A stretch of 64,000 bases of DNA from Rhizophagus irregularis (Eukaryota; Glomeromycota; Glomeromycetes; Glomerales; Glomeraceae): contig NC_089431.1 of the NCBI RefSeq assembly GCF_026210795.1, positions 1,674,001-1,738,000 of the forward strand, read 5' to 3'. How positions within the stretch are numbered: the first letter of the stretch is position 1; the number at the start of each line of letters is the position of its first letter. A model generated the notes under the pieces. It saw only the letters and a list, made by a program, of their open reading frames with translations. It was not told the DNA's origin and did not search any database. Of the stretch, positions 1 to 64,000 are shown in pieces. Made by a program: the position numbers and the translations under genes.

Positions 1-774
1 GCGGAATAATTCGCAAATTTACGCATTATAGCAAAATTTAAAATATGCGAAACACTTAGCAATTTTGCTGCCAGGAACTTGCCGAGTTCGTGAGCTGGCA
101 AATTTTGAATTTGCTGTAACGGGCTGTAAGAATCCGGATGGCTAATACGGCTTATTCAATCGGCTAATCATCTGATAATCAGCCACAAATTTATTGGCTT
201 AACACATTTTACAATAATGGACGGATGATCAGCCACAAATTTATGCGATAATCAGTTATAAGCGTTCAAGATCACTATCAATCTAATCAGCCAAATGAAT
301 TCACTCGCTGCAACTTTTTTTTGCCATGCATACAAGCCCCAACATGTGTAACATGTTATTTTTTTATAAATGGATGTTGATTAATACTTCAATTGTACTA
401 TATGCTTTTACGAGAGTTTTTTTAAAAATTCTCTCATGAAAGTGTTACAATTTTTTTTTCATAATATCACAATGCAAAATTTTTGCATTAGTTCATTCAT
501 TTTTCGTAATATTTCGCATTAGTTCATCCATTTTTCGCAATATTTCGCAAGTTTTTTTTCTTTTTTAGTATAGAATGGCGGAAATGACGTTATGACAACT
601 TGCCTCCTTTTTCTGAACCTCTGGTTCATGTATTCCCCCTTTTTCGTATTTTTAGTTCCTCATTTTCAAATTTCTGATTCATGTCTTTCCCCTTTTTCTC
701 ATATTTTTCTCCTTTCGTATTTCTAGTTCCTCTTCAAATTTCTAGTAATATCTTTTTCTCCCTTTCGAGTTTAG
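1..774. other. AT-rich non-coding left edge with degenerate repeats
   Basis: No convincing reading frame is seen here. The stretch contains loosely repeated motifs of the type TTTTTCGCAATATTTCGCA near 480-560, and T/C-rich stretches with repeated TTTCTAGTTCCTC-like words near 640-780. The latter may be the promoter or leader of the gene that follows. The CG-containing AATATTTCG words resemble the 160-bp repeat found on both sides of the LTR element, so some of this is probably old repeat sequence. Confidence 0.4.
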
Positions 775-2235
775 TTCATATTTCCTCCCTCACATATTAT
801 CCCGATAGCTACAAAACGTGGTGAAAAACGAAATATTGATGATAATGAAAGAATCTCAAGACGTAATACTGAGAAGAGTAGTGAAGCCGAGAAACGAATA
901 AGATTATCAGACGATAATGTTGAAGGTATATATGACATGATATGTATCATATTTTTTATAAGAAATTATATAATATATAGTAATTATATTTTATTGTTAA
1001 AGTTAATAAAAAAACAATAGAAAAACTATTAAGAACCAATTCGCAGATAATTTCTAAGCTTGAAGTTCTTATTACCAGACAAAAAAATCTTGAAACCCGT
1101 CTCTCGGGTATAGAAAAAAAGCTCAACGATGATAACAAAAATAATAATACAATAGATCCGGAGTATATAAAGGTAATAAAGATGAATATTATTTAATGTA
1201 AACCTGAAATGCTAACCTCATTTGATTAGGAGCTTGTTAAGAAGGTGTCAAAAATTTTATTTGAAAATTTTGTTTATCCTTCGCAAGAAGAGTACAGACT
1301 TGCTACCGAAAAATATTTAAAAGATGAAAATCCAGAATTTATACGCCAGTTCAAAAAAAATCAATGGATTCTTTTTTTCGAAAAAAAAAATTGCCCAACT
1401 GTAAGTTAAAGCAATTATGAATTTTATTAAATTTCATACTAATATTTTTTTTAATAGTTAGTACAACAACATAGGAGTATAAGAGGGACGTTCACGTCCA
1501 GAGTAAAAGATGTAATGTATTCCGTTTATGAAGCAACTGGGCATAAATTACCGTCCATTAACACTCAGGCTAGTCCGTCAAAGATTCAGGAATGGAAGAG
1601 TAAGCCGGAGGTGAAAAGATGTTACAACATCCTATTTAAAAAGGTTAAAGATGGACAACCTACGACATATATGTCGCTGATAATTGATAAGTTGCGAAAA
1701 GATAATAAAAATCCCTCAAAAACACAAATAGCGTATGCGATTAGCATATGTGAAACGTACTTAAATCCTAATAATCAAAACATTCAAATGAGTGAAAGTA
1801 TAATGAAGTCGAAGATAATCAACAACTTAGTAAGTTTTTAATTTACAATTTGCAAAATGTGAATTATTTGAATTACAGTTTATTTATTTATTTGTTGGTT
1901 TTTAGCAAAAGTTGGAAAATAGGGATAAATTTACACATTCGGACGATGATTCTCATGATGGTAATGATGTAGATGATGGTGGTAATGGAGCAGCTGACGA
2001 TGGAGCAGGTGCTGCGACTAACGATGGAGCAGATGCTGCGGTTAACGATGGAACAGGTGCTGCGGTTAACGATGGAACAGGTGCTACGACTAACGATGGA
2101 GCAGGTGCTGCGGTTAATGATGGCATAGCTGACGATGATATACTTTCTAGTGACTCTTATAATACAGAGGAGGAAGATCGGTATGTAGATAGTTTATTAG
2201 AGAATTATGGGTTGCATAGGAAACAAAAGAAATAA
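775..2235 (+). CDS. Five-exon hypothetical host protein with acidic Asp/Gly/Ala repeat tail; 5' end not resolved
   Basis: Exons I can place are 775(?)-925, 1003-1172, 1230-1400, 1458-1829 and 1906-2235. Every junction has GT-AG ends (for example GTAAGTT at 1401 and 1830) and all phases agree, giving one continuous frame. The first exon has no ATG in frame, so the start lies in an upstream exon I could not identify. The protein is charged and Asn/Lys-rich, with a probable coiled coil in exon 2 (KLEVLITRQKNLETRLSGIE). A conserved-looking core spans exons 3-4 (motifs GTFTSRVKDVMYSVYEATG and TQIAYAISICETYL). Exon 5 is a low-complexity acidic tail with about six imperfect copies of a GAGAAVNDG-type unit. 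I do not recognise a characterised family. It reads like one of the many lineage-specific glomeromycete proteins. It stands alone, with no operon context. Confidence 0.6.
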
Positions 2236-3339
2236 ATATTATTTTTTATATATATCACACGTAATAGCATTTTTTTTACTATAATAATATAGTTTTAATA
2301 AATAAAATGGTTATTAATTCTTAACAATACGGGTGTGACATAAATAAATCGTGGCTGAAATTTGTGTTCAATTTGTGTTGATAATTCTGGTAAAAAATTT
2401 GTTAATTTTGGCCAAATTTCGTTAAATTTATTAAATTTGTATTGAATTTGTGTTGATAATTTTTAATTTATCACGAGGGGATGATATTTAGTAATTGTTT
2501 TTCTGGCCAATCAAAATTAGGCTGATCCTTGCATGTGATTTAATCATTTAATCATGCACGCGTTTTTTGTCTTATTTATTTTTGTCTCTTATTTCTTTAT
2601 TCTTTTGTTCAATATTTTTAATTTTTTTGTCTCTTCTTTCTATTATTTCTTTAATTATATACAAACAATATATTTACATATATTTCATAATTTATTGCTT
2701 TGCAGGTATAGAAATATTTGTTTATTAATACTAATTATTTTCATTTTTTTTTACCTCTTTGTTACTTTGTATCGTAATACTAACAATAATATCCATGTTT
2801 TCTTTATTCCTTTTTACTTGTACTTTAATACTAACGATACTAACGATACTAACAATACTAACAACATGTTTATTTTTTCCTTTCTCTTTATTTCTTTATT
2901 CTTTTGTTCAATTACTTTGCAGGTATAGAAATATTTATTTATTAATACTAATTATTTTAATATTAACGCGTTTTTTTTTACCTCTTTGTTACTTTATGTC
3001 GTAATACTAACAATACTATCTACGTTTCCTTTATTCCTTTTTACTTGTACTTTAATACTAACGATAATATCCATGTTTCTTTTACTCCTTTTACTGTTTC
3101 TTTAACTCTTTTTACCTTAATACTAACAATATTTCTTTTATCTTTATATCTAATACTAACGTTACTATAGCTGTTTCTCTTCTTTTTACGTCTAATAATA
3201 TTGTTACTCTTTACTCTTTCTTTTTTTTACTTTTATGTATTCTGTATATTAATAAATACTTGTAATTTTTTATGGTTTAATAAAATTATATCTAATAAAA
3301 CATACATTATATAAACTTATAGTACAGAAAATGAAGTAT
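2236..3339. repeat. AT-rich low-complexity stretch with a ~217-bp tandem duplication
   Basis: This stretch is T-rich DNA with many AATACTAAC / AACGATACTAAC simple repeats. A block beginning TTTGCAGGTATAGAAATATTT near 2699 recurs near 2916 and is followed by the same series of words (CCTCTTTGTTACTTT, TTTATTCCTTTTTACTTGTACTTT), giving a tandem duplication of about 217 bp. Open frames here encode only Phe/Leu/Ile/Tyr-rich sequence, which is expected from the base composition, so I do not call genes. Confidence 0.5.
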
Positions 3340-3463
3340 TATTTTTGAAACATTACGAAATATTAAGTTGTGTAAAATCACAGAATATTACGAATCGTCA
3401 AATTATGGAGCATTACGCATCATAGAATTTCGAAATATTTTAAAAAGTTGCGAAGTATTACGC
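3340..3463. repeat. Partial copy of the 160-bp ATTACGAAATATT repeat, left of the LTR element
   Basis: Words such as CATTACGAAATATT, GAATATTACGAATCGT, TTTCGAAATATTTTAAAAAGTT and GTATTACGC match the repeat units at 15101 and 15261 on the far side of the LTR element. The LTR element therefore inserted into an existing array of this repeat. No gene is seen. Confidence 0.7.
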
Positions 3464-4700
3464 TGTAAACGGCCAAATATCAAGTACGAAAAGAAGATAA
3501 AATTCAACCACCAAATGTAATTATCAAGTATTAAGAATGAACGAATTAATCGTGGATTGGCGTGGATGGATAAATAATTAGCCGAAAAGGATAAACATTT
3601 AAGAAGAGTAATGATCTACATGATGTAATATTTATTGAATGATTGACAAAGAACCAATAGGATAAATAGAGTCGATCATTTGCGGCTTAGCGATCTTTAA
3701 CAATGAGAACGACAAGAAAGAATAATTATAAGCCACAAAAGGTAGATTATGAGCGAAACACATAAAGTGGATTAAAAGAATATATAAAATAATGTCGGAA
3801 AGATTGGAGAACACAAAATAATATAGAAGATAATATGAAAAGATGGCATAAAGATGGAATATAAAAGATAACATATTAAAAAGAACATATATAAAAGATA
3901 ACACAGCCACAAAAGATGAATTATATCTTTACGACATAATATTTGAAAGATTATTTTAAAGAAAAGATAGCACAGCCATAAAAGATGGGTTATAAATTAT
4001 TTCTTTACGATGTAATATTTGAATAATAGAAAAGATAATATATAAAATAATATATAAGATAGCATATTAAAAGATAGCGTATTTAAAATATAGATAGTAT
4101 ATTAGAAAGATAGTTCAAAGATAATATGTAAAGAACATAAAAGATAGTATATAGATAGAATAGAAAGTAGCATAAAAATTGTATATATAGAGAACGGAAT
4201 TCAAAGTAATTCCACAGTTCGCATCCACAGAACTCAATAAAATATAAGTTTTATTTTTTAATTATTAATGAAGTTTAATATTAATTAAAGGTAATAGGTT
4301 CGCCCTAAACTTTAATTAATGTTTGATTAATTAATTTTAATTAATGAAAATTTAAGATGAATTAAATATATACCTTTGGAAGATAATAATTCGTAGCGAG
4401 AGCTATCGCAGTTTGAAATCGAAAGTGGATATAAATTGAGGAAAATTCAGAGAAGTTAATTTTATTTTATACCGTTCAACGCTTTATATTACTAACGCTA
4501 TTTATTTTGTGAACCAAGAATGTTGTTGTATATTGTTCGCTGATGTTATTGTTTGTTAATTATGTTTTGATCACGTGTTTGTTCGTTTGATTGCTCGTTC
4601 GTTCGTTTGTTTGTTCGCTCATTCGTTCGTTCGACCATGAGAACGCCCGTTCGATGTGGCAACCTTGTAAATCGATGACAGGGGGAATTGGGGGATCTCA
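3464..4700 (+). repeat. 5' LTR of the Ty3/Gypsy element
   Basis: This is 1237 bp, matching 13859-15095 almost base for base. It is AT-rich. Near its 3' end are a TTCG/TTTG simple repeat (4580-4640) and an inverted-repeat-rich stretch around TTAATTAATTTTAATTAATG (4310-4350). A promoter and transcription start are expected inside it but I cannot point to them with confidence. Confidence 0.95.
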
Positions 4701-6271
4701 TATGGTGCATGCTCGCAAGAAAGGAAATGATCATCATCACATGATTATTATTATAATGAATATGAAAATTTAATTTCGTTAGTAAGTCACTGATAGGTAT
4801 TATTAATCAATATTTTATTTTAGAATTTATTTTTAGATTTCAGGTTTTGACGAGTTCAAAAGGAACCAATAAATCAACAAGGATTTAATCGAGTTAAAAA
4901 CTTGAAAAGGTGAAAGATTGAAGTTTGAAGTTGTGCAAGTAATCATTTAATCGATAGAAAGCACAAGAATATTTCTTTCGGGAATAAAGTACCTGAGAAA
5001 TTTCATAAGGAGATGTGGAAGTGAAAGATGGATTTTGAAATAAAGATTAATAATGGGAGAACACCAATGTATTATCCGGGGTTCATCTGTGTGGTATGGG
5101 TTACCTCTGAGTTTGAATTTTGGATAAATGTTCGAGATTGGAAAATTTTTATTCTTCGACATTAAAGATTATAACGTATGGGTTACGTCAAATCTGGATA
5201 CCCAGCTCAATAATGCGCAAATTGCTTTGGGGACGGGGAATGAAGATTGTAAAGACACCTACTATCAAGAAACATTGAATGGATAAAATGGGACAAACCT
5301 GAAAACTGTCGTGCTTTTATTTCAATGTGAGGTATCTCCAACGGGTAAGAGATAGAGATAAGCTCAGTATAGGTCCACCAATTTGAGGAAAGATAAGTTG
5401 GTTTAGATGAGTTTTATGGATAGCTGATGACTTTTGAAACTGGATTTTGGAAGGTTAGATTCACCCGTTAAGAGACAAGTCGGCCAACGAAGGAGGAAAA
5501 ATGGATACGTTGTATTGTTACAGGTCCTAGGCTACATTTCAGATGAGGGTTCCTGGTGTAGTGTCCTAGTTCACGCTTTCATTACAATGTTCCGTTAAAA
5601 GAAGAAAAAATAGAAGGATATTTACACATTAACGAGCCGTATAATGAACATTACGTGCAGTATTTAATAATAGAGTAAAATCCGAAAAGAAGGATATTTA
5701 TTTAAAAGAAGAACATTTATTTGAAAAAGAATATTTATTTGAAAAAGAACATTTATTTGAAAAGAAAGACATTTATCTGAAAAGAACGACATTTTGTGTG
5801 TTATAGATTAATTTATATAATATAGAATATATAGTAAGAAGGATTTATGTGGACGATAAGAAAGATTGGAAATTCGCAAACCTTAAGACTCCAAAATTTT
5901 CATAAAGTTTGTGATATGTGAAACTATGAATCACGGTGACGAAAAGATGCGACATGTGAAATTAGGGAAATCGGTGATAAAAGATAAATTTTATGGCGCA
6001 GTAAAAAACCTCCGCAGCCTGAGGAGATCGTGGACTTAGAAAGATTTTTGAAATTTCGAGGCGCAGCAAAAATTAATAGTAAAATATGACGAAGTAAATA
6101 TATAGAACCGAAAGATGGAATCTAAGATTGAAAGAAGTAATCTATTTAAAGATGAAAGAATGTTTAGAAGATCAAAAATAGAAATGATAAGAGTGAAATA
6201 TATATATATAGAAAGAGGAATCCGATTGAGATTCTGGATGGATATTCATAGCAATTTAACTAAAGCATATA
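4701..6271 (+). other. Leader of the LTR element with primer-binding-site-like start
   Basis: TGGTGCATGCTCGCAAG begins two bases after the 5' LTR, at 4703. It has the TGG expected for pairing with a tRNA 3' CCA end, but I cannot name the tRNA. The rest is a long, purine-rich untranslated region without a convincing gene. It includes a run of near-repeats of AAAGAACATTTATTTGAAAA (5700-5780). A leader of about 1.5 kb is long for the family. Confidence 0.55.
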
Positions 6272-9200
6272 ATGGAATGGTACCATCAATGGGAAAGCGA
6301 ATATAGAACACATAAAGAAGAACACGAATTAGGAACGGAAGAATTGAATGAATGTTTAAATTGTGAATTATGTTATCCAATAGTAAATGAACCAATAGTA
6401 TTCAAGAAATTTTGGGACGCGTTATTTAAATTTGAAGATGCAATAATAATATACAATGACGTAACGATTAAGGGAGTATTAGATTTATTAAGTATGAATA
6501 ATTCAGAAAGGGAAGATACAATACATAAAGGGAAATGTAGAGACATAATGGATAGAATAACGGAATCAATAAGATATAGAATACAACCAAAAATGAAAGA
6601 AAGGGGATTACGAACAATTATATTAGTAATTGTAAGAGACTGTATTGAAAGAAATCTGGGGAATGAAGTATTTGATAGATTAATTGGAAATCCTGAATTA
6701 ATAGAACACAAATATATTTTGGAAGATTGGGATGTTGAAAGAAGGTTTGAGAAATTTTGGCAATGGTATAGAATCACATCAAAAGAAATTGGACCATTAC
6801 GAGTAAAGACGGGAGCAATAGAGACGTTTAGGGAGTTACTATATGAAGAAGAAGGAATAGCTATGAATGAGGAGAAAGTAAAGGAACTAATGTCCAAAAT
6901 AGAATATGAGAACATACATATAGAAAATGTTCACGAATATCACAAGAATATGATGCAAAAGATAATAAGAATATTTATAGATACTAGGGGATTTACAAAA
7001 GAACCAGAAGATTCAGAAAGTGAAGATAGTCCGGCAAGTTACGAATTGGAAAATGATTCCGAGGAAGAATTAGAGATAATAATAGGAGATAAATCATGGA
7101 AATTTAGTGAATTAAGAAGAAGGTCAAATGTTATGGATGAAGACCAACTGAGGTACATTTGGAAAATAGGAATAAAGTTGATGATAGAAATGGATATATT
7201 GGTAACGAGAATATTTATGGATAAAATTCAAGAGATAGAGGAATTGGATGAAAGGGAAAAAGAATTGAGGATAAAAGAATGGTTAGAAAAAGAAACAATA
7301 AGATGTGAAAAATGTGGTAATAGAAGGTTCGAAATGGACGAAGCGGATAGCGAATGCGGGGAATGTGTTAAAGAAGCGCAGAAGAATGAACAAGATGAGC
7401 TAATAGAATTAAGAAACAACTTAGAAAAATTGGGATATGAAATAGATGTGTCAGAAATTCAAAGAATGAAGAGTTTTGGGGTAAATAATCGAATAATAGT
7501 AACTAAAGAATTTGTGGAAGAATATATGGAAATGATAGATTTGGAAGATAAAGAATTAAGAAAAGAAATTCATAAGTGGTTAAACCAGAATACAACTTGG
7601 TGCGAAAGATGCGAAATAAGATGGATGAATGATATGTTTAGATTAGGATGGATGGATGATATGTCTAGAGTAAGAGGAATGGTATGCAAAGATTGTGAAG
7701 AAGAAAATATCGATGAAATTGATAATCGGGTAAAAAGATTACAGAAGATTTTTGAAGATATTGGAACAATAATAACTGAAGAAGAATTGTTAAGATTAAC
7801 TAGTATGGGATATACAGATGGAGAAATTTTAGATAAAGAATTCATTGAAATCTTTCAAGAAAATAAAAATGAGTCGGAAAATGAATTAAAGAAAAAGTTA
7901 GATAAGTTGTTGAAAGAACAAGCGGGAATAATAGATAGTGAAGAAAGTGGCGAAAGAAGCGATAATGAAGAATCAGAAGAAGATAATACAGATGATTCAG
8001 AAAAGATTGGAGAAATACTAAGTCCGGATGAAAGATGGGACGAAGATATTGAAAATTTTAACGAAGAAGAGTTTGAAGATGAAGTTGAAAATGTTATAAA
8101 TAGAGGGGATAGCGACTTAAGTCAAAATTCAGATACGAATAGTTCATTAAATATTAAAAATTCTGACAACGAAAGTGAATTATCTGATTACAATTTACAA
8201 GATTTATTTCAAGAGAATATATTGAATATGGCAACTGAGGGTCAAGTAAAGAGAATGTTAGAGAACGCTTTAGGCTATCCGGCTAATACTTTGAACGCAG
8301 CAGTAGGAGCAGAAGGAAGTTTGATAGATAGGATCGAAAATGCAGGAAATGAAGCAGGAGGAACAATTAGTATACCACTCTTTTATGGAAGAGAAGATGA
8401 AGATGTTACTGATTGGGTTAGACAATTCGAGGTAGCATTTGCAGCAGTTGGAAAAGCAGCGGGAGCTAATGGCGTAAGACAAGCGGTATACGCAGCAGCA
8501 CATTTAAGAGGAGCAGCAGCGCAATGGTATAATGAAATGAAAGAAGTAAATGCAGGTCACTTAGTGAATTGGGCAGATGCAGATAATGATAATGATTTAA
8601 AGCATAGAATAAAAAGAAGATTTACCAGAGAGGATGTTAGAAGAAAGAAAATGCTAGAATTAAGAAAAACTCGACAAGGAACAAATGAAAGTGTTGAAGA
8701 ATATACAAGAAGATTTAGACAAATATTAAGAATAGCAACTAGAGGACATGCATTAGCAGATGAATATCAAGTAGATTTTTACATCGAAGGATTAGAACCA
8801 ACAATAGGATATCAAGTTAGAAGACAGAATCCAGCGAACTTAAATGGGGCGATAGAAATAGCAGTAAGAGAAGAAGGTGCAAAAGACGAATTTTTAAGAA
8901 AAGCAATAGGAACACCAATTAGTACGAAAATAGATATCGGAAAAGATGACAATAGACAAAATATGTTCGCAAAACCATTGAACGAAAATTATGAGGACGA
9001 ATTAGCTGAAATGTTTAAAGAGAAGGCGAAAATTAGTAAATTAGAAAGAATGGTAGCAAATATGGAGAGAAGATTAAACAATGATAATAGGGATAGGTAT
9101 CAACCAAATATGGGAAGGAGATTAAATAATGGTAATAGGAATAGTTATCAATCAAACCAGAATAGGGTACCAACGTGTTTCGGATGTAATAGAATGGGGC

Positions 9201-9865
9201 ATTACAAGAATAATTGTCCCGAAGGAAGGAATGCGAGAGTAAATATGATGGACGAATATGATGATCAAGAAGAATATTATTATGATGAATATGGATACGA
9301 GGATCCACAATATAACGAAGTATATTATGCACAAGGCTATTACAATGATTATGAAGATAGAGAATTAAATTATCATAATGAGTTATACGCAAAGGATGAC
9401 GCAGTAAAAGGAAGAAGACAATCAAGAAGGACGAGTCCAATAGTGGGATATAAAAATAATAATGAAGAGGGAAATTTACAGGAAGAATTAAGAGAAGCAG
9501 GAAATAGAATGGATGATAGAGAAATACCAACTGGTATGATAGCACCAAATTATATACCTGAACGAACTGAACAAAATGGGGATAGACCAATAGGACCAAA
9601 AGGAATGAGATGGAGTAATAAAAGGCAAGCTTATTATGACCCAACGGAAGGACTAAGAAAATGGAGAGAAGCAGGAGGACCAATGAAGCCCAGGGAGTAT
9701 GGACCAAGATTAACTGACGGAATACCACCTTATGATATTGTAGGGGATGTGAAAAATTGTAGAGCGAATATAACATATGGACAATTAATAAATGGGAATC
9801 CTAAGTATCATAAACAATTGAGAGAAGCAACATATAGACCAAGAAGTATAAACGAAAAAAATTGA
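6272..9865 (+). CDS. gag: Gag polyprotein with a very long N-terminal extension
   Basis: The reading frame is 1197 residues. The retrotransposon Gag domain lies at about residues 700-890 (motif PLFYGREDEDVTDWVRQFEV, then AAAQWYNEM and ESVEEYTRRFRQILR). A CCHC zinc knuckle, CFGCNRMGHYKNNCP, is at about 968-982. A Tyr/Asp/Glu-rich stretch and a Gly/Pro/Arg-rich tail follow. A methionine near residue 653 (MATEGQVKRMLENA) would by itself start a Gag of normal length. The preceding ~650 residues are unusual: charged helices and acidic linkers, with CxxC pairs near the N-terminus (CLNCELC), at about 344-366 and at about 443-477. The two later CxxC modules appear to be a duplication. Ty3-type Gag proteins are usually only a few hundred residues. 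What the extension does is unknown. Confidence 0.85.
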   Translation: MEWYHQWESEYRTHKEEHELGTEELNECLNCELCYPIVNEPIVFKKFWDALFKFEDAIIIYNDVTIKGVLDLLSMNNSEREDTIHKGKCRDIMDRITESIRYRIQPKMKERGLRTIILVIVRDCIERNLGNEVFDRLIGNPELIEHKYILEDWDVERRFEKFWQWYRITSKEIGPLRVKTGAIETFRELLYEEEGIAMNEEKVKELMSKIEYENIHIENVHEYHKNMMQKIIRIFIDTRGFTKEPEDSESEDSPASYELENDSEEELEIIIGDKSWKFSELRRRSNVMDEDQLRYIWKIGIKLMIEMDILVTRIFMDKIQEIEELDEREKELRIKEWLEKETIRCEKCGNRRFEMDEADSECGECVKEAQKNEQDELIELRNNLEKLGYEIDVSEIQRMKSFGVNNRIIVTKEFVEEYMEMIDLEDKELRKEIHKWLNQNTTWCERCEIRWMNDMFRLGWMDDMSRVRGMVCKDCEEENIDEIDNRVKRLQKIFEDIGTIITEEELLRLTSMGYTDGEILDKEFIEIFQENKNESENELKKKLDKLLKEQAGIIDSEESGERSDNEESEEDNTDDSEKIGEILSPDERWDEDIENFNEEEFEDEVENVINRGDSDLSQNSDTNSSLNIKNSDNESELSDYNLQDLFQENILNMATEGQVKRMLENALGYPANTLNAAVGAEGSLIDRIENAGNEAGGTISIPLFYGREDEDVTDWVRQFEVAFAAVGKAAGANGVRQAVYAAAHLRGAAAQWYNEMKEVNAGHLVNWADADNDNDLKHRIKRRFTREDVRRKKMLELRKTRQGTNESVEEYTRRFRQILRIATRGHALADEYQVDFYIEGLEPTIGYQVRRQNPANLNGAIEIAVREEGAKDEFLRKAIGTPISTKIDIGKDDNRQNMFAKPLNENYEDELAEMFKEKAKISKLERMVANMERRLNNDNRDRYQPNMGRRLNNGNRNSYQSNQNRVPTCFGCNRMGHYKNNCPEGRNARVNMMDEYDDQEEYYYDEYGYEDPQYNEVYYAQGYYNDYEDRELNYHNELYAKDDAVKGRRQSRRTSPIVGYKNNNEEGNLQEELREAGNRMDDREIPTGMIAPNYIPERTEQNGDRPIGPKGMRWSNKRQAYYDPTEGLRKWREAGGPMKPREYGPRLTDGIPPYDIVGDVKNCRANITYGQLINGNPKYHKQLREATYRPRSINEKN

Positions 9866-9874
9866 CTACACTCG

Positions 9875-10378
9875 GTGGGAACTATGAAAAATGAAGAGAA
9901 GAAAACTACAGCAATGAGAACAGAATTAGAAGTTGAAGATCAATTAGTGAGCGTAATAATAGATACCGGAGCAGCAGTAAGTGTGATAACAGATAAATTA
10001 AGAAGAAGATTGAATATACCTATATTTGGAAAAAGTAAATTTAGATGTATAATAGCAAATGGGCAAAAGATAGCAGCGTTAGGAAAAGCAAATATAACTT
10101 TAAGATACAAAGATGAATTAGAGACACTAAAAGAAGTTGAAGTAATAGATTCAGAAGAAGAGGATCTAATTTTGGGAAATGATATATGGAAGCTGTATAA
10201 TGCAAAAATAAATTTCGAAGATCATACCTTAAGGATAGAAGAAAAGGGAGAAATAATAACGATCCCAGTAGGATATGAAAGAGAAGCAATATATGAAAGC
10301 GAAGAGAGTGAGGACGATGAAGAATATGAAAGTAACGATGAGGGAGAGGTATTCAAAATGCACCAGAATTTTAAATAG
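9875..10378 (+). CDS. Retropepsin-type aspartic protease of the LTR element
   Basis: This frame is 167 residues and carries the catalytic motif IIDTGAAVSVI at about residues 28-38, a hydrophobic partner strand (DLILGNDIWKLY, about 95-106) and an acidic tail. The family cleaves the Gag and Pol polyproteins as a homodimer. It lies 9 bp after the Gag frame and 35 bp before the RT frame, consistent with expression by a recoding or reinitiation step known for the group. I did not determine which one is used. Confidence 0.9.
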   Translation: MGTMKNEEKKTTAMRTELEVEDQLVSVIIDTGAAVSVITDKLRRRLNIPIFGKSKFRCIIANGQKIAALGKANITLRYKDELETLKEVEVIDSEEEDLILGNDIWKLYNAKINFEDHTLRIEEKGEIITIPVGYEREAIYESEESEDDEEYESNDEGEVFKMHQNFK

Positions 10379-10413
10379 AGAGTCTTGGCTCTGAAGAGAG
10401 AGAGACGGAAAAG

Positions 10414-12495
10414 ATGCTCGAACCAAGTGAAAAATTTATGCAAAAATTAAGTATAGGGAAAGTGGAAGAACCAATTTGGGAAAATATGGTAAAATTATTA
10501 TTAGAATACCAAGATATTTTGGAATATGACAAAGAAATAGAAGGGAGAACAAAAGCGGCGCAACATGAGATAAAGATAAAAGATGGAGTAGAACCGATAA
10601 AACAAAGAAGATACAAGGAAACAGACGAAAAAGCAAAATTTATAAGCGAAGAAGTAGATAAATTATTAAGACAAGGAAGGATAAGAAAATCAAAAAGTCC
10701 GTGGAGTTCACCGGTTACATTAGCAGGAAAGAAAACGGGAAAATATAGATTCTGTATTGATTACAGAAAGTTAAACAAGATAACTATAATGGATAGTTTT
10801 CCTTTACCAAGAATGGATGAATTGTTAGACAAATATAGAAAAGCAAAATGGTTTTCAAGCATAGATTTAGCAGCAGGATTTAATCAAGTAGAAATGAAAG
10901 AAGAAGACAAAGAAAAAACAGCATTTGTATGTTCAAAGGGATTATTTGAGTATAATGTAATGCCATTCGGTTTAACGAACGCACCAGCAACATTTCAAAG
11001 ATTAATGGATGAAATATTAGAAGAATACATAAATGATTTTGTGGTAGTATATATTGACGATATTATGATATATTCAGGAAATTTGAAAGACCATATGGAA
11101 CATGTGGAAAAAGTATTAAAGAAGTTACAAGAGAATAATTTGATAATAAAATTAAAGAAATGTAGATTTTTGGAAAGAAATATCGAATTTTTAGGACATA
11201 TAGTAGGAAATGATGGATTGAGGCCGGACGATAAAAAGATAGAAAAGATAAAAGAAATGAAGGCACCAACAACGGTGAAAGAAGTAAGATCATTTTTAGG
11301 ACTTTGTTCATATTACAGAAAATTTGTGAAGAATTTTTCAAAGATAGCAAGACCAATAAGCGACTTGAGAAAGAAAGGAGTACCTTTCATTTGGGGAAAA
11401 GAACAACAAGAAGCGTTTGAAAAATTAAAAGAAAAGTTAATACAATATCCAATATTGCGACATCCAGATTGGAAGAAAGAATTTCTATTAATAACAGATG
11501 CATCAGGAAAAGGATTAGGTGCAGTATTAAGTCAAAAAGATGAAAAAGGAAAAGAAGTAGTAATAGCATATGCAAGTAGAAGTTTATTACCAGCAGAAGA
11601 AAATTACCCGATAACAGAATTGGAATGTTTAGGAATAGTTTGGGGAATTCAACATTTTCATAAGTATCTAATCGATAGAAAATTTAAAGTAATAACAGAT
11701 CACAGTGCATTAAAAGGATTAATGAACGCAAAAATACCGAAAGGAAGAAGAGCAAGATGGGTAATGGAATTACAGCAATATAATTTCGAAGTAGTACATA
11801 GGTCGGGAAAAGAAAATACGAACGCCGACGCACTAAGTAGATTATTAAAGATAGTGGAGGAACAACCAGAAATAGTAATAATCGATGGAGTAGACGGATT
11901 GGGAAAAACAAGTATAGTACAAAATTTAATTAAAGAATGGGAAGAACAAGGATTAAAAGTAAGATTCAATACTTATAAAAGAAGAAGAAAAGATAAAGAT
12001 GAATTTCACGAATCAAAGATGGATACAGAATGGAAATTCAGAAAAGAAGTAGTGGAACAAATAAATAGAAGAATGGTAGAATACGATGAAGATACAGATA
12101 TAATAATTTTGGACAAATCACCATATTGTGAATATTATTACCAAAAGACGAAAAGTTTTGACAGAGGATTAATTACTCCACATGGAAATCATGAGATGGA
12201 GAAAGAAATATTCAGACTGAAAGAAACAATAGATAAATCAATAGTGATATTTTTAGAAAAAGATGGCAATGTATGTTGGGAAAATTACATTGGAAGAGAA
12301 ACAAAGAAAACGGAAAAACCATCATATCCAACATTAAAGAAGGATGAATATTTGGACATGGTTAAAATGTTTGAAGAAAATCAAAGTGTGTATAAAGATA
12401 CCAAAAGATACAGTCGAGTAAAAGTTAAAAATGACAATAGTAGTTGGAGAAAAGTATTTAAAGAGGTGGAAAAATGGAGAAGAGCACAGAACTAA
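10414..12495 (+). CDS. pol: Reverse transcriptase-RNase H with C-terminal thymidylate-kinase-like domain
   Basis: The frame is 693 residues. Reverse transcriptase spans about 60-300 (FCIDYRKLNKIT, SIDLAAGFNQVEM, MPFGLTNAPATFQRLMD, catalytic YIDDIMIYS near 213). RNase H follows at about 355-470 (ITDASGKGLGAVLSQ, ELECLGIVWGIQHF, TDHSALKGL, ending at NADALSRLL). Directly behind it, residues ~485-693 form an additional domain. It has a P-loop, IIDGVDGLGKTSI (about 489-501), of the GxDGxGKT form typical of dTMP kinases, and later ILDKSPYCEYYYQ (about 565-577), placed like the DRY/ERS motif of dTMP and deoxynucleoside kinases. A basic segment (RETKKTEKPSYP) could be the lid. The ~209-residue size matches that kinase fold. 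RT-RNase H assignment is certain. Kinase fold is likely and its substrate is inferred only. Confidence 0.9.
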   Translation: MLEPSEKFMQKLSIGKVEEPIWENMVKLLLEYQDILEYDKEIEGRTKAAQHEIKIKDGVEPIKQRRYKETDEKAKFISEEVDKLLRQGRIRKSKSPWSSPVTLAGKKTGKYRFCIDYRKLNKITIMDSFPLPRMDELLDKYRKAKWFSSIDLAAGFNQVEMKEEDKEKTAFVCSKGLFEYNVMPFGLTNAPATFQRLMDEILEEYINDFVVVYIDDIMIYSGNLKDHMEHVEKVLKKLQENNLIIKLKKCRFLERNIEFLGHIVGNDGLRPDDKKIEKIKEMKAPTTVKEVRSFLGLCSYYRKFVKNFSKIARPISDLRKKGVPFIWGKEQQEAFEKLKEKLIQYPILRHPDWKKEFLLITDASGKGLGAVLSQKDEKGKEVVIAYASRSLLPAEENYPITELECLGIVWGIQHFHKYLIDRKFKVITDHSALKGLMNAKIPKGRRARWVMELQQYNFEVVHRSGKENTNADALSRLLKIVEEQPEIVIIDGVDGLGKTSIVQNLIKEWEEQGLKVRFNTYKRRRKDKDEFHESKMDTEWKFRKEVVEQINRRMVEYDEDTDIIILDKSPYCEYYYQKTKSFDRGLITPHGNHEMEKEIFRLKETIDKSIVIFLEKDGNVCWENYIGRETKKTEKPSYPTLKKDEYLDMVKMFEENQSVYKDTKRYSRVKVKNDNSSWRKVFKEVEKWRRAQN

Positions 12496-12555
12496 AAATA
12501 TAGAACACATAACGAAAATAACAAATTCAGAAGTAGAATCAATTAAAGAAATATT

Positions 12556-13782
12556 ATGGAGGAAAATAATTATAAGAGAATAATTGACAATATCGAAAAA
12601 GAGAATAAATATGAATTGAAAGAAGGAATTTTATATAGAATAAAAGGACAAAACAGATTTAGAGTAATCAGGGATTATGAATACGAGGGATTGATGTACA
12701 TGATGCATGATAATGAATTATCAGGACATTTTGGGATAGAAGCGACATTAGATAGAATAAAAGAAAATTATTGGTGGAAAAATATGAAAGAAGATGTAGA
12801 AGAATATGTAAGGACGTGTTGGAATTGTCAAATGAGAGGAAAACCAAGAGGAAAGAACGAATTAACGCCAATAAAGATAAATGAACCATTTGAGATGATT
12901 GGGATAGATATAGTTGGACCGTTAAAAGAGACAGAAAAGGGAAATAAGTACATTGTAGTAGCAATGGATTATTTTACAAAATGGCCCGAGGCCGCACCAC
13001 TAAAAGAAGCTACAGCAAAAGAGGTAGTAGAATTTATTTGGAGGGACATAATTTGTAGACATGGATGTCCAAAGAAAATAATTAGCGATAGAGGGACTCA
13101 CTTTAACAATAAAATGATGGAGGAATTAGTAGAAAGATGTGGGATAAATCATAGATTAAGTACACCATATAGGCCACAAACAAATGGTTTGGTCGAAAGA
13201 TTCAATAAAACCTTATGCGAAGGATTAGCCAAATTAGGAGAAGAAGATTGGGATAAACATATACCATCCGTATTATTTGCATACAGAACAAAGAAGCAAT
13301 CGTCAACAAGAATTAAACCTTTTTATGCAACGTACGGAAGGAGAGCGAAATTACCATTAGACAGAGATGAAAACAAGATAACGTTAGCTAATAGAGTAAA
13401 AATACTAATTGAGGAGCTACCGGTAATAAGAAGAAAAATAAAAGAAAATGTGAAAGAAGCTCAAGAAAAACAAAAACAACAACACGACAAAAGGGGAATT
13501 AGAAAACCTAAATTTGAAATAGGAGAAAAAGTATTATTATATGAAGCATGGAGAGAGAAACAATGGTCTGGAAAATTACAGAGCAAATGGAAAGGACCAT
13601 ATTTAATTCACGAAGAATTTGGAAACGGAGCATATAAACTCAAAGAATTAGACGGAAGAATATTGAAAACACCACAAAATGGAGAATGGTTAAAGAAATT
13701 TTATGATCGAAGGGAATTTACACCAAAAATAGTAATCAAAGGAAAAGAGGTATTCGATAAGACCCGAGTTCGATTCAATTAG
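12556..13782 (+). CDS. int: Integrase of the LTR element
   Basis: The frame is 408 residues. An HHCC zinc-binding domain is near residues 50-95 (HDNELSGHF ... CWNCQMRG). The catalytic core has D (GIDIVGPL, about 117), D (ISDRGTHFNN, about 177) and E (GLVERFNKTL, about 213), with 35 residues between the last two as in D,D(35)E enzymes. A GPY/F-type module follows (SKWKGPYLIHEEFGNGAYKLKELDG). I see no clear chromodomain, the tail being short and basic. The frame lies 60 bp downstream of the RT-kinase frame. Integrase on its own frame after RNase H fits Ty3/Gypsy order. Confidence 0.92.
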   Translation: MEENNYKRIIDNIEKENKYELKEGILYRIKGQNRFRVIRDYEYEGLMYMMHDNELSGHFGIEATLDRIKENYWWKNMKEDVEEYVRTCWNCQMRGKPRGKNELTPIKINEPFEMIGIDIVGPLKETEKGNKYIVVAMDYFTKWPEAAPLKEATAKEVVEFIWRDIICRHGCPKKIISDRGTHFNNKMMEELVERCGINHRLSTPYRPQTNGLVERFNKTLCEGLAKLGEEDWDKHIPSVLFAYRTKKQSSTRIKPFYATYGRRAKLPLDRDENKITLANRVKILIEELPVIRRKIKENVKEAQEKQKQQHDKRGIRKPKFEIGEKVLLYEAWREKQWSGKLQSKWKGPYLIHEEFGNGAYKLKELDGRILKTPQNGEWLKKFYDRREFTPKIVIKGKEVFDKTRVRFN

Positions 13783-13844
13783 AATTATTATGAACGAGAC
13801 CCGAGTTTGATTCTTTTAAAGTTATTTGTGAGGTCACAAATAGC

Positions 13845-13855
13845 GAAGAGGGGGA
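13845..13855 (+). other. Polypurine tract of the LTR element
   Basis: The sequence GAAGAGGGGGA sits three bases before the 3' LTR. Its position and composition are those of the plus-strand primer of LTR elements. The stretch between the integrase stop and this tract (13783-13844) holds two near-copies of AGACCCGAGTTTGATTC-like words and no gene. Confidence 0.8.
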
Positions 13856-13858
13856 TAA

Positions 13859-15095
13859 TGTAAACGGCCAAATATCAAGTACGAAAAGAAGATAAAATTC
13901 AACCACCAAATGTAATTATCAAGTATTAAGAACGAACGAATTAATCGTGGATTGGCGTGGATGGATAAATAATTAGCCGAAAAGGATAAACATTTAAGAA
14001 GAGTAATGATCTACATGATGTAATATTTATTGAATGATTGACAAAGAACCAATAGGATAAATAGAGTCGATCATTTGCGGCTTAGCGATCTTTAACAATG
14101 AGAACGACAAGAAAGAATAATTATAAGCCACAAAAGGTAGATTATGAGCGAAACACATAAAGTGGATTAAAAGAATATATAAAATAATGTCGGAAAGATT
14201 GGAGAACACAAAATAATATAGAAGATAATATGAAAAGATGGCATAAAGATGGAATATAAAAGATAACATATTAAAAAGAACATATATAAAAGATAACACA
14301 GCCACAAAAGATGAATTATATCTTTACGACATAATATTTGAAAGATTATTTTAAAGAAAAGATAGCACAGCCATAAAAGATGGGTTATAAATTATTTCTT
14401 TACGATGTAATATTTGAATAATAGAAAAGATAATATATAAAATAATATATAAGATAGCATATTAAAAGATAGCGTATTTAAAATATAGATAGTATATTAG
14501 AAAGATAGTTCAAAGATAATATGTAAAGAACATAAAAGATAGTATATAGATAGAATAGAAAGTAGCATAAAAATTGTATATATAGAGAACGGAATTCAAA
14601 GTAATTCCACAGTTCGCATCCACAGAACTCAATAAAATATAAGTTTTATTTTTTAATTATTAATGAAGTTTAATATTAATTAAAGGTAATAGGTTCGCCC
14701 TAAACTTTAATTAATGTTTGATTAATTAATTTTAATTAATGAAAATTTAAGATGAATTAAATATATACCTTTGGAAGATAATAATTCGTAGCGAGAGCTA
14801 TCGCAGTTTGAAATCGAAAGTGGATATAAATTGAGGAAAATTCAGAGAAGTTAATTTTATTTTATACCGTTCAACGCTTTATATTACTAACGCTATTTAT
14901 TTTGTGAACCAAGAATGTTGTTGTATATTGTTCGCTGATGTTGTTGTTTGTTAATTATGTTTTGATCACGTGTTTGTTCGTTTGATTGCTCGTTCGTTCG
15001 TTTGTTTGTTCGCTCATTCGTTCGTTCGACCATGAGAACGCCCGTTCGATGTGGCAACCTTGTAAATTGATGACAGGGGGAATTGGGGGATCTCA
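13859..15095 (+). repeat. 3' LTR of the Ty3/Gypsy element
   Basis: This is 1237 bp, starting TGTAAACGG and ending GGATCTCA, and near-identical to 3464-4700 with about three visible differences. It is followed directly by ACGC, the target duplication. Confidence 0.95.
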
Positions 15096-15400
15096 ACGCA
15101 GTAAAATTACGGAATATTACGAATCGTAAAATTACGAAGCCTTGCATATAGTAATATTTCGAAATATTTTAAAAAGTTACAAAATATTACGCTTACGCAA
15201 ACTTGCGGCGGGTCTGAAAACTTACGAAATATTATGTAAAATTACGAAATATTGCGAACTGCAAAATTACGGAATATTACAAATCGTAAAATTACGAAGC
15301 TTTGCATATCGTAATATTTCGAAATATTTTAAAAAGTTACAAAATATTACGCTTACGCAAACTTGCGGCGGGTCTGGAAGCTTACGAAATATTATGATGT
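15096..15400. repeat. Two tandem units of a 160-bp repeat
   Basis: The block starting GTAAAATTACGGAATATTAC at 15101 recurs at 15261 (160 bp apart) with the same order of inner words, including CTTGCGGCGGGTCTG. A further partial unit is at 3340-3463, beyond the LTR element. It is satellite-like, and function is unknown. Confidence 0.8.
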
Positions 15401-15735
15401 GTAAACTTGCGCAACTTTTTGCACTATATAATTTCCTGATGTATGAAAAATATAGTTATGACAAATACACGTAATTTTTATTAAATCGGGTTAAATTCTC
15501 TTTTCGCGCATAGTAGGCATACAGTATAAAATAAACCTTTTTCCCAGCGCATTTACGCAAGATAACTATTGCTATTAAAAAAATCAAGCGATATTATCTA
15601 AAAAACTTGATCCACCAATAAAATCTCAATAAAATTACTACGCCTAATCATGTCCAGTTTGTTATTGCTCAACTCTTCGGGAGTCATGCCTTTTTTGACC
15701 TTAACCGCTGTTTTTTTGTTCATTGGTCCAATTTT

Positions 15736-15956
15736 CCCCTGCGTAACTGTGAAAAGTGCGTTTTCACGTGATCACCCACTTTATTCATCACGAGGCATCA
15801 CACCTGCCTCTAAACGTGAAATACTATTTATCTAAGGGACTTAAGGTTTTTTCGAGTGGGCAAAAACTTATTTGTCATCTTTATTTGTCACATGCACTTT
15901 CACGTAATGCCGTAATGCCAGCCCTGTAGGTGCTTTTTTTCACGGTTACGCAGGGG
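15736..15956. mobile_element. Short MITE-like element with ~20-bp terminal inverted repeats
   Basis: The left end CCCCTGCGTAACTGTGAAAA and the reverse complement of the right end (CCCCTGCGTAACCGTGAAAA) match except for one base. The unit is 221 bp and has no coding capacity worth calling. Flanking words (ATTGGTCCA on the left, ATTGGTCCAG on the right) are similar, but I cannot define a clean target duplication. The family is not recognised. Confidence 0.55.
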
Positions 15957-15970
15957 TAGTTATTGGTCCA

Positions 15971-16816
15971 GTGTTAATCATAGGGATCGCTACCATGTGG
16001 TCAAATCTCAAACAAAAAATTTCCGATGAACTTTCTGCACGTGTCATTAAAATTCTCATCGATCTTGGTATACTAAATAATATACCGGGAAAGAGGTCAC
16101 TTCATGACCAGATCTCTACTGAACTTAATGATAAATTTGACACATGTATTTCCGATATTAATTCTATTTTCACTGAGAAGCTCGACAGAATCAATAATGA
16201 TCTTAATAATAAACTTACCGCGAAAGCCGAAAAAAACAAGGCACGTGATGATGACTTCACTAAGGAGATGCAGAAAATCTTTTCAATGATCAGTACTGTT
16301 ACCGAAAGGCTTGATAGGATCGAAGAAGCCTGTCATAATGATTTTGGAAACATTTCGTCCGAATTTACATCAATCAAAGCTTCTATTGAAATTCTTCAAA
16401 ATGATTTGGCCCAACGTTATGCGGTTGTCTGAAGAGCCGATTTTGATCAACAAAGCGTGTCCAATGAATCTGAAACTAATGTATCTGGACTGGGAAGTTC
16501 GCTAGACTCTGCCTCAGCTTCAACTAGTTCAAGCTCTTCATCTGAAGGTTCCAATTTATCTGGAATTTTTGATATTACTGGAGACATTAAAATTCGCTTT
16601 AAACAACACTTTGATCGACTTATGAAGGCGAGGAATTATACTGTTGATGAGATGTGTTTCTCGGTAGTAATGGATATTCGTAGTTTTGGAGGGAATATTA
16701 AAATCTCAACAGTGAAAACTTTTTATAGTGGTGTTAGTGGTAGTAAAGTTAGCACAGTTAGCACAGTTAATCAGATAAACGCATGGGTAGCTAGTTTTAA
16801 TAATAATGCGGAGTAG
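15971..16816 (+). CDS. Coiled-coil hypothetical protein with one in-frame TGA
   Basis: A 153-codon frame (15971-16432; a second possible start MWSNLKQK is at 15995) encodes an amphipathic, probably coiled-coil protein (EKLDRINNDLNNKL, TVTERLDRIEEACHNDF). It ends at a TGA (16430-16432). The same frame then continues for 128 codons to a stop near 16816: a Ser-rich linker followed by a compact domain (FKQHFDRLMKARNYTVDEMC, DIRSFGGNIKISTVKTFYSG). The two halves read as one gene. The TGA may be a nonsense mutation, a read-through site or part of a missed intron. No short intron with good signals spans it that I can see. An AATAAAG polyadenylation-like signal lies at 16961. The family is not recognised. 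Confidence 0.5.
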
Positions 16817-17328
16817 CGGGTAAGGAACTGCCAATATATGGGTTAGGGCTCGGCAGGCATTTATGCTTTATTCCTACCTTGAAACAACCTGCTACTCTAT
16901 TGTTTTTTTATTTTCATTTTTTACTTAGCCGGCCGGCCCTTTCTCATGTATTACTTTGCAATAAAGAATGTTTTGATTGATTTTTAAAATGTGTGCGTTT
17001 TGCAAATGTAAATATAAATCTATACATGTGTTATCAGGTGATTATTAACTCTCATGATAGTAAATTAAATGATTCCCGATTTATACTTTCATTTGAGAGA
17101 AATGCATGATAGCGTCATTATGCGTGTAAACAAACGAAACTGAGTGATTCCTGTTTTATATCTTCATTTGAGAGTGTTACGCTCTTATTATTGAGCCTTT
17201 CAAGATTGAGATTTTTTTCATCTCCAAATATAATTGATTATCATAATATATCTTGTCCATTAAAATGTTTGAGATTTCTGCAAATATATAAAGGCCCAGA
17301 TTACTTGAAAAAAGCCTTTTTCGCAATC
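16817..17328. other. Intergenic, no gene seen
   Basis: AT-rich. It has two similar 60-bp stretches around 17040-17110 and 17130-17170, sharing words such as ATTCCYGWTTTATAYYTTCATTTGAGAG. No promoter can be named. Confidence 0.4.
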
Positions 17329-17487
17329 ATGGCAGATCAAGATCAAGATCGATGTCGTAATCTAAATCCTTATCCAACAACATTTAACTTATTAAATGAG
17401 GCAGTTAATAATAATGATAATTTGAAAAAAGATTATGATGCGAGAAAGTTTATGCGGATAGACGAAAATACAATTAAAGCAATATAA
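17329..17487 (+). CDS. Possible small protein or first exon (52 residues)
   Basis: The frame starts MADQDQDRCRNLNPYPTTF and is Asn/Asp-rich, ending at a TAA near 17487. The frame is open further upstream, but the start at 17329 follows a T-rich stretch and looks more natural. There is no recognisable domain and no neighbour that supports it. It could be a fragment of a larger degraded gene. Confidence 0.22.
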   Translation: MADQDQDRCRNLNPYPTTFNLLNEAVNNNDNLKKDYDARKFMRIDENTIKAI

Positions 17488-17694
17488 CAACGTAAGACAC
17501 TTCATTAAGTAATATAAGCAAAAAACTTTTTATTCATGATGATTCATGTGATTATATTAATTAAAGCTATGAGGAGATAATTATTTTTACAATATAAAAA
17601 AGATACAATCTTTATGAAAAACTTTTATCGCATTTGAGTGAATTTTGAATTCCCTTACTAAATTTTCTTCATTGCTAGCACAGAGTATTGAAAT

Positions 17695-19032
17695 CTAATT
17701 ATTTAAAACAGCATAATGAGCATAAAACATATCAATGGGAATGAGATTAGGTAAAGTAGCAAAGGGGTTAGGTGGAGGAAGTTGAGGAGGTGGTGGTGGT
17801 GGTGGATTCAAAACATTGGCCGGTACCCCATGGTAAAGGCATGCCAATTGAATGTTGATAACGCATTGCCCAGGTTGCAGTTGGATCTGAGCTCCATTAC
17901 GATTAATAGTTCCAAATTCATACTAAATAAAAGAATACCTTAAATTTATTTTCTACGGATTTAACTTTTACTAAAAGCATATAAAAATATAACATACCAT
18001 CGTGGGATTAAATGCACCGGTAGCCGTTCGCGGATGATTAATGCAATAGTGCCAAGCCTATTAAGAATATAACAACAATCGGACATTACTAAAGAAATTG
18101 AGCAGAAATCGAATTCTTGTCATTTCTTACCGTCATCACTGAAGGCCTTGTAGCAGGTGCGACGGGTTCCTCTATTTTAATTGCGATGGCATCATGAGCC
18201 CGACCAGCTTGAAGCCAGTAAGTTTCGACTTTTCTTTTGACATCCGCTTCAGATTGTGTGTACGCAATTTCGATTACTAGATTCGGCCAGGGCTGAGTCT
18301 AAAAATGTAGTGTCAAATTAATACTGTTAAATCTTAAATAAAATCAGAAAATGATAAAGACAATAACTCTTCATACCCCATTTCTGTCACATCCGCCCCT
18401 AATCAATCGAGGTTTCGCTGATGGTGTCCATGCGTTGTCAGATTCTTTGCCTGTTCTACGAGTTTTTGTTGCTTTTACCAAGGGTTAGAGATAGACTTAG
18501 CTAACGCTAATAGTATCAAAGGAAACTAACAAACACTCACTTGTAGATCCATCATTAAGCATGCCGAGATTAGTGCCCCTCACACTTCTCATTGCTATAG
18601 CAATTTCATCGATTATGGAACCAACACAACGTTCATGAAATTTGGTGGGTAATTCAATGACACGGACGGTCCCATTTTCCCACTCCCACCAGCCGTGAAT
18701 ATTATATTTATCCGTACGTTCGACATAAGTATCAAAAGGTACCTCAGTAGCTAGCTCATACGGTAAACTTGAACAATAAATCAACAATTAGCTTACAAAA
18801 ATAGTCAAGTTGTTGAAGTAAATAACAAAATGACTTACGTTGCCTCTTCCCACCTGGCCTTCGAGTGCATTTGACCAGTTTTCCACCAGTAATTGCGATA
18901 TCTTTTCAGTTCGCCGGGCTCAAAAACATCGGAAGTGGATGTAAAAGAGGTGGTTGCAGTATTTTGGGTTGATTGGGTACTTTGACTAGTTGACATATTT
19001 CCCGGAATAGTAAAATCGTCGTTCCCGTACAT
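17695..19032 (-). CDS. Uma2-like (DUF820) PD-(D/E)XK nuclease-fold protein, six exons
   Basis: Exons on the minus strand are 19032(?)-18839, 18767-18541, 18471-18377, 18298-18131, 18057-17998 and 17922-17695. All junctions are GT-AG (donors GTAAGT, GTGAGT, GTATGA, GTAAGA, GTATGT) and give one frame of about 323 residues from M at 19032. Methionines at 19095 and 18996 are alternatives. The middle resembles Uma2/DUF820 proteins of the PD-(D/E)XK nuclease superfamily: HERCVGSIIDEIAIAMR, a Thr/Lys linker, then PWPNLVIEIAYTQSEADVKR followed by KVETYWLQAG and HDAIAIKI, where E and K residues sit in the expected core strand and helix. The C-terminus is proline-rich (eight prolines, then QLPPPNPF). 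Such genes are bacterial-type in origin and, as I recall, expanded in glomeromycete fungi. Function in the host is unknown. Confidence 0.75.
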
Positions 19033-19095
19033 GTTTATGTGTACAGTTTTATATACTTGGAGAAAAGAGTGATCACAAATATTACGCAATTTCAA

Positions 19096-19576
19096 AGGCT
19101 ACAGTAATTATATTGATTATTAATTATTCTATAACTTTCCGTCGCACAATTCAAGTTTGATGATTTAATCGAAAAATAACGGTGGCTTAGCTATCATTAA
19201 TGGAGGTGAAATCTGATTGGTCGATCAATCTCGTGATTTATGGAAACTCGGAACTCTCCTAAAACTATCGAGGAACTGGCAGGGAACTGGTGGAGATCAC
19301 TTGTGATACTATATACAGTACATCATGCCACAAACTGATTTAGCCGAAGATGCTGTGCATATGCATGTAAATATAAAATTAGCATAGCCGGCTAGATATG
19401 ACCCTATATAAATCCCATAAAAATGAATTTGAGTTTAGTCTCACTAAATCGGCTACAAATCGATAAAATCGCTTATAAAATTGAATCTGATATTTATTAG
19501 AGTATAATATTGCTAAATCAGCTAAAAACACTATAAATCAACAAAACACTATTTTATCGCTTAAACATTTATAAAG
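19096..19576. other. Intergenic, no gene seen
   Basis: Moderately AT-rich. Near the downstream ATG there are repeated words AAATCGGCTA / AAATCAGCTA and ATAAAATCGCTTATAAA (19440-19570), which may be promoter sequence for the small frame at 19577. No RNA gene is recognised. Confidence 0.35.
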
Positions 19577-19810
19577 ATGGATTTAGATAGTAATGCTTAC
19601 TATAAGCTTTGTTTGCCTGATCGTGATAATAAATATAATAAGATATTAAAAGCAATACAGCTTTTACAACATAAATATGATCATGAAACACCAGAAATGT
19701 GGTGCTCTCGTATTCGTGATCCATTTAGGAAAATACTAGAAGAGAACTATTCCAGGGAAATCCTTTCTAAGAATGGATATATCACAATCCCTATAAAAAA
19801 TTTTTTATGA
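19577..19810 (+). CDS. Short frame cut off by a TIR element (77 residues)
   Basis: The frame begins MDLDSNAYYKLCLPDRDNKY, is helical and charged (KAIQLLQHKYDHETPEMWCS), and runs into the left end of the TIR element at 19794, so its last few residues come from that element. It is not a known domain. It may be the front of a gene whose remainder lies beyond the insertion, or an independent small gene. The frame after the element starts at 21795 and has similar composition. Confidence 0.4.
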   Translation: MDLDSNAYYKLCLPDRDNKYNKILKAIQLLQHKYDHETPEMWCSRIRDPFRKILEENYSREILSKNGYITIPIKNFL

Positions 19811-21790
19811 AAGTATTCCGAATTTTATCTGGTTTTTGTATTCCGAAAATGTTCCGATTTTTACTATTATGATTCCATTCCGAAAAGTGATCATTTTTCG
19901 GAATAATACTTTAGGTTATTACCCGGAAACACTCAAATTATACTCAGTAAATTTATGAAATTTAAACGGAATATTATCAGATAATTTACACAGATATTAT
20001 CCGAAAGTATTCAGTAAGTTTTATTGAATGCAATCAAGATACACTTCAATTATATTTGTAGGATATTATCTGAAAGTATTCATGAATGTGACCTATGTAT
20101 TTTTCAATAATACATAAATAAATTGATACATTAATAATAGGACTCTCTATATTAATAAGATTCTCCATCATTATTTCTAGCTTTCTTACAAGTGTTGTGT
20201 GACCTTTGTTGTTTTGGTTATGTTGACCTTCTTTTCCTTTCTCGTAAAGGTAATTGGGCGTCATTAGTTTTTATTTTAGTAAGAACTATACTTGATGATC
20301 ATTAAGAAATAGACATGGATGAAATAGCAATATCAGTATGTGGAAATGATTCAGAAATTGGAGTATTTTCGTCCATTTTTGGAGATATTGGTATATCAGG
20401 TGACGTTCTTAGAAATTGGAATAGGTAGTGATACCACTTTCTCGAGTTTTTTATTAGGTGTGATATTTTTGCACTTAAGAGGTGGATTGATACCTTGGAT
20501 AAAAGCTTCTTAGTTTTTTTTTGAAGGGTTTCACTTAGAAAACATACTAGGTTTCGCTTATAGATCAAAAATAAGATGCCAAAACCTACAAAAGAAAATA
20601 GTAAACGTGTCATACTAACGTATTTTATTAAAGTTTCAGACTTTTTTCAAAAACTCACCCAAGATTCAGAATCAAGATTTAACCAGATCTCTATAAAGTA
20701 GAAATAATGAAATGTTACAGTAATAAACATTTTTTTAAATTAGTTTTTGAAAGATTCCAAAAACTCACTATGATTCCAGTGCTTTGAAATCAGAAGTCGT
20801 CTAAAAAATAAAAAAACATGTTAGCAATCATTTTATTTTAAAATAGAATTAATTCAAAGGAAAAATATTTACTCATCGAATTTTCCTGCATGTCCAGATA
20901 CTCCAAAGAACAAAAAAAAAAATGAAATGTTCTTTGTTAAAATACTTTACTAATGCACACTCCAGAGACCAAAAGAGCCACTAAAAAAGAAATGAAATGA
21001 ACTGTTAGTACCGTTTGTTAACATAGATGAATTATAAAAAGAACAGGAAAATAGCTCGCCAGATTCTTACACGTCCAAAAACCCTTCCTACCATTTAAAA
21101 GATTAATGATTCCACGCAAAATTTCCATATGTTCAAGGCTAGTCCATTAAAAAAAGAGAAAAAATGAAACATTAATAAGACATTTGTTAAATGAATAATT
21201 AAAAAGAAAAAAGACAAACTGCTATAAAGTTCGTTAAAATAAAATAAAAAAATTTTGAAAAACTTATCAAAATTTCGCGTTCAAGGAGACCGAAAAAATG
21301 GCTAAAAGTTTCGTTTAGGATTTTTTTTCAACAGAAAGTACGAGGTGGGAAAGGAGAAAGAAAGACAAAGAAAAGGAAATGGTAGGGAAAGGACAAAAAG
21401 AGGGAAGGACAAAGAAAGGACGAAGGGAAGGGAAAGAAAAATGAAGGAGAGTTTAAAAAGTTAAAAAAAAGTGTAAATTAATTGATTTAGGAGTCTAATT
21501 GCTGATCTTTACCGTTACTAATTGAGGTCAAATATGGGCCAAATTGTATTATTGAAATATATTGTAAATAAAAATATTTTAAATAATCGGGATATAATCG
21601 GAACATTTTCAATTTGAATACAAATTCGGAATATCTTCAAAATTTTTTCGGAGTATTTCCTAATACTTTTTACCATATCAAAACTTCTAAATTTTAACTT
21701 GAAATATAATCAGAATGTTATCAGTATAATCGGAGTATTTTCAACAAATTCGGAAAAAAATTGGAATGTATCCGACAAAAATTTTTTATA
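19794..21790. mobile_element. ~2.0-kb non-autonomous DNA element with short TIRs and TA at its borders
   Basis: The left end TATAAAAAATTTTTTATG and the reverse complement of the right end (TATAAAAAATTTTTGTCG) share about 15 bp, and both ends abut TA. Subterminal regions on both sides carry many copies of TATTCCGAA / TTCCGAT words, as expected for transposase-binding repeats. The interior has T/A-rich filler with repeated AAACTCAC words (20650-20780, 20940-21120) and a polypurine block (21330-21450). I see no transposase. The frames at 20046-20264 and 20302-20613 (minus) have no recognisable domain. TA borders would fit a Tc1/mariner-type element, but the family call is tentative. Confidence 0.6.
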
Positions 21791-21794
21791 GGGA

Positions 21795-22436
21795 ATGTAT
21801 GGAAAGCTATATGTAGATGATAAGATTCATAATCGTCCAACCAATTATATATATTGCAGTGTATGTAACTCCTTAGTTTTCACACCTGCAAATAGTCTTT
21901 TTGAGGATCGCTATGGAGATAATCACTTGAAGAGATGTATTTCTGGAAATACTATTTCGAATGAACATGCAAGAAGAAATGAAATTCTCCAAACTATTGA
22001 TAGAAGGGAATTTCAGATCTGGCAATATAAACAATACATATTACAAAAAGAGGCTAAAATTAATCGTCTTCAGCTAGAGCTTTCATCCCAATCTACTCCA
22101 CATTCAGAAAAGGATAAATTGGCATCGGTATCATATGATATTGATGGAAATTTTACGGCTAGCTATGAAAATTATGCACAATCTAAAGCAAAATATACTA
22201 TGCCAAATGCTCCAAATTTCGAGCCAGCTTATATTTCACCTACTAGACAAGAAATGATTTTACCAACTTCTTATCAATCATCAAGTTCTAGCCAAAGGCG
22301 CTCAGAGCAAGGGATTACAAGTGAAATATTTATCTCATCTCAGTATGCTAAACAAAATAACTTATTACCATCTATAGACCATCTTAATCAGCCCACATTA
22401 AGATTGAGAGATGGTACAAAAATCACATTCGTTTAA
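21795..22436 (+). CDS. Cys/His zinc-finger-like and coiled-coil protein (213 residues)
   Basis: The frame starts right after the TIR element, so the true start may be elsewhere. An N-terminal CxxC...HxxxxC cluster (YIYCSVCNSLVF ... DNHLKRC, about residues 23-55) could bind one zinc. A helical, probably coiled segment (about 75-105) and a Ser/Gln-rich tail follow, with a compact C-terminus (LRLRDGTKITFV). It is not a family I know. It may belong to the same broken unit as the frame at 19577 or to virus-like element A, whose left limit is not defined. Confidence 0.5.
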   Translation: MYGKLYVDDKIHNRPTNYIYCSVCNSLVFTPANSLFEDRYGDNHLKRCISGNTISNEHARRNEILQTIDRREFQIWQYKQYILQKEAKINRLQLELSSQSTPHSEKDKLASVSYDIDGNFTASYENYAQSKAKYTMPNAPNFEPAYISPTRQEMILPTSYQSSSSSQRRSEQGITSEIFISSQYAKQNNLLPSIDHLNQPTLRLRDGTKITFV

Positions 22437-22789
22437 CGACTGAGAAATATATTAATTATAGACTATTGAAGATTAATATCATTTAGCTAAAAGCGCAATG
22501 TATAACTTATACTTTATTTTTTATGCTAAATAATCTGCATATATGATAGCCTAGTAAAATTGGTTGAAGGCGCTATACATTTCATGTATTACCTGCCAAA
22601 TTTTCCAGATTAGTCTTTAACCCAGATCTCGAATATTGCCTTAATAAAATAATATATTGTCCACACCTTATGGCCTAGGCATGTGTGACATAAATTTTTG
22701 ATCCATCTAGCGTGTCTCTTCTTATTTATAAAAAGGCCATAAATGTATTATTTGTATTATAATAAAACTGATCCTGGTGGTCTATTTTT
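22437..22789. other. Intergenic, no gene seen
   Basis: AT-rich sequence without a clear inverted repeat matching the right side of element A, so the left terminus of element A could not be located here. Confidence 0.35.
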
Positions 22790-22837
22790 TTGAAATTTCA
22801 TGGAATTCCATTTTTTTGCGCCATGTATAAATATATA

Positions 22838-23326
22838 ATGGCATTTAACCAAGCATATTCTGAATTGCTAGCTAAGTTACCAGCTTCCATAATAAATGAG
22901 GCATGGATTCGTCTCACATCACGGAAGCATAACCCATTATCTGAGAAAGAGGCCAGTGAAATTAATCCAATTGTAGAGTCATTTTTAAAACATGAAGCTA
23001 TTAGATATCAGAAAAGATTAATACGCCAGAGACGAACCCAAAGTTGGCCAGAATGCCCGACATCGTTCAAAAAAATACCATTTATATTTGTCTCAGATAA
23101 TGATACTCAAACTGATAATATCACTTGGCCGGAGGCGCTAAAGTATGATCACAAGGAAGAGAATAATCGCCGGGTTATGAATGAGCTTAAAGTACTATCC
23201 CAGCACCTGCTCGATTATAATAAAAGAACTTTCGAGAAGTTCATGCGAGATGTAAATCTAGAGTACAATGAGTGGGTTAATACAAATAAGAAAATGCGCT
23301 ATGAGATCAAAGATCTGAAGATGTAG
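22838..23326 (+). CDS. Coiled-coil hypothetical protein at the left of element A
   Basis: The preferred start is MAFNQAYSELLAKLP at 22838; a start 16 codons upstream also exists. About 162 residues, helical throughout, with an NPLSEKEASEINPIVESFL segment and a long charged C-terminal helix (NKRTFEKFMRDVNLEYNEW) that probably forms a coiled coil. It is convergent with the ATPase tail that follows on the other strand, which is why I place it in element A. Family unknown. It could be a structural or scaffold-like protein, but nothing shows that directly. Confidence 0.45.
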   Translation: MAFNQAYSELLAKLPASIINEAWIRLTSRKHNPLSEKEASEINPIVESFLKHEAIRYQKRLIRQRRTQSWPECPTSFKKIPFIFVSDNDTQTDNITWPEALKYDHKEENNRRVMNELKVLSQHLLDYNKRTFEKFMRDVNLEYNEWVNTNKKMRYEIKDLKM

Positions 23327-23369
23327 GTGCAGGAGGCGGAAAAAGAGCTGGCATCCATGAAGTCAGATT

Positions 23370-23526
23370 CTACTCGTCCAGCTTCAAAGGAGTAGCCCAA
23401 CCTAGTCTAATCGCTAATGGATCATCTATCGCCTTAGTAAAATCAAAAACTATAAAATTCTGATTTCGCAAATGCTTGTCAATAATCTTGGATGTCTTTT
23501 TCGGATCATCCGTATATTGACGCACA
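23370..23526 (-). pseudogene. Element A packaging ATPase, C-terminal part
   Basis: On the minus strand this encodes the end of an FtsK/HerA-type ATPase, with NFIVFDFTKAIDDPLAIRLG matching the corresponding stretch of element B's ATPase (EFVVFDLKRSKSDPLSIRVR). The part directly abuts the left terminal repeat of element B. The N-terminal part of the same gene abuts B's other end (46041-46645). Confidence 0.75.
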
Positions 23527-23530
23527 GTCG

Positions 23531-23990
23531 TCGGGCTGGGTGTGGGAGGTGCAAGCACCACCCACCTCCGGGTCTACGACCCGTCGCAGTACCTCCTTCC
23601 CCCTACGGGGGATCAGGAATCCCCTATATCTGTCACCATCTGTCAATAACATCAGTCATATAACAATATACTAAAAAAGGATAAATAAGGGAAAAGAGAG
23701 GAAAATACGATAGAATCAGAGGGGTATGACAGATATGACGGATATGACAGACGTTTCAGAAAAATCGGGAGAGGGGTATCCCCAGAAAAAAGTTTTGATT
23801 TTACCCCCCAGATCTGTCATTCTGTCATAGTTATGTCATATGATCAGGATTCCGTCTAATAATCTGTTGGAAGCAGTGAGATAGCAAACCAGATAAGTTA
23901 GCAGGTAAGCCCCTAGAAGGTCTATAAAGCCAGTAAGACCAACCCCGTCCCGCCCCCGTCAGAAAAAATAAGTAATTGAATAATGAGTAT
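23531..23990 (+). repeat. Left terminal inverted repeat of element B
   Basis: About 460 bp, matching the reverse complement of 45581-46040 with only a few differences. The outer ~100 bp is GC-richer and contains its own hairpin (GGTGCAAGCACC; CCCCCTACGGGGG). The middle has repeated ATGACRGATATGAC words near 23725-23755. The inner end reads GACCAACCCCGTCCCGCCCC and then an AT-rich tail. No coding is called within it. Confidence 0.9.
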
Positions 23991-24029
23991 TGAGAATAGA
24001 GCATATCCAGATAAGTTTAGAAGACAGTA

Positions 24030-24350
24030 CTAATCCGTCTTCCTCTTTTTTGCCTCCTTAAGGCATTTATCAATACACTGTTTACACGCGTCATCAGAAT
24101 CTAAGATTTTCTGTCCAAGTTTTTTGCATTGCCGATTGTAAGCCGTCTGCTGTCTCTTAGCAGCGGTTTCTTTCCTTTTCTCCTTAGTCTTCTTCTTGAT
24201 CACCCAGTCTATTCCAGTAAAAGTATTCTTATGCATACCACAAATTGTGCAGTCACCATGCAGCCGGTAACGCCCATTTGTAGTCATATCTTGTATTTCA
24301 CTAGCCGTCTCAGTTTCCTTCTTGCACTTTAGGCAGTAAAAACGTGTCAT
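24030..24350 (-). CDS. Small zinc-ribbon protein, DUF5679-like
   Basis: A protein of 106 residues. The N-terminal half, MTRFYCLKCKKETE ... NGRYRLHGDCTICGMHKN, has the CxxC...CxxC arrangement and spacing of the DUF5679 zinc-ribbon domain known from large DNA viruses and related elements. The C-terminal half is a Lys/Arg-rich helix with another CxxC (DACKQCIDKC). It lies just inside the left terminal repeat of element B, transcribed towards the end. Role unknown; nucleic-acid binding is the obvious guess. Confidence 0.65.
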   Translation of the reverse strand: MTRFYCLKCKKETETASEIQDMTTNGRYRLHGDCTICGMHKNTFTGIDWVIKKKTKEKRKETAAKRQQTAYNRQCKKLGQKILDSDDACKQCIDKCLKEAKKRKTD

Positions 24351-24394
24351 TTTAAGATTTGAAGTCTAAAACCATTCCTTTAATTTGTCGTAAT

Positions 24395-25486
24395 ATGTCA
24401 CACTTAGAGAATTACTATAAGTACTACAATCTCTCCAGAATATCAGCACGAATTCTAAAAGGTGAAGAGCACTACAACCTATACAAAAAGCCCCTAAAGG
24501 AAAAGTCAACAGAACGCCCAAAGGTAATTGTATGGAAACCAAATGCAACACATCAGGCAGATCTTGCAGAGATGCCAGTTGACCCCAAAGGATTCCACTA
24601 TTTTCTCGTAGTGGTGGAAGTTGCAGGAAAGAGAGTTGATGCAGAACCCCTAAAGGATAAGACTGCAAATAGAGTTCTAAACGGGTTTGTCAAAATCTAC
24701 AGAAGAAATCGTATCAAGCCTCCAACACACTGACTGGAGACGGACTCCGGATCAGAATTCACTAACGACCAGGTACGTGATTTTTTCCTGAACAGCCTAG
24801 GGGTAATGATGAGGTTCGGAGAGCCAGGAAGGCATAAACAGCAATCTTATGCTGAAAGAGCTATCCAAGCCATCCAAGAACCCCTTCTTAAACGAATGGT
24901 AGCACAGGAGTTGAAAACCGGGGTGACATCCATGGAATGGTCAGAAGATTTCCATAATATAGTGAGTAAAGTAAATGAACTCTGGCAGAGAAATCCCCCA
25001 GACATTCCGACAGGGTCACCCAAAGTGTCAAAAAAGACAGACCTCCTCTCTGAAGGAGCACGTGTCCGAGTAAAGTTAGATGAACCTATCTCAGTACTCG
25101 GTAATAAACTTCATGGAAAATTTCGTACAGGAGACATAAGATGGAATCCCAATATCCGTGTCATCAAAAAAATGATCCTCTCACCCGAACAGCCTCCTAC
25201 GTATCTTCTTGATGGGCCATATGGTCGATTAGGTGTATCCAGATGTGCATATACCCGAAAGGAATTGCAAGTAGTTCCTATTAATGAAAAGCCTCCACCT
25301 GACTCTGTGATAAGAGGACAACCTGAAAGATTTGTTCCTGAGCAGATACTTCGGCATCGCATTAGAAAAGGTCAAGACCAGTATTTGGTTAAGTGGGAGC
25401 GCTATCCAGACACTGAGGCTACTTGGGAACCTGCTGACCGGTTGAAGGAGGATGTCCCTGACTTAATTCGCAAATTTTGGGAATAA
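24395..25486 (+). pseudogene. Element B integrase region (rve core plus chromodomain)
   Basis: The start I favour is MSHLENYYKYYNLSR. The region shows the retroviral-type integrase core: a first-aspartate strand (THQADLAEMPVDPKGF), the second-aspartate loop (ETDSGSEFTND) and the glutamate helix (QSYAERAIQAIQEPLL), with a beta-rich DNA-binding stretch after it. It ends in a chromodomain (QILRHRIRKGQDQYLVKWER then TEATWEPADRL). This arrangement is usual for Polinton integrases, where the chromodomain may steer integration to chromatin. The reading frame is not intact. Divergent from the DUF5679-like gene and convergent with the protease gene. Confidence 0.8.
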
Positions 25487-25511
25487 AAAAAAATAGAAGA
25501 ATTAAAAGGTC

Positions 25512-26261
25512 TTATTTTTTGTCTCCTCGATTCACGTCAGAAACTATCGGGATAAAAACATTCTTCTCATTACAAGTAAGGGCGATATGTTCACGTGATT
25601 CATGGACATCATAATTGTAACGTTTCAGACACGTCCGGCTCAATCCAATCTCCCTATGCTTGTAATCGCTTAAAACCGCAAGATTCTCAGTGATTACACA
25701 ATCAGGGGTTAGTTTGATTGACACACCTTTTACCATGCCGAATGTCCTACCAGAACCCGGAGCGCCGGATATGTTATGTGTAATACTCTTGTCGATATCC
25801 AACCCTAATTCTTCAGCGGCTTCCCTCTGAATAAAAGACGCGTTAGCACAAGTGTCTGCTAAACACTGAATTGCTATCCCATTGACCTCCCCATCCAGCG
25901 CTAAAAGATCTTTAGTATTCTCCAAACGAGCTATGTCAATATCCATCAGGTCATCTTCCCTGATATCCTCTTCTTGTTTTTCCTCAACTAGGTCTTCAGG
26001 AATCTCCGTACTTTTACGAGCAGACTTTAATTCTTCCCGAAGAATCTCGCGGAGTAATTTTCTAAAATCTGCAGACCTTAATAAACTTAATGAATCATTT
26101 TTGGTGACGGCTTTTATAAGTGTGGGCTTACTACTAGTAACCTTCACAGGAATCTTAATAGGAGTCATTTTAACTGATTTTTTTGGAACAGATTTAAGAA
26201 GTTTCGAGATACTTACACCCTTATCCGAGTTTACTTTTTTTTTGTACTTCGAACCGCACAA
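25512..26261 (-). CDS. Element B retropepsin-like aspartic protease
   Basis: A frame of 249 residues. A basic, low-complexity N-terminus and an acidic helix (KSARKSTEIPEDLVEEKQEE) precede the protease fold. Its features are ALDGEVNGIAIQCLADTCAN (about 120-139), where the DTCA sits in place of the usual DTGA/DSGA, a flap-like glycine-rich stretch (GAPGSGRTFGMVKG), and a closing strand REIGLSRTCLKRYNYDV that resembles the ILG-x-xx-L-x-x-Y segment of retropepsins. It lies just downstream of the Gag-like region, overlapping its end, as pro follows gag in retroelements. Polintons known to me use an adenain-like cysteine protease instead. Confidence 0.65.
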   Translation of the reverse strand: MCGSKYKKKVNSDKGVSISKLLKSVPKKSVKMTPIKIPVKVTSSKPTLIKAVTKNDSLSLLRSADFRKLLREILREELKSARKSTEIPEDLVEEKQEEDIREDDLMDIDIARLENTKDLLALDGEVNGIAIQCLADTCANASFIQREAAEELGLDIDKSITHNISGAPGSGRTFGMVKGVSIKLTPDCVITENLAVLSDYKHREIGLSRTCLKRYNYDVHESREHIALTCNEKNVFIPIVSDVNRGDKK

Positions 26262-28413
26262 ATCCGAAAACCACCTTCCTCATCGGGAACAATTTTCAAG
26301 TCATCAAAACTTGCGGTATTAGTATCAATATCCATAGCATCATCATTAAGATCGAGGTTTCTCATTGCTCGGGCTAATTCCAGATCATCGCGTCTATCTT
26401 TAGCCTTCTGAAGTCTCTTTGGAAATCTTTTAGACGTCTCATATCCCATAATAAGATCAATAACATGTTGATCATCCTCACTAGTCCACTCAGGAGCATC
26501 AGGGTTACCAGGGTCATCACCAAAATCATGATCTACATAACCATCATCCCAATCAGGATCCTGATGATCCTGAACAACGCGTGGCCGTGGCTTTGGCCGA
26601 ACAGGTTTAATCTGTTGTCTATAGACCGGTGGTTTACGAACTGGCTTAGATGCTTGTAATTGTTTAAATTGTGCCTGGAAATTCTTGGTAAGTTCCTCGG
26701 CTTGTGCCATTGAGCAATTCTTGTAATCGTTCTTGAGTAATAACGTCTGTCGACCTTTGTATTACAGCACCTTTGTGTGGAGTCACGGGATGAGTATAGC
26801 CAGCCAATTCCTCTTTTTTAGCCTTTTCAATACCCTGACGCCTTTGTAATCCATAGAACATTTCGCCCTTTCGTCGCTCAAGATCACTCAATCTATCAAT
26901 TAATGTATTAAGAGGTGCCACCCCGATTCTGGAAGCTTCAATAACGTTTTCCGGCAAAAGTCCTCTATAGAACTGGTCAGTAACCATAATTCGATTATAT
27001 CCTACAATATCCCCAGCCCTCTCAACTCGCTTGTAGTAAGATCGAACAGGTTCACCTTGTTCCTGGTAAAGGTTACTAAATCGTATTTGAAGTCTTTCTT
27101 CCACGACGGTTGGAAAATTTGTGCGCATATGCATAAATGCTTGATCCAGGAGAATCCCCTGTAAGACTATTGGTTGATTCTGGACAGCAGCATTAAATGG
27201 ACCTCCATGATTTCCCAACCCATTAACGGGTTGATGAGTAGGACGTCCGCCCACACGTTTCCACTGCTCTTCAACTTTAAAATTCGTTCTAACGATATCA
27301 GCGCGTGATGGGAAAAATGCATTTCCAACGGTTACCGCCGCATTACCTGCAACCCTTGAATATACATCAGCATCAGACCCGGGTAAGTAAGTACCAACAT
27401 GTAATCCATTAGCAACCTCAGGAACAGCTAAAGCTCTGAACGCTCGGCGAGTAGCACCGGCTCCACCATTTGCAGTAGCCACTAACCGAATATTCGAGAG
27501 TTCCCAATTTTTTCCAGTAAGTTCTGCATCAAACCACCTCGCCGCTTCATCTCTCATACAGCTACGAAGAACCCCATCGCTCGCACCCGACCCGGAGGCG
27601 CACCGGCATCGTCCAATGGATCAATACCAACGGTATTAATATACCCTAAAAAGTTATCAATAAAAAGATTAAGATCTTCATCTTCCCGACCATGAAATAT
27701 AGGGGCAGCTATACCAACGGCAGCCATATCGTATTTTGTGGATGGTTGAGAGGAGGTGGAGGAGGGTTCAATTGTCTAATCCGAAACCATTGTACTTGGA
27801 TACGCAGAGCGGCTATTTGTTGGAAAAGTCAATTCCTAAGACGTCCCAATGTCCGAATTCCAAAAAGAACCCGATTATTGGCATATACAAGCCGATTTCG
27901 TGCCGCATCACGCTCGCCTATAGCTCTATTACGTTCACCTATAGCTCTATTACGTTCTCCTCTCATAAGATTATATTGCTGCTGAAGACGACAATTAGTC
28001 GTCCGCATACCACCAAACTCACGTTCCAATTCAGCCAAATTAGCTTCTAAACCAGTAATAGTATCTTGTACGTTATTTAGCTCATCTTGTGTAAGACCTA
28101 ACAAACCCGTTTGAACCTCGAGTTCATCTTGTAATTCATCACGTTCTTTTCGAGATCGATCGCGTTCTGCTTTTAATATATCGCGTTCTTCGTATGTTTC
28201 TCTACAGCGATGAATTAATAAATTAAGAGCATGTTTAAGACGATGGTTTGCATTTTGTACATCTCGATTAACAACCATGCGATCACTGACAGTTAAAAAA
28301 TCTGTTAGATCCTTAATTACCGCAACTAATGGTATATTATTCATATCACGCAAATCCCTAGGAGGCGGTCCAGTAGGCTCTGAAGGAGTATAAATTGCAA
28401 TTGGTGTCGACAT
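26231..28413 (-). pseudogene. Element B Gag-like capsid region
   Basis: Three parts are seen in order. A coiled-coil head begins MSTPIAIYTPSEPTGPPPRD and has a long heptad region with tandem GERNRAIGERNRAIGERD. The Gag-type domain follows: IFHGREDEDLNLFIDNFL, then DEAARWFDAELTGKNWELSN, and after a Gly/Ala-rich insert FMHMRTNFPTVVEERLQIRF and GEPVRSYYKRVERAGDIVGY. An acidic Pro/Arg/Asp-rich tail ends it. The domain order and motifs match the retrotransposon Gag family (compare PLFYGREDEDVTDWV and AAQWYNEM in the LTR element). No zinc knuckle was found in the tail. The region is broken. Divergent from the ATPase gene (32 bp apart). Confidence 0.7.
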
Positions 28414-28444
28414 CGTATTTAAACTAAGTTAGAATAAAATTCAA

Positions 28445-29668
28445 ATGGATCTTTATGTATACAATTTGGACGAGTACACGACCGACTCGAGACAGGGTAA
28501 TGAGTTTGCCCCATCATGGCCTTTCCGTCTTGCCGTAGTAGGAAGTTCTGACTCGGGTAAGACAACTATGATTATTAATTTGTTAATGGGAGACAAGAAG
28601 GCAAAGGAGGATGGCGAAAGGTACATATTATGTGATGCGGTAATTCTAGTTGGCAGATACCTCGATGAACCGAAGTGGGCAGTCGTACGTGATTTTTTCA
28701 AAGAAGAAGAAATTCCATTTACCACAGTATCCCATAGTGAGATTCCAAATGTTAAGGACTTCAACTCCACCCAGGCTACTGTGGTAATCTTCGAGGATTT
28801 GATGGATGCGCCTAAAAAAACCCAGGATCTCATCACTGGATTTTTTACACACGGGCGTCACAAAAATATCTCGTGTATCTATGTGGTCCAAAGATTCTTT
28901 GCCATTCCTAAGGCTATTCGAGAAAATGTTAACTACATCTCACTGCATGGAAATCATGAGAGCCTTACAGATACCAAGAGAATCATCCGCCTATATACAG
29001 AAGAATCAGAGTCATTAGCACCAGTAATTGATGATCTTACTCTGCAACGTGAATTTGTAGTGTTTGATCTTAAACGGTCCAAAAGTGATCCACTGTCCAT
29101 TCGAGTAAGATGGGATACTAGTCTCAGTTCGATCACAGAGCAATCTCAGTTCAATTCTAGTTCGATCTCAGTTCAATCTCAGTTTGATCCAAGTTTGAAC
29201 CCAGTTCGATCTCAGTCTGAACCCAGTTCAATCACAGTTCGATCCAAGTTTAGTCCCTATGGTCAGAAAGCTGTATTTGAAGCAAAAAAAGGTGGACACT
29301 TGATTGAATTTGCTCGGGTATTTCCATCCCCTAAAGAACGTCAACATTTACTTGTACCTAGTGTCTTAGCCAAGAATGCAGATACCTGGATTAAATATGT
29401 CTTTCGGGAAGCTTATGGACTCTCTGGTAAGACCCTAGGAGCTGACTTTCAGGATTTCTTAGCAAAAGTACAGGGTAGGACTGCAAAGACTGAAACTCTG
29501 AAAACTGAGAATGTGAAGGAGTTATTCTCCCGATATGAAGCCCTGAAGTCTAGTCGCCCTCTGGATAATAAACAAATAATAGAAGGTATTGAAGTCCTTC
29601 TACAGATCTTTTCTAAGAGCCACATGGACCGTCGAGCATTACAAGTAGGGATTAATAGTATCTTGTGA
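28445..29668 (+). CDS. Element B genome-packaging ATPase (FtsK/HerA type)
   Basis: An open frame of 407 residues. Walker A is VVGSSDSGKTTMIINLLMGD (about 31-50) and Walker B is TVVIFEDLMDAP (about 112-123), followed by HGRHKNISCIYVVQRFF, the arginine/sensor region typical of A32-like packaging ATPases. The core ends about residue 225. A Ser/Gln-rich linker with repeated QSQFD/QSEPSS units follows (about 228-275), then a helical C-terminal domain (about 275-407) not normally found in these ATPases. The family pumps viral DNA into preformed capsids. Its presence implies that element B once packaged DNA. A homologue, cut in two by element B, belongs to element A. Confidence 0.88.
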   Translation: MDLYVYNLDEYTTDSRQGNEFAPSWPFRLAVVGSSDSGKTTMIINLLMGDKKAKEDGERYILCDAVILVGRYLDEPKWAVVRDFFKEEEIPFTTVSHSEIPNVKDFNSTQATVVIFEDLMDAPKKTQDLITGFFTHGRHKNISCIYVVQRFFAIPKAIRENVNYISLHGNHESLTDTKRIIRLYTEESESLAPVIDDLTLQREFVVFDLKRSKSDPLSIRVRWDTSLSSITEQSQFNSSSISVQSQFDPSLNPVRSQSEPSSITVRSKFSPYGQKAVFEAKKGGHLIEFARVFPSPKERQHLLVPSVLAKNADTWIKYVFREAYGLSGKTLGADFQDFLAKVQGRTAKTETLKTENVKELFSRYEALKSSRPLDNKQIIEGIEVLLQIFSKSHMDRRALQVGINSIL

Positions 29669-30212
29669 GAATATCAAGTAATTCGTCTGCAGAAGCTCTA
29701 AGAATCATAGCACTTTTTTTACGGCCTTCAAAGTCAATCCTTAACATCTTAGCCTTCAACCCTATTGCTCCTAAAGCACGAGAAGCGAAGTTCTTAGTCA
29801 TTGGATTACTTATATGATTTACATAGTTCTCATAGAATGTAGTGAAAGGCTCGTCAATACCATCTGGATATGTATCCCTTAGAAATTGATATAAAGCAAT
29901 TTCTCCACTGTCATAACCTATGGCTATAAGCTGTTCGAGAAGCCACTTCCTAATATCTTCATATGGCTCTCCATCCATAATATTCATATCCAGTCTTTGT
30001 GTAAACAATCGTGTAAAGTCCACATTACTTCCCCGACGAATGATCTGAACTAACTTATCCCTAGCAAGTCCCAAGGCTTGTAGAGGGTCATTCTCATCAC
30101 TAATCTTTTTTATAATCTGTCTGTATAATACACTGGATAATCCTCTATATGCTGTTTTTGGAGTGATTACTCCATAGTTTTGGCATTGGTTTATTACGAT
30201 TGATGTTGACAT
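29652..30212 (-). CDS. Element B unknown helical protein (186 residues)
   Basis: Starts MSTSIVINQCQNYGVITPKT; the frame is open and well composed. It contains LSSVLYRQIIKKISDENDP and ends LLDILTRYY. It overlaps the end of the ATPase gene by 17 bp on the opposite strand. Mostly alpha-helical by composition, with no Cys/His clusters, signal peptide or membrane segment. It sits where minor capsid or assembly genes often lie in such elements, but nothing in the sequence proves this. Confidence 0.6.
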   Translation of the reverse strand: MSTSIVINQCQNYGVITPKTAYRGLSSVLYRQIIKKISDENDPLQALGLARDKLVQIIRRGSNVDFTRLFTQRLDMNIMDGEPYEDIRKWLLEQLIAIGYDSGEIALYQFLRDTYPDGIDEPFTTFYENYVNHISNPMTKNFASRALGAIGLKAKMLRIDFEGRKKSAMILRASADELLDILTRYY

Positions 30213-30257
30213 GGCTATCTTTCTTTATGTAAAAAAGAATTATTCAAAATTAAGTAA

Positions 30258-30836
30258 CTATTCGGAGCAGTCCTTGCACAACTTGTCCGTTAAGTCACTT
30301 GGGCTTACAGGCATGAGACATTCCCTACACAACTCAATATTAAGCTCTGCAAGTCTCGGGGTATGGTCCTCCAAAATTCGTGGACGACCGGAAGGACCGA
30401 TAGTTGTCATATCAGTCATATCCTGCTGTAAGATAAAATCATCATATTCATCTTGATCAGCCTGAATAGCAGTCCTGATTTGTTGTATATCATTGAAAGT
30501 TAACCGCTGTCCATCAAGATTTTCCTCATTATAGCGTGTTTCATTGATGATTTCCTCTATAAGCGCCTCTTCTTCATAATGGACAAGGTAGTAATCCTCA
30601 ACTACCTCATAGTCACTCTCAATCAGTCTATGATATGTTTTAGTACCACGTCGAACATAACGTCCTGTATCTGTATTTAAATATACAGGTTGCTCTTCAG
30701 GTGGAGGTGCAGTTTGTCTACGGACAAGCCTTCCATCAATATAATCATGGGATTCCATAACTATTCGATTAAAGGTATCTCCACCGATAATAATTGGACG
30801 TCCAGTTATAGGGTTAGCTATATAAGGGTAAGACAT
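30258..30836 (-). CDS. Element B protein with two 2-cysteine-adaptor-like motifs and a C-terminal zinc cluster
   Basis: A protein of 192 residues. The N-terminus reads NPITGRPIIIGGDTFNRI, which fits the NPxTGRxIxxGGxxFxxL signature of the 2-cysteine adaptor domain of nucleocytoplasmic large DNA viruses. A second, looser copy is at about 50-72 (NTDTGRYVRRGTKTYHRL). The middle is very acidic. The C-terminus has CRECLMPVSPSDLTDKLCKDC, a likely zinc site. The family is thought to tether partners in viral structural or assembly proteins. Upstream is a row of hairpin repeats, now separated from it by the LINE. Confidence 0.65.
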   Translation of the reverse strand: MSYPYIANPITGRPIIIGGDTFNRIVMESHDYIDGRLVRRQTAPPPEEQPVYLNTDTGRYVRRGTKTYHRLIESDYEVVEDYYLVHYEEEALIEEIINETRYNEENLDGQRLTFNDIQQIRTAIQADQDEYDDFILQQDMTDMTTIGPSGRPRILEDHTPRLAELNIELCRECLMPVSPSDLTDKLCKDCSE

Positions 30837-31186
30837 GTCTTTTTTCTGTATGTGTCTACATACCTAATAGTTTTCTTCAATTTACAATAACCAAGTGACA
30901 CGGTCATCAGTCCTTATTAAGGCAAACATGGCATAGTAGCCTTTATCTTTATTAAAATTATTTATCGAACTTACAAAAATAATATAAAATTTTCAAAGTA
31001 CAAAAAAAAAATAAAATTAACTAAAAACAAAACTATATAGTCTCCAAAACAGTAATAAAGCTATAAAATTAATTCGAAAAGGAAAAAATCGCATAACACT
31101 AAAACTATCCTGATCCTCCGCCTAGATATATTCCAACCTAAGAAGAAGCAACTATGCAAACAAACCAACGAACAATGCGCCCATTG

Positions 31187-34100
31187 TTAAAATCGACACA
31201 CCACCCTGCTAAAGCTGTTAGTAAGTTGCACCGTTAGACGACCCATAAAACCCGAATAGTGATTAAACCAAGGCAAACCATATTTCATCGAGTTCTTTAA
31301 ATAATCAACGTCGGAGTCACGTGCGGCGTCAGAAAGGGTCGGAGGAGGTAAAGTTGAGAAAGGTAAGTACGTGGACTTTGGCAAATTTGAAGGCCGAGAA
31401 AGTTTGAGTTTATGAGTAATATTCATCGTGTCTTCCCATATAGATTTATCATAGGAGCGCGGTAGCCAAATTCGTTTTCTGATCTTTTGGATAAAGTGAT
31501 TGTGAATAGCAGAGATAACCTTCATCGCAGAATTTCGTGGAATAGAAAGTTCTTCAAAAAATTCGACAAAGGATTTCGGAAGGCAGCCACGGACAAGGCT
31601 ATATGAAGTCCAATTTGAAGAAGAAAAGGACCAACAAGGAAGAGATTTAAATTTGTTAATAATTAGAGACGGATCTTTGTTAACAAGATCACCAGCTTCT
31701 TGAAGTTTGTTGATAAAATGATTTTGGTAAGAGAGGAGAATCTGTTCCATAATGATTCGTCTACATTTGCACATAAATAAGTGCATGAAATCTTCCTTGG
31801 AGTCGAGGCATGAACGACATAATAAGATGTCGATATACAAGTCCGGGCGGATTCTTTTAAGATGTTCCAAGATAGGTAAATCATCCAAAAAGAGTTTGAA
31901 TTTGAAGGTTCGATGAGAAGAAGCATGAGCACGAGTAAAAGAAGCATCATGCTGAGGTTCAGCATTTAACGTGAACCAGGTAAGATCCCAATCGATTACA
32001 AAGTCTGAGATGGAAGATAAAGCAATGGTAAAGTTAAATCGCGATAAACGCGTTAATCTATGCATCCACAGCATTTGCGAATATTGCTTGAATAGGCGTC
32101 GTGGGTTAGATTCTCATAAAATATCATCATATTTTAATAAGAAATCGTGAGGAGATACTTGATCCAGATCAGAAAGAAGAATTGCTGAAGAGGAAGTATG
32201 CGCAGAGTTGGCCAGTGAGTCCGCGTAGTCATTGTAGAAATTACCAGAGTGACCTTTCACTTTAACGGCCATGACGGTTAAAGATTTGGATGAAATGAGA
32301 CGTTCAATAATAGCCCAAAGTTCAAAATTGGTGGTCTTGTAATAAAGCCTACTATTAGAATAAGAAAAGGTAGCACATAGACGAAGACCGTCTATGGCAG
32401 ATTGAGAGTCAGTATGAATAGTGACCGTTGAAGAGGGAGGAGTGACTGTAAGAGCAGCATGTATAGTGGCGATTTCAGCTCTTGTAGAAGAAGGCCAATT
32501 GTGAATAATTCCATGAGCGTGAGCAGCGATAGATTGGAAAAAGCCAGCGCCATCAAGGACTTGAACCCAAGACCAACCCATAGAAACATCAGGAGTGCCA
32601 AGGTTAATTAAAGAACCATCGGTATAAAAACAATAATGGTTATCAGGAGGAGTCGCTAACGGTGAGGCAGCAAAAGCAAGAGGGGCAGCCGAACTCAAAG
32701 AGGGAGGAGGAAAAGGAGAGGGGAGAATAACCACATCTTCTTGTGAAAAATTAGGTTGAATGTCCAAATGACCATAATAGGATCTTACAGTCTCGTCAAG
32801 GTCCGCCCAAGTAAAAGGAGAAGTAATAGTGGTGGTGTCATGTCTAATACGCTCCTGCGTTGTTGGGAGAAGTAAAGATCTAAGAGGAGAGAGTTTTGGG
32901 ATGATACATAAAGGAGTAACATCTGTTGGATTACTTTTAGTATGGGTAACCGGTACATGTTTAGAACAACCGGGACAAGGAGTAAGCGTGATAACATCAT
33001 TAGGTCGAATCACACAATCAGAGGTCCAATGGACAATCTTGCAGGAATATTGTTGTTTACTGAGCTGTTTTCCAAAAAGAGGAGAGCCATCATCATCCAA
33101 AGTTACGATCCATTTCATGGATTTGTGAGAGGAACCAAAGGCGGGGACCAAGTCGATATTGGAAGGAATAGCATCAGAAAAGAACCGATCCAAAAGAAGA
33201 GAGTTGGAATCTGGAGTAGTGACGCATTGATGAATGTCATTGAACCATTTGTGTGGGAGGACACGATGACCTTTCTTGCTCGATAAATTGGATAGATAAA
33301 TGTTCCAAGTAATCATATGGGTTCCTTGAGGCGTAATAAATTGTGATAGGTAATAAAGTTGCAAGCTTCTAAGACGTCGGAAGTAAGAAATAAAAATTTT
33401 TGGAGTCATAACATCATATAAAGGTGTATGACCATTGGACATAGTAAGGTCAGGCAAGGTTGAAAGTTGTGAACGCAACAACTTGAAGGGAGTGGTGGTC
33501 AGGAGAGCAATAGTACAAGCGATATAATCCTGTTTAAAAGCAAAAAGTTTAGACCATATAGTCCAATCTTTAACCAACAATGGGGAAATAGGAATTAAAA
33601 AAGAAAATTGAATTAAACGTAATCTATATAGAAATAAAATTTTCATAAAGGAAGAAGAAGAATTAGCTAATAAAAACAAATTAGTTAAATGTGTTTGTGA
33701 TTGGTGAAAAAATAAATTAATCAATCCCAAGCCCTGAGATAAGAACAAAATAGAATCAGGGAGTACTCGTGAAAAGTTGGCCTTATGTTTAACCAAGGAA
33801 CGGATACTGCTGGTTGCCGAGGCACATTCAGATTCGGAGAGGTGAGTGACTTGCATACGATATTCCAGCTTCGGAATAAGGACGGTATTGTGCAGATAAA
33901 CAACTTGTTTTGCAGATAGTTTGGCAGGGCGAACGATAGCCGCGAAGGAATTGCATTCACGAGCAACTTGCTTCTTGACAAAATCACGAGAACCGGTGAC
34001 ATTGAACCAGACGCCTAGGAAGCGAAAAGAGCTATTCATGGAGATAGGCACAATAGAAATGGAAGGAACTTTGTTCAGTCCAGATAATTGCAAGTCAAAC

Positions 34101-36808
34101 ACGACTGGAGAAGGCGAAGAAACTGAAGTGGGAGGCAATGAATTAGTAATTAAAACATATTTGTTGTGATTAGCGGAAGTGTTATTGATTTGATAAAATT
34201 CTTCCGTAATAGAAAGCATTGATTCCATTCCAGATTTGGATGACGAAATTAAAGTAGAGTCATCCATAAAGACCAAATTATTGATACGTAATCCATCTGA
34301 ATTAGTCTGAGCTGAAGGATCGATTAAAGGGGGAGCATGAAGCGTATATGGATCCATCATTTCTTTTTTGAGAACAGTCAATAGAGGGTCTATATATATG
34401 ACCCAGAGTAAAGGAGAGATAACTTCGCCTTGATCTATACCAATGCGAACACGGTAAGAAGGAGTAGTTCCATGAGCAGTAAAAATGCGATTAGAGCGTT
34501 TCATGAACAGGGATAAAATAAACTTGGTAGCAGAAGCAGGAAGTTTAATGCGTTCTAGAGCGAAACGCAACATCTTGAGTTCAACCGAGTCGAAAGCCTT
34601 TGAAATATCTTGCGAAAGGATCCAAAGCGGCGATTTGTTGACATGAGCATCATGGATAATAGATTCAAGAACGACAATAGGGTCGCGACAAGAACCACCT
34701 GGGAGACCGGCGAAGTTACCTCCTTTGAGAACTTCATTTGAAGCCAAAATGGAAGCGAGACGATTATAAAAAAGTTTGACCAAAGATTTTCTAATTACTT
34801 CAAGCAGAGTAATAGGTCTTGTATTCTTTAGTTGACATTTCCATTCGTGAGGTTTAGGGATAGGAAAGACCATAGCCTGACGCCATAAATCAGGAATATC
34901 TGCAGTGCGAAGACATGATTGGACAAGGATTAAAACCAAAGCAGAAGCATTTGAACCCAGACGCTTGAGCATCTCATAAGTAATCATAGAAGGACCAGGA
35001 GCTTTGTCATTAGGCATAGAAGAGACCGTAGACAACCATTCTTCTAGAGTAGGAGGATCCAATAAAGAATTATAAATAGAGGGATCTATATCGTCCATAG
35101 AGTGATAAGCAGAAGACCATCGTTCAGGGAGAGCTGAAATGTTTTCTGGAGACGATGATTTCATAGGAACGGAATTTTGGAAGTGGTCGATAACGGCATC
35201 GTCAATATCATGTGGGTCTGTCAATAATTTTGGATGTGTAGGGTGGTCGATAAACACACGATCCAAGGTAATACGACGTCGAGTTCTTGAAAGAGCGGAA
35301 TCAATAAATGAAGAAATGTCAGTTGCAAAATTGTTATCCCTATCATCCAATTTAGCACGAATGGAAGAATCTTGAAAATCTTTTTCTTTAAGAAGAAGAA
35401 GGCCATAAAGGGCGGTAGAAATAATCTTTAAAGAGTCTAATAGAAATTTAAAATCGTCTTGCCTACAAATGGATAAAGAAACAGGCAAAACAGGGGGAGA
35501 AGGAATAACCTTCTTATAAAGATATAGAATATTTTGAAGTCTAATGAAATGGGTGGACCAAGTACGTTCATATCTATTATAATAAGTAGAAGGATATTTT
35601 CGCAATAAACGTATCGAATGCAAAAGACGGCTGAGGAAACGATAATGTTGAGTTAAGGCTTCCAAATCCTTGGGCATCGTGGGTGTATGCTGATTACCAA
35701 CTATAACAGATGGAAGGGAAGCATTAGCAGCTTTCAATATACGAGAATGTAAATATTCGCATTGTTGATTAATATGCCATGTTGAGAAGGTTGATGGCGG
35801 TACGTCGCATAAAGAGTCAGTATGAGCAGAGAAGAATTCACATTGTTGATCAGCCACTGAATCAAATTTGAATATGCGGCGATTTTGACGTTGAAGTTGT
35901 TTAGCGCGAGCAACCTTGATAGACGCAAACAAGAGTGAATCATCGAAATAAGCGATGATGGAATTATGATCAGAAGAGCAGGTGTCTTGAGCGTCAAATA
36001 TATAGGAGGTGAGAGCAAAGCTTTTAAGCATTGGACAAGACCAAACATAGTCGATACGAGTAACTTGATCGTCACGGTGAAAAGTGCCTAAGGAATCAGA
36101 AGCGTTAACAGGAATAGTTTCTTCATATCCATGAGATAAAAGATGATGTAGCAAACGATAAGTTCGTTGGGAAGCAACAGAAGGGCGGTTAAAATAAATA
36201 GGATAATAGGCATCTAAATGCATATTGAAATCGCCACAAATGGCGTGATAAAAATTTTGTTGTTTAGTTTGCACTAATAATTGTAAAAGGAGATCAATGG
36301 TTTCAGATCGTAATTTAGAATCGGAAATAGGAGGGATATATATAACAAAAATACGCAATTTAATGTTGCCTTTAAAATAAAGGTCAACAGATAAAATACG
36401 TGAGGAATGTGAAACAAAATCTTGTACATGAGAAGCAAGAGATTTTTCAATAAAAAGGGAAACGCCACCAGTAGATTTGACTTGTTTAGTTTTATCTATG
36501 TCAGAGGAAAAGACAGTATAATTAGGAAGGCGTTTAGATAAAAAATGAATTTGCTTGGGGGATAAATGGGTATCTACAATACCACCAAAGGAAATATGTT
36601 TAAGGTTGAAAAAGTTTGAAATTTGTTCAATTTTAACTTGGCTATTATGTCGAAGGCCATTAATATTAAAGGATGAAATATTAAAGGAATTGGGGATAGG
36701 GGAAGAATTTAATGTAGTAAATAAAGATTCATGTTCTGAAAAATTATAAGTATCTACAGGATTGAGTGGGTTTCGAACAAGCGTATCATAATTAAAATTG
36801 TCAGACAT
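31187..36808 (-). CDS. LINE ORF2: AP endonuclease, reverse transcriptase, RNase H, with TGA before the C-terminal segment
   Basis: Starts at 36808. The endonuclease spans about 35-290 (ISSFNINGLRH, ICGDFNMHLDAY near 192, SSDHNSIIAYF). Reverse transcriptase spans about 590-950 (NTRPITLLEVIRKSLVK, LSQDISKAFDSV, GIDQGEVISPLLW, catalytic FMDD near 848). RNase H is at about 1395-1540 (CFYTDGSL, TRAEIATIHAAL, IHTDSQSAIDGL, VKGHSGNFYNDYADSLAN). The 1564-codon frame ends at a TGA (32114-32116), but the same frame continues open for another ~308 codons to 31187. That part has CRSCLDSKEDFMHLFMCKC, the Cys/His cluster that normally sits in the C-terminal part of such ORF2 proteins. The TGA is therefore either a late nonsense mutation or a read-through point. 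Confidence 0.9.
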
Positions 36809-36855
36809 TAGAACACTATGATAATAAAGTACGGGGAAAGGAGGTGAGAAATCAG

Positions 36856-38988
36856 TTATTGCGAAGGAGCAGAAGCTCGATCGGAGGGAGAACCACCAAG
36901 AGAAGCAATAAAACCTTGGATGGAACCAGTGAGCGATTGTAAAGTATCTTTAATCACTTTTTGATCTTGAATAACGGAGTTCAATTCGTCTTGCGGGGAA
37001 GGGTTAGAAGTGGATGCAGAAGTAGAGTGTGGAGCTTTGTTGGAAGTAGATGGAGGGGAAGAGGATTTCATTGAACCAGCAGATAAGGGAGCATTGGGGT
37101 GCTGGATTAAGGTACCAGTGGTTTCAGGAGGGTCTTCTTCCATTCGATCAGGTTCAGTATTAACGACAGGTGCAGAGGGAGGATTAATGCCTAAATGGGC
37201 TTCTATAGCAGAGAGCCGTTGGTTGTTAAGTTCAAGGGATGAGATGCGGGATTCCACACGAGCAACATCTAGCTGAAGGTTCTTCAAAACATTAAGAATG
37301 TTGAGAGCAGCATCAAGGGCACTAGAAGAATTTGGATCAAGGAGCGGAGCACGAGCATTGGACGAAAAGGAAACAGATCTATCTTTGCCTTTACGGTTGT
37401 TGGAAGGTGTACGTCCATGAGCAGTTGAGGAGGAGTTAGTTGAGCCAGAGGAGGAGGAGGGCTTAGCATTAATATTGGAATTATTATTATTAGATCTATT
37501 GGAGTTGGAATTAGAACGATGAGCTGAGGCCAAACGATCCCGAGATTTAGATCGAGATCGAGAATGAGAATTATTGCGTGGCGTTCTTTGTTGGGCGGGC
37601 CTTTGGCCAATATTGAAGCGTTCTTTAAGAGCAGCCACAGGGTCACGTGTACGTGAACGACCACGGCGTTGATTAAGTGGACAGGAAGTAGGAGCACAAC
37701 CGAGTTTACCACAACGGTGGCAAAAAGCTTTCGAATCGTTGGATGTACCCCATCGAAGAGTACGACCTTGGAAACCAATAGTCTGCTCCATAGCGGCATC
37801 CATTGTCTCTTGCGAGTTGAAAGTAACATAAGCCCAAGGCTTGGGTTTATAAGAATTTAGGGAAAGGGGAATGTTAATAGCTTTTGCTCCATGTTCCTTG
37901 ACCAAGGGAGCGAGATGGATATCTTTGGTATTAGCGGGAAGTCCAGAGAGAACAGCTACGAACGCTCTACGAGCAGCTTTTTGATCCAAAGAGTAATGGC
38001 ATGGGGTAACACGTAAGCAGGTGGAAAAGCAGTAAACTGCCCATTGAGTTGTGAAACGGGAGATGGCATCGGCATGATCATAGACAATGCGAGCTTGTTG
38101 CATCTTAGCACCTTTCCTTGAGTAGAGATGAAGGGCAAGGAGATTGCCGAATTTCTTGAAGTAGGATTGGAGTTGCGGTTTAGTAATGAAGAACGGTATA
38201 TCCGTGACTTGAATTGCACGGAGGTCTTCATCGGACCGGAGCTGTTTGGGATCGTACAAGTGGAATTGTAGGTCCGGAAATTCAGAGTGCGTACTACCGA
38301 CGCACAGGTCACGAGCCTCCGCAGTGTGAAAATGAATGATAAGACGTTTAGCGTCCCCTGAACCAGTCATACGAGCCCGACCGGTATATGATTCATATGT
38401 TTCTAAAAACAAATTGTTAACGGCATCAATGATTGCCTTATTAGTTTTAAGTTTCTCTAGAGTTTGGGGAGCAGAGTTGGGCGCAGCCGCAGCCAGGAAA
38501 TCTTGGCGATTAATGGTAATGGTAGGGGAGGGATCAACAGCCTGATCGGGTGATGTACCATCATTCACGTCCATATTAGGGGACGCGTTAGGGGATGAGT
38601 TATTTTCTTTGTTTCGAGGTGCATGAATAGACGCGTTAGCTCCAGTGGACGCGTCTTGGCCAGGCGCAGTAGGCGCAGCAGAAATATTCGGGGTAGAAGC
38701 TTGAGTATTTTCTTGGGCGGTGCTGCGGGAATTATTTTGTTGAGGAATAGCGGTCAAAGTTGAACCAACTAAACCACCGTCAGCCGGCGCGTCGGCAACG
38801 AAATCTTCATAGTCTTCATCCATGGAGTCCTTTGTAAGTATACGGGAACGTTTTTGGGAATTATTATCACTATCAGAACCAGAGTTGTCAGAGAGTTGTT
38901 TTTTATTATTTTTCTTTTCTTGACGAGCAGCCTTATTACTATTAGGATTATAACTGCCGCCACCTCTTCTAGCAAGGTTTCTAGACAT
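36856..38988 (-). CDS. LINE ORF1: RNA-binding protein with RRM-like domains and CCHC zinc knuckle
   Basis: A protein of 710 residues. The N-terminus is basic and Asn/Ser-rich, with an acidic patch and a low-complexity Pro/Ala/Thr stretch. Two RRM-like folds follow at about 250-325 (IQVTDIPFFITKPQLQSYFK) and about 343-410 (AFVAVLSGLPANTKDIHLAP), then a single zinc knuckle FCHRCGKLGCAPTSCP near 420. An Arg/Ser-rich region (NSHSRSRSKSRDR), a Ser/Asn-rich linker and a short coiled coil (VARVESRISSLELNNQRLSA) near 590 complete it. ORF1 proteins coat the LINE RNA. It is 47 bp upstream of ORF2 on the same transcript. Confidence 0.85.
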   Translation of the reverse strand: MSRNLARRGGGSYNPNSNKAARQEKKNNKKQLSDNSGSDSDNNSQKRSRILTKDSMDEDYEDFVADAPADGGLVGSTLTAIPQQNNSRSTAQENTQASTPNISAAPTAPGQDASTGANASIHAPRNKENNSSPNASPNMDVNDGTSPDQAVDPSPTITINRQDFLAAAAPNSAPQTLEKLKTNKAIIDAVNNLFLETYESYTGRARMTGSGDAKRLIIHFHTAEARDLCVGSTHSEFPDLQFHLYDPKQLRSDEDLRAIQVTDIPFFITKPQLQSYFKKFGNLLALHLYSRKGAKMQQARIVYDHADAISRFTTQWAVYCFSTCLRVTPCHYSLDQKAARRAFVAVLSGLPANTKDIHLAPLVKEHGAKAINIPLSLNSYKPKPWAYVTFNSQETMDAAMEQTIGFQGRTLRWGTSNDSKAFCHRCGKLGCAPTSCPLNQRRGRSRTRDPVAALKERFNIGQRPAQQRTPRNNSHSRSRSKSRDRLASAHRSNSNSNRSNNNNSNINAKPSSSSGSTNSSSTAHGRTPSNNRKGKDRSVSFSSNARAPLLDPNSSSALDAALNILNVLKNLQLDVARVESRISSLELNNQRLSAIEAHLGINPPSAPVVNTEPDRMEEDPPETTGTLIQHPNAPLSAGSMKSSSPPSTSNKAPHSTSASTSNPSPQDELNSVIQDQKVIKDTLQSLTGSIQGFIASLGGSPSDRASAPSQ

Positions 38989-39092
38989 GTTAGAAGGTAT
39001 GAGTTGGGTAAAATATAAGAGTTGTTAGTACGAAGATATAAAATTTTCTTTCCGAAAATTTTTGGTCAATAGATCGGCGGTAAGAGATCTAT

Positions 39093-39292
39093 ATCAGTCC
39101 TTATTAAAAAATGCAAGGATACCTGATGATAAGGTTACATGGTCATCAATCCTTGTCGAAAAAATGCAAGGATACCTGATGATAAGGTTACATGGTCATC
39201 AATCCTTGTCGAAAAAATTCAAGGATACCTGATGATAAGGTTACATGGTCATCAATCCTTGTCAAGAAATATGAGAATACCCAATAAATAAG
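39093..39292. repeat. Tandem 53-bp hairpin repeats in element B
   Basis: Units start at 39111, 39164 and 39217 with exact 53-bp spacing. Each contains CAAGGAT...ATCCTTG and GATGAT...GTCATC in inverted order, so each unit can fold into a stem. A partial unit lies at 30895-30920, on the other side of the LINE, showing that the LINE inserted within this array. It sits between the end of the F-box gene and the start of the 2-Cys adaptor gene and may hold a promoter or terminator. Confidence 0.75.
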
Positions 39293-39709
39293 CTACTCCT
39301 GTTGAGTCCATTCGTTCCACTCCCAGTTCAGTCCCCAAGGGTCGCCTCCCCATCTTTGTTCACTTAATGCATGCTCTATGGTTTCTCTCTCTTGGGGGTC
39401 CACGACCATCCCATTCCTAAGCATTTTCTCCATAATATAAAGCTGATCCTCGGTGAGGCGGTCTATCCATCTTTTATAGAAGTCGTTTACATCTTCAAAT
39501 GATATCCAGTCAATATTCCCTTTTTCAAACGGCTTTCTAAGAGCTTGGACATGCCCAATTGTAGTAGCGTAATTTTTCCATCTCTTATATGCTTCTTGAC
39601 GAACCTCCTGCCACCACACACTATCTACTTTACTCGCTGCAATAAGGTCAGTATCTGGGATCTTTGCAACAATGCGTTCGACTATTTCTACTGGTAATCG
39701 GTCCAACAT
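39293..39709 (-). CDS. Element B F-box-like protein
   Basis: A protein of 138 residues. The N-terminus, LDRLPVEIVERIVAKIPDTD then LIAASKVDSVWWQEV, closely fits the F-box pattern (LPxEIxxxIxxxLxxxDLxxxxxVxxxW). The rest is helical and Trp-rich (WGGDPWGLNWEWNEW) without repeats such as LRR or WD40. F-box proteins recruit targets to SCF ubiquitin ligases, and viral versions redirect the host machinery. The gene could have been taken from a fungal host. Function in element B is inference. Confidence 0.65.
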   Translation of the reverse strand: MLDRLPVEIVERIVAKIPDTDLIAASKVDSVWWQEVRQEAYKRWKNYATTIGHVQALRKPFEKGNIDWISFEDVNDFYKRWIDRLTEDQLYIMEKMLRNGMVVDPQERETIEHALSEQRWGGDPWGLNWEWNEWTQQE

Positions 39710-39802
39710 GATGTTATGTTACTTATACTATAGCCATCTTCAATTACTGTATGCCCATTACAAATGGATAAAAAATATAAACTAAATTCGTACAGGAGCC
39801 GC

Positions 39803-40273
39803 TTATACAAGAAGTTCTGCTAAGGTTTTCTCAGCCTCATTTATAGTGACAGCTCGCTTTGGGGGACCTGTTAATGAGTCCTTAGTTACATTATAATACA
39901 ACTCGAAGAGGGCCTCAAGTTTGTCTAAAAGAGCTTGTTTATTCTTGTATGATTCACGAATCTTTGCTATCTTAGCAGTATATGCTGCATTATCTGGGAA
40001 GAGTTTTCTGGCCACGAACTTCACATATGATACAGGAGACTTTGCTGTCTGGATTCTCTTGATATACTTCACATGATCCTGGACAAGGTAGCTGGTTTTG
40101 CTAAACCCAGATACTAATGCGACTACTATAGTGTCTTTCAATGCACGGATAATCTTGAGGACAGTTTCATCAGAGACAATGGTGAACTGATTGTGTGATG
40201 CATCATAAATAACTTTATCACTAATGCTGTCAGTGCTGTTAATAATGCTTGCTAATTCGGTATATGTTGACAT
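39803..40273 (-). CDS. Element B unknown protein (156 residues)
   Basis: Starts MSTYTELASIINSTDSISDK and ends INEAEKTLAELLV. It is helical and lysine-rich in the second half, with no Cys/His cluster, signal peptide or membrane span. It lies between the F-box and DNA polymerase genes and is on the same strand as both. The start MST... recalls other element B genes (29652-30212, 27829-28413). Not recognised. Confidence 0.55.
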   Translation of the reverse strand: MSTYTELASIINSTDSISDKVIYDASHNQFTIVSDETVLKIIRALKDTIVVALVSGFSKTSYLVQDHVKYIKRIQTAKSPVSYVKFVARKLFPDNAAYTAKIAKIRESYKNKQALLDKLEALFELYYNVTKDSLTGPPKRAVTINEAEKTLAELLV

Positions 40274-40386
40274 GATTCCTTATACTTTTTTGTACTTTGT
40301 AATAAATAGAAATCTTCAAATTGACTTTACATTCAAGCAAGAAAAAATATATATACCTACTGTAAATCCAACCGCATTCTTGGCAA

Positions 40387-42266
40387 TCATGTCCAGATAA
40401 CCTTGTTTGCATTTTTCACATGGCAGTATCCTGCGGTTTCAAACTTGAGAGCTTTCAATGCTTTGGATGCATTTTCTGGACAAGTGATAAGTGTAGGACT
40501 ACTCGGCTGTTCCTCTAGAATAAATCCATCTGTATGGATGCGTCGTACTTTATCCTTATATGGTTCTAATAACTCTGAAGTCGTCTTCCATCCATGTGCT
40601 AATAAGAATGGAGCGATCCTAGGATACTCACCCTTGAAGGGACTACCTGGGTTTGTGAACTGGAATCGCCACTGGTCAGATCCTACTGGTACGATGGAGT
40701 CAAGTGTGTGGCCTTCTGGAAACTTGAATGGATCTGTTTGATCTGTGGTGAGTGTCTTGTAATTGCGTTTTCTCTGGCAGAGTGCTCCCCATAGTGTATT
40801 GAGAACTCTCTTTGCAACACGACCGGCCACGCCACCCTGGTTCTTTATATTGAAGAGAAAGTGGACATACTCACCAAATATTACAGTCCCAGGAATTCTT
40901 GCTTCTCTGTCATATATCAAGGCATTTGGCTTTCCATCCTGGATTAACTGTATATCGAGACCAAGTTTCTTTGCTCGTTGTAAGTCAATGAATGTATAGA
41001 CTCCCTCTTATTCTGTCGGAAGAGAATATCATTACCACTTACCTTGCCCTTGGGCGCTCCCTGGGAGCTAGCACGAAATAATCCATACAAGGCATAACCT
41101 CTATGGTCTACAAAGTCTTTGAGTATTTGAAACTTACCTTGTCGGATTGGAAAGTTTGCATTTGATTGCTGAATACTTGGATACAAACTTGTCACGTCGT
41201 ATTGCCTTCCATAGCCCTTCCATTCATTGTCTGCCCAGATAAGACCTCCCATTATTGCATCACTTATCCACTCTGCTTCGACTGGGTCAAGAGGATCATT
41301 GGCTGGAACCCCTACACTAAACCGTTCAAAAAGCCAGAGTGCAGTTCTCTTGTACGACCAGTTGTGGTAAGATAAGTCAATTCCTAGACCGAACTTCTTT
41401 GTAGCCTGTAGGAAGGAATCCCGCTCTTCATGGATCCTCTGGTATGTTTCCTCAAGTGTTTCATATATTCCAGTTTTACAATTCTTCTCGATAGGGATGA
41501 AGGAGTAACTATCAGAGTTCTTACCTTTCTGAAACTGTCCAACTGTAAGAGACTTAACTGTCTTACCATTGTATATTGTTACTACATTATTAACCCCATC
41601 TTCACGATAAACAAAGGGAGACTTTTGTTTTCTATCTAATTTGCTAGGGTGGAGTCTTCCGGGATTCAGTGCAAGAGAGTAGTGGCCTTCAGACAGGATA
41701 AGTGTTGCACGTCTGTCAGATTTGCTCTTAGAAATTCGAGTGGAATCCCCTACAATATTAAGTGCAAGGCTTCCTGCAAGTTGTTCAACCTTATCCATAT
41801 ATGAGACTGGAACTGGAGCATCACGATTGAGACCTAATGCCTTTTTGATATACTCGGGCTTTTCGATTGACTTTGGCATTTTAGAGAATGTGCCGTAGAT
41901 ATATTTCAGGCGTTCATACAGGCAATCATTTAGCTCCCCGTTGCAACCCCCTGCAACCGGTGGGGCATCTCTCACATAAATTATGAATCGTTCAAAATAA
42001 TCAGGGTCTGCGTCATCCGGTAGTTGTGCTTCGTCGTAGTGGTCCAAGAGTGAGAAGAGGCTGGCTGGTTGGTTTCCTGATGTCCATCCACCGGGTTTCC
42101 AGTTTTCATAGGGGAGCAGGATCTGAAATTTATGTGTCGGATACCGGGATTGGAGTCGCTGTCCAAGTCTTGCTATTGCTCCTCTGGAAAATCTTGCACC
42201 TGAATACTGTAATTCTTTGATATCCGGTCTTGTAGGTAAAGCACGGACAATCTCTGAATAAACCAT
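40387..42266 (-). pseudogene. Element B DNA polymerase region, protein-primed family B type
   Basis: The polymerase motifs appear in order: motif A QYDVTSLYPSIQQSNANFPI, motif B KNQGGVAGRVAKRVLNTLWG (K...N..xG form) and motif C RRIHTDGFIL. The compact spacing and the motif C form resemble protein-primed B polymerases of small DNA viruses, linear plasmids and Polintons, not the YGDTDS form seen in element A. An upstream region with HKFQILLPYENW and IIYVRDAPPVAGG may be the replaced or reduced exonuclease/terminal-protein part. The reading frame is not intact. It is followed upstream on the same strand by the SF3 helicase gene. Confidence 0.7.
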
Positions 42267-42388
42267 TTGATGTATTTATGAATTGTGTTCAGTTGTAATA
42301 TAGGTTTTTTATACAAAAAATATAAGATAACTAAGAAGTGCTTATCTTATTAAAAGGAGTCAATCTTGCTGCATACACGATCAAGATC

Positions 42389-44986
42389 CTATTCATCCCA
42401 GTCGTCGACAATTCCATTGGCGGCTTCCCATTCACGTTCCATATCAGTTTTTGGACGTTCCTCTGGAATTTCTCGTGCTTTACCCTTATTCATCTTCATA
42501 GTTTCATAACCAGAGGTGGTAGGGATAATCTCGGCATCACGATCCTCCTTGTATACTCTTATTAGATCTGCGAGTTCTTTACGGCTAGGTGTTTTAGGTA
42601 AGTTCCCATTATATTCGATCCAGTCCTTGAAGCGGTCTACTACCTCCCTAAGGTAGTACTGGTACTCGTCCTCAATACGTGTTGTGGGACATTCCTCTAC
42701 TTCAAACGCGAGTATTTCCCAGTCATAGTCATCTGACACGTCTTGGTACTTAGCCCATAAATTCTTACCTGTATTGTAGAGATCATTAAAGACCTGGTCC
42801 TTTGAATTCTTGACCCATGGCTTACGATCCCATCGGTGCCTTTCATGCCAAGTCCAGTGTGCTCGAGTACCTTCCTTTGGTTCAGGGTCCCAGTCAACTT
42901 CTAGTTCTGTGTCAGGTTCTGAGATAGGTTGCTCTTCAGGAGCCGGTTCTGGGTCAGGCTTAGTGACAGATGCAGAAAATTCTGCAGGAGACTCGGGTTG
43001 TTGTTCAGGAGCCGGTTCTGGGTCAGGCTTAGTGACAGATGCAGAAAATTCTGCGGGAGACTCGGGTTGTTGTTCAAGAGCTGGGTTCACAGTTGTAAAA
43101 TCTGAGTCAGATAGCAAGTCATCTAAAACGTCGTAGTCATCATCAGCTTTAAATGCAGGTTCTTCAGCAGGCGGCTCATTTTCTTGATCAGGTTCCTCAT
43201 CAGATAGATAACAGTCCGAGAAGCTATCTATAGGTTCATCAGTATCTGATTCTATAGGAGCTGGAGATTCCTCAGGAATAGGATCCTCATTGATGACAGG
43301 TGCGGGTTTTACCTTCAAGCAATCGGGCTTAAGTGGTACTGGTGGTGGAGTCTTTTTAGTCTCTTCAGTAGGCTTCTTCTCGACAGGAGCGGGTTTTTCC
43401 TCAGCAGGTTTAACAACAACTAACTCCACTTTCTCTTGATCTACTTGCGACTTACTAGCTGGATTATATATATTTGCCAAGAACTTCTCCAAGGCATTTG
43501 GATCAGATGCGGGCTTCTCAGGAGTTTCTATATCTATTCCTTCTATATTGATTTCATCTGTTTCATGGATCCATTTTTTGCCAAGGTATTTCTTGTAAAG
43601 ATCCTCCCTGGATATGCTATATACTCGGGTTAACTTTTTATTTATATAAGTCCGATTACTATTTATACTCAACTCATTTGATAGGATTCTAGAAGCGTTT
43701 ATCTTTGATAATGGTGAGATGCAATGAGTTTCACAGTATGAAGTATATACCCTATAAAATTCTTGAACAGGTAGGTTGGTTATATGATTTTTTACTATGA
43801 GGTAAGTGTCCTTTATGAATTGAAATAGGGGTGGAAGAGTCGATATGATGTGATCCTGCTTAGATGTTGTCATAGGTGGTGGATTCCCATTGAAGTCTGG
43901 GTAAGCGTCTGCAATGGCTCTCAAGTAAGCATAGAATGCCTCACTGGCGCCTGGGTATTTCATAGCGTCACTGAGTTTCTTAAAGTAGTTGAGGTCTCCC
44001 TTGCGGGATGGTGACACATCCAAGAACACTGTACGCCTATCGTTATTCTCCACTCTGAGAGCATTTTCATTAGTGAGTACAATGGTGGATATAAAGTTTT
44101 TGTAATGTGTTGGCGTCTTGTATTTTTCATGGATTTCCATTATATCGCCTGTTACCTTATCCTTCAACGATCGATACAGATTATTCCACTGGCTTTTTTC
44201 TGTAGGCATTTCCTCGAGGAGGAGAAGAACCTTACCCTGTAATTGCCCATTGAAACTTCCAAGAATCGTTTGAGGATCGCTGGTCTTATAAACAAGTTGA
44301 GTACCTAAAACACTACGTTGAATGAAATTTGTTATAATACTCTTACCCCAACCCTGTCCAGATTTCAGGTAGAGAATCGAATACATTTTCCTTCCAGCTG
44401 CCACACCGGCCAACCACTTTATGATATACTCAGTAAGATTCCAATCGCCTGAACACCAGATATCCTTTATGTGGGAGAAGATAAATTTAACCGCGAGGTG
44501 GGTTGTAGATTCAAAAGTGGATATCGGACACAGGATATGGAGGAATCCTGGAAAGATATTGAGATAAAGTTGGCCACCTAGTTTAAAGATACGGGATTTT
44601 TGAGGGTCACAGGTAGCTACACATACAGTACTATATTCGATCATAAACCATTTGTTGATATTAAATTCAACCTTTTGTGAAGGACCCTGTTCAGATTGTG
44701 TGTAAAAGACTTTGGTAATTGGACGGATAAGTTTATTAATATTTTTATCAGGGATGTGCTCGAGGTTTTTGATTTCTGATCGCCACATGAAGACTCCATG
44801 TGGGTTGGAGCAGGGGATAAAGTAACTGCAAAAATAACCTTTAGCTTGATTGAGATCCCTCATATTTTTTGCAGCGTTAATGAGCCGTTTAAGCTCATCA
44901 ATACTAAAAGCCTTCTTCTGTTCACCGAACTTGGGGATAACTTGAGCTTGAGTGCTAGTTTGGGCAGTCATTTTTTGTTCTATCAA
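42389..44986 (-). CDS. Element B SF3 helicase with long acidic C-terminal region
   Basis: An open frame of 865 residues. The helicase core lies at about 190-330: Walker A LKSGQGWGKSIITNFI (about 204-219), Walker B KVLLLLEEM (about 248-256), motif C STIVLTNENALRV (about 296-308), and a trailing arginine (NNDRRTVFLD). The N-terminal ~190 residues may correspond to the D5_N-type region; I see no clear primase motif. From about 510 on it is a Pro/Glu/Asp-rich linker containing a duplicated 24-residue unit (EQQPESPAEFSASVTKPDPE, twice), followed by a Trp-rich domain (about 700-865; WTWHERHRWDRKPWVKNSKD). It probably unwinds element DNA during replication together with the polymerase that follows. 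Confidence 0.85.
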   Translation of the reverse strand: MIEQKMTAQTSTQAQVIPKFGEQKKAFSIDELKRLINAAKNMRDLNQAKGYFCSYFIPCSNPHGVFMWRSEIKNLEHIPDKNINKLIRPITKVFYTQSEQGPSQKVEFNINKWFMIEYSTVCVATCDPQKSRIFKLGGQLYLNIFPGFLHILCPISTFESTTHLAVKFIFSHIKDIWCSGDWNLTEYIIKWLAGVAAGRKMYSILYLKSGQGWGKSIITNFIQRSVLGTQLVYKTSDPQTILGSFNGQLQGKVLLLLEEMPTEKSQWNNLYRSLKDKVTGDIMEIHEKYKTPTHYKNFISTIVLTNENALRVENNDRRTVFLDVSPSRKGDLNYFKKLSDAMKYPGASEAFYAYLRAIADAYPDFNGNPPPMTTSKQDHIISTLPPLFQFIKDTYLIVKNHITNLPVQEFYRVYTSYCETHCISPLSKINASRILSNELSINSNRTYINKKLTRVYSISREDLYKKYLGKKWIHETDEINIEGIDIETPEKPASDPNALEKFLANIYNPASKSQVDQEKVELVVVKPAEEKPAPVEKKPTEETKKTPPPVPLKPDCLKVKPAPVINEDPIPEESPAPIESDTDEPIDSFSDCYLSDEEPDQENEPPAEEPAFKADDDYDVLDDLLSDSDFTTVNPALEQQPESPAEFSASVTKPDPEPAPEQQPESPAEFSASVTKPDPEPAPEEQPISEPDTELEVDWDPEPKEGTRAHWTWHERHRWDRKPWVKNSKDQVFNDLYNTGKNLWAKYQDVSDDYDWEILAFEVEECPTTRIEDEYQYYLREVVDRFKDWIEYNGNLPKTPSRKELADLIRVYKEDRDAEIIPTTSGYETMKMNKGKAREIPEERPKTDMEREWEAANGIVDDWDE

Positions 44987-45191
44987 ATCGAGTACTAATT
45001 TATAGTTACCTAATCTTCAATTGCCGAATATTTTTTCCAAAGATCTGCACTCCTACCAGGTTATCCTCCTGTAGTCCTGTGGTCCTGCGATTCTGCGGTC
45101 CTCCGGTTATATCTGGTTATCTTCTAGGGGTAAAAAAAAAAATATAAACCACGAACCTTTACGACTGCTCTAAATCTTCCCTTCCCCTTTT

Positions 45192-45440
45192 TCAAACTAC
45201 ATATATCTGAAATCCAAACCGCTCAAGAGCTCCTTTTACTATAGTTAGCTCTTTTCTAGTGTCCGTTAACTCTTTACAAGCCTTTTGATATGCCTCCCAT
45301 TCAAGTTCACGGAGGATACCCTCCTCATCCAATGATTGGCCAAGAGCATCATTTGCTTTTTCCTTCTTTTCTACTGCCCTGTCGTATGCCTCCTCAGCTT
45401 TTTTATGCCGCTTCCAGAGTACTCGTTCAGCTTCGGCTTT
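45192..45440 (-). pseudogene. Coiled-coil gene remnant in element B
   Basis: The frame encodes a Glu/Lys-rich helix (KKAEEAYDRAVEKKEKANDA, then WEAYQKACKELTDTRKELTI) without a usable start codon. Codon pattern and helix quality suggest a real coding past. The neighbouring 44987-45191 is AT-rich spacer with no gene. Confidence 0.4.
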
Positions 45441-45580
45441 TCAGATTGGGCTGACTTTTAAAAGATATAGCCCGAAATTGCTACTTGGAATGTGTTCCAG
45501 GATATGGCTTACAAGTTCGGGGATTACTGATACTGCGTGCGGGGTATACATGTTATCTGTCCTTATAGGTTACTTATGGT

Positions 45581-46040
45581 ATACCCATTGTTCAATTACT
45601 TATTTTTTCTGATGGGGCGGGACGGGGTTGGTCTTACTGGCTTTATAGACCTTCTAGGGGCTTACCTGCTAACTTATCTGGTTTGCTATCTCATTGCTTC
45701 CAACAGATTATTAGACGGAATCCTGATCATATAACAGAACTATGACAGAATGACAGATCTGGGGGGTAAAATCAAAACTTTTTTCTGGGGATACCCCTCT
45801 CCCGATTTTTCTGAAACGTCTGTCATATCCGTCATATCTGTCATACCCTCTGATTCTATCGTATTTTCCTCTCTTTTCCCTTATTTTATCCTTTTTTAGT
45901 ATATTGTTATATGACTGATGTTATTGACAGATGGTGACAGATATAGGGGATTCCTGATCCCCCGTAAGGGGGAAGGAGGTACTGCGACGGGTCGTAGACC
46001 CGGAGGTGGGTGGTGCTTGCACCTCCCACACCCAGCCCGA
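45581..46040 (-). repeat. Right terminal inverted repeat of element B
   Basis: The reverse complement matches 23531-23990 almost completely. Its outer end is directly followed by TGACGCACA (46041-46049), the same nonamer that precedes the left repeat. Confidence 0.9.
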
Positions 46041-46645
46041 TGACGCACAACCTTACATATGTCTTCTCTAGATCCACTCCCTCGGAACATGACTAGATGT
46101 GAGATATTTTCACGAATTATCTTTAGTACAGCTTGATATTTCTGAGTTACATATATTGGTGAGATGTTTTGATGCCGACCGCTAATAAAGTAAGGGACGA
46201 TACGTTCTTGTATTTTTTTTGATTCAGCGCAGAGATCTTCAAAAACAATAACAGTGCTTCTTTTTGGGGAGAATTTGCTTATATCTGGAATTTTTTCGGC
46301 CTTTATTGTTTGAAATGAGATATTCTTCCGATATGGGTCAGGGCTATTTGCAAAAATATGGAAAGCATTTTTAACCAGCTCCCATTTAGGCTCAGCATGT
46401 TTTCCAACCAATACGAGGTGATCATTTTTAATATATCTATTCCCCTTCTTGCCTTTAAACATACGCTGAAGTTTGTTGCCAAGAATAAGGTTTATAACCA
46501 TATTAGTTTTTTCACTATGTGAGCCTCCAGTCACTAAAAGGCGAAAAGGCCAATCTGGACTATATTTATTACCCTTCATTCGATCCAAAGATTTTCTGGG
46601 GATCTCATTAACGTTATACACAAAGAATTCCATACAGTATTGCAT
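46041..46645 (-). pseudogene. Element A packaging ATPase, N-terminal part
   Basis: Homologous to element B's ATPase throughout (MEFFVYNVNEIPRKSLDRMK; SPDWPFRLLVTGGSHSE around the nucleotide-binding loop; STVIVFEDLCAESKKIQER as Walker B; SGRHQNISPIYVTQKYQAVL). It runs into the right terminal repeat of element B; the remainder of the gene is at 23370-23526. The integrase-nuclease gene lies 48 bp upstream on the same strand. Confidence 0.8.
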
Positions 46646-46692
46646 ATTATGCCAAAATGAATTTCTTAGCCCAAAAAATTTCTGGGATGGAC

Positions 46693-48345
46693 CTATTCCT
46701 TCGCTTTATCCAAGAATCCTTTCTCGATCAGTGTATGCTTAATGAAAGGCAAAAGGTCACATGTGTATGGCACTTCGATAAGGCATATATCTTGGTTGTT
46801 GCATATATCCCGCTTCTTTTGATCGCGCATATTTTGTGATTTTAGATTTTCATTCCCCCGGTGATAAAAATTATTGTGATGATAGTGTTGAGGACCCTGG
46901 AATTCAAATGCAAGATGCAATTTCTCATTATATCCATCCAAGTGTAGCCCATCTAAGAACTTACCCCTACATGGTGGAAATTTCTTGCCTAACAAATCCT
47001 CAAAAATATATCGTACAGTTCTTTCAGTAGTATGATGGCAAAGAGGACACCATTCAAATTTTTTCATAATATATTTTAATGGATACTCCCACTGATGCGC
47101 ACCATTCTTACAAGACCAAAGATATATGCTATGGCCATTTGTTTGTCCGGTCTTTCCTAGACATTGACCATTGCGCTTCTTAGCATAATTCTTCGCTTGA
47201 TCTAGCTCGCTATTAGTAGGGGAAGCATATGCAATATGTACAGACAATATGCTTTGAGGCGGACGACCAACCCTTTCTGGATCAGCTATTAACATAAGTT
47301 CTTCTCGCACAAACCCGCGAGATGGTGCAAATTCACCATCGAGATAATATAAAACTGGCTCATTCTTTATAACAACAACTTTTTGAATTTTATGAATAGA
47401 AGGCGACCATATAGGGTCAGTTGCTCTTTTCTGATTCTCCATACCCCCTTCCCATTCTGCATTGGCAAGTAGGTAGCGGATAGAATCACCTTTCTTTAAT
47501 GCTATTTCATCTTTTCCAACTGGGCGCTTATATTTTGTAGATGGTTTAGATTCTACTCGATCTAATAATACAATGGCTTTCACTGGCTCGAGTCTCCACT
47601 TTTCTGATCCTGGTTCTCGAATAAGGCGCGTGGGATAATTATTTAGATAATCAATAACTACTGGTATATATCTAACCCATGCTCTTATTAATTGAGGATC
47701 AGAAGTTATTGATTCAATAGCATACTGGATTTTGTATAGAATTTTTGAGAGTGTTTGGTTGAAACGCTCCACAAAAGCAAGTCCTCTATGACTATATGGG
47801 CCAATCACTCGAATTATAACATTGTGCTCTTGCATTAGTCGGGAAGTCTCGCCCATCCATTCTCGCCCATTATCTGTTTGAAGTAATTTAGGATAGGTAA
47901 GAGGATTACTAGGGTCATCATATATTTTCCTAAATGCTTTAGCAACCTCAGAACTTTTCTTCGATCTAAGTGGAACTGAAGCTTTGTATCTGGAGGCACA
48001 GTCTATTATATTAAGCACTGCTTTATATTTTTTACCTCTATAACGATCATGTGTGAGAAATAGTATATCGCACTGATGTACGCAATTGGGACGTGTTATT
48101 CGTCCATAGCTGACTCTAGGGATGTATTTTGGAGAGGTTTTATTAATTTGGTATGACTCTTGATTTTCTAAAAAATCTTTACATTCACTTAGGCGGAATT
48201 GGTGCCCCTCTTTTTTACATACATCTCTTAACGATTTGGGATTAGAATAATAGCCAGTTGGGCGATAATATATTCCACGCAATATGATATTTTTTTCAAT
48301 TCTCTGAGCCTCAATAGGGTCTATCAAGATTTGTGGTTGGCTCAT
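46693..48345 (-). CDS. Element A integrase fused to a zinc-ribbon plus PD-(D/E)XK-like nuclease domain
   Basis: An open frame of 550 residues. The integrase core spans about 75-230, with D ([14 protein letters not shown], about 92), D ([12 protein letters not shown], about 155) and E ([14 protein letters not shown], about 191), the last two being D,D(35)E-spaced. A beta-rich stretch follows ([20 protein letters not shown]). From about 370 a different module begins: a zinc ribbon ([11 protein letters not shown] ... WCPLCHH) and then a nuclease-like domain ([72 protein letters not shown]). The E...D...ExQ pattern resembles Vsr/PD-(D/E)XK enzymes seen in large DNA viruses. Element B's integrase has a chromodomain in the same place. 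Divergent from the Gag-like gene (30 bp apart). Confidence 0.82.
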
Positions 48346-48375
48346 TCTGATTCTCTTTTATAATCACAAAAAAGA

Positions 48376-50853
48376 ATGGCATTTCGGAGGCCCCATCTAA
48401 GGCAGAGAAGAACATGTGAAGAATATAAAGCTGAGCTGGAGGAGGAGAACTACCATCTTCGTAGTGAATTGCAAGCAGAAGTTGATAGTAACTGCCAAAA
48501 TGAAAAGCAGATCAGAGAGCTGGAACGTGAATGTGTCCGTTGTGAACAAGAAATCCAAACTCTTAGTGGTGAGATAGAACGTCTTGAGAATGCTTCGAAA
48601 AAGGAGATAGTAGAGCTAAAATCTGAAATTTCCAGCCTAAAAAAGCAACTATATCAAGCTAAGAAGGATATTCGTGATAATGAAAAACATATTTCTAGTA
48701 TAGAGAGTCTGTTAGTAGATTCCGAGGAGCAGGTAGAGAAATTGCGATGCCGAATCAGAACCATCTTATCACGAAAAAATTCACCAGAAAGAGGTAATTC
48801 TCCAGACTTGTATAATTCTGATGATAATATGGCCACAATCACAGAGCTAGCAAATGCTATAGATGGTTATCTGAATAATAGGACAATGACCAGAGATATT
48901 CTAATAGACCAAATTAAAAGGGCGACAAGGCAGATACGTCAAAAAGAGAATAATTTGCATCAGGATTTAGTCTGTGAGCAAAGAAGGCGCTATGATGCAG
49001 AAGGTGAGCGAGATCTTGCTATTACGTGAAGAGATCTTGCTGAAGGTGGGATGGCTAATGTTATTGGTGATCTCCATCAGTTGCGGACCAATGCTCAAAA
49101 CCAGGTAAATAGAATGATAGGTAATATAGCAAGAAAGCAAACCCGTATAGGTGTACTGGTACAAGAAAAATTTGCCTTACAGTTATTGTATCAGCGAAAT
49201 GCCCATCACCTATAGCGATGTAGAAGGGATATGGGTTTATTGGAGTACAATCGTGACAGGCTTTATGAGAGATATGAGAAATGGAAAAATAAGACCCAAG
49301 CAGAACGCCAGAATAATTTAAATTTGCAGGGACAAATTTTGGCGCTACAGAATAACCCACCTAATATACAACAAATAGGAATGGTAGGATATGGACCCCC
49401 AATATTTTATGGACGTCCTGGAGAAGATCCAGAGGACTTTCTCAGAGACTTTCAAAGATATGTAGTAGCTAGTCGAATAAATATAGCTCCTGGAGCAGGT
49501 CAGGTCACCGGAAGAGCGGAGGCTTTAGGTTTATTAATATCTTGCCTTGAAGGACCTGCTAAGCAATGGTATGAAACTAACATCAAAGGCAAGAATTGGA
49601 AATGTAGTAATATCTCAGATAATTTAGGTGTAGCTACTTTAACTGCTGTTCGAGCTTTGGCCGCCGGAAATGGTGGTGGTCAGGTTGGTGCTTTGAATAC
49701 TGCAGGAGAATTTCAAGGTAAGGCGGCCGCCAAAATTGGTAGAATTGGTGCAGGTATTGCAACTGGTGCTAATATTATTCCAAATGGTACTTGGGATGAA
49801 GACTGGTCCATAGCTGGTGGCGAACCTGAAGCTAATGCACCAGTGGTACCTAATGCTGGTGGAGGTTTTCCTGCTGTTACAATAGCACCTAACATCACAC
49901 TTGGTCAACTTATATACTTACTCAATACTGCCTATACAACCGTAGAACATTTAAAACAGACGACAGTTTTCGGTCAGCTCATGCAAGGTGATATGTCAGT
50001 TGAGCAGTTTTCTGCCTGAATTAAAAAGGTTGGTAAATTGGCTGAAATGACTCCAGAACAGCAAAGAGAGCAATTTATTCGTAGCTTAAATCCTATGAAC
50101 CAATATAATATTCGAATGATGGCTAAATTTTATGATACACAGGATAATATTACAAAAGCTCTGGCTGAAGCGGAAAAATTTACATTATCTCAAAAGAGTG
50201 TACCATCTTCTCTTCCTATTTTTCCGACAGCCAATCCATATGCAGATACTAACAGATCAGGGGGTGGGATGACTAAAAATGAAATCGAGGACTTGATAAA
50301 AACCACAATGGCTTCCTCACAGCCTCAAACAGCTTATCAAAATACCGATTTACAATCTTCTATTAAATCATTGCAGGAGACTATGTCTCGAGCGACTAAG
50401 ACTCTAGATAATAGTAAAAAATCGGCCAATAAGAGAGGGGAAGACATTATTAGATGATTTTTAAGTGAGCTACTAAGGACAAAATCAAATAAGCAACCTG
50501 AAGATGATTATAATTATGACCCTGTGGATGATATTACTGACAGTATGGCTGGTATGACACTAAATAGTGCCACAATAAATGCTATCAATTCCGCCGTTAA
50601 AAGTGCCGTTAAGAAAAAATGTACCAAGTATGGTAGATTTGGACATACTTCCTGTAAGTGCCCTCGAAAGAAGAAAAAGAAAAGCAAGAAGTCGAAGAAA
50701 GGTAAGGTCAATCTCGCTATAGAACCAGATTCAGATTCTTCTTCAAACGATACTTCTTCTAGTGATAGTTCTGATTCTGATACAAGTTCCTCTGATTCTT
50801 CCGATTCTGATGGTGATCTTAATGTTCATATAGCTAAGTCAAAAAAAAAGTGA
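48376..50853 (+). pseudogene. Element A Gag-like capsid region with zinc knuckle
   Basis: Parts in order are an Arg/Glu-rich coiled-coil head (starts MAFRRPHLRQRRTCEEYKAE) and a second coiled stretch (RDRLYERYEKWKNKTQAERQ). The Gag-type domain follows (PPIFYGRPGEDPEDFLRDFQ, then LEGPAKQWYETNIKGKNWKC, a Gly/Ala/Asn-rich insert, LIYLLNTAYTTVEHLKQTTV, and EQQREQFIRSLNPMNQYNIR). The tail has a CCHC-like knuckle (CTKYGRFGHTSCKC), a Lys-rich stretch and a Ser/Asp repeat. The same head-Gag-insert-tail plan as in element B, with the WY/WF...GKNW(K/E) motif shared by both, shows common descent. The region is broken. No jelly-roll motif is apparent. Confidence 0.72.
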
Positions 50854-51019
50854 AGAAGGAGAGTGAATCCGAGAAATTATCCTCTAAAGAGATGTCTAGT
50901 GCCAAGCTGAGAGAAATACCACTAGAGGAGACTATTCGTAAAGTCCTTCATAGTGAGCTTAAACTAATCTTCCCCCACATTTTTTCCAAGATTCTGGTCT
51001 CATTGCGTCCAAACAGATA

Positions 51020-51607
51020 GTGGCTTCTACGGAGGCAAAGATAGTATCCCAAAATGATGTATCATCATCTTCAAAAGATTCGGATGAGTCCAGTCTGGAA
51101 GAGGAGTCTTTAGATGATCCTATAGAGATCGACTTCGTCAAGAAGAAGGAGCCGAAAACTAGTGTTGCCACTATAAAGTGCAAAATCAGGCGCTTGAAGA
51201 TTCCAGCCATGACTCTAGACTCCAGAGCTGAGCCTCCAATTATAACGAAAAACATTGTTGATCGTACTAAGGACAAAATAGATAAATCTGAAAAACATGA
51301 CCTTAGCGGTGTAGCTACTGTCCCGATTGAATCTATTGGTATTGTCCGCAATCTGCCTATTACTCTAGCTCCTGGGTGCATCATTTATGAAGATTTTGTA
51401 GTTGTGGATTATCACAAGCCAACGCTAATATTTTCTAATCAACTCCTAAAGAAATATGGATGCGCAGTGGATTGGAATACAAATGAGCTAAAGATCCCTC
51501 TTAATGGGAAGGACTATATTATCCCAGTCACTTTCACTGGTAAAAAAATGGTCTATCCTACATATATCCTACATATATCTTACACATATCGGGTACTTAA
51601 AATGTAG
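51020..51607 (+). pseudogene. Element A retropepsin-like protein, running into a MITE
   Basis: An acidic Ser/Asp-rich front is followed by a beta-rich fold that aligns by order with element B's protease: IPAMTLDSRAEPPIITKNIV at the active-site position, a middle stretch (ATVPIESIGIVRNLPITLAP) and a closing EDFVVVDYHKPTLIFSNQLL then KKYGCAVDWNTNELKIPL. It lies right after the Gag-like region on the same strand, in gag-pro order. The 3' end is inside the inverted-repeat element at 51535-51806. Activity cannot be judged. Confidence 0.55.
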
Positions 51608-51806
51608 AACACAAATAATACACATATCATACACATATCGGGTACTTATATATATAGTATACCTATCAGGTACCTGATATATGTATGATATATATATTAG
51701 TACCCGATATGTGTATGATATGTGTATTATTTGTGTATGATTTTCTACATTTTAAGTACCCGATATGTGTAAAATATGTGTAAAATAAATCATTTTTTTA
51801 CCAGTG
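51535..51806. mobile_element. 272-bp palindromic (foldback) MITE
   Basis: The ends CACTGGTAAAAAAATG and CATTTTTTTACCAGTG are perfect inverted copies. Inside is a longer imperfect inverted repeat (around TACACATATCGGGTACTTAA at 51585 and its mirror at 51750-51771) and a central TATA-rich palindrome with CAGGTACCTG. It has no coding capacity. It lies over the 3' end of element A's protease gene. No clean target duplication could be fixed, although a TA follows the right end. Confidence 0.75.
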
Positions 51807-51929
51807 TATGCATAAGGTCAAGAACAAGCTTGAGGTGAATTGTGCGACCACTACTTCTGAATGTGATGATCTGTCAACCCCAGACTGCATTTCGCAGGAC
51901 TTAAGTGAGGATGGCGCATTAAAAAAAAA

Positions 51930-52058
51930 GTGAGTTATGAAGAGCTCGAAAAAATGTTATTTAGCGCTCTTAAGTCTAAAGAGGATCTTAACGAATTGTG
52001 TGAGAAATTATTAGTACGCTATGATAAACTAAATGGGAAATATCTTCTACACGGCTAG
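51930..52058 (+). pseudogene. Fragment duplicated from the neighbouring coiled-coil gene
   Basis: The short frame YEELEKMLFSALKSKEDLNE then LCEKLLVRYDKLNGK is a paralogue of the front of the coiled-coil protein at 52731 (YEQELEKKLYTTLSSKAEIN then DLCEKLLAKNSEYSE). It has no complete gene around it. A partial duplication within element A is the simplest reading. Confidence 0.55.
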
Positions 52059-52141
52059 ACGTCTATTCACCTCTGCTTTATTTTTTTCGTCTCTCTTAGC
52101 TTCTTTTTCATAAAATGCATTCAGATCCTCTCTGCTAATAT

Positions 52142-52690
52142 TTAAACCTTCAGAACCCTCTGGGCTTGTAGACGTTGGCTGATTCTGGGTAATAGATGGT
52201 TCAGAGATTCTAACGGATTTGGACTTGGGTTTCTTTCCTCCGGTCTTTTTACCTTACTCCCAGAAATAACATTGCATTCCACAGGATCTGCTTGCTGATA
52301 TGAACCAGGTTCTTCTGACAGTGGTTTTATATCTTTAGGGTCTATTGGTAGGTGAGCTCCTCTCCAAATTTGATACACCCGCCGTGTTGATATTTTGTAT
52401 TTGTTAGCCATGACTTCTGATGCCCGCTTCGTTGAATTTTTAGCTTTAATAATATCCTGGATATCTTCAGCAGATAGGGGGTTGCATCTGAACGCAAATA
52501 CTGAAGCATTTTTTACAAATAGACAAAAAAAAATCTTTCGAAAAATTACCGGTATATTTTTGATATTTTTTCGGTATTCGTTTAATCTCTGTTCGGTATT
52601 ATCGATATATTTTCGGTAGATTCGGTGTATTCGGTGTATTCGATATATTCGGTCTAAAAAATTTGCCAAGTAAAAAATTTTCAATCGCAT
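52142..52690 (-). CDS. Element A small helix-turn-helix protein
   Basis: The credible part is SAEDIQDIIKAKNSTKRASE then VMANKYKISTRRVYQIWRGA, a clear HTH with a resolvase/Homeodomain-like look (a first helix, KISTRRVYQIW as recognition helix). A Pro/Ser/Lys-rich tail follows. The N-terminal ~55 residues of the open frame come from a TTCGGTGTATTCGG-type tandem repeat (52540-52660) and are probably not part of the protein, so the true start or an intron is unresolved. It could regulate element genes or bind the termini. Confidence 0.5.
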   Translation of the reverse strand: MRLKIFYLANFLDRIYRIHRIHRIYRKYIDNTEQRLNEYRKNIKNIPVIFRKIFFCLFVKNASVFAFRCNPLSAEDIQDIIKAKNSTKRASEVMANKYKISTRRVYQIWRGAHLPIDPKDIKPLSEEPGSYQQADPVECNVISGSKVKRPEERNPSPNPLESLNHLLPRISQRLQAQRVLKV

Positions 52691-52730
52691 GTTTTTTTTA
52701 ATATACTAGCAACTAAGCCGAAAAAAGGCT

Positions 52731-53729
52731 ATGACCAATGTGTATACCTTGAAAGATATTAATAATAAAGGTCATCGGCTTGGTAGTGCGTATGAGCAAG
52801 AGCTCGAAAAAAAATTGTATACCACTCTTAGTTCTAAAGCCGAAATTAATGATCTTTGTGAAAAGTTGTTGGCTAAAAATTCAGAGTATTCGGAGCGAGA
52901 GGAGGATATTGAAAATAAGATTAGCCAGTTAAATACGTCCAGTACTAAAGTTAGATCCCAACTCATTTCTGAACGGAAGTCTCATTCTGAAAGTCAACGT
53001 GGACTTGAAGCCAAATATACTGCTGAAATCCAATCGCTCAAATCAGAGATTAAAACACTGAAGAGAAAGGCGACTTTGGCCCAGAAAGCTTCGTCCGCTG
53101 ACAAGGTCCAGATTCTTTCTCTTGAAACTAAAATACGCGAATTGGAAGGTAAGTTGGAGGACATAGATCTAGAGCGTACATATCATGATTTGGATGTAAT
53201 GGGAGGGGTGGTAGAAGAGCCGGCCCAAATAAGCTCATCCGAAATAGAATCTCTCAGGCTTAAATTGGAACGAGCGAATGAGGACCGTAATTCGAAAGAA
53301 TATACAATAGAATATATGGAAAAAGGGATAGAAGCAACACATGAGATAACCAGTCGGAAAATAGATAGCCGGTCTTCAGAACGATTAAAATTAATGGAGG
53401 AAAATAGGTCCCTCAAGGACCAGTTAGCGTTAAAGAAAAATACTTCGTCCCAAATAATTTCAAGTGAGGGGATTCCTTTGGAATCAGGTGGCGCAGAAGC
53501 AGTACCATTGTCCCAAGAAATATCTCTAGCACCGGCTATTCCTGTCGTTGCGAGTTCTCTAATATTGCCGATGATAACATATTCCATGCTTGCCTTACTA
53601 CTGATTGTGGTTATATGGCTCGTGGTCAGGAAATGGTGGAATCTATGGGGTATGAATAAAAAAAATGATCGATATTTCACACACGAAAAATATATAAATA
53701 GGCCAGATATTTATTATCTCAATACCTAA
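52731..53729 (+). CDS. Element A coiled-coil protein with C-terminal membrane anchor
   Basis: An open frame of 332 residues. It is almost entirely heptad-repeat helix from about 20 to 245 (for example LETKIRELEGKLEDIDLERT; SEIESLRLKLERANEDRNSK). A short Pro/Ala/Ser linker follows, then one hydrophobic segment (ILPMITYSMLALLLIVVIWL, about 279-300) and a basic tail (VVRKWWNLWGMNKK). There is no signal peptide, so it is a tail-anchored type with most of the protein cytosolic, or a virion-envelope-like stalk. It could be a fibre or membrane-tethering protein; no family is recognised. Confidence 0.6.
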   Translation: MTNVYTLKDINNKGHRLGSAYEQELEKKLYTTLSSKAEINDLCEKLLAKNSEYSEREEDIENKISQLNTSSTKVRSQLISERKSHSESQRGLEAKYTAEIQSLKSEIKTLKRKATLAQKASSADKVQILSLETKIRELEGKLEDIDLERTYHDLDVMGGVVEEPAQISSSEIESLRLKLERANEDRNSKEYTIEYMEKGIEATHEITSRKIDSRSSERLKLMEENRSLKDQLALKKNTSSQIISSEGIPLESGGAEAVPLSQEISLAPAIPVVASSLILPMITYSMLALLLIVVIWLVVRKWWNLWGMNKKNDRYFTHEKYINRPDIYYLNT

Positions 53730-53733
53730 TCGA

Positions 53734-54102
53734 CTACCGTATAAGTACTGGCGCGAGCGGGACTTCTCTGAATCTTCTTTGGATGTGGGCTAATACCTTT
53801 TTTGATAAATCTTCGGGTGGATTTATTAATATCTTTTTAGCTTGAGCCAGTGTACATGCAAATAACCATCCAATATGGATCTGGTTACCTCCCTTACCAT
53901 TATGACCGTGTTGTAGTAAATATTGATAGTCATCCATTACGATATCTCTCATCCCTTCCTGATCCGCTATTATTTTGCGAAATAACCATCTATCATCTTC
54001 TGTGATTGGGAAATGGATTTTGTTGGGTTCGAAGCCTATGTACTGGGAAACTTGGTCACGTAGTTCAGCCATTATATCAATAAAACTTATGTTTAAAAAC
54101 AC
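53734..54102 (-). CDS. Element A unknown small protein (112-122 residues)
   Basis: The more likely start is MAELRDQVSQYIGFEPNK at 54072; another Met lies 10 codons upstream. It contains FPITEDDRWLFRKIIADQEG and HGHNGKGGNQIHIGWLFACT, and ends LAPVLIR. It lies 4 bp beyond the coiled-coil gene on the opposite strand. Not recognised. Confidence 0.5.
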   Translation of the reverse strand: MFLNISFIDIMAELRDQVSQYIGFEPNKIHFPITEDDRWLFRKIIADQEGMRDIVMDDYQYLLQHGHNGKGGNQIHIGWLFACTLAQAKKILINPPEDLSKKVLAHIQRRFREVPLAPVLIR

Positions 54103-54372
54103 TAGTGATCCATAATAGCCGTTAAGGCGTTTCGCAAAAATAGGCCTTAGCCACGGAGTATATCACATGTTTTTGGCCGGCCCCAGCTGAAAAATACTAA
54201 TGATCATCTCCGGGCATATCCGTGGCCAGGCTATATGATCGGAGGTCAGAAGTTTGAAGATAAAAATTGAAGTTAGCCGGTATTATTGCAAGAGAAAAAT
54301 ATATATATATAAATAATATTGTATGGATTCTTAGCCGGAATTGCCACACCCCGTTAAGAGTACTTAACAATA
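54103..54372. other. Spacer with an imperfect inverted repeat
   Basis: No gene. The words TAGCCACGGAGTATATCA (54151) and ATATCCGTGGCCAGGCTATA (54220) are imperfect inverted copies around TTTGGCCGGCCCC, so the spacer may fold. It lies between the unknown small gene and the 3' end of the polymerase region. Confidence 0.4.
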
Positions 54373-56501
54373 TTATCTATTTAAGTACTTTGCTAGCACC
54401 TCTGACCCAGTTATATCCTCAAGATGGAAATACCATAAATTATTAATGTCGTCTAATGCCCCAATTTCTGATATATGAGGTAAGGCAGGTAGGTCAGCAA
54501 TTATCTCATTTTTTCGCATGGATGAAACTGGGCCGATTTCTTCTGGAATTGATACATGCTCTTTATAACGCATATGATAGACCAATTTGTGAAAGAATAA
54601 ATTATACTCTTCAATACATTTTGCAAGCTCGCTAGGATATCGAGCAAAATCAGAGCATATTTTTTCCCTCATTTCGTCATCTACTGAGAGGTTTTTATCT
54701 TTTGAAATTTTCCTAACGCATTTCATAAATGTCTCCCATAATACCTCGATAGGGTTGCTTGCCATGAAAATCTCATAGCTAAGCCATTTACCATAAAATA
54801 TTTCATATGAACTACCTATCTTTTGATACAACATTTCTTGTGCTTCTATGACAGCGTTTCTATAGGCGCATTTATAAGCATTTCCACGGGATACCATTAT
54901 CTTGGAAGTAATACCATTAACTATGATATTCTCCTTCACAAAACCCTCAAGCCATGATTTGGCTTTCTTTTGAGCATGGTCATCTATTTGCTTATATTTC
55001 TCATCCGGATCCTTAATTTGCATTATTTTATCTGAGGGGGTCGGCTCATGTCTTTTATCATACATGATAAATCGGGCACAGAGACCAATGATAGTTTTTT
55101 CGTAATAATGATATAAATCTAACTCCTTACCCAATTCCTTAGCTACGTCCACAAATTCCATTTTCTCGCCTTTAGTTGGTTCTAACTTTCTACCATGTAA
55201 ATCAAAAGTCGTATCTGGATGAGTTACTACGTAACTAAAGCGCCCACCTGGTACCAGAATCTTAGTATCATATTTTCCTTTCATTCATCCTATAAAACGC
55301 TGAACAGCTTTGTTATCTTTATCAGGTTTCCAAGCGTCAGTCTCTATAAATTGTTCAAAATTCCACTGCTCATGATTAATTATAGCATCCCTGAGAACGT
55401 CTTCAACAATCTCATGGAGTGATTAGACGTTATTAATATCCATAGCCCTTCGCATAATACGATCCATATAGTTTTGAAAACTTGGGATTTACCCTGCTTC
55501 ACAGTATCTATTCCCCTTATAAAAGGCTCTCTTGGTTCGAAGTTAGGAGTCTCTTCATGGTCAATGCCAAAATATTTTTTCTTTTCGGTAAACGCTACTG
55601 GAAATAGTACTTCCTCGTAGGCTATTTTAAGATAATCCGACCTAGTCTTGAGTCTGAGGAAAGTGTTCACATCATTGCGCAATTTTTCCATTACACCCAT
55701 AGTAGTCTTGACCATCTCAGTCCAATACTCTAGTTTAGAGATTTCTCCCTCCCCATCATTATAAGCCAGTTCGTATTTCTCATAGCAGGAATCTGGACAA
55801 ATGAGATATAAGGAATCGGTATCACCGTATTTTATCCTAAAGCCTTTCTTTCTAACGTACTCTGCAACACGTTTGATAATTTCTTGCCCAGCCAAAGTAA
55901 CACCTCCAGCAAGTTCGAGTATGTAGAATGGGGAACCACTTCTGCCCGTCACACCATAGAATGAATTCATATACAATTTAATGGCTTTCTGCTTAGAATT
56001 TAAAGAATCATAGGCAAAGCAGACAGAACTGTATTCTTTTATAAAATTATCATATGATAAATCAATAAAAGGATCTAAGATTTTAACCATCTCAGCACGC
56101 TTCTTCACATTCTTCGTCGAGGACAAAACATCTTTGATTGCGTCCGCTATTGAGATAGATCCGCTGGCATGATCCCAAAGGGATCCATCCATTCTACTTT
56201 TGACCTTTCCCATATATTTCTTTTTCTTTCCAACATCAGCAAGTTTGAAAAGCGTTGATTCACACCAGTATACGCGTTGATCAACACCAGCTAGTTGTTC
56301 AACATGATTAACAATATTAATCAACACCCATATATTGGAGTATATCAGCGCATAATGTTAATATACGCGTCGTTCAACTCTAATTTGTAGTGCAACACAT
56401 TATGCATTGTTGTTCAACGCACTGTATATTAACGCATATATATGATTACATGTGTATATTTTAATTAAATTATATTTATTTATTTATTTTTACTCACCTT
56501 A

Positions 56502-56565
56502 GGAACCGAACCGGTTACCTCAACTTACAATATCATATCTCACGATCTAACCACTGTACTATTTA
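56502..56565 (-). ncRNA. tRNA-like segment with RNA polymerase III boxes (SINE head or tRNA fossil)
   Basis: On the minus strand, TAGTACAGTGGTTAGATCG reads like a tRNA D-arm with box A, and GGTTCGGTTCC (56502-56512) fits the box B consensus GGTTCRANNCC closely. The spacing of about 30-35 bp between boxes is right for a tRNA or tRNA-derived SINE. I cannot pair a full acceptor stem, so I do not call a functional tRNA. Confidence 0.5.
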
Positions 56566-56999
56566 ATTTAAGTATAATATACATTTATTAAAATTAGTAT
56601 TTAAAAAAAAAATCATTTCGTCAATACTATAATGGCCGTACTCTATATCACATGTATCACGTGATACTGGATTACTGCTGCGGACTGCGGTATAGCAAAA
56701 AAAGAAATTAAGCTTTTTTTAGCAAAGCTTAATTTTTTTTTGCTTTTCTTCGTTCTCTCCTTCCCTTTCGTTTTCCCATTACCCCTTCGTTCTCCCCTTC
56801 CCTTTCGTTTCATTCTTTTCCCTTTCGTTCTCCCCTTTCTCCCCTTTCCTTTATAAAAGTTTTATCCATTATTTCTATAAAAACTCCGTAAAAATGAGCC
56901 TTCACGGATCCATTCACAGAAAATGTAATAAGTGGATAAATTCCGTAATATAAGGTCATTAATTCCGGAGATATGAGCCTTTTACGGAAAAAAGTTTGG

Positions 57000-58020
57000 T
57001 GAGTTTCGCAACGAAACGTTGCGAAACTATTTATTCATTTTTTAACGAAACGTTTTTTAACGTTTCGAAATATTTTTTTAAAAATTCTTTTAATCGGAAC
57101 GTTGGCTAACGTTCCGATTATTTTTTTTATTTCATTTTTAATCGGAACGTTGAAAAACATTCCGAAATATTATTTTTTTTTAAAATTATTTTAATCGGAA
57201 CGTTGGCTAACGTTCTGATTAATTTTTTTACTTCATTTTTAATCGGAACGTTGAAAAACGTTCCGAAATATTGTTTTTTAAAAAATTCTTTAATCGGAAC
57301 GTTGGCTAACGTTCCGATTTTTCATTAAAAATATTTTGAAATGTTTTTAGCGTTTGAAATATTTGTTTTATTTTTTTAATCGGAGCGTTGTCTGCGTTCG
57401 AAATATTTGTTTTTTCATTTTTTTAATCGGACGTTGGCTAAGCGTTCCGATTTTTCATTAAAATTATTTTGAAAGCGTTTTTAACGTTTGAAATATTTGT
57501 TTTATTTTTTTTAATCGAAGCGTTGGTTAGCGTTCCGATTTTTCATTTTTAGCAAAGCGTTTTTTAGCGTTTGAAAATATTTTTTTTTCTTTTTTTTAAT
57601 CGGAGCGTTTTTAGCGTTCGAAACAATTTTTTTTAATTTTTTTAATCGGAACGTTGGCGTTCCGATTATTTTTTTATTTTACTTTTTTAACGAAACGTTG
57701 AAAAACGTTTCATTTATTCTTTTTTTTTAACTTCTTTAATCGGAACGTTGTCTAACGCTTCTGATTTTTTTATTTTTCATTTTTTTTAACGAAACGCTTT
57801 TTAACGCTTTCGAAAATACATTTTTTTTTATTTTTTTCTTAATCGGAACGTTGGCTAACGTTCCGATTTTTTTTGTATTTCATTTTTAATGAAACGTTTT
57901 TTAACGTTTCGAAACTTTTTTTTTTGATTTTTTTTTTAATCGGAACGTTGGCTAACGTTCCGATTTTTTTTATTACATTTTTTAACGAAATGCTTATTAA
58001 CGTTTCGTAATTTTTTTTCA
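57000..58020. repeat. Array of short perfect hairpins separated by T-tracts
   Basis: Roughly two dozen stems in 1 kb. Three types recur: AATCGGAACGTTGGCTAACG continuing to its mirror (12-bp stem, GGCT loop); CGAAACGTT...AACGTTTCG; and CGGAACGTTGAAAAACGTTC continuing to its mirror. They alternate and are separated by 10-25 bases of mostly T. No coding potential is seen. Confidence 0.75.
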
Positions 58021-58044
58021 TTTTTTTTTCCTTTCTTCTTTTAG

Positions 58045-59015
58045 GTCAGCGGGTGGACTTCCGAGTTCCGAAGAACGGAAAACCAAGATTTGTAAGATAA
58101 GTACGAATCTTGGTTTAATTTTTTTTTTCTTTTTTTTTTAATATTATTAATGAACGGTTACTAATAACCGTTCTTTTCTTTTTTAGGTTTCGGGCGGCTT
58201 CCTGGTTCCGAAGAACGGAAAAGAACCAAGATTCGTAAGTATATACGAATCTTGGTTTTGTTTTTTTTTGTTTTTTTTTTAAAAAAATATTATGAACGGT
58301 TACTAATAACCGTTCTTTACTTCTATTTTTTAGGTTTCGGGCGGCTTCCTGGTTCCGAAGAACGGAAAAGAACCAAGATTCGTAAGTATATACGAATCTT
58401 GGTTTTGTTTTTTTTATTTTTTTTTAATATTATGAACGGTTACTAATAACCGTTCCTTTCTTTTTTATAGGTTCGGGTGGACTTCGGACAAACGGGAGAA
58501 CCAAGATTCGTAAGTACGAGTACGAATTTTGGTTTTTGTTTTTTTTTTAATATTTTGGAACGGTTTACTAACCGTTCCTTTCTTTTTTCTTTTATAGGTT
58601 CGGGTGGGCTTCCCAAGAACGGAAAAACCCAAAGATTCGTAAGAATCTTTATTTTTTTTCTTTCTTTGTTTATTATTATGAACGGTTTACTAACCGTTCT
58701 TTCTTTTTTCTTTTATAGGTTCGGGTAGGCTTCCCAAGAACGGAAAACCCAAAGAATCGGTAAGTTTTGAATAAAACACGTTTTTTATTTTTATTTTTTT
58801 TATTTTTTTTTAATTTTCTCTTTTCTTTTTGTAGGTATCGATTCTTTCGGCTTTGGGACTTGGATATGCCGATATGGTAAGTTTCGATATTCGAAACTTA
58901 CATTTTTTTAATTATTTTTTTTAATTTTATTCTTTAAGAAACGTTCTAACTGAACGTTTCTCTTTTTTGTAGGCCTAGATTTTCTTTTCGGCGCTCTGGA
59001 TTTTTCTTTTGTAGG
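58045..59015 (+). repeat. Tandem array of ~40-48-nt mini-exons with strong intron signals
   Basis: Exon-like blocks lie at 58045-58091, 58187-58234, 58334-58381, 58471-58509, 58598-58638, 58719-58759, 58835-58876 and from 58973. Each is preceded by a long T/C tract ending TAG and followed by GTAAG(T). The spacers (about 75-100 nt) contain TACTAAT or TACTAAC about 20-30 nt before the acceptor, the classic branch-point consensus, in the first six cases. The blocks share GGCTTCC...AAGAACGGAAAA...CCAAGATTCG. The 48-nt version reads VSGGFLVPKNGKEPRF in one frame, but all three frames are open. The 41-nt blocks change phase. Whether it is transcribed is unknown. Confidence 0.55.
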
Positions 59016-59681
59016 TCAGCTTGATGGTTATTTCGACCCTTGAGCGAATGAATAATGGAAGATAATTCCTCAATCCTCAATGTGAATATTAAACCACTTG
59101 ATGTTGTTAAGACACATACGACGAGATTTGGTTTTGATTTTTATCATGAAGGAGCATAATATTAATATAATTATCGAGGGAAAGTTCATATTTCCACCTT
59201 GTTATGGTTGTGTCACTAGGGGCGCTATGTCAACGGAATTTTAGTACGTTAATCGCTTAAAAATCCGCGGCAATCCAATTATAACAAGAGGATGAATTTT
59301 TACAATTTTACATGATTAGATATTGTATTTGTATTGTACTGTATTCTATAAATAAATTTACAATGTTTTACAATTTAAAAATTTTAAAATATACACGTTA
59401 ATAATATACAATAATATATATGTTAATAAATTACTAATACTACAATTAAAGTTAACTATCGTACGATGACTAAAAAATACTATTGCTACCATTGCTATAC
59501 GTGTTTTTAATATCAATATACGCGTTTTTATACATTGTATACGCATTTTTAAACTATCGTTGTTTTACTATGTGTAGCTTTACACTTAAATGGGTGTTGT
59601 TTTACACGTTTTTAAACATTTTTAAGTGGTGTTGATTGACAAAGGGTTCGTTTCCCTACGTTTTTTGGCGTTAAGCAACAC
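59016..59681. other. Right part of the 3.5-kb insertion, no gene seen
   Basis: AT-rich sequence. Near the right end there are repeated TACACGTTTTTAA / ATACGCGTTTTTA words (59400-59620) and GTGTTGTTTTACACG, typical of subterminal repeats. Short open frames here look like chance. Confidence 0.45.
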
Positions 59682-61994
59682 ATGGTGTTTTTCAACACTT
59701 TATACACCTGTTTAAAACTTGCTGATGAATGGGCTTTAGCTGGGCTTTTATTTCATTTCGCATTCTCCCCAATCTCTCCAATATCTTTGGGAAAAGACCT
59801 TTCTGATCAGGCTTATTGCCGTATAGTCCAGGCTCGTATAGGATTACCATTATACTTGAACTCGATATTGTGGAGTACTTTATTTTCTCTTTCTAACTCA
59901 TCTACTTCCGAAAGTGTTGAGACCATCTTCTCGGGTGAGAGGTTGTAAGTCATAATTATGCTAGGGTATAAGGAAGCGAAGTCCAAACCTGTGACAGGAC
60001 GTTTATTTTCGAGACCCTTTACTGGCGGGAAAACATATGCTCCCGGAAACTTCCAGATGCTTTCTGATCGGAAGTTTTCATGCTGAATAGTATGTCCTGG
60101 GTCCATGCTTCAGCACCCAAGAGGTTGGATACTTTTGTCCTTATGGCATAATAATGTGTATCAAATAGAGTTATATATGCTATCGAAGCAACTTCTCTAT
60201 AATCATTTATTATATTATGCCTGACCGCGAGCTCCTGACAACGTAAGGCGTCTATGGTACAGTAATTAGCTATTTCGTGCATATTTTCAGTGGAAGAGTC
60301 TGAAATCCTACCCCTCGCTTCTGAATAGTACTTCCATAATTTGCTTATAGGTAAATCGGCTTTGCTGTCGAGACCACAATCTTCTAAGAAGTATTTGAGT
60401 GATCTTCTCTCTGAACGGGGGAAAAGTTGCAACAAACTCGCGCAAACGTCAATTGGTACGCATCCGGGAAGCTTAAGAAAAGATGATTCAAAGTTCAAAT
60501 TATTGGTACCAAATTTGATGTTAATAGATTCACGACCTTCTGTTCTTCTGAAGTTCCTGTCCGTTTTCTTCGCCCATTGGTCCCTATGAAAGAAACCACT
60601 GCTTAATGGCTTTTCAGTTCCACTGAAATAATTCCAAATGAGGATGGATTGAATATTGGCTGTCTTATGCAGATTTGCTGACATTTGTTGGACCATCCAG
60701 TCGAGAACCTTTAATTTTGTAGCCTTCTCCACTATAAATGGCCAATCATATCCAGAATCGTTAAAGCCAAGCTGGATGTCTGGGGCAAAGATTTCCAACA
60801 TAGAGCAAATGCCTTTAAGAGATTGGTCTGATTCCCGCATATGATGATCATGCAACGTGGATCTGGTGCCGTCTCAACATCAACGAGACGTATTTGTTCT
60901 AGTGGTTTTGGGTCATCTTTCCAGTGAACCATCATACAGATCATAAAAACTTGAGCTGTATCATTTTCTGCTTGTGGGAAATTACCTAACTCACGCGAAT
61001 CGTATGTTTCTATGTCCCATGTTAGAACTAATGCTCGGTCACGAGAAAAGAGAGAAGATGGATAAATTTTATAAAGTGGTTCAAAATCAACTATGGGTTG
61101 GAAATTACCAATGTGAACATAAAATGCATGCGGACAATGTTGGGATTTTGCATAATAAGGTGCACTGAAATTATATTTGTAGTCGCTTATTAACCCCATC
61201 CGGAAAGTGGTATTCTATACTTTCTTGCGACTTTACGGTAATATGTGCCCGTATCATCTGAAGCGGTTTCTATTCTATTTTCTTGATCGACCTTCGAATT
61301 ATAGTTTGAAATGATATTGAGAGCAGTGAACCTTATATCTTTATTAGGTGCAATGATGCGAAGATAAGACTTTTTTTCCGCATGGTAGCCACGAATAGGA
61401 TATGCCTTTATGCACTCCCTTCAGATCAGATTCATGTTTACTCTATTCCCCTGGCTGTCTTTTTTAGTAGCGAGTAAGTGCTTTATTTTGGACCAGAATT
61501 TAGGAATACTTGCATTTTCAGGAACGCGAATATCAAAAAATATCTTGATACTAGTAATGGTGACGACTGCCTTCTGGCCATTAACGAGATGTCCATAGAT
61601 TCGAAGAACATAATGGGGGATTTTATTAACATTCTCTTTGGCTTCTTCTATGTCGTATGACACGAATGGAATATCTCGACGATTCGCTATCTCAACTTTG
61701 AGAGTTAAAGTTGACCCCTCATCATTTCTCATAGCTAATTTATTACGGGTTGAGAAACCCGCCAAGTAATTCTCACCGCCATATCTGATTACCTGACCCA
61801 ATGATGTTTTTTCTTTTTCAGCCTCTAGGTGAAAAAGGGTGGGGGTGTTAGAGGAGAGGAACTCTGAAAGCTCGAAATGTTCGGCCATTTTTTTCGAAAG
61901 ATTTATAGTTATACCAAATCTCAAGGTATATTATTCGCAAGAAAAAAGTTTAAAATGAAAATAATTCCCCAACATTATTAATTGATATATACAA

Positions 61995-62306
61995 ATGGGA
62001 GGCAGAAAAAAGCTGACACCTTGGAATTTTTATTATTATCCATATATTCTTAGGACTGGAGAAGTGTGCAATCGGAGATGCTATGATCCAAAGGGATGTA
62101 AAGTCCATCGAAATTCTAGGCAAGTTCTTTGCAAAGAACCCAGGTGTAAAGAGAATACAAGATCCAAATATGACTATTGCGATACGCATGCAAAAAAACA
62201 TAGATCAAGGGAACATTATCATCAGAAAAAGCAGGCTAAGTTGGCTTCGACAGAGATACTGGTAGGTAATTTAGATATAAACAAAAATAATACGACTTGT
62301 CACTAG
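61995..62306 (+). CDS. Element A Cys/His-rich small protein
   Basis: A protein of 103 residues. It contains CNRRCYDPKGCKVHRNSRQV then LCKEPRCKENTRSKYDYCDT and HAKKH, a regular C3H-C2...C-H pattern that suggests two zinc sites, followed by a Lys/His/Gln-rich tail. Divergent from the polymerase gene (70 bp apart), so the two may share a promoter. Likely nucleic-acid binding. Not a family I can name. It is the last gene I attach to element A. Confidence 0.55.
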   Translation: MGGRKKLTPWNFYYYPYILRTGEVCNRRCYDPKGCKVHRNSRQVLCKEPRCKENTRSKYDYCDTHAKKHRSREHYHQKKQAKLASTEILVGNLDINKNNTTCH

Positions 62307-62436
62307 TGATACGATCCCTTTGGGATTCACTAGAAAAATCCGTCCAAGTTTACTGGGACGAGTTAGGATGGAAACCAGGACGGAAAATTATAGCTAAATG
62401 GCATTGTCGAATCGAACTAAAGGGAATTTGAATACC

Positions 62437-62643
62437 CGTCCTAGTTGTCATAGTTGTTCTAGAAAAAACGCAAGATCCCAGACTTTTTTATTTTTTTACA
62501 TATAGGTATATATAGCATACATATATAACATACATACATAGCATGCATACATAACATACATACATAGCATGCATAAGATATAAAAAATCGGTTTTTCCTA
62601 GAACTTTACTTTTTACTAGGACAACTATGACAACTAGGACATA
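62437..62643. repeat. Foldback repeat of TCCTAGTTGTCATAGTTGT type
   Basis: GTCCTAGTTGTCATAGTTGT (62438) is mirrored by ACAACTATGACAACTAGGAC (to about 62640). Between the arms is a CATACATAGCATGCATA simple repeat (62510-62580). More copies of the word GTCCTAGTT occur to about 62750. It could be the decayed terminus of element A or a small foldback element. Confidence 0.55.
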
Positions 62644-63690
62644 GTATATAAGAACAAGTTAGATCAAAGAAAGAAGCTTTTCTCCTATATCAAAACCCGT
62701 CCTAGTTCCCGTCCTAGTTGACCCAATAACTTAGACAACTAGGACAGAATTTTTAGAACGAAATCCATCTCAAAAATATGTTTACATATTGCACCTCCAA
62801 TTCTTTACTAACCAACCATCCGCCAGACTGGAGCTAGGAAGATTTCAGAAATATATGGATACAAAAATATGTGATACAAATGCATATATATTGGATTCCA
62901 GAAATGTTCCAGAAATGTTTCCATTACTAGCCCGTAACTATGAATGGCTGTTCTGGTGATGGAACAGTATCACGTGTCTGGCGCAGTACCGGCCAGCATT
63001 ATTCCACAATTTCGGTCAGAACTTTGGGTATAAGAAGTCGGCATCCAAGCTGACATTCCATAACACTTCCATGATGGTTCCTCACTAGTTCCATGACAGC
63101 TTCACAGAAGTTCTAGGACACTATCAAGTCACCATCATGGTACTAAGCTGGATCCTCGAATCATATGCCCAAAAGATCGGCCAAAATTATGGTATAGTGC
63201 TGGCCAAAATTAATCGCAGATCTACTGCACCACCTAACATGATATTTTTTTACCATATTTCAGCATTTTGATAGATAACAAAATAGGTAAAAAAGAAAAG
63301 CACCCTCGAATCCTTAACAGACAACCAAAGAGGCGCAGAATGGCAAAAACTTCATCATAAAACTTAGAATCCAAATAATTGCAGACAGGCTGGACCTCCA
63401 ACATAGAATTTAATAACCAATCAACCATAGAATCCCAATAACATAAATTATATTAGAAAACGATTATTGGCGCAGAGAACCAAACAAAAATAGGTACATT
63501 TTGATTATTTAGTAACAGTAATATTTAGGTTATTTAATCACATGATCACAAATAATAAATGGGAAAAAGCTAAAGAAAAGCGGATTCAAAGGGAAGGAAT
63601 AGTAAGAAAAATAACTAGGTATACAAAATTGTCACAAACAGGTTATTTAGTTAGAGTATTTAATCATATTTAGGTTATTAACTTTAGATT
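62644..63690. other. Non-coding right flank
   Basis: No gene can be supported. A less AT-rich stretch (62820-63210) has repeated words such as CCAGAAATGTT and CCATGATGGT/ACCATCATGGT, the latter pair being inverted. It looks like decayed transposon sequence. A 64-codon minus-strand frame (63234-63428) has no recognisable domain. Confidence 0.4.
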
Positions 63691-63830
63691 ATTTAGATAT
63701 ATTTAAATTATTTAGTTATATTTAGATTATTTATAGTCATACTTAGATTATTTAGTTATATTTAGATTATTTATAGTCATACTTAGATTATTTAGTTATA
63801 GTTAGATTATTTTATTATTAAATAACCTAG
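63690..63830. repeat. Tandem 40-bp repeat
   Basis: TTATAGTCATACTTAGATTA starts at 63731 and again at 63771 (40-bp period), within a longer stretch of TTAGATTATTTAGTTATA words. No gene. Confidence 0.7.
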
Positions 63831-63834
63831 TCTA

Positions 63835-63884
63835 AGCCGTTTATGACTAAATAATATAATTATATTATTTAGTCATAAACGGCT
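63835..63884. repeat. Perfect 50-bp palindrome
   Basis: From AGCCGTTTATGACTAAATAA to its exact reverse complement, with no spacer (25 + 25 bases). Located directly after the 40-bp tandem repeat. It can form a cruciform or hairpin. Confidence 0.9.
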
Positions 63885-64000
63885 AGTGTATTTCTTTTAA
63901 AAAATACTGTGATATTTCATAAAAAATATTTTTTTTTACTATTTTTATTTTTAAACTACTTGAATTTATAATTAATGAAAGAATTAATTTAAAATTCATG

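What the first reader, a model, noticed from the sequence alone, without database searches (positions are those of the whole stretch)
22838..62306. Two Polinton-like DNA elements that carry a retrotransposon-type Gag and aspartic protease instead of a jelly-roll capsid and cysteine protease
Both element A and element B contain, side by side, a Gag-type domain (FYGRPGEDPEDFLRDF / FHGREDEDLNLFIDNF, then KQWYETNIKGKNW / ARWFDAELTGKNW), a retropepsin-like protein right after it, an rve integrase, an FtsK/HerA packaging ATPase and a family B DNA polymerase. Polintons are known for double jelly-roll capsid, penton and adenain-like protease genes; none is visible in either copy. Because two diverged copies share the arrangement, a chance retroelement insertion is unlikely. 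I infer a lineage of DNA virus-like elements whose capsid module is of gag-pro origin. I do not know of a description of such a group.
Basis: partly seen in the sequence, partly recalled or inferred. Interest (0 to 1): 0.93.

Follow-up and report, generated by a model that had tools for sequence, protein, structure and literature searches.

The report
Fungal DNA transposons with retrovirus-type capsid genes
Large virus-like DNA transposons in an arbuscular mycorrhizal fungus carry a retrotransposon-type capsid and protease gene where their relatives carry a jelly-roll capsid gene, which could explain why nobody has found a capsid gene in them.

Summary
The elements are nested. A (23527-46044; 464-bp terminal inverted repeats, 5-bp duplication) sits in the ATPase gene of B, a roughly 38-kb family ending at 63884. 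Both carry rve integrase, A32-type ATPase and family B polymerase, with a Gag (coiled coil, CA; B-type relatives add a CCHC knuckle) and a retropepsin-like protein. Backbones differ: A has a PF03175 polymerase and D5-like helicase, B an asfarvirus-like polymerase. Gag lies at fixed spacing on the opposite strand at 91 of 101 A-type ATPase loci (random 0.6) and near 19 of 37 B-type polymerase loci. CA against the genome's LTR Gag: 96%, E 2e-9, shuffles at most 0.5%. Best structural matches of the A model are retroviral-type CA C-terminal domains. A complete 14.3-kb A copy shows no reverse transcriptase hit, no LTR-like repeat, no unassigned ORF over 202 aa. CA often behaves like a swapped cassette. 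Best reading: gag-pro replaced the jelly-roll capsid module. Gag homology and its place in the elements are shown; particle formation is inferred; the A protease has an unusual active site; nearly half of B is unread. Ten paper searches listed no prior description.

The parts
23527..46044 (.). Element A: Polinton-like element with TIRs, 22.5 kb here, with a LINE insertion; a family member without it is 14.3 kb
   Evidence: TIRs; complete relative C17:3685861-3700184; TIR copies genome-wide
23527..23990 (+). Element A left terminal inverted repeat, flanked by 5-bp duplication GCACA at 23522-23526
45581..46044 (-). Element A right terminal inverted repeat, flanked by GCACA at 46045-46049
24030..24365 (-). 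A: small DUF5679 protein
   Evidence: equivalent ORF in L069 scores PF18930 3.9e-17
24356..25486 (+). A: rve integrase with C-terminal chromodomain; this copy has an in-frame stop at about 24733, the C17 relative is open (376 aa)
   Evidence: PF00665 0.0034, PF00385 2.5e-17; open relative PF00665 5.5e-9, PF00385 4.3e-17
25512..26279 (-). A: retropepsin-like aspartic protease, active site DTCA
   Evidence: PF13650 4.4e-8, PF13975 2.3e-6; DTCA in 83 of 83 A-set proteins that contain the site, 37 of 120 do not contain it
26231..27829 (-). A: Gag (CA domain plus C-terminal region), frameshifted near 27620 in this copy
27829..28428 (-). A: coiled-coil N-terminal part of Gag
   Evidence: many database models carry Gag and the aspartic protease in one protein, often 640-860 aa
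28433..29668 (+). A: A32/HerA-type packaging ATPase
   Evidence: PF04665 4.4e-12; 101 merged loci in genome
29652..30224 (-). A: 190-aa protein, probably helical, function unknown
   Evidence: no Pfam hit in this copy; C17 copy has a weak Gag_p24_C match, PF19317 0.0037, below cut-off; low-confidence all-helix model, pLDDT 40.5
30258..30863 (-). A: 201-aa protein with 2-cysteine adaptor motif
   Evidence: PF08793 0.00091, below cut-off
39293..39718 (-). A: F-box-like small protein
   Evidence: PF00646 0.0089, below cut-off
39803..40279 (-). A: 158-aa unknown protein
   Evidence: nothing convincing
40387..42275 (-). A: family B DNA polymerase of the PF03175 type (two frames here, one 629-aa ORF in the relative)
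   Evidence: PF03175 1.1e-4, below cut-off, and 1.7e-7, above it, in L070
42389..45016 (-). A: D5-like helicase-type protein
   Evidence: PF19263 (DUF5906) 5.7e-17; PF03288 0.0038, below cut-off
45896..46705 (-). B: A32-type ATPase, cut by the insertion of A; the B part starts at about 46050, and the rest of the gene lies at 23365-23526
   Evidence: PF04665 6.7e-9; both parts align to L072
46693..48357 (-). B: rve integrase (554 aa)
   Evidence: PF00665 1.9e-8
48364..49215 (+). B: coiled-coil N-terminal part of Gag
   Evidence: 95-100% aa identity to L049
49216..50457 (+). B: Gag CA domain and linker; stops in this copy
50458..50853 (+). B: nucleocapsid-like CCHC region (knuckle altered in this copy, intact in L049 and L066)
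   Evidence: zf-CCHC 0.0098 and 0.021 in relatives, below cut-off; CCHC pattern in 25 of 44 B-set proteins
50963..51607 (+). B: retropepsin-like protein, DSR in this copy
   Evidence: DSG 9, DTG 5, DSR 4 among 44 relatives
52710..53729 (+). B: coiled-coil protein with a hydrophobic, transmembrane-like stretch near the C-terminus (by eye)
   Evidence: conserved in L071; no Pfam hit there
54373..61930 (-). B: degraded asfarvirus-like family B DNA polymerase, interrupted by repeats at about 57.0-58.8 kb
   Evidence: exonuclease PF03104 2.6e-5; L071 relative PF00136 4.8e-37; best PDB relative of L071 8ywg 2.9e-105
63835..63884 (.). B: right end, perfect 50-nt palindrome
19565..23526 (+). B: conserved left-side ORFs and (minus strand) the remainder of the ATPase gene

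Best explanation
These are Polinton-like, DNA-replicating, self-integrating elements in which the virion module (double jelly-roll capsid, penton, adenain-like protease) is absent as far as read, and a gag-pro module of Ty3/Gypsy-type origin stands in its place. Proposed cycle: the element's own PolB (A with a D5-like helicase; B with an asfarvirus-like polymerase) copies the DNA; the Gag polyprotein assembles through its CA domain; the retropepsin matures it (plausible for B-type copies with DSG or DTG, doubtful for A with DTCA); the A32/HerA ATPase pumps the linear DNA into the shell; the rve integrase inserts the DNA, making a 5-bp duplication in A. Shown: gene content, Gag homology, fixed gene order in many copies, long open frames, dN/dS below 1 on A-type CA, three A copies whose TIRs are 100% identical, and no RT hit, LTR-like repeat or jelly-roll-sized unassigned ORF in a complete A element. 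Inferred: that Gag forms a particle, that the particle holds the element's DNA, and that the protease is active.
Confidence: 0.72

Rival explanations
1. The gag-pro genes are a true part of the elements, but Gag does not make a DNA-filled virion. It works inside the cell, for example in nuclear import of the integration complex, in carrying element mRNA between nuclei of the coenocytic mycelium (Arc-like), or in interfering with LTR retrotransposons or rival elements.
For: Gag-derived proteins do such things elsewhere (recalled: Arc, PEG10). B-type Gags carry an RNA-binding type CCHC knuckle. The A protease has an altered active site. No particle is known.
Against: A packaging-type A32 ATPase lies beside gag in most A copies (91 of 101) and at 75 of 88 A32 hits overall. 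No jelly-roll-sized unassigned ORF in A, so no other obvious capsid candidate. dN/dS below 1 on CA.
Confidence: 0.2
2. The Gag parts are separate retroelement insertions or hitch-hikers that happen to sit in the DNA elements.
For: R. irregularis is full of Gypsy-type gag: 150 scored Retrotrans_gag matches.
Against: Fixed spacing and orientation at 91 A-type and 19 B-type loci; no direct repeat and no RT hit in the complete A element. The element Gags share a long segment between the two CA parts (median 129 residues in 47 of 52 rows, against 43-45 in nine LTR Gag copies of two families), so they form their own group.
Confidence: 0.02
3. B-type elements (about 38 kb) still hold an unrecognised jelly-roll or other capsid gene in their unread left part, and Gag is an added gene; only A has truly replaced its capsid.
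For: 18 of 37 B-type PolB loci lack a gag found by this query.
Against: No Capsid_NCLDV hit in the genome (but its control did not ring). PMC10640383 reports no MCP in five strains by tBLASTn and HMMs. Ten further ORFs of B copies (L071, L072, L075, window left) gave no capsid family in Pfam, though Pfam may lack Polinton-type capsid models.
Confidence: 0.12
4. The A elements are satellites that depend on a helper virus for their capsid, and gag has another function.
For: A D5-like helicase together with PolB recalls virophages and Polinton-like viruses; an asfar-like endogenous region exists in one strain (PMC10640383, passages).
Against: Helper-dependent virophages encode their own capsids (recalled). 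No helper MCP was detected in the genomes. Many copies: 101 ATPase loci, three copies with 100% identical TIRs.
Confidence: 0.05

Closest known systems
Polintons / Mavericks
   Same: TIR-bounded, 14.3 kb (A), rve integrase with chromodomain, viral-type family B polymerase, A32-type ATPase
   Different: No jelly-roll capsid or cysteine protease found, penton not settled; gag and retropepsin instead; 5-bp rather than 6-bp duplication in the two copies checked; D5-like helicase. PMC7805220 says Polintons of Glomus intraradices (R. irregularis) have no detectable MCP (passage), so these are probably the same elements, with the missing capsid gene now proposed.
Virophages and Polinton-like viruses
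   Same: Family B polymerase with D5-like helicase and packaging ATPase (comparison recalled)
   Different: Capsid module of a different origin; no virophage MCP seen in A
Ty3/Gypsy (Metaviridae) LTR retrotransposons
   Same: Gag CA, CCHC knuckle in B-type, retropepsin, rve integrase
   Different: No LTR-like repeat or reverse transcriptase hit in a complete A; integrase divergently transcribed from gag; DNA polymerase present; long extra segment inside CA
Dispersed asfarvirus-like polB genes of R. irregularis (PMC10640383)
   Same: The B polymerase is most similar to 8ywg, 1206 aa (that this is the asfarvirus enzyme is recalled). B-type PolB hits fall at 37 loci; the paper reports 15-33 copies per genome (passage)
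   Different: Here 10 of the PolB loci lie in paired-end elements, nine of them with gag; 19 have gag nearby. The paper reports A32 and MCP as not detected and reads the polB copies as signs of infection
Domesticated Gag genes (PEG10, Arc)
   Same: Gag CA without reverse transcriptase
   Different: Host genes there (recalled); here part of a mobile DNA element with its own polymerase
Capsid-swapped DNA viruses such as Bidnaviridae (recalled)
   Same: Polinton-type replication genes combined with a foreign capsid
   Different: Parvovirus capsid there, retroviral-type Gag here

Membership tests
Polinton/Maverick (for A) | rve-type integrase | tested here: met
   open 376-aa ORF: rve 5.5e-9, chromodomain 4.3e-17
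Polinton/Maverick (for A) | protein-primed-type family B DNA polymerase | tested here: met
   PF03175 1.7e-7, short (629 aa); protein priming itself not testable
Polinton/Maverick (for A) | long terminal inverted repeats | tested here: met
   461-464 bp
Polinton/Maverick (for A) | 6-bp target site duplication | tested here: not met
   5 bp in the two copies looked at
Polinton/Maverick (for A) | A32/FtsK-HerA packaging ATPase | tested here: met
   PF04665 4.4e-12, 3.2e-9 in L069
[quoted passage not shown]
   complete 14.3-kb copy has no unassigned ORF above 202 aa; Pfam on its ORFs
Polinton/Maverick (for A) | penton (single jelly-roll) protein | tested here: inconclusive
   190-aa and 158-aa ORFs unassigned; single-sequence model of the 190-aa protein is all helix but pLDDT 40.5
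Polinton/Maverick (for A) | adenain-like cysteine protease | tested here: not met
LTR retrotransposon | LTRs and reverse transcriptase | tested here: not met
   complete A copy has TIRs, no direct repeat of 60 bp or more and no RT hit; the LINE in window A is an insertion absent from that copy
Retrotransposon/retroviral Gag | CA domain of retroviral fold | tested here: met
   CA-CTD; N-terminal half less certain
Retrotransposon/retroviral Gag | CCHC zinc knuckle | tested here: met
   B-set 25 of 44 proteins; A-set 0 of 120, so not met in A
Retropepsin | D-T/S-G catalytic motif | tested here: inconclusive
   met in 14 B-set proteins (DSG 9, DTG 5), DSR in 4; not met in A (DTCA 83 of 83)
Asfarviridae (for B) | asfarvirus-like PolB | tested here: met
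   8ywg 2.9e-105 against pol delta 1.5e-12; no tree made; identity of 8ywg recalled
Asfarviridae (for B) | double jelly-roll MCP | tested here: inconclusive
   PF04451 no hit but control silent; nearly half of B unread

The most novel reading that the evidence does not exclude
A lineage (or several) of fungal double-stranded DNA viruses that build their virion from a retroviral-type Gag shell instead of a jelly roll. CA is exchanged as a cassette between elements, and one related gag module serves both a Polinton/virophage-like and an asfarvirus-like replicon. It would be the long-missing capsid of dsDNA viruses of fungi.
Probability: 0.5. Interest if true: 0.96.

Novelty: new variant of a known kind. 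Interest (0 to 1): 0.88.

Why it matters
Polintons are placed near the root of most eukaryotic dsDNA viruses because of their jelly-roll capsids (recalled). Several Polintons, R. irregularis ones among them, were set aside as having no detectable capsid gene (PMC7805220, passage), and the asfarvirus-like polB genes of the same fungus were left without MCP or A32 (PMC10640383, passages and section 9). This finding offers a concrete candidate for both: a gag-pro module. It would be the first case I know of in which a non-reverse-transcribing DNA element took over a retroviral-type capsid, and it makes the question directly testable in a culturable symbiont.

Tried and rejected
Separate retroelement insertion: rejected by recurrence and by the absence of LTR-like repeats and RT hits in a complete A. 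Chance motif resemblance: rejected by shuffled and reversed profile controls. A 6-bp duplication, my first reading, was corrected to 5 bp on comparing two copies. Relatives in viral contigs: none for PolB (single, P0276, alignment) or ATPase; the Gag alignment was too variable to search with. Structure of the 190-aa ORF: uninformative. Capsid_NCLDV in the genome: no hit, but the control did not ring. No tree of Gag or PolB was made. Literature: searches, judged by the listed titles and starts of abstracts (20 or fewer rows each), plus passage look-ups in ten papers and one section of one of them; nothing described Gag in Polintons. Preprints and most subscription papers are not held.

Rows left out of counts. 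One search used all rows, merged to 111, 101 and 95 loci. Searches left out the rows at the bottom that are A-type gags (30-39% identity); one search also left out fragment rows of loci already listed. One search used 59 of the 101 PolB rows and gave 19 of 35 loci; one search used all 101 and gives 19 of 37, which is the figure quoted. One search used 28 of 74 end rows (the rest are palindrome halves, partial repeats or the neighbouring host repeat); 8 of the 28 found no partner. One search left out about the last 30 weak rows of 150 integrase hits. The genome searches scored only part of their candidates, so counts are lower bounds. One search used 19 of 29 loci and 147 of 171 pairs (dS limits 0.02-1.5). 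In one search five truncated rows were left out of the segment lengths.

Full report
WHAT AND WHERE. The window is G000:C3:1674001-1738000 of a 146.7-Mb, 32-contig genome. Contig lengths such as 7,995,222 and 5,223,174 equal those given for R. irregularis proteins, and near-identical proteins carry R. irregularis names. I therefore take the host as Rhizophagus irregularis.

ANATOMY OF A. Inverted repeats of 464 bp at 23527-23990 and 45581-46044 bound A. Its ends GTCGTCGG / GATGAC are flanked by GCACA on both sides. A second copy on C17 has ACACT on both sides. Both are 5-bp duplications; I first noted 6. The window copy contains a LINE insertion (31187-39024). A copy without it, C17:3685861-3700184, is 14.3 kb with 461-bp TIRs. 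Its ORFs are DUF5679, integrase with chromodomain (376 aa), protease (257), Gag (492), coiled coil (270), A32 ATPase (411), 190 aa, 202 aa with a 2-cysteine adaptor motif, an F-box remnant (96), 158 aa, PolB (629), a D5-like helicase (865) and 125 aa (Pfam). No unassigned ORF is large enough for a double jelly-roll capsid, no RT family is hit, and no direct repeat of 60 bp or more was found in either of its two stretches. Three pairs of TIRs about 14.3 kb apart, two on C17 and one on C24, are 100% identical, and other pairs are 91-97% identical to the query TIR, which speaks for recent movement.

ANATOMY OF B. A sits inside the ATPase gene of B: the two parts of that gene, at 46074 onward and at 23365-23526, match adjoining stretches of the C30 copy, whose own ATPase is split over two frames. 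The collinear order in window and C30 is ATPase, integrase, Gag-Pro, coiled-coil protein, PolB. Homology ends at window 63884, in a perfect 50-nt palindrome. A genome search with this end allowed ten opposite-facing pairs; six are 37.7-40.9 kb apart, four are longer, among them the window copy, 85.7 kb with its insertions. The B polymerase is of the PF00136 type. Its best solved relative, 8ywg, scores 2.9e-105, against 1.5e-12 for pol delta; that 8ywg is an asfarvirus enzyme is recalled.

IS IT PART OF THE ELEMENT. A-type: 91 of 101 ATPase loci have gag within 3 kb, on the opposite strand, offsets -1,715 to -2,376; 84 of 111 gag loci have PolB within 25 kb; 72 have all three; random placement gives 0.62 (maximum 4 in 200 runs). 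B-type: 19 of 37 PolB loci have gag within 15 kb, the nearest always on the opposite strand at about -4.0 to -8.7 kb; of 10 paired-end elements 9 hold gag and PolB, the tenth PolB only. Of 88 A32 hits genome-wide, 58 lie by an A-gag, 17 by a B-gag and 13 by neither; random mean 1.4, maximum 7 in 500 runs. Of 91 B-like gag loci, 71 have an integrase within 7 kb; of 116 integrase loci, 46 have no B-like gag, and most B-like gag loci (69 of 90) have no B-type PolB within 15 kb, so B-like gag also serves elements of other kinds, family C among them. Nineteen open A-type gag copies have median dN/dS 0.31 (147 pairs, range 0.07-0.92, not corrected for relatedness).

THE CA CASSETTE. Between the B window copy and the C30 copy the coil is 95% identical, CA 37%. 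Protein P0139 against L049: coil 96%, CA 36%, after CA 74%. P0162: coil 83%, CA 32%, after CA 34% of 59 residues. P0140: coil 52% of 116 residues, CA 34%, after CA 73%. The other way round, R. clarus P0122 and P0125: coil 77%, CA 92-93%, after CA 73%; P0133: CA 87%, after CA 41%. In A, two Gag types about 45% identical sit beside ATPases 88-94% identical to A's, and the window A element is a recombinant: type-1-like at 97-100% over 25600-28800, type-2-like at 98-100% from 29000. CA is thus exchanged as a unit or diversifies fast. The element Gags also share a long segment between the two CA parts, median 129 residues (range 73-155, 47 of 52 rows) against 43-45 in nine LTR Gag copies of two families, which argues for common descent of A and B Gags apart from those LTR Gags.

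HOW IT MAY WORK. A packaging ATPase next to a capsid-type protein and a maturation-type protease is the virion module of a Polinton with its capsid and protease exchanged. In PMC4028283 nine elements without MCP also lacked protease and ATPase (passage); here the ATPase is kept. This is the main reason for reading Gag as a true capsid. Against an easy reading: the A protease has DTCA in 83 of 83 proteins with the site, DSR occurs in 4 B-set proteins besides the window copy, and A Gags have no CCHC knuckle (0 of 120).

SPREAD. Named B-like Gag relatives are all from Glomeromycota (R. irregularis, R. clarus, R. diaphanus, Glomus cerebriforme, Diversispora, Dentiscutata, Cetraspora, Entrophospora; 44 hits); a few hits are unnamed. 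The 120 of 207 A-type Gag hits that were listed are from R. irregularis, one R. diaphanus and a few unnamed. A-type PolB has many unnamed metagenome relatives at 52-81% (120 of 189 listed). No viral contig matched.

LITERATURE. PMC7805220 (one passage): Polintons of Glomus intraradices have no detectable MCP. PMC10640383 (passages and section 9): asfarvirus-like polB in 15-33 copies per genome, no MCP and no A32 detected in five strains; here do find A32-type ATPases in this genome. PMC10120064 excluded fungi from its survey (passage). PMC8647823 (passage) lists Maverick among recent expansions in R. irregularis. None of the ten search listings showed a Gag-bearing Polinton by title or abstract start.

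VERDICT. The capsid function is the unproven step.

Noticed in passing
window 26664-27620 and 49216-50457; database proteins P0122, P0125, P0133, P0139, P0140, P0162: The CA domain of Gag often behaves as a cassette: e.g. coil 96%, CA 36%, after CA 74% identical within the species, and coil 77%, CA 93%, after CA 73% between species.
   Followed up: partly
window 23527-46044: Element A is a recombinant of two A subtypes, with the crossover at about 28.8-29.0 kb in the ATPase gene.
   Followed up: yes
window 25512-26279 and A-type relatives: The aspartic protease active site is DTCA, not DTG/DSG, in 83 of 83 A-set proteins that contain the site.
   Followed up: partly
L069:6533-7102 (window equivalent 29652-30224): The 190-aa protein of A has a weak, below-cut-off match to Gag_p24_C (PF19317, 0.0037) in the C17 copy, none in the window copy: possibly a second Gag-like protein, or chance.
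   Followed up: no
L060-L068 and similar loci: A further family (C), roughly 30 integrase loci at about 92-100% identity, with gag-CCHC-pro ORFs and a divergently transcribed integrase, but no A32 hit noticed beside it; its polymerase and packaging genes are unknown.
   Followed up: no
e.g. G000:C8:3487170-3497401, C11:3839019-3847604, C7:4474669-4483349: B-type PolB and integrase loci with no gag found by the B query: a more divergent Gag or a different capsid could sit there.
   Followed up: no
window 63835-63884: B ends in a perfect 50-nt palindrome, repeated at the ends of other B copies, reminiscent of hairpin-ended linear DNA.
   Followed up: partly
window 31187-39024: LINE-like insertion in element A: a 1611-aa ORF with endonuclease/reverse-transcriptase look (by eye, not scanned) and two further ORFs.
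   Followed up: no
window 3464-14158: LTR-retrotransposon-like insertion with identical 300-bp ends and a Retrotrans_gag hit at about 8489-8797, inside the left part of B.
   Followed up: partly
window 57000-58810: Imperfect repeats of about 100 bp with TCGGAACGTT-type palindromes, interrupting the degraded B polymerase gene.
   Followed up: no
P0183-P0284: Many unnamed metagenome proteins 52-81% identical to A-type PolB, one cluster with 139 members; their source organisms are unknown.
   Followed up: no
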